From Nannochloropsis salina CCMP1776 (lineage: Eukaryota > Sar > Eustigmatophyceae > Eustigmatales > Monodopsidaceae), in NCBI GenBank assembly GCA_004565275.1, contig SDOX01000021.1, positions 730,230-794,229 of the forward strand: 64,000 bases of DNA, in the 5' to 3' direction. Below, piece after piece: positions 1 to 64,000 of the stretch. The notes beneath the pieces were generated by a model. That model had not been told where the DNA came from. It worked only from the letters and a program-made list of their open reading frames with translations, and did no database searches. A program made the translations under genes and the position numbers. Each line of letters opens with the position of its first letter. Position 1 is the first letter of the stretch.

Positions 1-1867
1 AACCGGGCCTGTGTAAGAGATAAGGAATGTGTATCTGCTTTTAAACCGGATTCTATATGCCCATACGCAATGTTTTGATATGTACCTTTTGAAGCTAGTT
101 GGTACGAGCACCTTGCTCGTAAATGACGCATCTTGTCTTCCCCCGCAAGCCAGACCCGAATGCAGCAGCTTGACATCGTATTTCCCATCCTGAATCCATT
201 TTCTTCTACCTCTTTTGAATTCGCTGTTGGCAATCTCATCTCTTTCTCTTCTTGATTTAGTCGTAGATCGAGGCCCTTCCAAAAAAGTATGTTCAGGACA
301 CCTGCCCTTGAGATATCCACCTCCAAATGTCCCGTCCAATATCCTGGGGCGGTAGAGCATTGTCAATAAAAGATAAAAGTACCCTGAAGTAGATTGATAT
401 TCGCAAATGCCCTAACGTCGTACCTTTTGCGAGCTCTTTGGCCTGAAGAATTAAAACTTCTAACTTCAACGCATTGCAGAATGACTGGCATAGGTTGTAG
501 GTGTCGCAAATCGGTTGAACATTCCCCTCCTGTATAAGGAGAAACCTCATTATATAATCTCGTTTCACTACAAATAATTGTGCAACGTACCAGCAGGTGC
601 GCTAAATGAGCGAGTAATGCCTGTATATGCCGCTGTTCCGGTTTCAATACCTCAAAAGCATTGCCGCAGCTCCCGTAACCTCCCTGTATACCATAAAACC
701 GTCAACTCGTAAAATTTGAGAGCCGAACACCATTCCTTCGCTTATTGTTACCTTGAACGGGAGTTGAAGCTGGAAATCTACGAGTCTCCACCTTGCAAAT
801 GGGCTTGGATGTTCAAGCGTCAGGCGCAGGACAAAATTGTCGGCGTCCATCACACGTAAAGTGCCATTTTCGACGCGCGCGCATGTACATTGAGGAGGCA
901 CTCGCTCGCGAACGATCAGGCTTGACTGAATGGCAAGATTAAGCTTTCGAGGGTACAAAAAAGAGGGACAATTATTCACATGAATATTCCTTACCAGTTG
1001 AGTGTCTGAACATGATCACATCCAAGAATAGTCAAGTGGTTGCTGACGCGTGCTGCAGACTTTTCAGGACATACCTCGCGAAGGAAATGTCTATCTCCTA
1101 GCCAGGTCTTCGACTGTGACAAGTCTATTGCTCTGGTAGTGCCGGAAGTAGAATAGCGGCATAAAGATTAGTGTATTTTGTAATAGCACTCCCAACAAGA
1201 ATGTAGTGAAATTAATGTGTTACCATGACTCTTGTGACAGACAGAAAACATGCCAGACACGTACCTGGAAACGCGAGCAACAGAAGATCCAGCCGCCAAA
1301 ATGTCGATAGCAGCTGCGAAAGCGTAAGGACGGGTGGCCACCTGCTTTCGAAACAAATCTCGGTGTGTGTAGAACAAACGGTCCAAGGCGACGCGAACCT
1401 AAGAGCGAAAAGCATGCACATGTATTACTCGTTTTTAAAAAAATGGAATTGCGTTTAACCACTATGCCTTCTCTCCTCCCGCTTTACAGCCCGCACTTAC
1501 ATGATGAACCTGCATTCCAATAAATACTTTGCCCTCCGTGGCTGTGCAAATGGCATCTTTATGCCTCCAGACCCATTCCAGGAGAACCAGTACCTGTAAA
1601 AGCGCGTGTCGAGCACCGTCCACATAGTTCACTATTTCTTCCCGGCGGTCCACGAAATCTTGACCGGGAAGCTGTGGAAAAAATCAACACGTAGAAGTTA
1701 AGCAGGCGAGACGTAAAATACGTAGGAGTCTAGGCTTCTCGCTACGTTCAGCATCTGGCAAGTGCGTCTTTCCCTTTCTAAACTCTTACCGTGTTCGTGA
1801 TTAAAGCAAACAGTTCCTCGTACGCGCGGTCAACAATTCGGTGAACGAGGTCCGTCAACTTCACCAT
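1..1867 (-). CDS. MED14: Mediator complex subunit 14 (MED14/RGR1), 5' part, multi-exon, runs off the window start
   Basis: MED14 is the scaffold subunit joining the Mediator head, middle and tail modules in the nucleus. The start is taken at the ATG at 1867: exon 1 (1790-1867, beginning MVKLTDLVHRIVDRAYEEL) and exon 2 (1501-1671, DRREEIVNYVDGARH) match the family's N-terminal helices in order. Exon 3 (1265-1398) carries DRLFYTHRDL...AAIDILAAGS, the usual LFxxHxxL...A.ebvL.tG region. Reading through about 980-700 gives LRLTLEHPSPFARWRLVDFQL, the MED14 PWRLLD-type motif. Around 590-420 lies LCQSFCNALKLEVLILQAKEL, matching the LxLEVLxxQA helix. Exons 1 and 2 end in phase 0 at GTAAG-type donors. 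A tiny exon of about 16 bases near 1075-1090 is likely, and the junctions between 1 and 1000 are only approximate. The C-terminal two thirds would lie left of base 1. Family identity is good; the exon model is partial. Confidence 0.75.
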
Positions 1868-3177
1868 CTCCTCTCTGATAGGCTAGATGATTAACTTGTC
1901 CAGCCTGAATGCTCTGTCTTTTGTTGCTTACAAGTACGCCTCTGTCAAGGAGGGGCCTATGAATGAGGAAAGGATGCGATTCAAAAAGGTGCGAAACAGC
2001 TCTGATCGACCTAAGCAAACGACACCATCTAAGAAGCTCTGTGGTGTACTCGGTTCATCGTAGCCAAATAAAATTGTGTGCAAGGTCCCTGAGGCGCCCC
2101 AATGCCTTGGGAGCAGGAACACGCTGCCTGTCTCTATGAGCGTCGCACGGGCGACTTCCTCCTCGCCAGAGGAGGTTCAACGTTCTTTCCGAACTGAAAT
2201 TTCACTTCAGGAAGCATTCCGTACTACGTACCATCTACCCATTTATCCTGACAACAACTTATTTGTCAAGATCCACTACCACTGCCACCTTTTCTCACGG
2301 TGTTGGTTGCGTTGGAAGCATATTAAAGTAGAGCCTTCGCCCTAAGGAGGATATGTTGTCTTTCCAACAACAAAATTTTCGTCGCTGGACTATCACCTTC
2401 CGTCCAGCAACGCGTCAACAATTGCGTTTGTTACTTGGACTGGAGAGAGCTTGGAGAGTACTGCCTGAAAGATCTCGTGACATTATAAATTTCCCTCACG
2501 ACGCTGCATGCGGTGTCGCCGTCGCGAGATCTTGCGACTTTCATACATGCTTTGAGAATTCGAAGGAGGTTGAAATGCACGCGACCATAAAAGAAAAGGA
2601 TGTGTAAGGCCAACTCATCACGCTAACGATTGCTGATCAAAAGGGACTTTGGTGTCGCTCCGCTCGGGGTCCAAGATTTAGACCTGACACTTGTCTTCAC
2701 CCTTCGCAACAAAGACAAATATCCACGGGAAGCCCGTCGAGGATTTGAATGAACAAAGCATCAGACGACATAGCTGGCTCATTCATATTCTTTTATGACG
2801 CTGTATGCACAAAAATTTTAAAACATGTCTTGACGGTCGCAGTCGACTTTATCTTCGTAATTTCAGATGTGTTGATAAAAGTCGGCATGAGCAGTTGAAA
2901 GACTTCTCCACACCTTCGTGTATTTCATGCATTCAGCTTTTCGTACAGAGGATTTTCTAATGATGCAGTCTCAACTTTGTGCCCCTGACGAATTAATCAT
3001 TATTTAATCGATGGCTGCAGTTATGGCTGCAGTTATCTTTCCCCAACAGCTACCCGTCTTCTAATTATGCCACAATTTACAGCTCTTCCAGTTCTGTCGT
3101 CTAGCATAACGCTGGCTCCTTCTCCCATTCACGCCTTCCAGAACAGAAACAGCATTAAAAAAGCGTAAGCTGTGTCT
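1868..3177. other. Gene-free stretch between the MED14 start and the corepressor 3' end
   Basis: Both flanking genes read leftward, so this 1.3 kb should hold the corepressor 3' flank and the MED14 promoter. Two short open stretches on the plus strand (2076-2345 and 2353-2607) show no motif I recognise and no convincing splice context. The only visible structure is a perfect double copy of a 12-base unit at 3011-3034. Confidence 0.5.
3011..3034. repeat. Two tandem copies of a 12-base unit
   Basis: The unit ATGGCTGCAGTT occurs twice in direct succession. It is too short to carry much meaning and looks like local replication slippage in a non-coding stretch. Confidence 0.8.
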
Positions 3178-6100
3178 TTAGATTAACAGATTTCCATAAT
3201 GCAAGCTCTCAGGCGATAGCAATTCCTTTTCCCCATCACCGCTCGGCTTGCTGCCTCGAGCACCTTGAGGTTGACTCTGTACGTCTGGCGCTTTCGATGC
3301 AACATACTGTGAGTCGTCTGACCTCTGCTCTGCCTCAACTTTTTTTTTGTCGTCTTCATTTGCCGAGGAGGCCGTGGTGGAGGAGAAGATCACCGCTCGT
3401 GAATTCGGGTCCTGGGCCGATGTATCCAAGAGAAACGGTGTACATGCTCCTTTGTGCTCATGTGCTGGCTGGCCGTGAGCCAAATTAGCGTCTTGTAGGA
3501 GTGCTGTTCCGCTGGAGGATGTCGTGGCCAAATCCCTAGGCTGTGGAGATTTCACCCGCCTGGTCGCCGAGTATTCCTTGCGCCTTTGCACGGGCAATGA
3601 CGGCGGCAGTCGCTCATCAAGACGATATTTTTTTTTGTAATTCTAAACGTGAAATAGCAATTTTGGCATGGTTATGAAAGTGAGCAAGACGAGTTTCCAA
3701 AATCGCATGTAAGCATTACATCGTTATTTCGTAAGGTGGCACACAATTACGCATGTTGATGAACCTACACTGAAAAAGTTTTTTATTTGCTCGGGCTTCT
3801 TGCGTCCTTCCATCATGCCAGAAATCAAGGCCCACTGTTTGCCGTATGTCTCCAAAAGCTGGATTGTATAATGCTTCTCCTCTTCGGTCCATTTGGTCAT
3901 CACCCGTTTACCCTCCACATCTTCATCGTCATGTTGCCGGGGCGAGAAGTCCGCCGGTGTCATAAAGTGCGTTTCATCTCGCTCTTGAAATACTACTGAC
4001 GACATTGATTCCTTTGAAAGATGATTCAGAAAAGCGTTGGCGCATATTCCAGGACACAATTTTACCTGAGCGTTCTGTCATGTTCGTTGATCATCTTTGA
4101 ATTTCTTACCTCAACATGATGTAAAGTTGGTAACATGTTTAAAGCCGCATCATTGGGAACTGAGGATCTGTCAACCACCACGCCTTTATTGCCATTTCCA
4201 CCGTAAACTTGTGTGGAGTGACGCTCAGGAAATGCGAAGGAGGGTAAAGGCGCGTAAGATGTCGTCTGTTCAATGCTTTGAGATGTAACGCATACTTGAC
4301 GCCGAGCCACGGCTTGATGTTTGACATACTCCCCCGATTGCTGAAGTAAGCTTGTTTGATGGAAGGGTCGACTCCCGGGATGTTTGTTGAAGGTTGTGTA
4401 GAGATAGTCGTTGCCTGGAGGATAAAGCCTCAAAACCTCATGGCCATCATTATCACAGCGCAAGTCGATCGTGGCCCCTACCTGGCGCGCAGCGTGCTTT
4501 AGCCACACCAAATTTTGGTCAGCACCGCGGCGGCGCGCTTCATTTTCTTTCAGCAGAGCTTTGTAGTGGATACACTGCTTGGAGTCATAATAAAATTCAA
4601 TTACGTCGTGAGTGCTTTTGCGGCGTAAAAAAGATGCAATCTTCCGAAAATTTTTCGGATACTGCAGGAATTTGTCCAAAAAAATGCACTTCTCCATATC
4701 CGACCAGGGATTAACATAACGGCTCCGCCTTTCAACTGCCCGCGGACAATTGCAGTCTGCCGTGCATTTTTCTGTTAAGGTCCGGCTTGCACATCGCATG
4801 GGCCCTCCGTCGCTCGTCAGTGGACCACTTGAGGTATCGAAAAATTCGTGGGTACCAAAGCGTCCCGACAATGAGAGCATAGTAGGTATTTCAGCTCCTC
4901 CTTGTTCTATTCGAACTTTCATTTTCTCTTTTTCCTCGATTTCGCGTGTTATTAGAGTGACATCGTTCTCACTGCCGGCGAAGTCTCCGCCACGAAGAGT
5001 GAATGCCCCCATGCGGGTGGGGCGGTCACTTGCATTGGCTCCCGGGAACGACGTGCGTTGTAATGCCGCTAAAGTCCGTGTCGTTCGCATGTCACTCGCA
5101 AAGTGGGTATCCCTTGACTCATCGGGTCTCGGAGGGTGGGACTGCTTCCAAGCCTCATCGATCTGTGTGTATTGGTCAGTCAGCTGCTCAACGTAGCGTT
5201 GGATTTGAATTACCCTCGACTGCACGATGCTTTGAATTGCTTCTCGACTAATCTGCCGCTTTGCCAAGGCCGCCAAAGCGCCACACCGAATATCTCGATT
5301 CTCGTTTGCGTTTTCGTCGGTGGCATTCGAAGCTTGATTTGAATCATACACTTTATCCCTCGCGCCTTCAGAAGACACCTCCAACAGAAGCTGTTCCTTT
5401 TTCACTTTCCACGCGTGCATCTTTATCTTCCGACTAGCTTCTCGCCGCAGACGAAGCACATCTGCGTAGGCCCTGTTCCACCAGGGAGCCCGGTATGCCG
5501 CTGACCCAGCTGCTCCATGTAAGATCCTGTCTTCGACGACGGTGACCTCAGCTTGAAGACGTTCCACATCATCATTCACAAATTCGAGTGCGCTCAAAAT
5601 ATCCTCTCGACACGGTAATGGAACCATTTCTGTTTCGCTTTTAAGTACTGTTTGCATGCTCTTGTCCGCATGCGGCCGAAACGCACGCACACAAGCCGTC
5701 ACTTTAAGGGCGCGAGCCATAGATTCTTTTGGAAGTAAACCGCACAGGGGATAGCCTGCTGCAGCTGACAACGCTCGATACTTCTGCAACTTGGCTTGCG
5801 CAGCTTCCCTCTCGGCATGCTTTGTTGCCGACGTCAAAGTGGTTTCAGTCATGCAGCCGCTTTTCTGACGTTTTACCTCCACATTTCCTCCTTCCTGCTC
5901 CAAAAATCGGCACGGACTGCCCTTACGGTTTTTATTCGATGATGACGCGGCATCGGTTTTGAGTAGTTCTTCCTGCACCACCTTTTTATCGATACTAGGG
6001 ACAAATGGCACATTTTCATTTTTGCCGCTGACTACGCCTCCAGGAGCCGATACCCCGCCTACAGAGGAGGAAGAAATTGTGAAAAGAGAAACTCTTGCGG

Positions 6101-8193
6101 CCGGTTTTAGTGCGTTTTCACGCCACACATGTCTGACATACGCAACCGCCATTTGACGCAAGCGTCTCGTCTGGAAAAACTTCTTAGCTCCCGTGCTTTC
6201 CAGTAGCCTCTTCTCTTGTTGCTCCCGCCCTTTTTGTGACTGAGTGAATGACGTAGAAGGAAGACCGATGCCGTCTGCTGTCGGTAAGAACTGCTGCTGG
6301 CTGGGATCATTCTGAAGTGATGCCGCCTTCGATACGCCCAATCCTGGATCTTTTAAGGCACATAGATCGGAGTTTAAAACTTTAGAAGATAATTCTACAT
6401 TGTTTGGCTTGTCAGCTGCGAAGTCAGCATTGCCCCTAGCACCGTATTTTTTCGGGAGAATGGCCGCGTCATCTCTCGGGGATTGCTGCTCAAACGCGGT
6501 TGCTCGGCGTGCAAGACCTTGACCCCAACCAAGCCGCAATCGGCCACTACTTGCTAATCCAGAGCTCTCGGAATGGGTGCGTTCCATTTGCGGCTCTCGA
6601 CTCGACGCATGTGCCGTACCCTGGCGCACGCTTAGCAGCCTACTTACACCTCCTACGCCTGTTTTCGTAGGTATTGGAAGACAAGGTGCTTGCATACTCC
6701 CGTGTCCTTCGAGAATGTCGGAATTATTGAGGGAATAGGTGCTATGACACCTGGATAACGGGTACTCCTCGACAAAATCGGGTCCTTCTACTCCTCCAAC
6801 CCGGCTATTAATTAAGAAAGTATTACGACCAAATGCGAATGCCTCTACACCTGCCCCTTGCACTTTATCCAACTCAAAAGCAACCGTTGTTTGCCGAGCC
6901 TCTGTTATCGATAAATCGCTGTAGCGCCAAGGGGCTCGTCGCGGTCCATATCCACCATCCAGAGGGCGACAAAGCAATGATTGACAAAAGACTTCTGGGA
7001 CTCCCTGCTCGTCACTCCTCGGCAAGTACTGATTATGGCTGCGTTCATAAAGGCAAGACTTCCCATGTATAATGGAAGCCGCAGATAAAGTCCGCGTGCT
7101 AGAAATTACTGAAGAACGACCCGTTTCTTGGGTCAATGACGGCCGTCTAGATGCATGCGACGCTTCCAGTGGCCCCTCTTCCCAAGAAAAATGCTTGTGT
7201 TTCCCCCTTGCTGCTGTCGAATGCCTAACTTCTTCCATTTCTCTTCTCTTTGTCTTCCTTCTGTCCATATTAAGTTTCAGCAAACGGTCTGTCCCTGCAG
7301 CCGCTAACGACGTCGCGTCGTCCTCCTTGCGACCCCGCGAGTTGCGTGATGTGTCATCATCTCCCCTGAACGGTTTTGGGCAGGAATGAAATGCACTATA
7401 CAGATTAAATCAAACGTCACAGAGGCACGTAAAATGCAAGAATGGGAATGATAGCCGCGACATACATGGTACAGCGGCGCGTTGCTTGCAAGGAATCAGA
7501 GGGCAAGGTAGCCGACGCCGATAGGAGACGTTTCCTGGCATTATCCAGTGGACCACCCGGATTGGATGACATGAAAGGTGCAGTAGGCCAGGATGCACGC
7601 TCACTGTCCGAGCGCGAGCGTCCCCTATGAAGGCCCATGCCTCGTTCGCGGCCTGTCGTGTATTACAGACGTACAACGAAGGTATTTGAATAGAAGGTAA
7701 AAAACGGGTTAATAAACTGAAAGGGATATAATACAAAACGTGGGTCATAGAGCGTGTCACAACAAGCGTTCATCTTGTACATCAGTCCCCAAACGTAAAT
7801 ATGCTGGCCTTGCTGATACGAAAAGAACCACTACAAGCGCGGAGTGCGCTCGGAAAAAATGGCACGGCAAAATACCAATTGACTCAACTTCCTACATGCC
7901 GCTTTAAAATGGTATGACTTACCTTTACAGTCTATAAAACCACTCGTTTGCAGCTCTCTATCATCGTCGAACGCGTCCCGTCTGTAGCTTACATTCCTGC
8001 GGGACCTGCCTCCCTCACTGGACCCATTCCCCGGTTTTCTGTCTTCCCTATCGCTTTCACTCAAAAGAGAACGATAGTCTTTCTGTGAAGAAGATGACGA
8101 TGGCCAAACGTTGCCACGGAATGCGACCGACTTCTCCCCACGATTGCGCTCACTTTCATGTCCGCTGCCCCCACAATTGTTGCCCTGATTCAT
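3178..8193 (-). CDS. Two-SANT nuclear corepressor-like protein (NCoR/SMRT/Snt1 type), five exons
   Basis: A consistent model joins 8193-7923, 7652-7466, 7365-4110, 4065-3769 and 3642-3178 and gives 1,491 residues with phase kept at all four junctions. SANT1 lies near residues 1036-1090 (NPWSDMEKCIFLDKFLQYPKNF, then DVIEFYYDSKQ). SANT2 lies near 1293-1345 (TKWTEEEKHYTIQLLETYGK, then PEQIKNFF) and is completed across the last intron by NYKKKYRLDE. The YPKNF/VxFYY features are typical of the NCoR/SMRT SANT pair. Helical stretches before SANT1 (SREAIQSIVQSRVIQIQRYV) resemble the region that in animal corepressors contacts and activates class I histone deacetylase. The first ~700 residues and the tail are low-complexity. 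In the family such proteins scaffold HDAC complexes on chromatin; that role is inferred here. The true start may lie further upstream, because an open stretch with a possible donor exists at 8548-8781. Confidence 0.72.
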
Positions 8194-9357
8194 TTTTTCA
8201 CTCTCGCGCGTCTTTCTGTACGAGTGATAGGACAATGTGACAGTTCAAGCTTACCACATCGTGCATGTGTGACAATAGTATGACATAAGTAAAGCCCGCA
8301 GTTAAGTTCCGAAAGGCACGCTCTCCATTACCCAAGAAAGACGAACTTACTCCTCTCCTGCATGCGAAGTGATTATTATTTTCTAGATAAAGAGCACTTC
8401 ATTACCCCTTCTAGGGATATTTACACAGACTTCATTTTCATATAGCTCAACAACGTACCGTGGCTCAAGCTAGCAAAATATGCAGCCAATAAATACGTGG
8501 GAGGACGCAGCACACCTGCACGAGCTGAGACGCTCGGGCACTACTCCTCAGCCTGAGGCCAACGCCAGCATATACAAAGCCCCGAAATGTGTGCTGCGAT
8601 CCGCGAGGATCGCAAAAGCCTGAGCTTCTTCTGTTTTTTTGAACGCGACATGGTTGGGTTTCCAGGTAGGAAAGAAATGCCAAGTTGGCGCATAATCCTT
8701 ATGAGGACCAAGGACCTGCGGCATGGCTAGCGTAGGAGGGTGAGAGCTTGACGATGACGGTGCCTGCAGAGAAGCCGACACCCAGCAAAGCGACCCACCC
8801 TCTTGTTTATGTACACCAAAACTCTCTTTTCATTTCACTCGGACATATGCTTTCTTCACAAGTGCATCGTCAAGTAGTTCCCATGGTTTAAGAACTGTTC
8901 TTAACTTCTCGTATTTTTTTTATAACTTTTTGTCTTCCTGCCCTCACAGTACAACCTTTCTTCCCAGGTTGACGTGTCACGTCCCATTAATTCGTACCGC
9001 ATTGCATACTGTTTTACGTGGCGTCTTCAAGCCATTAGCAATCGACGGACAAAGGTTGGAAAGTCGTGACGGTTCTTAGAAATGTAAGTCGAATTCGGAA
9101 TCGTTCGCTTGGGGCGGTGTGAGAAGCATGCATACGGATGATAATCGGAGGTGTATCAGCTTGCGTAGGTGCATGGGTCCTTTGCCATGGATAAATCCCG
9201 TGTTTTGGACCATGTAATGACTGATTGGACTGATGTTTGATTTTTGGAAATTTGTGATATGGCGTCTGCGCAAAACAAACAGCAGTTTCGAGGGCTTATA
9301 TTCAACTTGGATTGACGTCGAAATTGAGAAACACGACACATGCCACATTCGGCACAG
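8194..9357. other. Region between the divergent corepressor and ARL1 genes
   Basis: About 1.1 kb between divergently transcribed genes, so it should hold both promoters and perhaps 5' exons of each. The minus-strand open stretch 8548-8781 (contains YAPTWHFFPTW) could be an upstream corepressor exon, but I do not recognise it. A polypyrimidine-rich run occurs around 8885-8935. Confidence 0.45.
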
Positions 9358-10419
9358 GGGGCTGCTTTTCTCACGGATAATCCAGTCCTTTTCAGCAATG
9401 TTTGGAAATAAGGAGTGCCGAATTTTGATCCTTGGTCTTGACAACGCTGGAAAGACGACCATCTTGAACAGGTTGCAAAATGACTCGGACGAGGTGATGC
9501 AAACAGTTCCGACAATCGGGTGAGTCAAAATTTGAAAGTGAGCTTCTGCGGACGAAATTTTTGTGCGTCATGCACGGCCGTCTCTCCTCAGCACACGAAC
9601 GCGCGTTTGGATGATGAAAACTGCATTTCTAAGGCTTAATTGCACCAAGGATTTACCGGAAGATTTAATGCTGATTTTTTGATTTGAAAGCGTGGCAATT
9701 AATTTCTTGCGCTTTTGGGATCATTTCCATGGTAGATTTAATGTGGAGACCCTTCAATATAAAAATATCAAATTCCAGGTATGTGTCAGAAAAGCATTTA
9801 TTTACTTGCAGCGATAGGTTCGAAATGATATGGAAGACAAACGCTGTGCTTGAGATCAACAGTGTAAATTCAAAATGTATAATGTCCTCCTTCCCTTCAC
9901 GCTTTCCCAATGTCATGGGAAAATATCGTCCCGTAAGCACAGGTTTGGGATCTTGGTGGACAGACAAGTATTCGACCGTACTGGAGGTGCTATTATCCGA
10001 ACACCGATGCCATAATTTTTGTTGTTGATAGCGCTGATGTCGAAAGGCTGGCAATCGCCAAGCAAGAACTGTGTGCGATGCTTGAAGAGGAAGAACTCCG
10101 GGAGTCAATCCTTCTCGTATTTGCGAACAAGCAAGATCAAAAAGGCGCGCTCAACGCCAGTCAGGTAAGTCGCGGGACTATCTTCATCGCTTTGAAAGTC
10201 CTCCTTTCTACTTCCGTCCTTTCGAGATAGTTAATGGCCGAAAGGTTGATGGACTTCATTCAACATACATAAATTTAGATTTCTGAAGCGCTAGGGTTGT
10301 CAAACCTGAGAAGTAGACAATGGTCCATTCAAGAGACTTCAGCAACGAAAGGAAAGGGTTTATTTGAAGGCTTCGACTGGTTGTCGACTGCCATACTTGG
10401 AGGCAATACAAGTGCATGA
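9358..10419 (+). CDS. ARL1: ARL1-like small GTPase (ARF family), four recognisable exons
   Basis: ARL1 is a Golgi GTPase that recruits GRIP-domain golgins. The conserved part runs over about 9358-9519, then 9736-9778, 9943-10164 and 10279-10419 (TGA), with phase kept throughout. Visible motifs are [14 protein letters not shown], the P-loop GLDNAGKTT, switch 1 TVPTIGFNVET, switch 2 [15 protein letters not shown] and NKQD for guanine recognition. [20 protein letters not shown] and [10 protein letters not shown] are more like ARL1 than ARF1. The 5' end is uncertain. The stretch just after a CACAG at 9353-9357 looks like the start of an exon, so a short upstream exon carrying Met-Gly for N-myristoylation is expected but not found. 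The in-frame ATG at 9398 would remove the N-terminal amphipathic helix. Transcription converges on EFL1. Confidence 0.88.
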
Positions 10420-11078
10420 GATCAATTTTGTGAAGCAGTCATACATCCCATCCCTGGTCGATAAACCGAAGGCTGGAACAAAACTTGAGATTGTAAAGTC
10501 ATGATCGTAGCATCTGAGGGTTCCGAACTTTGCGGGAATTGTACTCATAACCAAGCAAACCAAATTTGGTAACGTTTTAATTATTTACTTGCAATGCTAT
10601 TTATGATCTGGTTTTCTACATAGAACGGAACAGGGAGACTCTTGGTTGGGAGGTCATCACCAACAATTTATTTTTGATCTGTTTAGCTGTACCTGCTATT
10701 GAACTGACATTCTTATGATGGCGTTTCAAATGTTACCTCGTTAGCTCTATTTAAGGCGTTCAGTTCGATAAAAAACCCTTTCAGGACTTCTTAAGCTGCA
10801 AAAGAGGGCAATAACCAAGTATTTGGATTCAGAGTCTGATCGGTTGGACATGTTATGCGCGACAACTCTTGTCTTTTTAAGGACGACATAGCAAACTGTT
10901 TCTCTTTCCAAATCCCTACTAGAAATTGTAAGGGGAGCAGTCTAAATAAACCCGTTTTCTATAGCAAAGTGTTTCTCTTTCCAAACCCCGACTAGAAATT
11001 GTAAGAGGAGCAGTCTAAATAAACCCGTTTTCTTACAATGCTTGCATTCGTCAGACTTTTTCAAAATTATCATGCACT
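10420..11078. other. Convergent 3' flanks of ARL1 and EFL1
   Basis: This 660-base non-coding stretch between two genes reading toward each other holds the 3' processing signals of both. I see no open frame with recognisable content. Its main feature is the 73-base tandem duplication listed separately. Confidence 0.6.
10888..11033. repeat. 73-base tandem duplication containing AATAAA in each copy
   Basis: Copy 1 is 10888-10960 and copy 2 is 10961-11033; they differ at only a handful of positions. Each copy starts ATAGCAAA, contains TTTCTCTTTCCAAA and TCTAAATAAACCC, and ends CGTTTTCT. The AATAAA hexamer reads on the plus strand, so each copy could supply a polyadenylation signal to ARL1, although it lies about 500 bases past the stop codon. 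Confidence 0.9.
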
Positions 11079-14000
11079 CTACTTTTTTCGACTCAAAGTT
11101 CGTTGCTTCTCTGCATGAAGAACAAGCTTTTCTCCAATTTGTAGTCCCTTCCGTCGACGTGTTTCATCGATATACCTGCGGGCTATGTTAAAGTCGCTTC
11201 CAAAAGTTTCTCCAAACTCTTCTCGATCATCTTCATTCTGAGGACGCCAAAATGGGCTCACCTCCATACGCTCCCAGTGAGAAAAAAATAGCTGTGGGGA
11301 AGTTGCTGCCCCCGAAGTCTTTTTTAAGAGCTCTGTTGCGAATCCAAAACTTTCCGCAACAGGTAGTAAAGCTTTAATCATAAATAGATCAGTCCCTTCG
11401 AGGATATCTTCACGAATCACCCGTCCCCTCCTTTTCGAAAGTACACCATACAGCCTTCCCAGTTGCAACTGCAGCCATGTATGATTTTAAAAAAAGCATT
11501 GAAATTTAATATCTGGTATTTGCGTTCCTCATGCAAGTCAAGATGCAAATTTGTCACGATTCCAGACTCATGACAACGTTATCAGTGACATAAGAAGACA
11601 CTCACCCTGTCGCATTGAAGATCGCATTCAAAAAATGCTTCCACAAGCCGCACTGGTGAAGATAGGAAAGCGGCTCGACATGCAGTCTGTTGAGAAAATA
11701 TTCGAAGTAAGAACAAAGACACAAAATGAAAATTTGATTATACACAGGTAAAGAACATATTTTCCAAAATAATTGAAGGCTTACCTTGCATAAAGTCATA
11801 ACTTGTCCTGTGAGGCTGCCTAATCGAGAGCTTAGCCATGCTTCCAGATCTTCTCGCGAGAGTCTCGGCAAGCAACTTCGTTCCTCATTTCCATCTCTTA
11901 AAGATTCCTTCAAGTCTGAGGGACTCAGGAGAAATTCTAATTTTTCTATTGCAAACCCAACACCATACATTTGCTCTTCCGCAAGTGGTCCTGTAAAATT
12001 ATGCGACCAGAAATTAGCAAATGTTCTCGACGTTTGAATTCTGACAATTTTCGATATTCAATCGATGGATCTGACTCACCACTGCTTGTTGCCATTTGAA
12101 AACCAACCAGTAAGCTACTCTGTAGGCTTGGCCACGCCCGCTTCATTTTCCATTCACGAATGTTTGTTTCATCCCCCACATAAAATTCACTTTCTACTTC
12201 GATCTCCTGAACCCCTTTACCTGCCCAACTGATCTGTATCGAGAAGTTGGGAGTCCGCCAAAGCAAATTGGGTCCTACATTCCTGGGACCAAATGCCAAA
12301 ATGTCGGTGCAGCCGGCTTTGAAAGCTGATGCTAAGTCTTGCATTGAATCCTCTCCGCTGTCAATTTCATGTTCGACATTCAAAAGCCCCTCTCTCAGCA
12401 ATTCTTCTTCAGTCAGCTTCCCAAGCTGTTGTCGCTGTCGAAAGTAATTATTTTCATCCATCCAGCCTTCACCCCTTTGCTGGATGTCTGGCTCCCGAGG
12501 TATGTCTGCCAAACCTTCAATAGTAACTTCCGTTACTGAAGCATCTAATCCCGCAGTTTCTTCTTGTTGTTTGATTGCACGCAGTAATTTCCACAACTTT
12601 ATGCAAGATTTGCACGTTATAAGTACTTTATTTTATTTTGCTACATTTATCAGGGTGGAAACTTACCTTGTTTGGCTCTGTTTCGATACGACGTGCCAGT
12701 CGATCAGGCAAAGCCACACATCTAACAGTCAGTCGGCAGTCCCCAGACGAGGTTGTCAGCTTGCAAACGCCTTCAGCAGCGTCAGTTATGCCTGCAATAG
12801 CACAAATTATGTAATGGTTGGTCTTCATCACGCTTTGTTTGGTTCTTCTACACCTACCTTCTTCCTCAGACCATGGGGCCAGCAAGAGCTGAGGTGGACG
12901 ATCGGTTTCATCCCCAGGTGCGGTTTCAAGCGCAACGCTCTCTCTGAAGGCGATCAAGGGGGCAGATGCGCGAATTTGCACACGAGCGAAACGCTCTCGG
13001 AGGTCCTAAAAGGATGGGAATTTATCACACGCAGGGAAACAAGTAGTAAGGTACAGCTTTTATCTCGCAACATATCGTCCGACGGCAACGTACCTTGAGG
13101 CATTGCTCCAAATGCAACTCGCCAAGTGCAGTGATTACGTGCTCCCCACTTTGCTGGACACTTATCTCAACGGCCGGATCCGTTTGAAAAAGCTTTGCAA
13201 GTCCTTTCTCCAGAGCTTCGAGGTCCGCTTGATGGACAACTTCTACGGCTACTCGAACGATTGGTTTTGCCTGCGACAATGTATTTATACGGAGGAGTAA
13301 GATTTTCAACGAGAAACTTTTACAGTGACATAATGTGAAAAAGCGCCAAAAAATATATGTTTCATGCAGCGATTGATACCTGCAAGGTCACCGTGCGGAG
13401 AGCCGGGCATGCCAAAGTCGATGACAAGGTTGCGGACTTTATCACAAGTCCTTCAAGGCCTGCAATCGCAGCTAGGTTTCCTGCGGGCACAGATGGAACG
13501 GGTAAAAGTGATGTACCCATCATCATAAAGAGGCCAAGGCATCCCTCTGTTTTGAGGCCTTGAACATGACTAATGGTGTCCCTTTTTTGTGGGTGATATT
13601 TAGGCCCGAGGATGTAGAGTCTGGAGTCGGGCTGGAGAACACCACTGAAGACCCGGGCAAATGCAACGAAAATGTCGCGATCTCGGTCGTGTTCTGACTC
13701 AGATGATGTACACCAGGCACCCAAATCGGTTTTGCGCATGGGGACAACCTTTGAAACGAATACCACCACAGGTGCGTTTTCACGGACGGAGCATGATGCA
13801 ACAGACCCACGTACTTCAGCTACACATTGATCACTTCCGTCCTGTCCGCTTTGAACTTCGCCATCTCGGGCATGTTCAACACAGGTACTTTCCTGCAAAG
13901 GTAAACGAGGCCAAAGTGCCTCGATCCGGAGTTGCTGAGCGACCACAGGATTCGGAACAACTTCAACAACCATATCAAGGACGGTTTTTGCAAGAGGAAG

Positions 14001-15795
14001 CCATCTTCTAAATATTGATGACGCAGTTCCTCGAAGATCTTTCGGGTTTATTTCCCGAGCGGGTATCTCCTAAAATGTAAGATATTGATGAGAATTATGA
14101 ATGGCGGACTCACATAAAATACGGTTGGTGGATCCTTTTTCGTTTTCAATAGGAAGGAACCAAAACTTACCAAATCCAACTTTTTTATCATTCTGCGGAC
14201 CTTTTGCAAGTTCTCTTCAAGCACCGCTGCTTCATAAAGCTGCCAAATTGGGTCTAAAACCATGGCAACAAACATGGGTTTGGACTTGTTTTCAGGTGTG
14301 TACCGACTTATGGACAAGTTCTGTGCATTGAAAACGAAATTTCCCCACAAATGTCGGCTCAAAAATGCTGGTTTGAGTTTTAGTTTTTGCGCCCAAATTC
14401 GAGCAAACTTTGGAACACTGAATGCCCAGCAATACAATGAGCTGGCAAAAACCACATTGCCCCGCTCTGGTGAGAAAAGCCACTCCTTGCGATAGTTTGT
14501 AAAAGCAGAAAAGGGTTTTATAAGCTGGAATTAGTTGCGTTTCCCATGCGAAATGCACGTTGATCCCAAAACCCCTAGGAGACGAAAGTTTGCATCACCT
14601 TCTCCCAGCTGTCCGCATATTTCTCGTCCTCATTCAATTTAAATGTTTCGCTTGTGATTAGAGACGAACTTATGGCATTAACCTGTTCTAACACCCGCTG
14701 AAGGTGCCAATAGGCTTCAAGAGGAGTCAATCGCACTTCCAAAATCAATCGATCCATCTAAATACAAGTAAATGACGAATTAAGGGAGAGACAGGCTAAG
14801 CGATGAAGTCAAAACATAATCTCCAGAGCTACAACCATGTGGGGAATTTTACGTGTGAATGACAAACACACTTTTATATTTTACCTTGTTCAAAACCAAA
14901 CAGGGTTTCATCTTCTCTTCCCATGCCTGGCGAAGTACCGCATGTGTCTGGTGAATGAGAGCGGGGAATGCGAATAGCGTAAACGGACACTGCAGTCATT
15001 TTGTCCGTCCCATGCAGCCTTACAAATACCTGCGTACAAACTCCCTCTAATATATCTACAATAATAATCGCTCCGTCAGATAGACGGGTCGCGGTTGATA
15101 CGTCGCTCGAAAAGTCAATATGACCTGGGGAGTCGATCAAATTAATCAGATAGTCCTGCGACACCGGGTAAGGTAGCTCAGCGGATAGTGAGCCCACGTC
15201 TGTTCCACCCTGTGATACTGCTATTGCCCCTGGTATCGATGCATTACAGGGTGTTCGATGTTATATTCTGTGGAAGAAGACAAAAGAACTCGGGGGGTTG
15301 TATCATTATCGTCAGATTAACATTACCTGGAGATTCTCGTGGCGCACTTGTCACGGGCGTGGACAAGTCTACGATAGGAAAACGGCGTATTTTCTTGGTA
15401 TGTAGCAATGAAATTGCACTTGCTTTCATCGTTATGCCGCGTTTCTGTTCCTCTTCGCTTCAGAATGGATGGAATACAGGAGCAGGCCTGAGATATGATT
15501 TCAAGCAGAAGCAAGCACCACGTAGGCATCACAAACCCACCTTGAATCCAAGAATCGCAATTTTCCCGCAAGCTTTGGCGAGATGATCCCGTTTGAACAA
15601 ACTAGACTGTCTGAGAGCCTGTTAATGGAAGAGAAGGTTGGGCGACTTTGCGGCTCTGGGAAGTCTCACACCAGGAAAGAAATGTACTCACGTGGTCTTG
15701 CCATGATCAACGTGAGCCAAAATGCAAACGTTCCGTATAAATTGCTGCTTTCCCTGAAGGACAATCAATTCGTCTGCATTAACGCGGCGTGCCAT
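11079..15795 (-). CDS. EFL1: Elongation factor-like GTPase 1 (EFL1/RIA1), many exons
   Basis: EFL1 works with SBDS to release eIF6 from the nascent 60S subunit in the cytoplasm. It is an EF-2 paralogue. The ATG at 15795 opens exon 1 (15692-15795), which encodes [15 protein letters not shown]. Exons follow at 15541-15618 ([19 protein letters not shown]), 15327-15457 ([11 protein letters not shown]), 15030-15229 ([19 protein letters not shown]), about 14884-14945 (KPCLVLNK) and about 14757 downward ([16 protein letters not shown]). G-domain motifs [13 protein letters not shown] and NKMD are present. [16 protein letters not shown] and the end ([20 protein letters not shown]) are EFL1-like rather than EF-2-like. 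The diphthamide-loop region typical of EF-2 was not seen. Domain II ([14 protein letters not shown]) is near 13800, domain III (GELHLEQCL) near 13110, and the C-terminal [20 protein letters not shown] near 11390. The first four junctions were checked for phase; the later ones are approximate. Confidence 0.9.
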
Positions 15796-16955
15796 GAGTA
15801 AGCGGGAAGACCAGAAAGTAGACGTTCTTAACGCAGCCTACGGTTGATCTCTGGGTATAACACCAGTGCGAATTGTTGCCACCACTACGAAATACAATTT
15901 AGAACTTATCGACGGCTCCACCTGTCCCGTATGTACGAAAGGAGAAGGCAAGCTGGATGATGATTTTATCAGAGGCCTGGAGTGTTGTCGACCAAAAGCG
16001 AGTTGGCTTTATTGCCATTATGGCCAAGGTAGAAATCCCTGCATGATCTGCTACATCGACTTGCGAGCAATCCTGAGATCTCCATGTGAATGGAAAACAG
16101 CATGCAACATCTACATTAACATCTTTCGCCACAACGAGAGGGAGTACGAGACGGTGCGAACTCGAGGAGAGCAAAACAGCAACAACGCACACGTGCATGT
16201 CGCCATAAAAATGTGAAGTATCTTCCTGCTCTTCTTTTTTGCTCCAAGCAAAGAGAAAAACATGCTGTCCAGACATGAATTGTAATGATCACGGCGACCG
16301 ATATGCTTTTCAAAACCATTCGAGCTCTGGCTCGACAGTGAATTGTTCATTGCTTCCCTCTCCTTCTGTGCTTTACTTATTTTTTTGTTTGCTGCCGCCC
16401 TCTGCCCGCGCTCCCCGAGGGCCTCGCCAAAGCTCAAACCTCTCAATGAGTCGAAGCAACAGCACGCGTAGCTACATCCCGGGATGTTTCGCAGAGCGCA
16501 ATCCTGGACATGTACCCCTTGCGCGGGCGGGCGTGTTGTCACACTTATAAACTGAGCTATTTTTATTTCTTGCCAGCCCTGGTGTGGAGGACAGGGCGCA
16601 AAACGGGAAACATCGGGACTAGCAACGTTATCTAGATTTAGCAGTTATCAAGATGGGGTGGGCAAACATGTTTTTGAGGTCAAAATTTCCAATTAGTTAA
16701 ACATCGGGTAACCTTCTCATCCTTTGCTGTTCGGGCCAAAACCGTTCTCGTACCATCTTCTCGTCTGCTGATCTCCGTTTAGTTTTTTTTTCTTCTAAAA
16801 CATAAATGAATGACCAAGCCCCCAACGTTTAATGGAATGAATTACAGACCTCTTACACAAGACCACCCCGGCATGTGTCTCAGGTCAAATAATCCTTTTC
16901 GATTGGGTCAAAAGAAGTTGAAAACAGCTAATATTGGAGACACAAGTCCGCCTGT
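15796..16955. other. Divergent promoter region between EFL1 and the carbamoyltransferase
   Basis: About 1.16 kb separates the EFL1 start from the first plausible carbamoyltransferase ATG. Open stretches on both strands (15866-16216 plus, 16111-16542 minus) match nothing I recognise. Pyrimidine-rich runs lie around 16370-16390 and 16770-16800. It most likely contains both promoters, and possibly a 5' exon of the carbamoyltransferase. Confidence 0.5.
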
Positions 16956-19768
16956 ATGAAATCAATGGATGGAGCATGGGTTCTCACAATCATGACATGG
17001 TCGTACTTCATGCCTGGATTTGCGGCATTTTTACTCCGTCAAACCCATTCGGTCAAAGTCGATTGTCTTCTTGCGAAGCATATGCAGGGCTGGACACTCT
17101 CTCATTATGGAAGGGTTCTCAAGGTACCTTGTCGAATTAACACTGGGCTTCAGCTCATGAAAAGAGATGAGCTCATTTTGGGCATCAACAAATACTCTCA
17201 TGTAAGTAGAACTCATAAAGGCTACGCCGGGTCAATCTCTGCCTGTCCCTCAAGTTTCTCTTTCGATTTCGAACCACAGGATGTATCATGTGCAATCGTG
17301 TCCGCCAAAACAGGAGATTTGCTTTTCATGACCGAAAAGGAGCGCGTCGTCCGCCGAAAGCACGCGGCTGGAGATTGTGCTGACCTGGTAGAATTTGCTT
17401 TAGCTTCTATCCAGCACGAGATCGACGACGTAAAAATGGTGATTCAGCAGAACCACCACTGGCGGGTCGCACACTTTGAAGAACGCCTTCCTTGGGCATG
17501 CGCTCTCGAGCACTATCCGCCAAGTTACATGGAAGAGGCTTCTACTTTCGCCTCATTGAATCCGAGCTGTCGACATGAGCTAAGCCATCATCTAGCTCAC
17601 GCATGGTCTGTGTTCCCTCAAGCCCCTTTCGAGCGAGGGCTCATCGTTGTAATGGACGGAATGGGGGAGCAGCAGAAGTCGATGGCTCTAGGATTGAGGG
17701 ACGAAGATTTCGGGTACACGAGTGACTTATATTTACCTCGGCACGCTAAATTTATGCAAGTGCCAGCGAAGTTGGATCCTCTGCGTGATTACCGCGAAGC
17801 AGAAAGTGCGTATTACTTCGATGGAGATAATCTTACTCTCGTGTTCAAGCGCTACACAATGGAAGCGAGGTGAATATTTACCCATCAGTAGTGTCTGGAA
17901 AATGCGCTACATCATATGCATTAGTTTTCCAACAAACTACGGTTGCAATGCTTGTATAGATGACTTCTTGTTTCTCCGTGGTCCCTTTTTTATCTCACAT
18001 GTCTTGCCTTATCGGCTGTAATCATCTTCATCACCATCACAGCCCCTCAGAACTATATAATCACGGATTTGAAAACATGGAATCAATTGGTGCGGTGTAT
18101 TCTCGCATCTCCAGCCATATTTTCGGTGATTGGAATGCTTGTGGGAAAGTTATGGGTCTGTCGAGCTTTGGAAATGCTGACGAGGCGGCGCGATTGCCCC
18201 GTTTTATGGAAGGAAATTTGGCGTCGGAGACGTTTCGCATTGATTGGAAGGCATTACACTCCTTGCCGCAAGCAAATGAATGGCATGAAGAAGATGAGAA
18301 AAAAACTAAATACTATGCGCACATAGCGCGCCGCGTTCAGGAAGATTTGGAGAATGTGGCGATGTCTTGGATCCGTTACCTCAAGCAAGCGACAGGAGCT
18401 GCGAACTTATGCATTTGTGGTGGCGTAGGTCAAAATAGTGTCTTAAACGGTCGTATTATTCGAGAACTAGGATTTGAAGACGTTTTTATTCCACCCTATC
18501 CCGGTGATGAAGGCATTTCCATCGGATGTGCGCTATGGGGTTTTGCTGCGGCCACAGCGGCCGGTGGCTTCGCAGTATCCTCTTCACGTCACAGGTAAGA
18601 AGCTAAAGGAAAGAGAGCAAGGTTTGCTTACAATCGTGATCGATGAAAAAATAAGCAAATTACCCCGTCCTGACACTTAACTGCTGCGAGCAGAGGTTCG
18701 GTGATGGCGGTGCGCCCGGCCCGACGATATCGTCCCCTGTCTCCTTACCAGGGAAAAGCATATAGTGAAGAGGACATTGAAATTGGCGCCTTAGCGACAT
18801 GGTCGCCATTCCTGCACATAGAGCGCAAACGAGAAATGAGTACGATAGTGAATGCTACGGCGCACGCTTTAGCAGACGGAAAGATTGTTGCCTGGTTCCA
18901 AGGTCGGAGTGAATGTGGGCCGCGGGCGTTGGGCCATCGTTCATTGCTAGCAGATCCACGAAATGCATCCATGCACGCTTATATGAACAAGGTGAAGAAG
19001 AGGGAAGCTTTTCGTCCTTTCGCACCTTCAGTATTAGCTGAGGCGGTCTCGGACTGGTTTGAAGTTGGTTTCCAAGGCAAAGCAGGCACGCCCCCCGAAG
19101 AGGACAGCTCAAAGTCGCCATTCATGTCCTGCACACTTCCTGTTAGTGTCTCGCGTCGGAACCGAGTTCCGGCAATATGTCATGTTGATGGCACTGCACG
19201 GCTACAAACAGTGCGACTGGATGATGATCTCTGGTACTATCGACTACTTAAAGCCTTCTTCGAGCTTACTGGTGTGCCTATGCTACTTAATACAAGTTTT
19301 AACACACTCAGGGCCGAGCCTATTGTCGAAACTCCTTCGGACGCAATCCGCTCCTTTCTGGCCACAGAGGGTGCTATCGACATGCTTGTTATGGGCTGCT
19401 TCCTCGTTAAGCGCCGACCATTTCCTTTGGACGCATCAAATGTAGACCATGCCCTCTGTGTTGTGTGCAAAGCTGAAGGGGTTGTCTTGGAGGAAGTAAT
19501 CTGCGATGCAGAGACGGGAAGTGCACACAGCGTCCGCGTTGCCCGAGGCAGTGAAGATGGGACGCCTCAATGGATTGAGCTTGAAGGGGGGGAACTGGAC
19601 CTAGTGGTATGGCAGTTTGTGGATGGATTTAGTCCTATAGCCGACATAGTGGACTCAGTGCTGGAGCATCTGCAAGATGAGGAAAATGACACCGACTTCC
19701 ATGAAGGTGATGTGGTAGCGTCATTTCGACGATTGTATTCACTTCAATTGATTCTATTCAAGGAATGA
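16956..19768 (+). CDS. NodU/CmcH-family O-carbamoyltransferase with a C-terminal extension, four exons
   Basis: The family transfers a carbamoyl group from carbamoyl phosphate, through carbamoyl-AMP, to a hydroxyl on natural products or lipid-like glycans. Exons 16956-17201, 17280-17869, 18043-18594 and 18694-19768 give 820 residues with phase kept. The N-terminal Kae1-like domain starts at ELILGINKYSHDVSCAIV and contains SHHLAHAWSVFPQAP (near residue 185) and VVMDGMGE; further on is GKVMGLSSFG. The C-terminal domain shows GGVGQNSVLNG, QGRSECGPRALGHRSLLADP (near 530-550), REAFRPFAPSVL and TGVPMLLNTSFN, so the catalytic layout looks complete. The last ~110 residues (LDLVVWQFVDGFSPIADIVD to RRLYSLQLILFK) go beyond the family and recall a PqqD-like winged-helix fold. 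Two starts are possible: ATG 16956 adds a hydrophobic N-terminus, while ATG 17157 begins just before the conserved domain. Eukaryotic introns rule out simple bacterial contamination. The substrate is unknown; the PKS downstream is a candidate source. Confidence 0.88.
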
Positions 19769-19968
19769 AGATTGAGGACCCAGAGTAAAGTACGAAGGCC
19801 AAGATGCTGGTCCCTAGATGATGCGTGTTTTCTTCCTTTTTGCTCGGTCCTCTATTCGGGATGATTGTTTTGATCTACACCTTCCCATCGTTACCACTTC
19901 CCGCACGTATTTTACAGCTTGCGTGCCCGTGCACTACCTGCAATCCCAGACACTGAATCCTTGAAGCG

Positions 19969-20823
19969 TTATTTTCGCAATGCTTCGAACCGCTGCTCCA
20001 GATTATTTGTTGCTTGAGCCTCAACGGCAGGTAGATTATCACTCACCATGCCAGCGTCATCTAACATAGTACCCAGTTCCAGGTTATGGGCATCTGCAGT
20101 CTCTTGAATAAGGCTATCAACCATTTCCTGAGGTGTTGCACTGGCAGTAGTGCTGGCGATAGCTCCTTCTAAATAACCGGTCCGAACATCAGTGTCCTCA
20201 AACTGCTTCTCAAATTGGTCCATTATTTTTGCAAGCTGCGATGAGAAAGAAAGAAAAAAATGGATAAAATTGGAGAGCTTAGACTTCTTTTGTATCTACA
20301 TTCTGCGCACCGTACGTACCTTCTCAACGTCCATATCCTTAAGCGCCGTATCCATGCCCGCAACTATACCAGACATAGCGCCCGTAACCTGTTTCATTCG
20401 TATCGCGCTCTCCAAGCGCGCCGCCACTGCATCTATTCTCGACGATAATCGAAGATAGTTTAGCGCTTGTGTTTTTTCTCGAATGGCGTTCTTTTCAGGA
20501 TAAAAATTGTGTGATGGTGGAGCATAAGCTCAAAAACCTATTTCTTCTTGTCATATACTGAAATCGATCTCACCTGGGCGTAAATGCGCGCCCCTTCCAA
20601 ATTACGGCTCTGTATCGCCTTCTTCAACTTGTTTCTGGCATCTTTCTCACTAGATTCGCATTTTTTGGATCCACGCACCATTTGCTTGCTGGTGAGACGC
20701 AAGTTAACCAGATGGTCTGTGAGAGAAGCACTTCGTGTGAGAGGCCGCCAACAAAACTGGTCGACTGTATTTTCCAGCAATTTTGCACACGCACTGACCT
20801 TCAAGTGATGGCTTATTGCCCAT
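19969..20823 (-). CDS. CHMP1: CHMP1/Did2/Vps46, ESCRT-III accessory subunit, four exons
   Basis: CHMP1 assembles on endosomal and midbody membranes and recruits the VPS4 ATPase. Exons 20823-20799, 20716-20574, 20490-20320 and 20235-19969 give exactly 201 residues with phase kept, the usual family length. The protein begins MGNKPSLEDHLVNLRLTSKQ, followed by the basic helices (NLEGARIYAQ, NAIREKTQALNYLRLSSRID). Next come KQVTGAMSGIVAGMDTALK and DQFEKQFEDTDVRTGYLEGA, and it ends in the MIM1-type helix NLEQRFEALRK that binds VPS4. TPQEMVDSLI matches the conserved TPQ.qVDsLi block. Transcription converges on the carbamoyltransferase, whose stop codon is 200 bases away. Confidence 0.95.
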
Positions 20824-22744
20824 AGCCACAAAGTAATTGGCTGTCATGTGCACGGGGGAAAACGTAAATGAGACGGCCTACAGCAGCTGGCTGTTCCTTC
20901 TTCCTTGCTCGGCGTTGCTTCAAGACTGCTTGTCATGTCTACAGGACCCTGTCGCCATTGAGCAAAGCGGTCCAAACTTACACCAATGTCCTATGCTTAC
21001 GTGGATTGTCTGCTTATCAACATCTTGCCCTCCACAACTCGGCCCGGTGCCTCTTGGAAAGGGTGCAAGGAGCGGCCCCAGGCTGGTCCCGGACGGGCTC
21101 TCCAGCGACGGGAACATCCCACAAAGCGGTACCGCGGATCATGTCACGTCGGACGTCACGAATTGTTCTTGATACACTAAAATGACATGCATGTGCCATT
21201 CAACTTGACGTACATCGTTCAGAGAATTTTGATGGCATAAAACGCCGTATTGTTGTTTTTATGATCCTTTGCAATGCGCCTGCTCACGGGAAGAGGGTCT
21301 CGCCAGAAAACAGTAACGTTGCCAGTTGAACAGACTTGTGAGACCCGTAAAAAAAAAATTCCCAGAGTTTTTGCTTTAGGTCGTCACAAAACTCTTATGA
21401 TTGTATGAATGAACGAGTGAAGAATGAGAAACTGTCAGTCTTGCCTACAAGGGCAATATTTATCTTATAGGTTACACATTGTACACCTTTAAATCACATA
21501 ATGGCGATCAATTGAATGCCATATCGAGTATGTTCCATCGATGATAAATCGCATGAGATGCCTATGTAGCAAATGTGTTTCAAGGACATTTACTGTTCTA
21601 AACACTACAAATGACCGGTTGTTCGCGCAGTATCTATTTCGGTGCTGGAACGCTGCTACCTGGCTAAAAATGTCTCGGACAAAGATTTTATAATAATGAG
21701 TTGTAGGAAAGTAAGCCTTCTTGAAATTGCACTTTTTGTTTTGTTTCTATATTTGTAGTTCCCGACATGTTTAACACTAAGTACTTGCGTCCTGTACTGA
21801 CACGTACGAATTCAAACAGTCAATAAGGCAATAGAATTGTCAAAAGCTGTAAAGCACATCCTCATAAACATTGACGCACGTCTTGATCCATTGTCAATAG
21901 TGATACGTGACGCTACAGTAGTATGTCACAACACAATTATCTATTTCGAAGAGATACGGCACCTAAGTTTCAGCCATGTATTTGCTCGCTGATGGCTTCT
22001 CAAACGACCTACGTAATTTTCATGTTGATATATCTTCTGTCTTCCTTTCGTGTGACTTCGTTGTCTACATTTATCCAATCATTCAACTTAACACGTATCT
22101 TTGCCATGCTTCAGCTTCGGTTGCCATCACCCCTGATGTCTCTGTAATTTTCTAATTCATTTCTCCGCGGGGGGAAGTGTAGCAATGCATTTGCTTTGTT
22201 GACGCCCCTGCATATTTGATCTTGCTCTTTGTCCTTTCCCTTGCACCCTGACCACCGCAAACTTGCCCGCTACAAAGCATCGGCATGTGCTTATCTTCCT
22301 GTTCCATTTTTTCCTACACGTGTCTATATCTTGATATGCTTATTGGCGACCGAATTGATGAAAAATCAGAATATGATGACCAAAAGCCCTGCTCATTCTT
22401 ATTTCCCTTCTTCGCTGTCTTGCTTTAGTATGAATAGAAATGCATACCCCATAGCACTCTTGATAAATACCAGATGTGGCACTCTCCTATTCTATGAACT
22501 TTTTCTATCAAGGCGATCGTTATCCGCATCCACACGATACCCACAATTGTGGAAGCCGGACACGTGTCAGGCAGCGTCTTGCTATATTTTCGCATATCAG
22601 ATTGATGAGACCTTCACTCCTATATATTGAAACGCTCTAGAAGGAACAAAAGGAACGGCAACGGAACATTTCAAATCACACGGTACACGTTTTGAATTCT
22701 TCTTGCAAAAAACCTGGTAATGAACCTGCTTTCGATCATACCAC
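20824..22744. other. 1.9-kb stretch without a recognisable gene
   Basis: Both neighbours (CHMP1 and NCBP2) read leftward. The first 350 bases are G+C-rich with many CpG (densest about 21040-21170), fitting a CHMP1 promoter. The remainder, 21200-22740, is A+T-rich with only short frames. No repeat, RNA gene or splice-supported exon was found. Confidence 0.5.
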
Positions 22745-23674
22745 TCAGGGGCGCTGTTGCCGCCTGCTGGATACTGTATTTTAAAGGAATGCATAAGACA
22801 TCAATTTTTCTGAAAACCATGATAATTTTACAGGAAAACAAATGAAAATGTCCCTACAAAAGAGCAAAAGAGCATTTACCTGGGTTCGCCACCTGAGGCG
22901 CTTCCGCACTTGGGTCCGGCACAGAATGGTACATGGCCGCTCTGCCATATCCGCCACGACCCTCATCGTAATCCATGCGTTTTTCATCGCGGACTTGACC
23001 CCCACTCTCTCCTCGTCCGTAACGTCGAGAAGGGTGATACCCCCAATCAAGTTCCACACGGATGATGCGATCATCCAATGTTGTGCCATGCAAAAAGGCA
23101 ACCGCATCTAACGCGCATTGATGGTTGAAGTATCTGGAAAGAAATAATATATATTTATAAAGGGTGGTAAATACATGCTATATTTGGCCTACTCATTTGA
23201 ATATCGATGCAGCCTCAAACAAAGCCACTCAATAACGAGAAAGTGATATTCCCAACCCGAAAATAAAAATGAAAATTGCTACCCACTCAATAAAGCAGAA
23301 ACCGCACGGCTCTTTCGTGAATCGGTTAAGCCCCATGATAACACGCTTGATTATGCCGATCTATTGGGAACAGGGACAAGGTGTCAGATATGATGCTCTC
23401 ACCAAGTGTCATGCACGGCGCAGATTTTCTCACCTTAGAGAAGGCCTGATAAATTTGAGGTTCAGTTGTTTGAAAACTGAGGTTCCCGATGTACACCACT
23501 TTAGTTCCCCGTAGTGACTTAATCTAGGTGGGGGCAGGCGTCCCATTTAAAATCTTTACAATGTTGTTTAAATGATGATTGAACACCTCTACACACCTGG
23601 TCTTGGAAATGAGTGAACTGTTTACGGTCCCAATACACCAAAGGTTGAGGATCAGTGTCGAAGAGTTCCGCCAT
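22745..23674 (-). CDS. NCBP2: Nuclear cap-binding protein subunit 2 (CBP20), five exons
   Basis: CBP20 binds the 7-methylguanosine cap together with CBP80 in the nucleus. The ATG at 23674 opens exon 1 (23597-23674, LVYWDRKQFTHFQDQ). Exon 2 (23434-23517) carries the RNP2 motif VVYIGNLSFQTTEPQIYQAF. Exon 3 (23283-23360) carries IIKRVIMGLNRFTKEPCGF with RNP1 and FCFIEW. Exon 4 (22880-23133) encodes LHGTTLDDRIIRVELDWGY and YGRGESGGQVRDEKRMDYDE, the hallmark C-terminal tail of CBP20. A short last exon 22745-22773 ends the protein. Cap-contacting residues in the RGxSGGQVRDE tail are present. Exons 1-3 are in phase, but joining exon 3 to exon 4 with the obvious GT and AG leaves the frame off by one step, so that junction is unresolved. 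Confidence 0.88.
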
Positions 23675-25014
23675 GACAATTGCTTTCAGAAACCTGCAGT
23701 AGCCGATAAAAACACTTTTGCAAGTTGAAACACGTCAGGTTATCAGACATTGCAGGAGCGGTGTTCACGACTTCAAACGCTCTTTTGGATTGAAAGTTAC
23801 CCCTCATCTCTTCCATAAACTTCACACTTCCTTTAAAATACATACAAGGGCCACAAGTAATGCGATGGAACCTTAGTGCTTAGGCAAACAAGCCTCTGAG
23901 CCCGTACCATCCAGATTGGTAACCAATTTCTACTCTCCTCTATCCTGGGATGTGCCATCCACGAGGTATTTTCGTCTCTGGCACACAACAAGGATAGCCA
24001 ACCCATATTTCCGCTCAATTTGCACATGACAGCACCGCTTATAATACAACAGAGAGTATGGAAAGGCGGAGACAAGAGGTGAGCAAGGACGTAAGGCCTC
24101 ACGTCCGAGTTGGCAAGAACATGTCTGAATAAAGTTCCTTGGGATTAAGAGTTCTCCCTCCTAGTCGATTTTTCTCATTATAAGCTTTCAAGCAGCGCAA
24201 ACTTCCGATAGCAATAAATAAAACATTGAATCGAGGGAAGAAAGCTAGGACACAATGTCTACTAGCTGCCAGGAGCCTGCTCCGACTTTCCCAGGGCAGT
24301 ACAACTTGCTTGTGCTCTCGTGCTCGCTCGCCAACCGCGTCATCCTGCGTCACCTGGGGATCCTAATCCGTCATCCTCCCAAGACCCACACCGCGGTCAT
24401 GGGCCACCTCATCCCCCCTCGGGGCATGTTGTCCGGGCATAACCCCCCGCTCCACAAGCCATCGCTCAAGCCACTAGCCTCGTTCTTGGCGAGCCTAACA
24501 TGACCGGGCATCCTCTCTCCTGCCAAAAGACATGCTCATCCACATCGCAATCGAACGATTGCGAGATGAAAGGCCGTTGCGCTGCTTGTTTGTTCTTCCG
24601 CAATGGTGCAGATTACCGCAGCTACTTGTTGTCTGGCTGTATCGCATTCAAAACGATTCGTGCCACTCCTTCGTAGCACGAATACGAAACATCAGCATTC
24701 ATCGGAGAGGGACACCATCTTCCCTGAGCAGCTCTGCTTTTGAGTTCAATGCATAGCTATTTTCCATAATTTTGTCCTTTGAAAGTACTTAATGAATTAT
24801 GTCGACCCTCTCTTGAGCATTCCCATCCTTTTTACGAAGCATCCTGTCCCTAAAAAACAAGTCATCGACTTACATTACAGGCTGTAAGTTTTCCACACGT
24901 ATTTTTCTTTGTATCGTACCAATATCAAGAGGTTAACGAGAGGGAAAAGGGATGCTATAGCGGTTAGCGTGGAAAAAGAGGAGTTGAGGCCTCGAGTTCC
25001 AGTTCCTGGGAGCT
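23675..25014. promoter_or_regulatory. Divergent region between NCBP2 and the giant PKS, likely containing both promoters
   Basis: About 1.3 kb lies between the start codons of NCBP2 (minus) and the predicted PKS exon 1 (plus). A distinctly C-rich, CpG-containing segment spans about 24255-24520; its open frame (24255-24503) resembles nothing known. The rest is mixed-composition DNA. Individual promoter elements cannot be identified by eye. Confidence 0.4.
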
Positions 25015-28000
25015 ATGTTCCGACGGAGAGGCAAGGAGGGAAGAAGGCCTGGCGTTAATGTGGGTGGCGCTGGCACCAAGAAGGAAAGCCATGCCGTGTC
25101 TGACCATAATGTGGTAAGTTTTCCTCGGTAAAGCTATCAAGGATGGCTCATTAGCGTATTGCGATAAATATTTGTTAAAATATCGTGTTATAGGTAGTAT
25201 CGTAACCTCGATGCATGCGCGACGATGATCATTTGTTCAGTGCAACTGGCATACATCTTTGTACGCTACATCACCCACCATCCTTGATGCAACATAGACT
25301 GCGGATGGTGACGACTTTTTTGGTTCCTCGGGGGTGTTACAAGAGTTTTTGTTGATTACACATCTATATTTCAACTTAATTTCTATCCGTCACTCCCTTC
25401 CTCCCTCATAATTTTGCTCGCTTAATATCAAAGGAATCTGTGCGGCTGCTTAGTCATGCAAAGTCTATGGCGGAAGAGAAGGGTGGACAGATATTTTCGA
25501 CGTGGATCGGAGACAAAAACGAAACGATCGACTTTTCGTACGAATACATATGGGATCGTTCTGGCGCCATCGCCTATCACTTAAATACAAAATATGGAAT
25601 CAAAAAGGGAGAGCGTGTAATTCTCTGCTATGGATTTGGCCTGGAATTCTTCGTGGCTTTTTTAGCCTGCCTGCGATTGGGCGTAGTGGCCGTGCCAGTT
25701 TATCCCCCAAATCCTACGAAACTCAAAATGTCGCTTGAAAAGCTTGAGCTGATTGTAACCAGTGCAGGGGCCACCCTCTGTCTTACAGACAACACCATAA
25801 ATTGGTTTCGAAAGGCCTCTCAGCTAAACGTACTTTCTTCGGCAAAATGGCCGAAAGGATTGAAGTGGGACTCTACAGATTCCATTCTGGCTAGTACGGG
25901 TACATCTTGCGACGAGCCCGGTTTGCATCCTAACGATATTGCCTTCTTACAGTATACAAGTGGATCTACTGGTGATCCCAAGGGTGTCATGATCACCTTT
26001 GGAAACTTGGATCACAACGTAAATGATCTCATTCTATTTTCGCTGCGCCGGGATATTTTTTGTAATCGCACGCGTACGTTGGAAAACATTGAGGTGCCTG
26101 TGGGGGTGAGCTGGCTGCCCCAGTATCATGACATGGGATTGATCGTGGGATTAATTATGCCGTTTGTAGGAGGCTTTCGTATGTATCACATGTCGCCAAT
26201 GACATTTGTTAAAAATCCGCTTATTTGGATTAAGACAATCTCCAATGTTGGTGCTCATTTCAGCACAGCCCCGAACTTTGCCTTGGGCCTTACAGCACGG
26301 CGGTGGAAAAGCCAGCGAAAAAAGGAAGCATTAGACCTAGGCACCCTTCAATTTATTCAATTGGGGGGAGAACCTGTAAGTGCGGAACACATAGCATCGT
26401 TTTCTTCCACGTTTGCCGGATACGGTTTACGACGCGATTGGGTAGGACCTGCCTATGGCCTTGCGGAGCATACTGTAGCGGTGTCGTACTGTACTGAGCT
26501 AGTAATGTGCAGTGAAATTGCAGGAGGTACCTTGGTGGCATGTGGCGCAGACTTTCGGGTGGACGTGCGGATCGTCGACCCGGAGTCGTTCGCCGAATGT
26601 CAAGAACGAGAGCAAGGGGAAATTTGGTTGTCAAGCCCCTCTTGTGCTGTGGGATATTGGGGCAGGGAAGATGCAACACAAGAAACGTTTAAAGCTCGTA
26701 TGTCTACACCAGACCGTCCTCCGATATTTGGGAACGGTGTCTATATGCGAACAGGTGACATGGGGTTTCTCGATAAAGATCACCTTTTTATATGCGGGCG
26801 CATCAAAGACCTCATCATCCTGAGAGGGAAGAATTACTACCCACAAGACATCGAAATGGTTGTTGAGAAGGCATCTGACCATGTGCGGCCAGGCTGCTTG
26901 GCCGCTTTTAGCTCGTCAATTGCGGACTTGGAGGAAGAGCAGGTCGAAATCGTGTTTGAATGGCGAGAAGTTAAGGGCGCCACAAGCTCGAAAAACATGA
27001 TGCATGAGGAATTAGACAAGATTTTTCGTGCAATTGTGAGCGAATGCGGCATCCGCGTTTACAGGATTGTCGCGATTCAGGACAGATCTATCCCAAAGAC
27101 GACCTCCGGAAAGATACGACGCCGTGCAACCCGAGATGCGTTGCATCAGAACGAATTGCGAGTAGTATTCGAATTGGCACTTGGGACTCATGAGGGTGAC
27201 AGAGACCTTCTGAAGCTTGCTTGTACTGGACAAGAGGCACTGAGTATAATCGAAGACGCAGTTTCACCTGGACTGACATTGGGCGGAAATTCCATTCCTT
27301 CGCAGCACGATGGAATTTCGTCACATGCCACGAGCCCGGAAGAGCAGCTTCGGGCGCAGCTGTTGCAAAACATACAGGAGAAGTTACTGCGTGTGATTTT
27401 GGAGACAGCGCTAGATGTCACAGGTCTAGATCATGTGGAAGTTGATTTTCCTTTGATGGATCTTGGCCTCGAGTCTATCCTGGCAATAGAGTTTCGTGAG
27501 AAGTTGTCAGCGAAATTAGGCGGCTTTGACCTTCCAGACACCATCATTTTTGACTACCCGACAATTCGTCAGATAGCTGAGTACATTATCAAAGAAATCT
27601 TCGGCAGTGGTTATCGAATCTATGGATCAGGTGGAACGTTGTCGGGACCTGATTTGAGTGATAGGATAGTTCATCACGTAGAAAATGAGCCATTAGCTGT
27701 TGTAGGCATAGCTTGTCGTACACCGGGAGGAATAGACGGCACGCACGCATTCTGGCGTATGCTCCTCGATGGTACTGATACCGTAACAGAAATTCCTAAG
27801 GAACGTTGGGACGTGGATGCATATTACCATCCGAATCCCGAACATCTTGGCACAATGTACACACGTGCAGGTGCATTTCTGGATGATATCGAAAGTTTTG
27901 ATGCCGAGTTTTTCGGCATTTCGGAGCCCGAGGCGCTATCAATGGACCCACAACAAAGGATTCTTCTGGAAACATCGTACTGTGCGCTCCATAATGCCGG

Positions 28001-31000
28001 ATACTCTCAGGAATCCCTTCTCGGGAAGGATATTGGCGTCTTTGTTGGTGTCTGTAGCACAGATTTCAGCCGCATTAAGCAATCACAAGTGGGGCCTTAT
28101 ACGGCAACGGGTGCGTCACAGTGTATCATTCCGAATCGTGTATCTTTTGCGCTTGGTTTGAAAGGCCCCAGCATGAGTATCGATACCGCTTGTTCGTCCT
28201 CTTCTGTGGCTGTGCATTTGGCGGCAAGATCGATTCAGAGCGGGCAGTCCTCGGTCGCCCTTGCCGCGGGCGTCAACCTCATCTTATTGCCAGATACGTA
28301 CATAGCCGTATGCCAAGGGCGAATGCTTGCAATTGATGGCCGCTGCAAAACTTTTGATGCCTCTGCGAACGGATATGTCCGAGGCGAGGGCTGTGGGGTT
28401 GTTGTTTTGAAGCGCTTGGCGGACGCGAAACGCGACAGAGATTCCATTTCATCTTTGCTGTTGGGCAGCGCGGTGAATCAAGACGGCCGTAGCGCTAGTC
28501 TTACGGCGCCTAATGGTCCTTCACAACAAGAAGTTATCCGTCGGGCACTGAGCGAGGCAAATTTGACTCCCTCGACCGTTGATTACATCGAAGCTCACGG
28601 TACAGGGACGGCGTTGGGCGATCCAATTGAAGTCGGTGCACTCAAAGCTGTATTTGGACCCGATCGACCACATAATCATCCCCTCTACATAGGCTCGATC
28701 AAGACCAACATAGGTCACCTGGAAGGATCAGCTGGCATAGTGGGATTCATCAAGGCAACTATGGTAGTTCAACATCGTTTGGTACCTCGTAACCTTCATT
28801 TTAAGGCTTTGAATCCAAGCATAACTCTGGGCTCATGTCCTTTTATTTTTCCAACGGAAAATGTCGATTTGCATAAATTGCATGGGGAATCAGCAGTTGC
28901 CGGCGTGAATTCTTTTGGATTTGGGGGCACAAACACTCACTTGGTTGTTAAGGGCTTGGATCCCACGGAAGATTCAGCGGATGCAAATGCCTTGATAAGA
29001 GATTTCCCGACGGACCGCGAAAGAGATCTGATAGCCTTTTTATTTACGGGCCAAGGTTCTCAGTATGTAGGCATGGGCAAAACGTTGTACGAATCAGAGC
29101 TTTCCTTTCGGAGAGTCATCGACCAATGCGACAGTTACCTGAAAAATATTTGGCCCTTTTCACTTGTTGAGCTCTTGTACGAAGGGAAGTCCGATATCAT
29201 GAAAAAGAAGCTTCAAGACACGTGCTACGCGCAACCTGCCCTTTTTGCGGTTGAGATGGCTTTGGCCGACCTCTGGAAAGAGTATGGGATTATTCCCGAT
29301 GTCGTAATGGGCCACAGTGCCGGAGAACTAGCCGCTGCGTGTGTTGCGGGCGTCTTTTCCTTGACAGATGGCTTACGGCTTGTAACTGAGCGAGGGGCGC
29401 TGATGCACTCAGTACCCAGAGATGATGGGGCAATGTTTGCATTACGAGCAACGGAAATAGACGTAAGAGACGCTATAATACAGGAAGTGCTTCATAGTGC
29501 GGAGAAGGAGAGTTGGCGCAATTTGGAAGTTGCTGCAGTCAACGGCCCACGAAGTGTCGTTATTTCAGGACCCAAAAAAATGGGAGAAGCTTTAATTAAG
29601 CGCATGAATGTTCAGGCGACTGAGTTGGACGTCTCGCACGCTTTCCATTCGAAGATGATGGAGGATGCGACATCAGCCTTGAAGTCTCTAGCAGACAGCA
29701 TCAACTTTTCATCACCAAGAATCCCCATTGTCTCTAACGTGACCGGTAAGTATGCAAGCGACGGAGATCTGACTACTGGGGAGTACTGGGTACGCCACAT
29801 GTTGCAGAGCGTCAAATTTTGGGACGGTATGCGCTCTTTACAAGATGCAAAGGTCAAAACCTTTATTGAAATTGGCCCAGAGCCACTTCTTACGGGCATG
29901 GGACGCCAGTGTGTCGATGATGCTAGAGAATGCCTATGGTTGCACTCTCTAGAGAAGAGCGGGGCGAGCGCTGTGATCGAACGCAGTCTTCGTAAATTGG
30001 GGAGCACTGTTCCTGCTGCTGCTAAGAACATTGGAGTTACCGACGAAGGGACTTGTAGAAATTTATTTGCAAGGAGACAAAGATTCAAATGGAGGAGTAA
30101 GGACTCTAAAAGCGATCTGAAGGATTTGCTTCATGAAGTCACTTGGGTTCCTATTTCGAGAGTTGACGAGTCACTTCTTTCTCAAGTTGCCATGGACATT
30201 TCTACTCTAATAATTGATTGGCCCGAGGTGAATGCTCAGTCATTCCCGGAGTGCGATGTCACATGGGTCAGGCACAAGACGTTGTCGCAATCCTGCTTGT
30301 CGCCATGGACTGGCCAAAGTAGACGAGAGATCAATCTTGATACTACAGATGATATTTTGCGCATTTTCAGTGAAAAAAAGTGGGATTCCGTGATTTTTGC
30401 AGGAGCTTTGCAAGCCTTTGGTGACAGCTACGAAAGAGCGGTTCGACGGCACGTTCTGAATGTAGCAAAGGCATTACTTCAGACTCCTGCTCATATGACG
30501 CCGAGCCAAGTGCTGCTTTTGACATGTCGTGCTTATCCCAGTGATTGTCTTGTCCGTAGAACCGGGGCGCGACAGGCGTGGATATCGGGATTCGTGAAGT
30601 CGCTTCGTGTTGAGCATTCAGAAATCAATGTGCAACAAATAGATCTCGAAAGAGACATACAGGATAGCTGCGATGAGGCGATAAGCATCAGAGAGCTACT
30701 CTTGCACCCAACGTCTTTCCCAAAAGATGAACCTGAGATAGCTATCCGTCATGGAAGATTGACTGTCCCGCGCCTTATTCCAAGTAGCATCAACATTTCT
30801 TGCACAATTCCACTCGACTTGCGAAATGACGCGACGTACGTGGTAACGGGGGGCCTGGGTGCGTTGGGGTTGGTCTTTGCCGAGCGTCTGCTTGAGGAGG
30901 GCGCCGAAAACGTAGTGTTGGTATCGCGTAGCGGGACATCGAGCGCGGGTGGCGAGGCAGCGTTGGAGAAGCTGCGACGGACACACGCGCGAGTGGAGGT

Positions 31001-34000
31001 GCTGAAATGCGACGTATCAGTGCGTGAGTCAGTGCGTGAGGCGTTCGAGACGTTGGCAGAGACGCTGCCGCCGGTGCGTGGCGTGATCCACTCGGCAGGC
31101 GTACTGGACGATGCGACGGTGGAGAATCAGACGGCGGAGAAGTTTGAGCGCGTGTTTTCGTCCAAGGTGGACGGTGCGTGGAACTTGCACGGAGTATGCG
31201 AGGACCTGGGCGTGGAGTTGGATTTCTTCGTGTTGTTTTCGTCGATATCGTCGTTGTTGGGGTCCCCTGGTCAGTCGAACTATGCGTCAGCGAATGCTGC
31301 GCTGGACGGGCTGGCACACTACCGTCGTGGACGGGGCTTGCCAGCCTTAAGCGTACAGTGGGGTCCGTGGGTGTCTGCAGGCATGGCGATGGAGAAAGAC
31401 ACTGTGAAGCGCCTGGAGGGCCAGGGTATAGGCGGTATCACGCCCGATATCGGGGTGTCGGCGCTCAGCAGTCTCATGTCGCACAAGGCTGGTTTGGCGC
31501 AGGCGGCGGTGATGCCGGTGTCATGGTCCAAGTTTGCAGCTCGTTCAGGCGGTCGTTTGCCTCCATTTTTCTCGCGTGTGGCGCGAACAGACATGTCTGC
31601 CGTAGGCGGTACGTCTGGTGGATCGGGCGGTGCGTTGGAGATGCTCCAGTCAATTGCTGCGTCGGACCGACTGCTATATTTGCAAGAGTTGGTGCTCGAG
31701 ACTGCGAGGGAGGTGTCCGGGAACGGAGAGCTGGATGGTGACGCGCCGTTGATGGAGTCAGGCTTGGACTCTTTGGCTCAGGTGGAGCTGCGCAATACTT
31801 TGTCGTCTCGGCTGCATGGTATGCAGCTGTCTGCGACGTTGTTTTTGGACTACCCCACGGTGAACGGAGTGGCGTCGTATTTGTTGCAGGAGATCATGCC
31901 GTCTCAAGGTGTGCGCGGCGGGTTGCAGCGTGTAGTGCTGTCGGCGGATGCGTCATCGGAAGGACTGGCGGTGGTGGGTATGGCGTGTCGGCTGCCCGGC
32001 GGGAGCGACAGTCCAGCGGCTTTTTGGGAGATGCTTGCGGAAGGTCGGGACGGCATTGTGGAAGTGCCGGCAAGCCGATGGGACGTGGACGAGGTATACG
32101 ACGCTAACCCTGACGCGGAGAACAAATGCTATGTGCGTCATGGTGGTTTCATCGATGATGTGGAGCTGTTTGATGCAGCGTTCTTCGGTATAGCAGGTCC
32201 AGAGGTAGCATCCATGGATCCACAGCAGCGGTTGTTGCTTGAGGTTGGGTATAAAGCGCTGCATGTTGCTGGAGAATCGAAGGCATCATTACTGCAGAGT
32301 TCCACTGGTGTTTTTGTAGGAATTGGGTCTTACGATTGGATTAAGCAACTAGGATATAGTAGCTGCGTGTATACGGGTACAGGGGCTTCATTTTCGATTG
32401 CTGCAAATCGGGTGTCGTATGTGCTCGGATTGAAAGGACCGAGCATGAGCATCGACACGGCGTGCTCGTCATCGTTGGTGGCGCTTGACGCGGCTTGTCA
32501 AACTTTGCACCGTGGTCGGTGCCTCTCCGCTGTGGTTGCGGGTGTGAATCTTATGCTTGATGCCTCTAGTACAGTAGTGTTATGCAGAGCACGCATGCTT
32601 TGTGCAGATGCCCGGTGCAAGACGTTTGATGCGAGCGCGAACGGCTATGTTCGTGGTGAGGGTTGCGGTGCAGTGGTGCTGAAGCGTTTGTCGGACGCAT
32701 CTGCGGCAGGCGATCGTGTGTTGGCAGTGGTGAGGGGGAGCGGAGTGAATCAAGACGGTCGCAGCGCGAGCTTGACGGCGCCGAATGGTCCATCGCAAGA
32801 AGAGGTAATCTTGACGGCCTTGCAAGAAGCGCAGGTCTCACCGCTGGACGTGGAGTACGTCGAGACGCATGGGACAGGCACAGCACTGGGTGACCCGATC
32901 GAAGTCGGGGCTTTGAAAGCTGTGTACGGGCTGGGGCGTAGTGAGGATCGACCGCTCGTGCTGGGCGCAGTGAAGACGAACATCGGGCATCTGGAAGCAG
33001 GTGCCGGGATGGCTGGTTTGTTGAAGGTTGTCTTGGTTTTGCTGCATCGTGAGGCGCCGGCTAATCTGCATTTGAAGAAGCTGAATCCCCACATCAATGT
33101 AGAGGGTTTCCCTGTGATCTTCCCGCATGAGGGAACGGGACTGGGAAGGTGGACGGGGGCGTCAGGCCGCGTTATGGCGGGTTTGAGCTCGTTTGGCTTT
33201 GGTGGTACGAACGCGCACGTGATAGTTGAAGAGTCGAGTCCTCACCTTGGCGAGACGTCTGTCGATGTTGTTTTGGAGTCGCAGAAGGCCCAGAGAAAGA
33301 AGGTAGCCTTTTTGTTTACAGGACAAGGCTCACAGTACATTGGAATGGGCAGAGCATTGTACGACACGGAGATGGCATTCAAGACTGCTATGACGGAATG
33401 CGATGTCATTTTGTCAAGCCTGTGGGGCCGGTCTTTGCTTTCTGTACTTTTTCCGGGAGTGTCGGACGATTCGTCGCTGATAAATGAGACCCTCTATGCG
33501 CAGCCGGCATTATTTGCGCTGGAGTACTCGCTAGCGATGCTTTGGAAATCAAGAGGTGTTGTTCCTGACGCCGTCCTAGGCCACAGCGCCGGAGAGTATG
33601 TAGCGGCATGCATTTGTGGTGCGTTGAGTCTGGAGGACGGGCTGTCCCTCATTGTAGAGCGCGCGCGTCTGATGCAGTCGCTGCCAAAGCACGATGGATG
33701 TATGATGGCGGTCCGAGCAAGTGAAAGTGTGGTGCTGCAGGGGTTGCAAGAAGTAGCGGGTATGGAAAATGTGTCCATTGCAGCCATAAATGGGCCTAAG
33801 AGCTTGGTGGTGTCCGGGCCTCGGGCTTCAGTGGAGACGTTGTTGGAGAAATTGCAGCTTGTGGGCAAAGCTTTGACTGTTTCTCATGCCTTCCATTCGC
33901 CTTTGATGGCTCCCGCGGCATCGCAGCTGGCAGGAGTGGTTGATAAGATGAGATGGGGCTCTCCCTCGATACCGCTTGTGACAAATGTGACAGGCCAAGT

Positions 34001-37000
34001 GGTAACAAATGCAGATTTGATGTCGGGCGAGCACTGGGGTCAGCATCTTGTGCGTGGAGTACGCTTTGCTGATGGTATGGAGGCATTGCATGGCCTGGGA
34101 TGTGAAATATTTGTCGAGATTGGACCCGAACCAACCTTGATCAAGATGGGTAGACAGTGCCTGGCCAGTTTCCGGAACCTCGTTTGGTTGGCGTCACTCG
34201 AGCGTAAGGAGGGTGATGTCTTCGCCAAGACTGCGGAAATCCTACTCCACGCATGCTGCACGAAAGAAGATGTCGAGACTCCTTCCGCCGTGGCAGAGCA
34301 AGGCTTGAAAGCATGTCTTAAACCCCTGTGTATCTATAAGAGGCAGCCATTTCCGTGGCATGAGATGCGGCACCCGCTGCTGCAAATGAAGTCCACGACA
34401 GCAGACGGTGTGGTAACATATCGAACAAAGTTGACCGGAAAAGTCTACAAGTTGTTGAAGGACCACCAGGTCTCGGGGGAAATGATCATTCCAGGCGCTG
34501 CATATCTTGAGACAGCAGCGGCTGCTGCGCGAGATTTGAGCAGCATTGTAAGTAAGGGCACGAAAAATGATGTAGTGGAAATTCGTGACGTCTTATTTGA
34601 AGCCCCTTTGATCGTCCATGACGAAGACGAAGCTGCATGGTTGAAATGCGTCGTACTTCCAAATGGGACGTGCGAGATACAGAAGACGATTGGAGAGGAG
34701 GAGGAAGCAACAACCACTAATAGCAGGATTCATCTTGAGCTCGTGCGTACATTGGAAAAACCAGCTGGCGGTGAACCGGTCGCAGATGTCCGTAGACGCT
34801 GCAACGATGAAATCGATGCATCGAAGATGTACGATATGTTACGAAAGTTGGGGCTAGAGTTCGGCCCACGGTTTCAAACCATCCAGCGCGTATATCGAGG
34901 CGACAAGGAAGCTGTGGGAGAATTGCAGATTGCGGCTGAGTCGGAGGCTTGGGAATCTGAATTCCATCTTCATCCCGGGGTGTTAGACGGTGCACTGCAG
35001 CTCGTGGCAGTAGCAACAAGCAGTCATAGCGAAGATGATGCGCCAAACGGGGACCCCTATCTTCCGTATTCGGTACGGCGTATGGTTGTCTACAAACCGA
35101 CGAGGGGGTGCATTTGGAGTCACGCCCGTGTGACAGGCCACGACAAGAAAGCGATAACCTGTGAGGTGGAGCTCACAAACAGCGAAGGGGACGTGGTGGC
35201 ACATTTGTACGACGTGATCTGTCGTCGCATGTCACGATCGGCCTCACAGCAACGTGTCGCAGCTCAATGTTTGTATGAGGTGCATTGGAGCCCCCTACGG
35301 GTCGACGACGCACCTGTTTCGCCTTTGGAGAGCGGAGGCGAGGGACTGAGCAAGTGGTTGGTCTTAGATCTTCCTGAATCTCTAGCGCCGACGATTTATG
35401 ACTCATTGAAGGCAAAAGATGCATCAATTAGTTTGTCTTGTGTGTGGCATCGGGAGGGAATCGAGGATGCCATGATAGCAGCAGAAGGCGAAAGCTATGC
35501 AGACTTGACTAATGCTGTGTGCTTGGGAAAAATGCTTTCCGCTGTCGATTGGTCCGGCGTATTGTACTGCGGGTTACTGTCGGAGGATAAAGGAGAGCGA
35601 TCGGAGCTGTTTGCACGTGTGCTGGCCTTGACTCATGGTGCACTGCGTATAGAAGAAAAGCCCCACCCTATGAATCTGTGGCTAGTAACTCAAGGGGCTC
35701 AAGACGTGGGAGGCGGCTGTCGTGAGTTGAAGCACACGTGCCAATCGTGGGTGTCAGGATATGCTAAAAGCGTGAAATTGGAGCACCCTGAGGCGGGAGT
35801 GGTGCATGTGGACTTGGACGCTGACATGGCGCCGGGAGCAGGGATAGCACAGCAACTTGCCGGCCTCCTTAGCGGTCAAACGAAGTTGCCGACGACAGAG
35901 GTGGAAGTTTGCGTACGGGATAAAGAGATTCGTGTGCCCCGTCTCATGCGAAGCAGCGTTCCATTTCGCGGTCCTTTTGAAGTTGATTTACCGGAGCGTG
36001 GTGCAATCAGCAACCTTAAACTCCAACAGGTGGCTGACCCGGGTCGTGATGAAAGTAGCGTACAAGAGGGCGAGATACTGGTCAGGGTTCGAGCGGTGGG
36101 ATTGAATTTCCGCGACGTGTTGAACGTCATGGGACTTTACCCCGGGGACCCTGGCCAGCCAGGATCCGACTGCTCAGGCACGGTTGTTGCAGTGGGGAAA
36201 AATGTGGATCACGTCAAAATTGGAGATGAAGTGTACGGCATGATGCCAGGCTGTCTCCGTATGTATGTGGCAGTGATGGCGGCGCTGGTGGAGGTGAAGC
36301 CCAAAAATTTGTCCTTTGAGGACGCAGCCTCTTTGCCGAGTATATTTTCGACGACAGAGGTAGCCTTGGGCCATTTCGCAAAGTTGTGCGCCGGCGAACG
36401 TGTATTGATTCATGCTGCGACGGGGGGTGTCGGCCTTGCTGCCGTGCAATATGCACACTCTGTAGGTGCCATAGTGTTCGCCACAGCCGGAAGGCAGGAG
36501 AAGCGCGATTACCTCCGGAGTTTGGGTGTACAGTACGTCACAAGCTCGCGAGACCCTGAGGAGTTTTTCAAAGACATGTCAAGCTTTTTGGCAGGAGGAT
36601 GTAAGCTCGATGTGGTATTGAACAGTCTTTCGGGCGACTTCATCAAGTATTCCGTTGATCTTCTAGGTCCTCAGGGCCGCTTCATGGAAATAGGCAAGCG
36701 CGATATATGGACACATGACGAAATGCAAGCAGCTCGTGCAGACGTGTACTACGAGACTATCGCGCTGGATGACATGATCACGAAAGACCCTCTGTGGTAC
36801 GGGCGATGTTTACAGAATTTGCGTGACAAAGCAGAGGCGGGTCTACTTCACGCCCCACCAATTCGTGTTTTTCAAATGGAGGATGAATACGTTGACGCCT
36901 TCAGGTACATGCAATTGGGACAACATATGGGAAAGGTGATTCTGTCTTTGCCCAGTAGCTACCACCTACATACGAATGCGACGTACGTGGTAACGGGGGG

Positions 37001-40000
37001 CCTGGGTGCGTTGGGGTTGGTCTTTGCCGAGCGTCTGCTTGAGGAGGGCGCCGAAAACGTAGTGTTGGTATCGCGTAGCGGGACATCGAGCGCGGGTGGC
37101 GAGGCAGCGTTGGAGAAGCTGCGACGGACACACGCGCGAGTGGAGGTGCTGAAATGCGACGTATCAGTGCGTGAGTCAGTGCGTGAGGCGTTCGAGACGT
37201 TGGCAGAGACGCTGCCGCCGGTGCGTGGCGTGATCCACTCGGCAGGCGTACTGGACGATGCGACGGTGGAGAATCAGACGGCGGAGAAGTTTGAGCGCGT
37301 GTTTTCGTCCAAGGTGGACGGTGCGTGGAACTTGCACGGAGTATGCGAGGACCTGGGCGTGGAGTTGGATTTCTTCGTGTTGTTTTCGTCGATATCGTCG
37401 TTGTTGGGGTCCCCTGGTCAGTCGAACTATGCGTCAGCGAATGCTGCGCTGGACGGGCTGGCACACTACCGTCGTGGACGGGGCTTGCCAGCCTTAAGCG
37501 TACAGTGGGGTCCGTGGGCGTTTTCCATTGATCGCATTTATCATAATGGTGTAGGCGGTATCACGCCCGATATCGGGGTGTCGGCGCTCAGCAGTCTCAT
37601 GTCGCACAAGGCTGGTTTGGCGCAGGCGGCGGTGATGCCGGTGTCATGGTCCAAGTTTGCAGCTCGTTCAGGCGGTCGTTTGCCTCCATTTTTCTCGCGT
37701 GTGGCGCGAACAGACATGTCTGCCGTAGGCGGTACGTCTGGTGGATCGGGCGGTGCGTTGGAGATGCTCCAGTCAATTGCTGCGTCGGACCGACTGCTAT
37801 ATTTGCAAGAGTTGGTGCTCGAGACTGCGAGGGAGGTGTCCGGGAACGGAGAGCTGGATGGTGACGCGCCGTTGATGGAGTCAGGCTTGGACTCTTTGGC
37901 TCAGGTGGAGCTGCGCAATACTTTGTCGTCTCGGCTGCATGGTATGCAGCTGTCTGCGACGTTGTTTTTGGACTACCCCACGGTGAACGGAGTGGCGTCG
38001 TATTTGTTGCAGGAGATCATGCCGTCTCAAGGTGTGCGCGGCGGGTTGCAGCGTGTAGTGCTGTCGGCGGATGCGTCATCGGAAGGACTGGCGGTGGTGG
38101 GTATGGCGTGTCGGCTGCCCGGCGGGAGCGACAGTCCAGCGGCTTTTTGGGAGATGCTTGCGGAAGGTCGGGACGGCATTGTGGAAGTGCCGGCAAGCCG
38201 ATGGGACGTGGACGAGGTATACGACGCTAACCCTGACGCGGAGAACAAATGCTATGTGCGTCATGGTGGTTTCATCGATGATGTGGAGCTGTTTGATGCA
38301 GCGTTCTTTGGAATCTCTAGGACTGAGGTAGCATCCATGGATCCACAGCAGCGGTTGTTGCTTGAGGTTGGGTATACTGCGTTATGGTCGGCAGGGTATG
38401 ATCGGAAAGATCTATTCTCGCGAAACGTTGGTATATTCGTTGGTATTGGTTCGAACGATTGGAGCAGCCTGATCACTCAAGCCACAGCATATACTGGAAC
38501 CGGGGCGGCTGCCTCGATCGCGGCAAACCGCCTTTCGTACGTGTTTGGACTGAAGGGACCAAGCATGAGCATTGACACGGCGTGCTCGTCATCATTGGTT
38601 TCGCTCGATGCTGCTTGTCTGAGGCTTCGAATAAATAAATGTGAAAGTGCGATTGTATTTGGGATAAATCTGTTATTGAGCCCCGCATCGCTTCTTGCGT
38701 TGTGCAGAGCACGCATGCTTTGTGCAGATGCCCGGTGCAAGACGTTTGATGCGAGCGCGAACGGCTATGTTCGCGGTGAGGGGTGCGGTGCGGTGGTGCT
38801 GAAGCGTTTGTCGGACGCATCTGCGGCAGGCGATCGTGTGTTGGCAGTGGTGAGGGGGAGTGCAGTGAATCAAGACGGTCGCAGCGCGAGCTTGACTGCG
38901 CCGAATGGTCCATCGCAAGAAGAGGTAATCTTGACGGCCTTGCAAGAAGCGCAGGTCTCACCGCTGGACGTGGAGTACGTCGAGACGCATGGGACAGGCA
39001 CAGCACTGGGTGACCCGATCGAAGTCGGGGCTTTGAAAGCTGTGTACGGGCTGGGGCGTAGTGAGGATCGACCGCTCGTGCTGGGCGCAGTGAAGACGAA
39101 CATCGGGCATCTGGAAGCAGGTGCCGGGATGGCTGGTTTGTTGAAGGTTGTCTTGGTTTTGCTGCATCGTGAGGTGCCGGCTAATCTGCATTTGAAGAAG
39201 CTGAATCCCCACATCAATGTAGAGGGTTTCCCTGTGATCTTCCCGCATGAGGGAACGGGACTGGGAAGGTGGACGGGGGCGTCAGGCCGCGTTATGGCGG
39301 GTTTGAGCTCGTTTGGCTTTGGTGGTACGAACGCGCACGTGATAGTTGAAGAGGCTGAGGTAGTGTTGAAGGATGGTTTGAGGCAGGTCGACGTGGTGTC
39401 AGAGCGACCGGCGGCGCTGTTCAACCGTCAGTCGTTCCCTTGGTCCATCCGTTCCGAGAATTCGTCCGATGAGATAGTGTTCGAGGTGGTGTGGGAGGAG
39501 GTGGCGACCTCTCCTGGCAGTAAGTCTGACGCGACGCTGTTTCTGGGCGTGACGGAGGGTTCGCGGGAGCAGCTACTCAGAATAAGCTCGGAGATGGCAT
39601 CGATGACATTGGTGGAGCAGTGTTCTTGTGAGCATCTGGAAGCCATGGACTGCACACGCGAGACTGTGCGGGAGTATCGTGCGGACCTGACCAATGCTGT
39701 GCACATGGCGGAGCTGACCAGCTTGGAGTCGTGGACAGCAGTCGTATTGTTACCAAGCGACAAGAGCATGATGATCCGACAAAGTTTGGCTTTGGTGAAG
39801 GGGGCATTGTCGCCGAGCGCAGGCAAGAGAAGCGTGTCATCGCTCTGGTTTGTGAGTGCAGGGGCATTACCGGTAGGCGAGGAAAGCGTGAAGGATGAGG
39901 CAAGCGCACGGCAATCGTGGTTGTCAGGTTTCGTGAAGACAGTAGGGATTGAGCACGCAGAGCTGGGTGTGCGGCATCTGGATGTACGATCCGATGACCT

Positions 40001-43000
40001 CGGGATGATTGACGATATAAGCCATTTGCTGGGCGGTGCTATGTCATTGCCGGAGAAGGAGATGGAAGTGGCTTTGCGCGGGAGTCGAGTTTACGTTCCT
40101 CGTTTGGTAGCGAGCAAGGAGCAGATCTCTGCTTCGGACCACGTAGGGGTAGTCAAAGGTGCGACGTACGTGGTAACGGGGGGCCTGGGTGCGTTGGGGT
40201 TGGTCTTTGCCGAGCGTCTGCTTGAGGAGGGCGCCGAAAACGTAGTGTTGGTATCGCGTAGCGGGACATCGAGCGCGGGTGGCGAGGCAGCGTTGGAGAA
40301 GCTGCGACGGACACACGCGCGAGTGGAGGTGCTGAAATGCGACGTATCAGTGCGTGAGTCAGTGCGTGAGGCGTTCGAGACGTTGGCAGAGACGCTGCCG
40401 CCGGTGCGTGGCGTGATCCACTCGGCAGGTGTACTGGACGATGCGACGGTGGAGAATCAGACGGCGGAGAAGTTTGAGCGCGTGTTTTCGTCCAAGGTGG
40501 ACGGTGCGTGGAACTTGCACGGAGTATGCGAGGACCTGGGCGTGGAGTTGGATTTCTTCGTGTTGTTTTCGTCGATATCGTCGTTGTTGGGGTCCCCTGG
40601 TCAGTCGAACTATGCGTCAGCGAATGCTGCGCTGGACGGGCTGGCACACTACCGTCGTGGACGGGGCTTGCCAGCCTTAAGCGTACAGTGGGGTCCGTGG
40701 GCGTTTTCCATTGATCGCATTTATCATAATGGTGTAGGCGGTATCACGCCCGATATCGGGGTGTCGGCGCTCAGCAGTCTCATGTCGCACAAGGCTGGTT
40801 TGGCGCAGGCGGCGGTGATGCCGGTGTCATGGTCCAAGTTTGCAGCTCGTTCAGGCGGTCGTTTGCCTCCATTTTTCTCGCGTGTGGCGCGAACAGACAT
40901 GTCTGCCGTAGGCGGTACGTCTGGTGGATCGGGCGGTGCGTTGGAGATGCTCCAGTCAATTGCTGCGTCGGACCGACTGCTATATTTGCAAGAGTTGGTG
41001 CTCGAGACTGCGAGGGAGGTGTCCGGGAACGGAGAGCTGGATGGTGACGCGCCGTTGATGGAGTCAGGCTTGGACTCTTTGGCTCAGGTGGAGCTGCGCA
41101 ATACTTTGTCGTCTCGGCTGCATGGTATGCAGCTGTCTGCGACGTTGTTTTTGGACTACCCCACGGTGAACGGAGTGGCGTCGTATTTGTTGCAGGAGAT
41201 CATGCCGTCTCAAGGTGTGCGCGGCGGGTTGCAGCGTGTAGTGCTGTCGGCGGATGCGTCATCGGAAGGACTGGCGGTGGTGGGTATGGCGTGTCGGCTG
41301 CCCGGCGGGAGCGACAGTCCAGCGGCTTTTTGGGAGATGCTTGCGGAAGGTCGGGACGGCATTGTGGAAGTGCCGGCAAGCCGATGGGACGTGGACAAGG
41401 TATACGACGCTAACCCTGACGCGGAGAACAAATGCTATGTGCGTCATGGTGGTTTCATCGATGATGTGGAGCTGTTTGATGCAGCGTTCTTTGGAATCTC
41501 TAGGACTGAGGTAGCATCCATGGATCCACAGCAGCGGTTGTTGCTCGATGTTACATATCAGGCGCTATTCGGGGCCGGAGAAAACAAGCGTACGCTCTTG
41601 GGAAGCTTGGCAGGTGTTTTTGTTGGTATTGGTTCGAACGATTGGAGTACCATGGTTCGAGGGGCAAGCGTTTTCACGGGAACAGGATGCTCTATGTCTA
41701 TGGCAGCAAACAGAGTGTCTTACGTCTTAGGCTTGAAGGGCCCAAGTGTCAGCATGGATACGGCGTGCTCCTCGTCACTGGTTGCTCTAGATACAGCTAG
41801 CGAGAAGCTGAGACACGGAAAATGCAATATGGCTATAGTGGCTGGAGTAAACCTTTTATTGAGCCCCACTGCTTTTGTTGCCCTCGCAAAAGCCCGCATG
41901 CTTTCAACCGATGGTAAATGCAAGTCATTCGATGCCAGCGCGAACGGCTATGGTAGGGGGGAGGGCTGCAGTGCAGTGGTGCTGAAGCGTTTGTCGGACG
42001 CAACTGCGGCAGGCGATCGTGTGTTGGCAGTGGTGAGGGGGAGCGGAGTGAATCAAGACGGTCGCAGCGCGAGCTTGACGGCGCCGAATGGTCCATCGCA
42101 AGAAGAGGTAATCTTGACGGCCTTGCAAGAAGCGCAGGTCTCACCGCTGGACGTGGAGTACGTCGAGACGCATGGAACAGGCACAGCACTGGGTGACCCG
42201 ATCGAAGTCGGGGCTTTGAAAGCTGTGTACGGGCTGGGGCGTAGTGAGGATCGACCGCTCGTGCTGGGCGCAGTGAAGACGAACATCGGGCATCTGGAAG
42301 CAGGTGCGGGCATCGCGAGTCTCGTAAAGGTTGTCTTGGTTTTGCTGCATCGTGAGGTGCCGGCTAATCTGCATTTGAAGAAGCTGAATCCCCACATCAA
42401 CGTAGAGGGTTTCCCTGTGATCTTCCCGCATGAGGGAACGGGACTGGGAAGGTGGACGGGGGCGTCAGGCCGCGTTATGGCGGGTTTGAGCTCGTTTGGC
42501 TTTGGTGGTACGAACGCGCACGTGATAGTTGAAGAGTCGAGTCCTCACCTTGGCGAGACGTCTGTCGATGTTGTTTTGGAGTCGCAGAAGGCCCAGAGAA
42601 AGAAGGTAGCCTTTTTGTTTACAGGACAAGGCTCACAGTACATTGGAATGGGCAGAGCATTGTACGACACGGAGATGGCATTCAAGACTGCTATGACGGA
42701 ATGCGATGTCATTTTGTCAAGCCTGTGGGGCCGGTCTTTGCTTTCTGTACTTTTTCCGGGAGTGTCGGACGATTCGTCGCTGATAAATGAGACCCTCTAT
42801 GCGCAGCCGGCATTATTTGCGCTGGAGTACTCGCTAGCGATGCTTTGGAAATCAAGAGGTGTTGTTCCTGACGCCGTCCTAGGCCACAGCGCCGGAGAGT
42901 ATGTAGCGGCATGCATTTGTGGTGCGTTGAGTCTGGAGGACGGGCTGTCCCTCATTGTAGAGCGCGCGCGTCTGATGCAGTCGCTGCCAAAGCACGATGG

Positions 43001-46000
43001 ATGTATGATGGCGGTCCGAGCAAGTGAAAGTGTGGTGCTGCAGGGGTTGCAAGAAGTAGCGGGTATGGAAAATGTGTCCATTGCAGCCATAAATGGGCCT
43101 AAGAGCTTGGTGGTGTCCGGGCCTCGGGCTTCAGTGGAGACGTTGTTGGAGAAATTGCAGCTTGTGGGCAAAGCTTTGACTGTTTCTCATGCCTTCCATT
43201 CGCCTTTGATGGCTCCCGCGGCATCGCAGCTGGCAGGAGTGGTTGATAAGATGAGATGGGGCTCTCCCTCGATACCGCTTGTGACAAATGTGACAGGCCA
43301 AGTGGTAACAAATGCAGATTTGATGTCGGGCGAGCACTGGGGTCAGCATCTTGTGCGTGGAGTACGCTTTGCTGATGGTATGGAGGCATTGCATGGCCTG
43401 GGATGTGAAATATTTGTCGAGATTGGACCCGAACCAACCTTGATCAAGATGGGTAGACAGTGCCTGGCCAGTTTCCGGAACCTCGTTTGGTTGGCGTCAC
43501 TCGAGCGTAAGGAGGGTGATGTCTTCGCCAAGACTGCGGAAATCCTACTCCACGCATGCTGCACGAAAGAAGATGTCGAGACTCATTCTAATGAGCTTCA
43601 AGACGGGTCATTATTGGATAACTTCCTCTATCCGTCCCTACATCTCTACAAGTACAATGCATTCAGCTGGCAGCGCCCGACGGACATGCTCGCGACAGAT
43701 TTTGGTTTGGGGGATACAGGAAAGTTTCTTCCAGACAATGGACGTGCGATAATGTTGACGCATGAGCATATTCGTAACGTGATCTTTACCTGCATCAAGG
43801 ACACGCTGAGTGATGTCCCCTCGTTGACGGATGATACCCTTCTTATGGACCTGCAGATGGACTCCATGGGCGCCGTATCCTTTGTAACAGACGTTTCTTC
43901 CCATCTCGAGGAAACTGGAATAAAATTGCCTCCCGACTTCATGTTTGTGCATCCAAGTATTGGTGAAATGATATCTGGCATTCTCAGTCTGGCAAGCACC
44001 ACGATGCAAAAAGATACTGGTGCAGACCTGAGAAGTCTTAAGGCGGACCTTTTACCTGTTCAAACCCACCGTCATCCTACGTCTGATTATCTAGAAAATT
44101 TGCCAACACAGCAGGGGTGCCCAAGCTCATGGCTCCTAACATTTTATTATTTTGTTGCGATGGGGTATGTCTCTGCAGTCATACTCTTTCCTGGGTGGCT
44201 GATCCTGAGCCGCAGCTTTCAATATGGTCTTCATCTCCCTGTCATACTTGGTGTGTTGGTGCTGGCACCTTGCGCAAAGCTCGTCTATGTGACCATTTTG
44301 CTTGGTTTGGTGATATTGAGTAAAAAGCTAATTTTGGGCAACATCAAGCCCAATGAACATTTCCCACTTGCAAGCGTCAAATTTGTGCAGTATTGGGCGG
44401 TCACAAGGCTGATGAGTTTTGCGAACATTTTGGTGCTTGGAGAACTGAAGCGGACATATTTGTTGAACACATATTACCGTTTAATGGGGTCACGGATCGG
44501 CCGAGACGTTCTTATTGACACCGTCGGGATCACTGACCCCGATATGGTAATCGTACACGATGGGACCGTCATTGGCAATGGGGTACTTCTACTTGGACAT
44601 ACGATCCATGACGGATTCATCACATTTGGCACGATTGCAATAGGTCAATCATGTACTATCGAGCCTCGAGCCATACTCAAACCGGAAGCTCGTGTCGATC
44701 ATTTTACCACAATACCTGCTTTGGCAAGTGTGGGGAGGAATCAGATGCAGTTTCAAGCGATTGGGAAAACGCCTCGCAGCGCTTCTTCAGATGCATCCGG
44801 CGCACACCCAGCCAAGAGCTTCTGGCGGGAAATGCTCGACAGTTTAGGGCACGTCGGAGGACTTTTTTTAACATACGCTCTGGCATCTTCGTCATTGCTA
44901 GTTGTCAACGCCATTGCTTCAGCCATGTCGGATAGCCGAAGCCAAGGTGGAATTATGTCGGCGTTGGCAACGCTTCAGCTAACGTCTGGGCTTTACCTTC
45001 CCTTTCTTCCTCTTTTCGTTGGAGTAGACCGCGACGGATTTGCTGAGGTCCTTATGATGGCGCTGACTAAGTATGACGTGATTGGAATTATTTGGATATT
45101 TCCAGCATTTTATCTGGGTTATTCTTGTGTATTGATAGCAGTTACTGCGCTTGTGAAATGGCTGCTTATAGGCAAGACGAAGCCTGGTACATCTATTGAC
45201 AAGGGACGGACTGCTTGGTGCAAATGGTTTTGTGACACATTGTTGGAGTACTCTTTCCGTCACACAGCGTCATTAACCTTGGGCACGTCATTTATCAATT
45301 TCTGGCTGTCTATACTAGGCGCCAAGATTGGGTGGCGAGCATGCATTCGCGTTTGTAATGGGATCCATGACATGCCTGATTCATATCGAGACCCAGAGCT
45401 TATCGATGTGGGTAAGGATGTGCACGTTGGCGACCGAGCAGCCCTCATCACAGGAGTCACTTGTCGTGCCACGGACGGAGAGAAACGAGGCAACGTGGAG
45501 ACGACATATGGAGTGATCAAAATAGGGGACCGCGCGCTCATTGGAATGGGCTCTGTGATACTTGAAGGGGCACGAATTCCTGCAGGGACGGGGGTGGGCG
45601 CGTTGTGCTGCGTAACATCAAAGGACTCGCTGAAAGAAGGCGCTATGCACATGGGCAATCCACGACCCCGCCCAATCTACCATATTTCCGCGGAGGGCTT
45701 ACAAGACCGAAACTTTTCAGCGATGGAGTGGTTTTGGTACTTCACGTTTCCCTTAATACAGCCATTGGTAATCACGGCGGTCATTTCTGTGGCCGGATTT
45801 TTCACGTGCCTTTTCAGCATGCTGAGTTTCTGGGAATACACTCCAGCAAGTACGCCATTAATGGTTGCGCCTTTCATATACATGATCCATGGATTTGTGC
45901 TTTGCATGATTGTCGTGTTGCTCAAATGGGCACTTTTAGGCCGCATGGTTCCCTCACAAAGGCATCGTACTTACGATTTGCACTACTACACCTGGAACAT

Positions 46001-46376
46001 GGTGCTAATGGTACAGAGCATCGTACACCTTCATTTTACCGAGCTACTGCGCGGCAGTCCATTTTACAACGTGTACTTCCGTTGGTTAGGAGTGCACATT
46101 GAACGGAATGTATTTTTGGAAGCAGTGTCCATCCCCGACGTGGATATGATTTTTCTAGGGGAGGGGAGTGTCGTAGAGCAAAATGTACTCTTGGGTGGGC
46201 ATAGCTACGAGGCGCCCTTTCTTTCCCGGAATCGCGTGCATATTGGAAAAAATTGTGTTGTCCGGCCTACTGCCGCGACATTACCTGAGTTCAGAATGGA
46301 AGATGGTTCAGAGCTTGATTGTCTTGAAGTGGGTCTGAAGGGCATGGTTGTCGGTCGGCGCGATAGCATTGACTGA
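25015..46376 (+). CDS. Giant FAAL-loaded modular type I polyketide synthase with a Pls-like membrane C-terminus
   Basis: A proposed 99-base exon 1 (25015-25113, ATG to GTAAGT) joins exon 2 (25434-46376) in phase 0, giving about 7,013 residues. The big exon has no internal stop or intron. Order: FAAL and ACP1; KS1-AT1-KR1-ACP2; KS2-AT2-DH-ER-KR2-ACP3; KS3-KR3-ACP4, which lacks an AT; KS4-AT4-ACP5; then a membrane and beta-helix tail. KS cysteines sit in DTACSSS at about residues 953, 2377, 4417 and 5478. All KS keep the HGTGT and NIGHLE histidines. Both AT types have GHSAG and HAFHS, which in known ATs indicates malonyl-CoA. The DH has HQVSGEMIIP (His about 3044), and the KRs keep LDD and NYASANAALD. 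By colinearity an acyl starter would gain four C2 units. Release is not by a thioesterase. Without exon 1, the first in-frame ATG is the one within the AKSMAEEK stretch. Product unknown. Confidence 0.93.
25434..27620 (+). other. PKS loading module: fatty acyl-AMP ligase plus ACP1
   Basis: The ATP-binding loop YTSGSTGDPKGVM is near residue 208. WLPQYHDMGLIVG and YGLAEHTVAVS follow, and GRIKDLIILRGKNYYPQDIE is near residue 488. The RGxNYYPQDIE form is the mark of fatty acyl-AMP ligases as opposed to acyl-CoA ligases. ACP1 (about 27370-27610) has LGLESILAIEF with the phosphopantetheine serine near residue 714. In the family such a didomain adenylates a free fatty acid and passes it straight to the carrier protein without CoA. 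Chain length cannot be read from sequence. Confidence 0.92.
27690..31900 (+). other. PKS module 1: KS1-AT1-KR1-ACP2
   Basis: KS1 (27690-28960) and AT1 (29030-29970; GHSAGE serine about residue 1328, HAFHSKMM) are clearly diverged from the corresponding domains of modules 2-4 and are of ordinary base composition. KR1 (about 30130-31560) and ACP2 (LMESGLDSLAQVEL, 31675-31900) belong to the homogenised repeat. The module has no DH or ER, so it should leave a beta-hydroxyl. KR1 keeps a longer lid loop (SAGMAMEKDTVKRLEGQG) than KR2 and KR3. Confidence 0.9.
30831..32185 (+). repeat. PKS internal repeat 1, copy A (KR1-ACP2-start of KS2)
   Basis: Begins GCGACGTACGTGGTAACG. It matches copies B and C almost base for base, including third codon positions, except for the KR lid loop where copy A is 24 bases longer. 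Confidence 0.95.
31965..38030 (+). other. PKS module 2: KS2-AT2-DH-ER-KR2-ACP3 (fully reducing)
   Basis: KS2 spans 31965-33233 and AT2 33290-34250. The DH (34360-35260) has the HxxxGxxxxP motif and FHLHPGVLDGALQL with the second catalytic aspartate. A KR structural subdomain follows (YEVHWSPL, from about 35270). The ER (36070-36950) has GLNFRDVLNVMG and an NADPH-binding region HAATGGVGLAAVQ. KR2 is 36978-37650 and ACP3 37800-38030. This is the only module with the full reductive loop, so it should give a saturated methylene pair. Confidence 0.92.
32668..34281 (+). repeat. PKS internal repeat 2, copy A (end of KS2 plus AT2)
   Basis: A 1,614-base block matched by 41971-43584. The first 566 bases (KS C-terminal half with HGTGT and NIGHLE) also match 38788-39353 in KS3. 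The AT part encodes the same protein as AT4. Confidence 0.95.
36978..38362 (+). repeat. PKS internal repeat 1, copy B (KR2-ACP3-start of KS3)
   Basis: Same length (1,385 bases) as copy C and nearly identical to it. It ends abruptly inside the KS at the GLLLEV position, where KS3 becomes unique. Confidence 0.95.
38085..41213 (+). other. PKS module 3: KS3-KR3-ACP4, no acyltransferase
   Basis: KS3 (38085-39353) is followed directly by a linker (NRQSFPWS) and the KR structural subdomain (IVFEVVWEEV at about 39475), then catalytic KR3 (40161-40830) and ACP4 (40980-41213). No GHSxG or HAFH motif occurs between KS3 and KR3, so no AT is encoded. Extender units would have to be supplied by AT2 or AT4 of the same chain or by a separate malonyltransferase. 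Expected outcome is a beta-hydroxyl. Confidence 0.9.
38788..39353 (+). repeat. PKS internal repeat 2, partial copy B (end of KS3 only)
   Basis: 566 bases, nearly identical to 32668-33233 and 41971-42536. The match stops right at the end of the KS, where modules 2 and 4 continue into an AT and module 3 does not. The resemblance to KS2 starts slightly earlier, near 38703. Confidence 0.93.
40161..41545 (+). repeat. PKS internal repeat 1, copy C (KR3-ACP4-start of KS4)
   Basis: Differs from copy B at only a few bases, for example one Glu-to-Lys change near 41396 and a silent change near 40429. It ends inside the KS at the same point as copy B. Confidence 0.95.
41265..44010 (+). other. PKS module 4: KS4-AT4-ACP5 (non-reducing)
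   Basis: KS4 spans 41265-42536, AT4 42590-43545 (protein identical to AT2) and ACP5 43770-44000 (LQMDSMGAVSF, serine about residue 6177). ACP5 is unlike ACP2-4 and outside the repeat. No KR, DH or ER follows, so the last condensation should leave a beta-keto thioester. It feeds the terminal membrane domain. Confidence 0.9.
41971..43584 (+). repeat. PKS internal repeat 2, copy C (end of KS4 plus AT4)
   Basis: 1,614 bases matching 32668-34281. The only visible cluster of differences is near 42307-42330, where KS4 has GIASLVKV instead of GMAGLLKV. The match stops just after the AT at the codons for EDVET. Confidence 0.95.
44115..46376 (+). other. C-terminal membrane plus left-handed beta-helix domain, resembling the Pls tail
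   Basis: Three hydrophobic blocks alternate with three soluble blocks. The hydrophobic blocks are 44130-44335 (FYYFVAMGYVSAVILF, PVILGVLVLAPCAKLVY), 44860-45170 (YALASSSLLVVNAIASAM, PAFYLGYSCVLIAVTALV) and 45730-45940 (FTFPLIQPLVITAVISVAGF, IYMIHGFVLCMIVVLLKW). The soluble blocks have hexapeptide-repeat character: 44480-44740 (IGRDVLIDTVG, GTVIGNGVLLLGH), 45290-45640 (ARIPAGTGVGAL) and 46060-46340 (IERNVFLEAVSIPDVDMIFL, GSVVEQNVLLGGH). This order of transmembrane pairs and tandem domains is that of the C-terminal region of epsilon-poly-L-lysine synthetase (the 'NRPS terminal domain of unknown function' family). There it follows a carrier domain and forms the amide bonds. A release or transfer role at a membrane is inferred. 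Confidence 0.82.
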
Positions 46377-46745
46377 TTTTCAGAACCTGAGTCCACTTTT
46401 TAAAAATCGAAGACAGGAGCAGTCCCCTCACCAAAAATATGAGGGATGAACAGAAACGAGCAAGTGCTTCTCCAGATGTATGTGAGTTCACTTCTGCGAC
46501 CTTTTTATGTGGTGTATCTTAGTTTTAGTAATAGAAATCGGTATATCGAGTTGATAATATTTACGTATATATGTAATACATAAATAATTATATATATATA
46601 TATATATATATGCATGCATACATGCAAAGAAATATGTTTTTTGAAACGAAAAGTTTAGTCGAACGTGCAAAAGTAATATAACGCGGAAAAAGTGAACAAG
46701 TCCTTGAGTCTACTTGCAAAGAAAATTCTTTTTTGATACTGCATA
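46377..46745. other. Convergent 3' flanks of the PKS and the MORN gene, with a TA microsatellite
   Basis: This 370-base stretch between the two stop codons is A+T-rich. It contains an uninterrupted TA run of about 11 units at 46589-46611, followed by ATGCATGCATACATGC. No gene is visible. Confidence 0.7.
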
Positions 46746-49460
46746 TCAAGTACCTCCAAGCCCAAAGCCGGCCTTAATGTGTGCCCTCGCGACATCCACC
46801 TTGACATCTAGAGGGATGACCCATTCGTCCTCAACTGCTCCAGGTAACGGCTCTTGAAGCTCCAAAGTTCCTTGCCCATCTAGAATGTCCTCCCGAAATC
46901 GACCCTCGTACTGTGCGGCCCCATTGGACATAACTAAGCGTCCTCGTCCGTCTCTGACCCCCCCCCGCCACATCCCCTCGTAGCGTTGTCCATCTCGATA
47001 CGAGCAGACCCTGTGTTTATATATATATAAATGTGGAAACCGTTATCATGTAAAATGCAAATTTGGGGAAAAGAAGAATGATGACCAAACCCAAAATTGG
47101 GCACTGTGTCAAAGTTCCGTTCCAAAACTCACCCTTTTCCCTCCATTTTATTGTCCGTCCACTGCCCGATATACTCAAATTCTGGGCAGCGAAGATGTCC
47201 TTTGCCTTGACGAAGGCCCCTTACCCACTCTCCTTCGTACACAGATCCGTTCGACCAGGTGAAGACACCAAAACCCCAACGAAGATCCTCCCGCCAATCG
47301 CCATCGTAGCTCGCTCCCTCGGGGAGGTGGTAATTCCCGCGGCCCTGGCGTACATTTTCTCGCCAATCACCCTCATATATCCCTCCTGAGGGAAAAATAT
47401 ATCGACCTTTCCCACTCATCTTTCCTTCTACCCACTCCCCTTCATAGATGAGGCGACGACTGTGTGTCATAAGCTTCCCTCGCCCGTGCTCCCTGCCACG
47501 CACCCACCTTCCCTGATACAAGAGGCCATTTGGGAAAAAACAGATACCCAACCCATCTCTTTCTCCATCAACTACATCGCCTTCATACACCTCTCCATCC
47601 TCATCCGCTAGAGCTGACACCCAGCCCTCGGCGATGTGCGGCACTTCCACATTACTCTGATCCGTTCGCCGGCTATCGCATGTGTGCTGCTCTACTTGCC
47701 ATTCCTGCAGTTGTTGCCGGGTAAGCTGCGTATGCTGTTGTATGCCTTGTATCTTATTTTCCACAGACCCGCTTGAATCGCAAGGGGGATGAGCATAACC
47801 TGCCGAGGATAGTTTTCGCTTGTTGCTGCCCTTGGTCAAGGCAGGACCAGCTGTGGCACCGTTCTCTGTGACGACGCCGTTTTCTCCCCCTTCCATCACT
47901 TGGCAACACGAAACCCATCTCCACCATTTGTTCCATGCCCTTCGAATTTGTGCACGATTGCAAGCTTGCGCTGCTTTTAGCACTTTTCCAGCCGAAGAGA
48001 AAGCAAACGTGGCGGATACGGGCATGGCCAGGTGGAAGCCTCCCTCTCCCGCGGCTTGATCCGAGAATAGCGGCGTCCTCCGCACGCCTAGCGTGATCCG
48101 ATTCGAGGATCGTCGCTGTTCAAGTGCCACGACGCTTTGGGCTTTGACCTCAGCAGATGGGGATACCGCGTGTTTGTCGCCACTCGGCGCCGTACTTGGG
48201 CCAACGCTGGTCGAGACATGGGCGTGGCTAGCACCACCACAGTTATCTCCACTCTTCGCTTTGTTTGTCCGTAAGTTCCGTTTCAACAAATCTTTCTTGT
48301 ACCGCCTATGGCATATCATGCGCAAGCCGTGCTGGGCGTTGATCTTCCCCTCCAGAATGAACTCCCCATATACATTGCAGCCCTCTCCGAGCACCTCCAC
48401 GTAGTTTGAGTCAGTGACTCTCTGGCCTGTCTTCACAACATGCAGCTTGAAGGTCTCTCGAATCTCCTTCAAACCATTTCCACTGGGATTGTGCACGGTA
48501 AATCCACCGCGGCAGGAAACACTGGAGTCTGAGGGAAAGACATCGTGAAGCCAATTCCCCTCTGTTGGTGTCTGCCAGTTCGGGTTCTCATATTCGATCA
48601 TCTCTTTCACTTTCTTGCGCATTGTGTCGCCTGAAAGACTGATAGGGTTTTTCGTGCCAATACTTGCGTCTCCGCGACTTATATTTATCATCAAATCCGT
48701 TCCCACGTGGGACGCACGCAGGTGCTGATCGTCGTCGACGTTGGAATCATGTTGAGGTAAAGAAACAGAGACAAAGAGCTTTCTTGAACTACACGTGTCC
48801 AATGACAACTCTCCGCCTACATCTTCATGGGCTGCGACCGTCTCTGCCGCTGTCTTTGACGTGTTGTCGGCCACACACGCCACATTTTCCTCGGGTATGA
48901 CATGCGCATTTGTTCCTGATTCACGTTGCCGTTGGTCAAGCCCCTCCCCTTTCCCCCTCCTCTCCTGCTCTTCCGTATGCCGATCCCCTTGGGAACGGGT
49001 CCAGACTACCTGTGACACGTGGGAAGGAAAACAACATTTCACAAAAGCTGCGGCAGTTGTCAACGAGCTTTACCGCCGCTGACTATCACTCACACAGGAA
49101 CTGTCTGAAGATACATCGCCACATATCTGATCATAAAGTGCTTACCTCATACGTAAAGGTGCTAGATTTGTTCTTGTTACCGCGAAAGAACCACTTCCCT
49201 TCCCACAGATACTTCGCGCAAGAAATAACGTCCCCTGGCCTAGTTGCCTCGTTCCCTTCCATGTCCACACCATGTTCAGAGAAAATGGTTGCCGTATCGT
49301 TTGTTGCGCTGTTGGCAGGGTTCGTGCTTCTGGTTTCGCTAGCTTCGAGGCAAGTATCCTCTTGACGCGGATGTGGCGCAGCCTCCCCCTCAATTCTCTC
49401 AGAGGGCGTCACAGGTGTTGCTCCCTGAAGAAGGAGCCTTCCGGTCAACACAACCTCCAT
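46746..49460 (-). CDS. MORN-repeat protein with a long N-terminal region, three exons
   Basis: Exons 49460-49146, 49009-47133 and 47010-46746 give 818 residues with phase kept at both junctions. The C-terminal third holds nine MORN units of the form YEGxWxxGxxxGxG. Examples are VYEGDVVDGERDGLG, LYQGRWVRGREHGRG, IYEGEWVEGKMSGKG and, across the last intron, RYEGMWRGGVRDGRG. MORN arrays bind phospholipids or act as scaffolds at membranes and cytoskeleton. The middle segment contains NPSGNGLKEIRETFKLHVV and YGEFILEGKINAQHGLRMIC, which I do not recognise. Linkers are rich in Ser and Thr. No kinase or other catalytic motif is visible. The start is the first ATG in exon 1; the codon further upstream is not an ATG. 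Confidence 0.85.
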
Positions 49461-49915
49461 GATCGAATGATGCAAGACCTGCGTTCAGATGAATAGGTTA
49501 TCGGCAGAAGATTTGAAAATTTATGAAAAAGTGTACGGGCGGGATCCGGCATCGCCGCGGCTGGTTGGAGCGAGGGGCAGAACAAGTACTACTCAGTAAG
49601 GAGAACGTACGTTACAGGCCCTGTTTCGGAGGCCGTCATGACGCGGCCAAGGCCTCGGGTCCTGGCGAAAGGCGTGCATATGGACTTGCTCACTTAAGCA
49701 CAATGTTAGAATCTGCGAGGGCATTTGAATTCAACAATTCATCGATCTTTCTCAATCATTTTTCTTCTCCGGTCCCTGTCTGCCCTTTCTCCTCCTGGCG
49801 CCAGGGCCCCGTCACAAACAAACTTCTGTCACAATCTGACATCACGCTTTCACAGGTCGAGTAGTTGACTTCTAGGAAGAGTCTGGGAGACGTCTGCGGT
49901 TAAGAAATTGGGGTA
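49461..49915. promoter_or_regulatory. Bidirectional promoter region between the MORN gene and the WDR44-like gene
   Basis: 455 bases separate two divergent start codons, so both promoters must lie here unless there are unseen 5' exons. No TATA box or clear motif stands out. The middle is G+C-rich (49535-49680). Confidence 0.55.
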
Positions 49916-51886
49916 ATGAATGGAAAGGGCGCTCCTGATGAGCCCATGAACATTGAGCAGATGCGGTTCCAGGTCGTGGACAAGGACACCGGTCAAATCT
50001 TTCGGATCGATGAGATGGAGCAACACATCAATATCAACGCGTACACGCTATTTCCTTCGCGGGATGAGCTGGCACAGAAACTCGCTTCGAGCGCTGTGCA
50101 GGCCGGAGACTCGGACGATGAGACGCCAACTTCTCCCAAAAGTGAGTTCAAGAGGGTGAGAGAGCAGCTGGGTGGACGTTGAGTCGTGACGGATGCAAAA
50201 GTTAATAGAAGTCTTTTCAATTTGGCGCTGACGTACGTGACCATGCAGGCGGTTTGTCTTTGACTGGTCTGTCCGCCCTCTCCTCCATGCTGGGCTTCCC
50301 CAAGAAAAAAGACGTTCACCGGCAAGATCCTGTAGAGGGCCTTGTGCGTGTGAGCACAGTGCGGAAAGAGGGACCAGATTTTGGAGACCTGAAGCTCTCG
50401 CAGTGCTTGCAGGTCCGTGTCACTCCTCGTTGATTGGTCGAACAAACACTGTCAATTACGTGTTTCCTTGTAGATGTTTTCTTATTGTTGGTCCTGATAC
50501 CTCGTTTTTCAGGCTCATGATGGCCCGATCTGGACCATGAAGTTCAGTGTTGGTGGTGAATTTCTTGCATCTGCAGGGCAAAGTGGGATCGTGTATGTTT
50601 GGTCAGTGGGGCACTCAGGGTTTTCGCGCTCGGGGGGAGACGGGAGCGACAGGGAGGCCCCTGTCACCGACGAGGCGGAGACGCCAGGCGGGCTGGACGT
50701 GCTTAAACTTTTGCGCTTGTCACCACACCGGCGTTTCCGTGATCACACTGCAGACGTGATTGATTTGTCTTGGAACAAGGAGAACTTTCTTCTGTCGGCC
50801 TCCATCGACAAGACAGTAAGGCTCTGGCACACGGCGCGGTCTGAGTGCCTGCACGTTTATCCCCACGTCGACTGCGTGACCGCGGTAGATTTCCACCCAA
50901 AGATAGATCACCTTTTCCTGTCAGGCAATTTTGACAAAAAGCTCCGGGTGTGGAACGTGACGGACGGGCGGGTCAAGGAATGGGCGAACACGCCGGATAT
51001 GATAACTGCCGCGTGCTTTAGCCCGGAGGGGAGCATGGCTGTGGCAGGTCTCTACCGTGGTCAGGTCTTCTTTTATCAGACGGAGGGAATGAAATACTAC
51101 ACACAGGTGGAGTGTCGCAATCGACACGGCGCTCTCAAAGGCGGCAAGAAGGTCACAGGCCTCTGCTACGACACCTCGTCACACACATTGGCCGCGGCAT
51201 TCCCGCCCTCTTCCTCCGGCGGGGCGACCACCCCAGGGCCTCGCTTGCAAGGAGCACCATCCACAAGTGGAGGTCGCTCATCATCCTTTCCGATCTCGTC
51301 CGGCCCAGTGTCTGCACCCGGGCCAACGCCACACAGCGTTACGGGTGCAGGATGCGAGCAGCTGCTTATCACAACTAACGACTCGCGGCTGCGTCTATAT
51401 CAGACGGAGGACTATTCTATGCTTTGCAAGTACAAAGGGCTAACGAATGATCACATGCAAATCAAGGCCTCATTCAGCGAAGACGGAAAATACGTCATAT
51501 CTGGCTCCGAAAATGGCCAAATATACATATGGAAAGGCACGACACCACAACACGGGCACGCGGGCGGACTGGCAGGTCTCAGTGCACCACTAACGTTCAA
51601 GAAAGACCGCAACACCGCCTATGAATTTTTCCCGTCAACTGAGATTGGTGGCATTAATCCTCCCATCGTGTCAGTAGCTCTCTTCGTACCCGCAAATGCC
51701 GTGTGGCACGCGATGAAGGGCACCTCCTACGAGGAAGAAGCACTGAATGCTGGGCCTGGTTTGCCGATCAGCAAAATGATTATTTCCGCCGATTATTCTG
51801 GTAAGATACGTGTCTTTCAGCGCCATGTTCTAACCAAGGAAAAGACCGACAGGAATACAGGAAGCCATTTCAACAAAAAAGCTTGA
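49916..51886 (+). CDS. WDR44: WDR44-like WD40 protein, three exons
   Basis: WDR44 (rabphilin-11) is a RAB11 effector working in endosome recycling. Exon 1 starts at ATG 49916. Exon 2 is 50249-50412 (ends KLSQCLQ) and exon 3 is 50513-51886. Exon 3 begins AHDGPIWTMKFSVGGEFLAS and carries the WD repeats typical of this family: HTADVIDLSWNKENFLLSAS, DKTVRLWHTARSECL, HVDCVTAVDFHPK, TTNDSRLRLYQ and QIKASFSEDGKYVISGSE. Length is about 600 residues, shorter than the animal protein because the disordered N-terminus is brief. The exon 1 donor is ambiguous: 50171 and 50177 both keep the frame. A Ser/Pro/Gly-rich insert sits between WD units at about 51190-51350. Binding partners are inferred from the family only. 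Confidence 0.88.
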
Positions 51887-52398
51887 TAAAACAATTTCAG
51901 AAGGGTATCAGACGGTGAGGGACGCTCTTGGTTTTGCACAGGACGTATGCAAGACAACCACTTGAAATTGTTCGGTTGGCAGTAATGAACAAGTGATGAT
52001 AAAAGACATCCAAAGAAATAAAATCCATCTCGCGTCTTTTTGTGGAGGTTTACAATTCCGTATCAACTGATAAGGAACTTATGCATACTGGAAAAAGAGA
52101 GATCTGTTCCGTGTCCTTGTAAGATAGTATGGCACAGTATCCTACCCGTATGAACGTCCTCGTCGACTGCCTTCAACATCGTGAGGTCCGTTGGATGGGA
52201 CAGGGCACTTCCTAGAAATCTGGAAAGAGAAGGAGAGCACTGTGCACACCCCGCGTTGACCCCGGAACTCGCCTCCCAAATGGTACAAGTTACAATTAGA
52301 TGTATTCATAGACAGCCCAGTGCCCGATTTCCGTTCCCCCTGCACTTTCAGATGCGCCCTCCTCACTCGACATCCCTCAAGCGCCTTGCTCGACCTAG
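51887..52398. other. Convergent 3' flanks of WDR44-like and RAB6 genes
   Basis: About 510 bases with no recognisable coding content. An AAATAAAA-type signal for the WDR44-like transcript occurs near 52016-52023. Confidence 0.55.
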
Positions 52399-53808
<1,410 letters not shown>

Positions 53809-55186
53809 TCTGAGTGCTTTGCTTGAAAACGACGGACCGCTCCGAGAAAACTTTGCTGTTTGCCGTCCACAAGTCAGCAAGTCTTTTCGTTTGCCAGACA
53901 ACGATGCAAATCAGTGCTCTGTGGTATGAGAGTTTGATTTACAGAGGACGGTTAACAAGTCGTCCACCAGAGCGCGGTTTTTGTGATGATGACGCTACGG
54001 AAAACGTGAGCATGCTTCACTAAGGTAGGAATCCCAATGTTGACTATGCATTGTAACCACAGACGTCTCAGTTCTGGTTGGCGTGGTTTGCACAGTTTGC
54101 AGGTGATTATACTGTGTTGTTCCTTTTCGCGGTGCTCTGTTTCTGCGTTCTCGACGACGGCATGCGAGTGCTCGGGCCCTGCCTGGCTTGCTAGGCGGAG
54201 AGCGGAGACGAGAACGAGGGCGGGAAAGAGGGCGAAAACGAGGACGATAACTAGGGAGAAGGGGACAATGCCGTGGTCGGTTCATGGGACAGTCGGGATC
54301 AACCTTGCCATCGGTAGCCCGACCAGCACCCTGCCAACAACCCAGACTCGAGCCCAGACAGGCGGCGGAAGTCACCACTCATGACAAGCAGCATGCCATT
54401 GAGATATAACAAATTACGTCCCTTTGAAGCCAGGGAGATGAAATTGTGCATTCAAATCTTTCAAATTTACCTTGAAACAACTCTTAACTAGTATGTTGCG
54501 AGCTTTCCCGCTCCTGGTGGAAGTGGACCGCTCGAGATGCTTTCACCACAGCAATGCAACCTTGCGTTTACCATATCCATAGCTTCCTCCGATTTTTCTT
54601 GGTTCCCCGATCGAACAAATTATTTGGTTACTCATCTCAAAAAGAGAAGCAACAACTCATGTGTCAGCTATTTTTCATGCAGGGTGAAAAATGGGGTCTG
54701 ATTGCGCATACGACCCAGCCTGCACTCCGGCCATCTTGTGAGAGCAACAGCTCGTAGGTGCAATAAGTTGCTAGCAGCTGACAGGAAAGGTAAGCCATTT
54801 TTCAACATACAGAGGCTTGATTTTGTTGCTGCAGCGAAAATTTGATTGGAAAGAAGTGAAGGGGGCAAAAGAACCAAAAAGATCGATTGTGGATTTCTGG
54901 TTTTCCGCTTGCTTTTCTAAAAGAGAAGGGATCGGAAAGGGGGACCGAATGGAGGATCGTAGGCTGTAGACAGTCATACAAATTATCAATCATCGCATGA
55001 GTAGCATGAAAGACCAGACTGACCAGATTACCTTTATGGCCACGGTAGACAGGACGAACGACAATCGCAGCGAAGAGACCAATGGCAAGCAGCAGCAGAG
55101 GAACGTCTCGGTAAGCCTATTGAAATAGACCTCTTCTCTGACCTGATTGCGTTCACCTCCGCACTCTAATTTTTGATGAGCATGCC
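53809..55186. other. Divergent region between RAB6 and pantothenate synthetase
   Basis: About 1.4 kb. It contains a G+C-rich, purine-rich block at 54170-54360 and a possible 38-codon upstream exon for the downstream gene at 54997-55110 (ATG to a GTAAGC donor). That exon would join 55178 in phase 0 through a 67-base intron. Otherwise nothing recognisable. Confidence 0.45.
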
Positions 55187-56826
55187 ATGCCATTTTTTAC
55201 CTGTTCCGTTGTTACTCACTCTCTTTTCATGGCGACTTTTTCTCCTGGTAGCATCTTACGGACGCGAGCCGATATGTCGGCTGTTCGTAGAAGTTTCGGT
55301 AGCCTGTGTTCCGTGGGCTTCGTGCCAACAATGGGTGCTCTCCACCAGGGTCATCTACACCTTATGGAGGTAGGAAACTATTTTTGTGGTCGAAGATGTG
55401 TGAGATCTTCATCATCTTGACTCCTCACCCCATCGCGCACGAACTATTTATGTTGAAGCGAGCACGGCGAGAGAATGATATTCTTGTCGTGAGCATATTT
55501 GTCAATCCCAAGGTAAGTTGCAGACTACAGTATCGCAGAGGAGATCTTAATGGAGAAGGTACAATGAGACATTGAGGACATACTCTTCATACCGTAGCAA
55601 TTTGGGCCCCACGAGGACTTCGATAAATATCCCCGAGACCTGGAGAATGACGCTAAACTTGTCGTCGAGAAAGGTACAAATATGCAATCTTTTTTCCATA
55701 GGATGGAAAAGTAGGAACTAAAAAACCTTTTGAACAGGCGTGGACTTCATCTTTGCTCCTGGGGTGGCGGATATGTATACACCTTCTCATCGCTGTTACG
55801 TTGTGCCCGAGGGATTTGAGCATTTTGCAGAAGGAAAGTCGCGGCCTGGCCATTTCAAGGGCGTCGCCACAATTGTAACCAAGCTTTTTGGCATCGTGCA
55901 ACCGACAAAAGTAAGGAAGGAAAGGTATCGGACCAACTTCTATATTTAAGATAGAGCATGCACGGCTTGCCTCATATAACACTGTGTACCCCCTCTTTGA
56001 CTGTTCATATTGACGACACGTGTAAAAATACACGTATGCATCCTACATTAAGAGTTTGGAATTTCAATCCTCACTTTCTCATGACGTATGATACCAACTT
56101 CGCGCAAAATACCATCAAGGCATATTTCGGCCAAAAAGACGCAATGCAGTGTGTCCTGATGCGACGGTTGGTAGAAGACCTGAACCTTCCCCCTGCAATC
56201 GTCGTGTGTGACACGGGTAAGTCACGAGCATTATTTTCAAACGAAAGTGTGATTTTGTACCGTTCCATCGAGTCAAAGACCCAGTATACATGCATCCAAT
56301 TCACATTTTCGCTGGCGTTTTACATTGTCCATCCTCAGTTCGTGAAAAAGATGGCCTTGCTATGAGCAGCCGCAACGCATACCTGAGCCAGCATGTACGT
56401 TTGGGGGACTGACCTTTGTACACTGTCCTCGTCTCATGCAAGATTTTTCTTCATGCAAACAGGAGCGCAGTGCTGCCCCTGTTGTGTATAAGTCTCTTCG
56501 AGCCGCTGAACAGGCGTTTTGCAACTCAGAAACCAGCATCTCGGCGGCAGAGCTGCAACAGATTGTCCGAGATATTCTTGCACGAGTAAGGCGGCCCTCT
56601 CCTTACATACCCTGCTAAGTCTTGCTGCATTTCCCTTATCGATAAATAAACCCTGCAAATCATTCTATCTCAGGAGGAGCTGATTCATACCGTTGAATAC
56701 GTTTCAGTTGCGCGGAAAGACACAATGGAAGAATTGGAGGATATTGTGCAGCCAAACGAAGGAGCTGTTATATCGCTTGCTGTACGTCTTGGTAAAGTAC
56801 GACTAATTGACAATGTTGTCATATGA
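55187..56826 (+). CDS. panC: Pantothenate synthetase (pantoate-beta-alanine ligase), eight exons
   Basis: PanC condenses pantoate with beta-alanine, using ATP, to make pantothenate. This is the precursor of CoA and of the phosphopantetheine arm needed by every carrier protein, including those of the PKS. Exons 55187-55369, 55459-55512, 55598-55673, 55738-55910, 56120-56216, 56339-56394, 56463-56585 and 56674-56826 give 304 residues in phase, the normal length. Motifs: [18 protein letters not shown] (HxGH nucleotide site), [56 protein letters not shown] and [16 protein letters not shown]. The N-terminus before ILRTRADMS is about 20 residues and could be the remnant of a targeting peptide. A further upstream exon is possible. 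No operon-like link to neighbours. Confidence 0.95.
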
Positions 56827-57886
56827 ATTGTCAATAATCAAAGCGCAGCGAAAATACTCTTGATATGACAAGTTGAGAGACCTTAAACGAGGAAAATTAT
56901 ATTTGAATAGAAAAGAGGGGCTATCTTTCCGATGCCCTTTTCTCTCAGTACCTTTTCACGACCAGAGCTAGATTCTCAACTTGATTTAATCGACAAGAGA
57001 CCACTTCTGATTACAAATGCCATGCGCAAACCCTTCTCAAGCGTTTTCGAGAGTCTCCCGCCCTTTGCTTACTTTGAAAGTTCTCTTGTGAAAGTAATTG
57101 ACAATAGAACAAAATGAGCCCTCCAATACGATTTTAAATTTTTACTTGCTATTTGTGTGTATTTTTCCTTTCACGCTCGTTGCTTCTAAGCTTGTTTTTT
57201 TGGTTCTCCAGATATGTAATTAATTTCCTTTCCTACCTTTCTTTGATACGTTTAAGTGCTGCATTCTACTTAATGCCAAAAAAATTAAAGTCCTCTAGAA
57301 ATTCGTTCGAAGCCCTGTGGTGTGTGTCGTCATATCGTGTAAACAGCAAGCGCTGCACACATGGCTATGAGAATTCGAGCATGGTACACTATGAATGAGG
57401 TTGAAATACATGTCGTATGTATTGTGATACTTCATATGTATGTTCCTAGAATGGTTTTTATTCTCTGGGACACATCGTGTCAGTGATTCTCACATTCGAA
57501 AGCCCGATCAAAAACGGGAAAGTTGAACAAAGAAGCCAGTGCATAGAGGCTGTCACATATGCTTTTTGACCCCTGACAATCGTCATGGAAAACATTCTCT
57601 GACTTGCGCGCGGCTCTTCCACATAAATGCTTAAGGCTTGCACTTGTGTGATTAAAATGATGCATAGGGCCTACAATGGATCTCGTCCAGATTAAGGAGA
57701 CGGCCCGCCGGCGACACCTGCTAGCTAGCTGCTCGCGGCTACCCGGAGGACGTGCCGGGGGCGGGAGGGCAAGTTGCTACGGCACTGCGTGAAGGGATAT
57801 GATGCACCCGTCTCCTAAAAGTTTGGCGCTAAAATGTAGTCCCCAAATATCTAATGTTTGGCTATCCATCCTCATAGTCAGGGGCA
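56827..57886. other. Gene-free stretch between panC and the HPt gene
   Basis: About 1.06 kb, mostly A+T-rich with short meaningless frames. A compact G+C-rich patch at 57690-57785 contains CCCGCCGGCG and a CTAGCTAGCT palindrome. It stands out from its surroundings and lies about 100 bases before the HPt start codon, so it may be the promoter. Confidence 0.5.
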
Positions 57887-58372
57887 ATGGGCAATTGCTT
57901 TGGTGGAGGAGGAGGCAGGGATACACGCCATGAAGGCATTTTAAACGCAGTCGCAAGCGAGGATTTACATGTCGCCCAATCGCCACTACCGAGCCCCCAG
58001 CACTTCAACCAAAAAACCTCAAATGAATCAAAACTTGTGCCCACATTTGACGAAGGGCGCTTGAAAGAATTAAGCCAAGTCGTGCCTTTGCGGGAGACGA
58101 TGTTGGATTTTGTCAAGCATGGGAGATGTTTGTTGGACGAGGTCGCAGATTCTTGCGCAGCGCCTGCGCATAAACCTTGGGATAGAACAGCTAAAGGGGC
58201 TCATGCACTGAAAGGCGCCGCCAAAACTGTCGGAGCTGCTCGCATTGCACACCATGCAGAGATTATTGAGCGCTCTGCGAAGCAAGGGGAGGTATGTGAC
58301 TCCCTTTTAGGGGATTTGGAAGCCGCGTTTGAAGACTTGGCTGAAGGGATTTCAAGGCGGGTGTGGTCATGA
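57887..58372 (+). CDS. Histidine phosphotransfer (HPt) protein with an N-terminal lipidation motif
   Basis: HPt proteins shuttle phosphoryl groups between hybrid histidine kinases and response regulators. This 161-residue single-exon protein has GAHALKGAAKTVGAARIAHH, the HxLKGxxxxxG signature, with the phospho-accepting His at residue 106. It also has a helical bundle pattern over residues about 55-155. It begins MGNCFGGGGG: Gly2 followed by Asn and Cys4 is a classic N-myristoylation plus palmitoylation start, which would tether the protein to a membrane. Residues 12-50 are linker-like. The kinase and receiver partners are not in this window. The class is clear; lipid attachment is inferred. 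Confidence 0.85.
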   Translation: MGNCFGGGGGRDTRHEGILNAVASEDLHVAQSPLPSPQHFNQKTSNESKLVPTFDEGRLKELSQVVPLRETMLDFVKHGRCLLDEVADSCAAPAHKPWDRTAKGAHALKGAAKTVGAARIAHHAEIIERSAKQGEVCDSLLGDLEAAFEDLAEGISRRVWS

Positions 58373-58973
58373 CATTTTCATCAACTGTGTGGAGCACCTG
58401 TGCGAGACGCTCGTACGAATCGATATGAAACGAGCCGCTGGATGGAGAGGTTAGTCGGACTTGAACTTAACCTGGCGGGTGTTGAAAAATTGTATCGATA
58501 ATCGAGAGAAAATGTAACTTATCGGATATTCATATAAAGCACACAACCAAAACCGAGCCAAAGCCTTCTCTATTATCAAGAAATATCTTCTTGTGAGCTT
58601 TGTTCAGATGATTTCGGTGTGAATGAGTTCTTAATCATTCACACAAGAATCTTTTACTCGCGCAATGCTCGCTCCTCAAAAGCTCAAAAATGAGCTTACA
58701 GGAGTGTAGAGATCTATCAACGTTCCGATTAACATTTCCCTGACCTGTACATGCATTTAATGATAAATGCAGGCAGGGGCATACTTACATGTGCGACATT
58801 AACATGCTTCTCATCCAGCAGTGTTTTGCGTCACCACTACAAATTCGTACAAACTCTTCTGTAAGCTAACTAGCTCTTTACCGTGTGTTTTATCTTAATC
58901 AAGCCTACCTCGCACTCTGTGGACTGTTACATTAATGTTTACATCATACATCCAATGTGCTATCGACACCTGA
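58373..58973. other. Convergent 3' flanks of the HPt and SAPS genes
   Basis: 600 bases between two stop codons, A+T-rich, with no recognisable coding or RNA feature. Small inverted matches around 58620-58650 (GAATGAGTTCTTAATCATTC) look fortuitous. Confidence 0.5.
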
Positions 58974-61520
58974 TTACTCCTCGTACCCTTGTTCTGGCCC
59001 AATGGCGTCCTCAAAGTCCTCCACCGCATGTCGTGACACTCCTTCTTTACCTTTTCTCTTTTTGCATTTCTTCTTCTTCTTCTTTTTGCAGCTGGTAAGA
59101 TTTGCCTGAGTTTCATCTTCTTGATATTCTTGTTTCTCCCCTAGACCCAGAAAGTAAGCCAAGGGGGACCCGTAATCGATCGAGGCATGCATTGCTACCT
59201 CCTCCGTCTTCACCACAGTCCTGCTGGTTTCACGAACGGCATCATGGGCCAGATCAACATCGTTCAATCGCAAACCGCACATTAGTTCCAAGCTGTGACC
59301 GAGATCGGAATGCCCCGTTGTTTCCCTAGTCGACATCTCCGCCATCTCGCGCTTCTCGAAGGCGGAAGGCACCCGAAGTCCCAGACCGGGGTGGAGAAAG
59401 GCTGTCTCAGTGGCATGACGCAGCGGCTCTTCAAAACGGCGCCAACTTTCATGAGACTTGAGATAATTGCGCAGCCATCCCGTCACAGGAGATTGGGTGC
59501 CTGCCTGGAGGCGAAGAGCATTGCAAATATTGAGTACATGGCCACGGTTTCCCATCGCCGCTCCAGCCTTGCAATATGCATCCACAAGCGAAGAAACGAG
59601 GCGACACTTGCTGAAGAGGATCCGTTGTACTTCTTCATCATCCGACCTAAGAACGCAGCGAACCAAGCGATAAAAAAGGCCATGGTACAGGTTGCTGAAC
59701 GGATATTGAAAGAACCACTGGCACAGGAGCCGCCAAAGCGCCGGGTTGACTCTTTCGAGCACGTCGCGGGCCTCCTCTTTCTGCTGACGCGCCCTGCGAT
59801 GGCTTTGCTGCCTCTCTTTGGCCTTGAGGCCGTTATCTGCACCCGGGTCCACAATCTCAACCAGAAGGTTCACGAGCGAAAGGCGGAGGTAGGAGAAGGG
59901 CGCCTCCACCACGTGGCCCGGATGCGCTACCGGCCCTCCCAAGCCAGGCGATGCCGCGCCTCCACCGCCCTCCCTCAGCAAACACTCGCAGAGATCCCGC
60001 AAGTGCGTCGCAAGTTTACAACGGAACAGTGTGTGGACTGAGCGAAACTGATTGGGAACCATCGGAAGCGATGCGAGACCCGCAGGTATTTGAAAGTGGG
60101 TAAGTGCCACGCTGTTTGCAGGGATCTCGGGCTCGCAGCTCCGACCCGCGAGAGCGAGCAGGACGCGCACACAGTCTCCTCTCTGCAAAGAGGGCGTATT
60201 TAAATCTAAGGCTCGGTCAAAAAGCCCCCCAAGCAGCTCAGGACAATGCGCGATCGGCTGCAGGAGCAGCTCTCCGTTCTCATCCGTTGCTAAGCTGTCC
60301 AGCAAGTCTATGAAGAAGTCGGCAGCAGCTGACACTAATAGAGGGTGGCCACCTGATATCGAGACTTCTCCTGCGAGTACAATTAGAAAGCGCCAATCGG
60401 CTAACGACTCGAAAAGGCGCCACTTGGCCACGGGCGAAATCTGATATTGGCCCATTTGATTCGCTGGCGAGGGGGCAGTAAGGATCTTCATCAGGAGTTC
60501 AGCCACCGGGGGCTCGGCAAGGTTGCGTACCATCGGCCCCAAAAACCGCTTTACCGAGCCTCGGTTACACCCAACGTGACGCAGGAATGGCTCTGTATGA
60601 AAGCGGAGCAGGTAGTCCATCACGCGACAGGCGTGATGGATGCAGCCACGGGACCGCGGGCTGAGAACTTCGAACATAGCGTCGGTAATAACTGTGATCT
60701 TCTTAGACAGGAATTTGAGTAACTGTACACTGGGTTCTGCGCTTGCCAGTAAAAGCATAGCATGATAAGAGCGAGAAAGCGCTACCTCGTCTTCCTCATA
60801 CAACACGTCCCCTCTTTGAAGCCGCCGTCGTCGCTCCTTCGCAAGTGTCAGGGAGCTCCGCGCGTTGCTGGGGCTTGCCGGGTCTTCCTCCTTTCCTCCA
60901 CACCGCTCCTCCTCTTCCACTTCTTCCTCATCAATTTGAACGATAAAGCTCAAAAACTTTTCCAGCACTCCATCCTGAGCCAGGAATTCTACTAGGTAGT
61001 CAAGACTCAGGTCCTGCAACTCCAGCATATTCTCGAGCAACATCTGCGTTCGCACCTCACGGACACGTACCATAAGCTCATTTGATCCATGTTGGCCTAT
61101 TCTACTTGTCTCGGCGTCATGGCCGTCGCCGCTGCTGTCGACGCCCTGTTCTTCTTCCTCTCGAACCTCTGCCTCGTCCGGGTGCGGCTTCCCCGATCTT
61201 CCTTGTATATCCTCTTCGGCAGTCGAGAGACCTGAAGGAGAGGGCTGCGACGCCTGCGTTGTCACATGCCCAATGAACCCAGCAAGACTTGTCCTTTCAT
61301 CAACCACTTTCGTGCCAGTGGTTGATTGCAGAGCTGCTGCCGTCGGCTCTCCATCGTCCTCCTGCATTGCAGTTTTTCCTCCGCCTTGTATCTCGCGTGC
61401 TTCACTACTCAACATGCTTATCTCTAACCCCTTTCCGCAGCTGGCTACTTGATTGTCATGCGTTGTAGCTAGACCGTTAATTCCACCAACCAATGCACGA
61501 AATGGTGGCCCCCCACTCAT
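58974..61520 (-). CDS. SAPS-domain protein (SIT4-associated / PP6 regulatory subunit), single exon
   Basis: SAPS proteins are regulatory subunits of the PP6/Sit4 phosphatase. The 848-residue frame opens at ATG 61520. After an acidic, disordered N-terminus the conserved region begins with MLLENMLELQDLSLDYLVEF and FLAQDGVLEKFLSFIV, the 'leave-it-to-the-last bad-leaf' pattern of the family start. Then come FLSKKITVITDAMFEVLSP, LLRFHTEPFLRHVGCN, SVKRFLGPMVRNLAEPPVAE and DFFIDLLDSLATDENGELLL. Later helices (LRLSLVNLLVEIVD, YHGLFYRLVRCVLRS) match the C-terminal half of the SAPS domain. It ends in a lysine run (CKKKKKKKCKKRK) that could act as a nuclear signal. No intron is visible. Which paralogue it is cannot be said. 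Confidence 0.85.
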   Translation of the reverse strand: MSGGPPFRALVGGINGLATTHDNQVASCGKGLEISMLSSEAREIQGGGKTAMQEDDGEPTAAALQSTTGTKVVDERTSLAGFIGHVTTQASQPSPSGLSTAEEDIQGRSGKPHPDEAEVREEEEQGVDSSGDGHDAETSRIGQHGSNELMVRVREVRTQMLLENMLELQDLSLDYLVEFLAQDGVLEKFLSFIVQIDEEEVEEEERCGGKEEDPASPSNARSSLTLAKERRRRLQRGDVLYEEDEVALSRSYHAMLLLASAEPSVQLLKFLSKKITVITDAMFEVLSPRSRGCIHHACRVMDYLLRFHTEPFLRHVGCNRGSVKRFLGPMVRNLAEPPVAELLMKILTAPSPANQMGQYQISPVAKWRLFESLADWRFLIVLAGEVSISGGHPLLVSAAADFFIDLLDSLATDENGELLLQPIAHCPELLGGLFDRALDLNTPSLQRGDCVRVLLALAGRSCEPEIPANSVALTHFQIPAGLASLPMVPNQFRSVHTLFRCKLATHLRDLCECLLREGGGGAASPGLGGPVAHPGHVVEAPFSYLRLSLVNLLVEIVDPGADNGLKAKERQQSHRRARQQKEEARDVLERVNPALWRLLCQWFFQYPFSNLYHGLFYRLVRCVLRSDDEEVQRILFSKCRLVSSLVDAYCKAGAAMGNRGHVLNICNALRLQAGTQSPVTGWLRNYLKSHESWRRFEEPLRHATETAFLHPGLGLRVPSAFEKREMAEMSTRETTGHSDLGHSLELMCGLRLNDVDLAHDAVRETSRTVVKTEEVAMHASIDYGSPLAYFLGLGEKQEYQEDETQANLTSCKKKKKKKCKKRKGKEGVSRHAVEDFEDAIGPEQGYEE

Positions 61521-61912
61521 TGCCTTCTTGCGAACCCGCTCCTCCCTGGTCGATTGAAAAAGATATGTGCCAAGCTTGAGAGGGAAGGGGACGTAAAATG
61601 CGACTCTTGCTCGACGAGTTGCTCATAATTTACAGAAAACTCGTTCAACGCTCACGACCTTTCACCATTGAGTTTTAACGTGTGTAGCTTTGTGGCCTGT
61701 TACTGCGGTGCCATAAAGAGTACCTCGGCCGCCCTCGAGCAAGAAATTTGCTCGGCGACCGCGTCCGCCCAAACAAACTCTTCCGGAAAGACGGACTCTT
61801 GCGGGATAAAGCGAGATGCATTTCAATGAGTCAACATGCAAAGAAAGAAGGACAGCTTCTTCGCAACAAGATCTCGAGTCGTTGGCTGTGTACTTTTCCT
61901 TCCTGACACATG
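61521..61912. other. Spacer between the importin 3' end and the SAPS start
   Basis: About 390 bases with no gene. Both neighbours read leftward, so this is the importin 3' flank plus the SAPS promoter. Confidence 0.55.
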
Positions 61913-64000
61913 CTATTGCTGCAAATGCCGGGCGATGACGGTGCGAGCCTCGGGCGCAAAGCTTTGCAGCGCAAGAGAGGCTTGCTCGTTGTAAGTGGGG
62001 TTCTGGAAAAGCAATCGTAACCCTGGGAGCACATCGTTTGCTAATACCTCGTCTTGTACGCTACGTGGCTCGCTCAGAATCTGACCATACACGCTAAGGG
62101 CATTTCCAACGTGTGGCTTCAATTCCGGGACCGATGAATGCACTAGTTGGTGTAAGCACTTGTAGACAGTGGGATTCTCGCACTGGTCTGCCTTCAGAGG
62201 CAGAGCTTGAAGAAGCGCGGGCACCACAACAGTCATGGGCACAGCGGCGGGAGCCGCCATAATCAGTCGCGCAACAGCCGCTGTTGCGTTATCAACAGTC
62301 TCGGCACTCCCGTCCTCCGTTGGCGGAAGCCGAAAAAGCGGATGGAGAGACTGCAGCACTTCCATTACGTAAGGTTGAATGTCTGAGCCTAGAACTTCGC
62401 ACGATATACCCAGGCACCAGGCTGCGTTTCGTTTGACGCCGTTGCAATCATCTGCCAAGCAGAGCTTGAGAATGGGGAGCAGGGCCTCGAAATACCGCTT
62501 ACTGTCGGCGCCTAGGCCCTCGGCAATCTCACCCAGACAGCCGGATGCAGCCTGACGATGTCCCTCCGGGCGCGTGGCATTAGTGAAGGTCGAAAGTGGT
62601 TGCATAATAAGGTCCAAGTAAGGAACAAAGGCGGAGCCAAACGTGCGGGACACGGCACCGACAAGGTCTGCGCCAGCCTCTATCAGATCTCTGCTGGTCT
62701 CCTTCTCCTCGTCGTCCACTCCCTCATCTTCGACAGTCTCAGTGATCTGTTGACACGGTAAGTTTTCCCGGAAGATATCCAGCAATACCGTCATGAAACG
62801 CTGTCGGTCTTCGTCTTGGAATAACAAGCAGGGTCCTATGTGCTCTAAGACAGCTTGCAGGGAGATGAGGCTCCGCGTCGCTACATCTTGATCCTCATCT
62901 TGAGTCAGGCCTAGAAGAATTCCCAATGCAGCTTTGCATACGGTTCGAGTGGGTGCAGACAGCGTGTCACTGAAATCAGCTTTCCCCCAGGGTCGGGAAG
63001 GGGGTGAGGCAGCAGTCGCGGAAAGCACCAGGTAAGGCATGACGGCCGCAACCTCCTCCCGTAGCATGTGGTTAAAGCTTTGCGTCAGGGTTTGAAGAGG
63101 GACTAGGGACATTTCGATGAAAGGGGCGAAGTGGACTCCTGTGTGCTGCGATAGCTCGCCCAGGCAGTAGGCCGCCGCCTTTTTCACGTCCAGCATGCCC
63201 GTGTGCACGTCGTAAATGGGTGTGGCCCCATAGTCTTCCTCGTCGTCTCCATCCTCGGTTTCGTTGCTCTCGCTTGTCTTCGTTCCCAGTGCAGAATTTG
63301 GATCGCGCGCACAAAGACCAGCCTCTCCCTCTTCGTCCTCCTCATCCAGCCCGCTCACTATCCGCGACACCCCGCTAGTGTCCTCCTCCTCCTCGTCCAC
63401 CCACACCACTTCGCCCTCCTTTTCCTGCAGGACCGCGCATAGTTGAGGGACCAATCCCTCTAGATGTGGCGCAAAGCCCTCTTTCAGGACCCCGACTAGT
63501 TGAGCCAGCAAGAGATAGGCGTCCTCCTTCAGAGACAAGGAGTCGAGCTCAAAGCACTGCACAGCCACCTGCATACTCACATCCAGATACGGCGCAAAAT
63601 GAGCCTGCCCCACTGCGGTTGCCATCCGACCCATGCAATCCATCGCACGCCCTTTCATGCGCAAGAGCCGTTCGTCTGTCACGGGCAAGGCCTGGGCGAT
63701 GAGCGGCGCAATCTCATGCAAGTAAGGGATGAAGCCATCTTCGGCACCCACAGCCGTTGCCGCGATCGCTCCTATAGCTGCTTCCTGCACCGACGTTTTG
63801 GGCGATTGAAGAAGCTGATGCAAGCGCTCAAGCAGGGCACGGAGGTAATGGCCCACAACGGCCTTGTCCAAGTGCTCGCAAAAGGTCTCCAGCACATGGC
63901 ACCCAGTCAGCTGCACGGACGGAGTCGCGTCCTCAAGCAAGGCGAAAATGCAGGGGAGAATTTCGCCGTGACATTCCAAGATCTCAGGCTGACAATTTTC
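61913..64000 (-). CDS. Importin-beta family karyopherin (IPO4/Kap123-like), N-terminus beyond the window
   Basis: This is the C-terminal 695 or so residues of a nuclear transport receptor; the frame stays open to base 64000. It is made of HEAT repeats, for example FALLEDATPSVQLTGCHVLE, QEAAIGAIAATAVGAEDGFI, MDCMGRMATAVGQAHFAPYL and FGSAFVPYLDLIMQPLSTF. An acidic loop (VVWVDEEEEDTSGV and further Glu/Asp runs, about 63300-63420) matches the acidic insertion used for cargo and Ran switching in this group. GELSQHTGVHFAPFIE and AWCLGISCEVLGSDIQPY fit the Kap123/importin-4 branch better than importin-beta1, but the assignment to a branch is tentative. No intron is seen in this part. Confidence 0.85.
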   Translation of the reverse strand, partial: ENCQPEILECHGEILPCIFALLEDATPSVQLTGCHVLETFCEHLDKAVVGHYLRALLERLHQLLQSPKTSVQEAAIGAIAATAVGAEDGFIPYLHEIAPLIAQALPVTDERLLRMKGRAMDCMGRMATAVGQAHFAPYLDVSMQVAVQCFELDSLSLKEDAYLLLAQLVGVLKEGFAPHLEGLVPQLCAVLQEKEGEVVWVDEEEEDTSGVSRIVSGLDEEDEEGEAGLCARDPNSALGTKTSESNETEDGDDEEDYGATPIYDVHTGMLDVKKAAAYCLGELSQHTGVHFAPFIEMSLVPLQTLTQSFNHMLREEVAAVMPYLVLSATAASPPSRPWGKADFSDTLSAPTRTVCKAALGILLGLTQDEDQDVATRSLISLQAVLEHIGPCLLFQDEDRQRFMTVLLDIFRENLPCQQITETVEDEGVDDEEKETSRDLIEAGADLVGAVSRTFGSAFVPYLDLIMQPLSTFTNATRPEGHRQAASGCLGEIAEGLGADSKRYFEALLPILKLCLADDCNGVKRNAAWCLGISCEVLGSDIQPYVMEVLQSLHPLFRLPPTEDGSAETVDNATAAVARLIMAAPAAVPMTVVVPALLQALPLKADQCENPTVYKCLHQLVHSSVPELKPHVGNALSVYGQILSEPRSVQDEVLANDVLPGLRLLFQNPTYNEQASLALQSFAPEARTVIARHLQQ

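Follow-up and report, generated by a model that had tools for sequence, protein, structure and literature searches.

Pls-type terminal domains are known from synthetases of amino-acid homopolymers, and according to the preliminary description the polyketide synthases (PKSs) of apicomplexans that are loaded by a fatty acyl-AMP ligase (FAAL) end in a reductase. In bacterial Pls and PosA proteins an amino-acid A domain loads a single carrier, PKS modules are lacking, and three transmembrane (TM) pairs and three beta-helix blocks, the third with a conserved histidine, follow directly after the carrier; the bacterial tails that we sampled sit on frames of about 1300-1500 amino acids. In the part of the literature on PosA available to us, its tail is modelled with six TM segments and three beta-helices (PMC10522769). 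A eukaryotic protein bearing such a tail is Epls of Epichloe festucae, which a partly accessible account presents as a fungal A-T-tail enzyme that makes poly-lysine, is 51% identical to a Streptomyces Pls and has neither FAAL nor KS (PMC7179176). A eukaryotic PKS whose product is passed to an outside acceptor by an acyltransferase of the same protein is LtbA, a fungal HR-PKS with a C-terminal carnitine acyltransferase that delivers to a polyol; it belongs to another acyltransferase family, and the available portion of its description mentions no membrane tail or FAAL (PMC10901484). Giant multimodular type I PKSs have been described in chromerids and algae, those of algae with module duplication and, on some of them, N-terminal AMP-ligase domains (PMC4661987), and the excerpts of these studies at hand do not mention a Pls-type tail (PMC4501334, PMC4661987, PMC7073580).

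The locus analysed here lies in a 64-kb stretch of Nannochloropsis salina DNA (the window), in which Rfam and tRNA searches returned no matches. Other genes of the window, some of them split, include those for an elongation-factor GTPase, an ARF-family GTPase, an importin and MORN proteins, and this gene structure and family content point to eukaryotic DNA. Open reading frame analysis of the + strand gave one stop-to-stop frame, 25380-46376, of 6998 residues plus the stop, with the order FAAL-ACP-[KS-AT-KR-ACP]-[KS-AT-DH-ER-KR-ACP]-[KS-KR-ACP]-[KS-AT-ACP]-tail (Table 1). The preliminary description placed the start earlier, at 25015, and this holds provided that a predicted intron, 25114-25433, is spliced. 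The intron has a GTAAGT donor and an AG acceptor, and sequence arithmetic shows its flanking frames to be compatible; splicing likely joins the 33-codon exon to exon 2, for an encoded protein of about 7013 amino acids.

Table 1. Features of the PKS gene, in window coordinates.
Feature	Position	Strand	Details and evidence
Exon 1, probable	25015..25113	+	33 codons, MFRRR...HNV; ATG at 25015, donor GTAAGT (25114), in phase with exon 2
Exon 2	25434..46376	+	One open frame, stop 46374-46376
FAAL-like loading domain	25518..27155	+	Pfam AMP-binding; best NCBIfam row; PDB relatives
Loading ACP (GLES)	27393..27587	+	PP-binding, motif
Module 1: KS-AT-KR-ACP	27687..31880	+	Pfam, motifs; KR 30831-31370; AT has HAFH
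Module 2: KS-AT-DH-ER-KR-ACP, fully reducing	31965..38006	+	Pfam, motifs
Module 2 parts	DH 34371-35249, ER ~36066-36707, KR 36978-37520, ACP 37815-38006	+	
Module 3: KS-KR-ACP, no AT	38088..41189	+	Pfam, motifs; just three AT motifs in frame
Module 4: KS-AT-ACP, no reducing domain	41271..43980	+	Pfam, motifs; last ACP motif QMDS at 43854; ACP end estimated
Tail block 1: TM pair + beta-helix, C1-like	44115..44789	+	TIGR02353 positions 38-197, 83.5 bits
Tail block 2: TM pair + beta-helix, atypical	44790..45689	+	TIGR02353 positions 50-209, 56.3 bits
Tail block 3: TM pair + beta-helix, C3-like	45690..46373	+	TIGR02353 positions 490-681, 82.5 bits
Conserved stretch H696-E699 (tail numbering) in GGHSYEA	46200..46211	+	Aligned to bacterial QTHLYED

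The N-terminal end had been described as a fatty-acid loading didomain, and its nearest profiles and solved relatives agree that it is FAAL-like. Its closest relatives in NCBIfam and the PDB are fatty acyl-AMP ligases, not CoA ligases or amino-acid A domains: in NCBIfam a fatty-acid--AMP ligase model ranks first (6e-100), compared with 1.5e-82 for the best CoA-ligase model. All 25 NCBIfam rows listed, including the curated FAAL models, fall below their cut-offs (for example 335.2 vs 775), the FAAL models used being bacterial subfamilies or equivalogs that do not represent the whole FAAL family. Of the 18 PDB rows, six carry the name of a fatty-acid AMP or adenylate ligase; the four that rank highest are titled otherwise (Polyketide synthase, Saframycin Mx1 synthetase B) but are FAAL structures too.

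Pfam finds AMP-binding, PP-binding carrier, KS, AT, DH, ER and KR domains within the frame, and every core PKS motif that was looked for is intact: four KS cysteines (DTACSS), four KS histidines (HGTGT), three AT motifs (GHSAGE), three KR motifs (GGLGALG) and five carrier-protein serines. Their modular succession of KS Cys/His, AT GHSxG, KR and ACP Ser is that of a cis-AT type I modular PKS, with a module 3 that has no AT. The HAFH motif in the AT of module 1 we take to be of the malonyl type. No thioesterase or reductase release domain was found in the frame by Pfam, as the preliminary description had stated, and a thioesterase in a missed exon is unlikely: a MORN gene convergent with the PKS occupies the minus strand, and a piece of it lies less than 0.4 kb past the PKS stop, leaving about 370 bases (46377-46748) of downstream room.

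What follows the last ACP is a tail (44115-46373) that starts about 45 codons further on in the same frame and whose 753 residues are open throughout. Our comparisons bear out its earlier assignment to the Pls type, at a considerable evolutionary distance. The whole tail matches TIGR02353, the Pls/PosA NRPS terminal domain, in three stretches with an E-value of 9.4e-60, and this model is the best NCBIfam match of each block taken alone. The score of 202.7 bits is under half of the curated cut-off of 423.1 bits, which the bacterial tails tested exceed (L015, 587.3 bits; L003, 740.4 bits), and ordinary hexapeptide proteins from four genomes or records reach just 19.5-28.7 bits over 53-100 positions. 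With our own profile of 26 bacterial tails, blocks 1-3 score 55.6, 45.6 and 52.8 bits, and the top-ranked of 200 shuffles gave a 2.1-bit domain. By tblastn, bacterial Pls-type proteins match the tail over nearly its full length, with E-values down to 3e-31 and about 22% identity; 61 plasmid records were matched, in 27 of which a single place covers 80% or more of the tail, and of 40 matches listed 15 are annotated as Pls/PosA or Pls. Together these comparisons mark the tail as a very divergent homologue of the Pls/PosA terminal domain, with 19-23% identity to bacterial tails. The preliminary description had allowed that the tail might instead match an unrelated membrane acyltransferase; Pfam matched no such family (MBOAT, Acyltransf_3 and similar) in the tail, giving it only Hexapep (27.4 bits), just above the 27-bit cut-off that applies to both, and Hexapep_2 (16.4 bits), below it.

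Individual blocks follow the bacterial pattern unevenly. Among block profiles, C1 is best for block 1 and C3 for block 3; C2 scores block 1 above block 2, and block 2, aligned by TIGR02353 to positions 50-209, seems by profile to depart from the C2 pattern. A block tree was weak, its long branches meeting, and we place no reliance on it for a one-to-one assignment to C1, C2 and C3. By sequence, the solved structures nearest to the tail are hexapeptide proteins of the gamma-carbonic-anhydrase-like kind, and these match block 2 only.

The tail keeps 34 of the 83 columns that are at least 93% conserved in bacteria, and 26 of the 34 are Gly, Pro or Trp. H696 (block-3 residues are numbered by position in the window's tail) is a candidate catalytic histidine that all 31 usable bacterial rows share, and E699 aligns with Glu in 29 of 31. 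Other block-3 positions depart from the bacterial consensus (N688 to E, Q694 to G, D700 to A, R701 to P and E744 to M), so that the conserved D and R of EDR and the E of KGE are absent, and the alignment shows the bacterial C-terminal end to be lost. Since residues conserved in bacteria are replaced in block 3, the activity of the tail may be changed or lost; and with a score short of the curated cut-off and conserved polar residues gone, amide formation is not transferable from Pls.

At the level of predicted structure, seven rows in the tail pass the hydropathy threshold (six once an overlapping two are merged) and form three pairs, a result that proves little by itself, as 11 rows in other parts of the frame pass it too. 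Two AlphaFold models, both of modest confidence (mean pLDDT 58.9 and 63.0; pTM 0.63 and 0.64), fold the tail into three beta-helices and six long helices arranged in three pairs, and the hydropathy and these models together give the Pls/PosA layout of three TM pairs and three beta-helix blocks. The best Foldseek rows for the models are hexapeptide acetyltransferases, at TM-scores by query of 0.05-0.14, and no solved Pls tail was among the structure matches listed from the PDB sequence search, the profile search or Foldseek.

Tails of this type occurred in 27 of 398 bacterial genomes of one phylum, no more than two candidates being scored in each genome. The bacterial proteins that were aligned have a carrier domain directly before the tail, as does the salina frame. 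No KS motif was found in frame with the tail at 80 bacterial loci, these being 80 of 575 confirmed matches in genome contigs, best to an Azospirillum query, and no PKS-tail fusion was seen in the 398 genomes, the 80 of 575 contig matches or the proteins of 7 of the 61 plasmid records. Viral contigs scanned with the tail alone gave no confirmed relative, Foldseek gave no match in a viral structure library at E <= 0.001, and we reject a viral origin or viral relatives; among 50,697 phage records, three match the tail.

A standard Pls synthetase can be rejected, given the FAAL-like loading domain and the tail score below cut-off: in place of an amino-acid A domain and one carrier, this enzyme has a FAAL-like domain and four PKS modules. 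Domain order, intact core motifs and tail homology are established here at the level of sequence, and on this basis we consider it reasonably probable that the gene encodes a FAAL-loaded cis-AT type I modular eukaryotic PKS that releases its product through a divergent Pls-type membrane tail acting on an amine or hydroxyl acceptor. The FAAL would adenylate a free fatty acid and load the first ACP; module 1 would add C2 and leave a hydroxyl, and module 2 would add a fully reduced C2. Because module 3 has no AT, its malonyl unit must come from a neighbouring AT, or else the module is skipped; if used, it would leave a hydroxyl. Module 4 would leave a keto group, and the predicted product on the last ACP is a 5-hydroxy-3-oxo acyl-ACP whose chain bears one more hydroxyl further up. 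LpxA and LpxD, beta-helix enzymes that move acyl groups from ACP to O or N acceptors and are reached by a profile search from the tail, offer an analogy. They are soluble homotrimers that use free ACP, without membrane helices or a fused PKS; in the salina enzyme, three beta-helices of one chain may form a pseudo-trimer on six membrane helices. The block-3 His could serve as general base while the acyl group moves from the last ACP to an acceptor amine or hydroxyl at the membrane, for release as an N-acyl or O-acyl lipid.

The hexapeptide acetyltransferase Foldseek rows, the profile reach to LpxA and LpxD, the kept His, the carrier directly before the tail, the LtbA precedent and the lack of another release domain in the frame support a transferase, and the 19-23% identity, low TIGR02353 score, lost polar residues, atypical block 2 and modest models count against one. 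A non-catalytic membrane anchor, from which the product leaves by spontaneous lactonisation or through a separate thioesterase, is an unlikely alternative. Ring closure of a 5-hydroxy-3-oxo thioester can give a dihydropyranone, a route open to the predicted product, and strong divergence, with several polar residues of block 3 and the bacterial C-terminal end missing, fits such a role; yet three beta-helices are superfluous for a plain anchor, the whole tail remains open, and the block-3 His and Glu and 26 Gly/Pro/Trp positions have been kept. We regard as much less probable than membrane transfer, and very unlikely in its own right, an assembly joint or a separate gene beside the PKS. Long exact internal repeats are present within the PKS frame and can mislead assembly, but exact repeats of at least 40 bases are absent past 43584, leaving the last ACP, linker and tail outside them in a single stop-free frame whose carrier-then-tail order matches the bacterial proteins.

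It is also conceivable, if rather improbable, that the tail is iterative and the enzyme a single-chain lipid polymer synthase, in which hydroxylated long-chain acyl units would be transferred repeatedly to each other, through ester links, or to a membrane-held primer, yielding an oligomer, a polyester or a conjugated wall lipid. The two hydroxyls of the predicted chain (modules 1 and 3 have KR without DH) are possible nucleophiles, the available parts of two papers relate that Pls and PosA tails help to polymerise their monomer (PMC10522769) and that units of the wall polymer in some algae are believed to be long-chain diols and alkenols (PMC8511707), whereas nothing in this analysis ties the gene to a polymer and residues conserved in bacterial tails are altered.

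The pairing of a FAAL-loaded PKS with a Pls tail had been put forward as undescribed. No report of a FAAL-loaded eukaryotic PKS with a Pls-type tail appeared among the best-ranked matches of our literature searches, and to that extent the claim stands; its components are individually familiar, the tail type from fungal Epls (PMC7179176) and AMP-ligase domains from algal PKSs (PMC4661987), as far as the accessible parts of these papers go. The arrangement suggests membrane transfer of a lipid-polyketide to an amine or alcohol, with a wall or lipid product. If this is correct, the Pls tail would be a more general carrier-protein-dependent membrane acyltransferase, and giant eukaryotic PKSs would have a further release mode beside the thioesterase, the reductase and the fungal carnitine-type acyltransferase. 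Were the polymer reading true, the polymerisation logic of poly-lysine synthetase would have moved from amino acids to polyketide lipids. The locus also offers one gene whose loss would test the origin of membrane-delivered hydroxy/keto lipids.

Polyketide synthase (PKS) assembly in this gene would begin with a free fatty acid and end in a membrane-associated tail. A predicted 33-codon exon with an ATG at 25015 would be spliced to the PKS frame, with phase kept, from GTAAGT at 25114 (donor) to AG at 25432-25433 (acceptor), and the predicted protein would be about 7013 residues long. Pfam and motif scans place a fatty-acid--AMP ligase (FAAL) and ACP ahead of four modules. Motif scanning located DTACSS and HGTGT in all four KS domains, GHSAGE and HAFH in all three AT domains, the latter the malonyl-type motif, GGLGALG in all three KR domains, and five carrier serine motifs. 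For the loading domain, the top NCBIfam model is fatty-acid--AMP ligase (6e-100; best CoA-ligase model, 1.5e-82), and none of the 25 models listed reaches its own cut-off. Of 18 PDB relatives at E <= 1e-20, six carry the name of a fatty-acid AMP ligase or adenylate ligase. The top rows (1e-89) go under the name Polyketide synthase, and the fourth is Saframycin Mx1 synthetase B; all of these we take to be FAAL structures.

Features of the PKS gene and its surroundings (positions in the window)
Feature	Positions	Strand	Remark
NodU-type carbamoyltransferase	16932-19765	+	three exon-like pieces, upstream of PKS
Probable PKS exon 1	25015-25113	+	
PKS exon 2	25434-46376	+	
Module 1		+	KS-AT-KR-ACP; Pfam, motifs
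Module 2		+	KS-AT-DH-ER-KR-ACP; Pfam, motifs
Module 3	38088-41189	+	KS-KR-ACP, without AT; Pfam, motifs
Module 4		+	KS-AT-ACP; Pfam, motifs
First near-exact repeat, three module copies	30831-31371; 36978-37518; 40161-40701		
Second near-exact repeat set among modules	31429-33233; 37552-39353; 40735-42536		
AT2 and AT4, identical DNA	33099-34281; 42402-43584		1183 bases
Tail block 1	44115-44789	+	
Tail block 2	44790-45689	+	
Tail block 3	45690-46373	+	
MORN gene, nearest piece	from 46749	-	downstream of PKS

The modules share long stretches of DNA. Three copies running from KR through ACP to the start of KS differ only by single bases across hundreds of bases, yet the KS core at the active cysteine (about 32256-32582 and its partners) has only about 49% DNA identity, with 26-32% at third codon positions. 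The pattern resembles repeated gene conversion, or swapping, with the KS substrate region spared. Module 3 lacks an AT, yet is largely a near-exact copy of other modules; it is either skipped or served by a neighbouring AT.

Split genes and families such as ARF-type GTPase, importin-like HEAT/TPR repeats, WD40, MORN and a Myb-like domain (the last below its own cut-off) mark the window as eukaryotic genome. NodU-type carbamoyltransferases are a natural-product tailoring type; this gene is separated from the PKS by further reading frames, some of them on the minus strand. The PKS frame ends about 370 bases before the MORN piece.

The preliminary description had likened the tail after the last ACP, 753 residues long, to the terminal domain of Pls-type synthetases, and profile searching bore this out: TIGR02353, the curated Pls/PosA terminal-domain model, matched it in three stretches (9.4e-60, 202.7 bits). 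Blocks 1, 2 and 3, split by hand and searched singly, each had this model as top NCBIfam match, at 83.5, 56.3 and 82.5 bits. A weak match to this model is uninformative alone, because it matched 13 of 14 control genomes (over cut-off in one) and ordinary hexapeptide proteins from four genomes or records at 19.5-28.7 bits. When a profile was made from bacterial tails alone (26 of them), the blocks scored 55.6, 45.6 and 52.8 bits, against a 2.1-bit domain in the top-ranked of 200 shuffles. Searching plasmids by tblastn returned 61 records, and in 27 of these a single place spans at least 80% of the tail. The best E-value among the 40 rows listed is 3e-31, and 15 of those rows bear a Pls/PosA or Pls annotation.

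Both AlphaFold models, made from 27 and 25 sequences (mean pLDDT 58.9 and 63.0; pTM 0.63 and 0.64), contain long helices in three pairs, together with three beta-helices, the layout reported for a PosA model (PMC10522769). Foldseek's top PDB rows were serine acetyltransferases and other hexapeptide proteins, with low query TM-scores (0.05-0.14 among the 50 rows listed per search); profile search of PDB sequences added LpxA and LpxD (among 60 of 113 matches listed). By sequence, the tail has 21 solved relatives at E <= 0.1; they are hexapeptide proteins, gamma-carbonic-anhydrase-like ones among them, and align to block 2. No solved Pls tail was among the PDB rows listed by these searches.

An Azospirillum genome was chosen as survey anchor because the tail is present there. 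Among 398 genomes of its phylum, itself included, 37 had matches at E <= 1e-5: 27 with the tail on a 1303-1480 aa frame (one also matching on a 495-aa frame) and 10 with small hexapeptide proteins only (175-249 aa). Scoring was limited to two candidates per genome, and within that limit no PKS-size frame bore the tail. The genome_contigs set gave at least 575 confirmed matches; the best 80 all match an Azospirillum query, so this sample is biased to Alphaproteobacteria. Within it, 75 of 80 have a complete frame (one 677 aa, the others 1333-1503 aa), 74 carry the A-domain core motif and none a KS motif in frame. In print, Epls of Epichloe festucae is a fungal A-T-tail enzyme (PMC7179176). No PKS with a Pls-type tail was seen among the top-ranked papers of a literature search that covered mainly non-subscription journals, which is weak evidence of novelty. 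Two records filed as Acinetobacter phage (CAKLQH020000021.1, CAKLQF020000019.1) contain a Pls/PosA-tail-like stretch whose gene is annotated as EntF; this may be host DNA. In Skermanella mucosa (L003, a bacterial sequence, 1603-7145) a Pls-type synthetase adjoins ectB, a diaminobutyrate transaminase gene, hinting at a diaminobutyrate polymer.

The tail is 19-23% identical to bacterial tails. On TIGR02353, block 1 aligns to positions 38-197 and block 3 to 490-681, and block 2 falls at 50-209, the region of block 1; all three favoured the first block of the 26-tail profile. Profiles of the bacterial blocks C1, C2 and C3 ranked them 1, 3, 2 (63.8, 60.9, 50.1 bits), 1, 2, 3 (47.2, 36.8, 24.6 bits) and 3, 1, 2 (52.7, 50.5, 18.0 bits), respectively. 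In a block tree whose long branches meet, block 2 has a weak grouping with C2, and blocks 1 and 3 form a pair beside C3. Blocks 1 and 3 are 26% identical over 155 aa, closer to each other than either is to block 2. Block 1 has a histidine within LLGHTIHD (44589-44612; block 3 counterpart, 46194-46214) at a column where aligned bacterial C1 blocks have none.

Retention of conserved residues is partial. The tail keeps 34 of 83 columns that are at least 93% conserved in bacterial tails, and 26 of these 34 are Gly, Pro or Trp. Block 3 keeps H696, present in all 31 usable bacterial rows (24 genome loci and seven plasmid proteins), and E699, present in 29, with His instead in two Streptomyces rows; bacterial D, R, N, Q and E are replaced by A700, P701, E688, G694 and M744. 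That the tail serves as a non-catalytic anchor we regard as unlikely. Judged by its identity to bacterial tails, this residue retention and the mapping of block 2, the tail is a homologue that retains the scaffold and one obvious candidate general base, and stands outside the curated Pls equivalog.

The frame at 25380-46376 (+) is free of stops over its full span, and we hold it very improbable that the tail is a misjoined gene. Read colinearly, the modules would give the FAAL-loaded acyl chain a hydroxyl at module 1, a saturated unit at module 2, a further hydroxyl at module 3, provided a neighbouring AT serves that module, and a keto group at module 4. The tail has the features of a membrane-seated, ACP-dependent acyltransferase, as predicted from sequence; its acceptor may be an amine or a hydroxyl, and its transfer single or repeated. 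That it joins lipid units iteratively appears doubtful; we think it somewhat probable that the tail moves the acyl chain to an outside acceptor.
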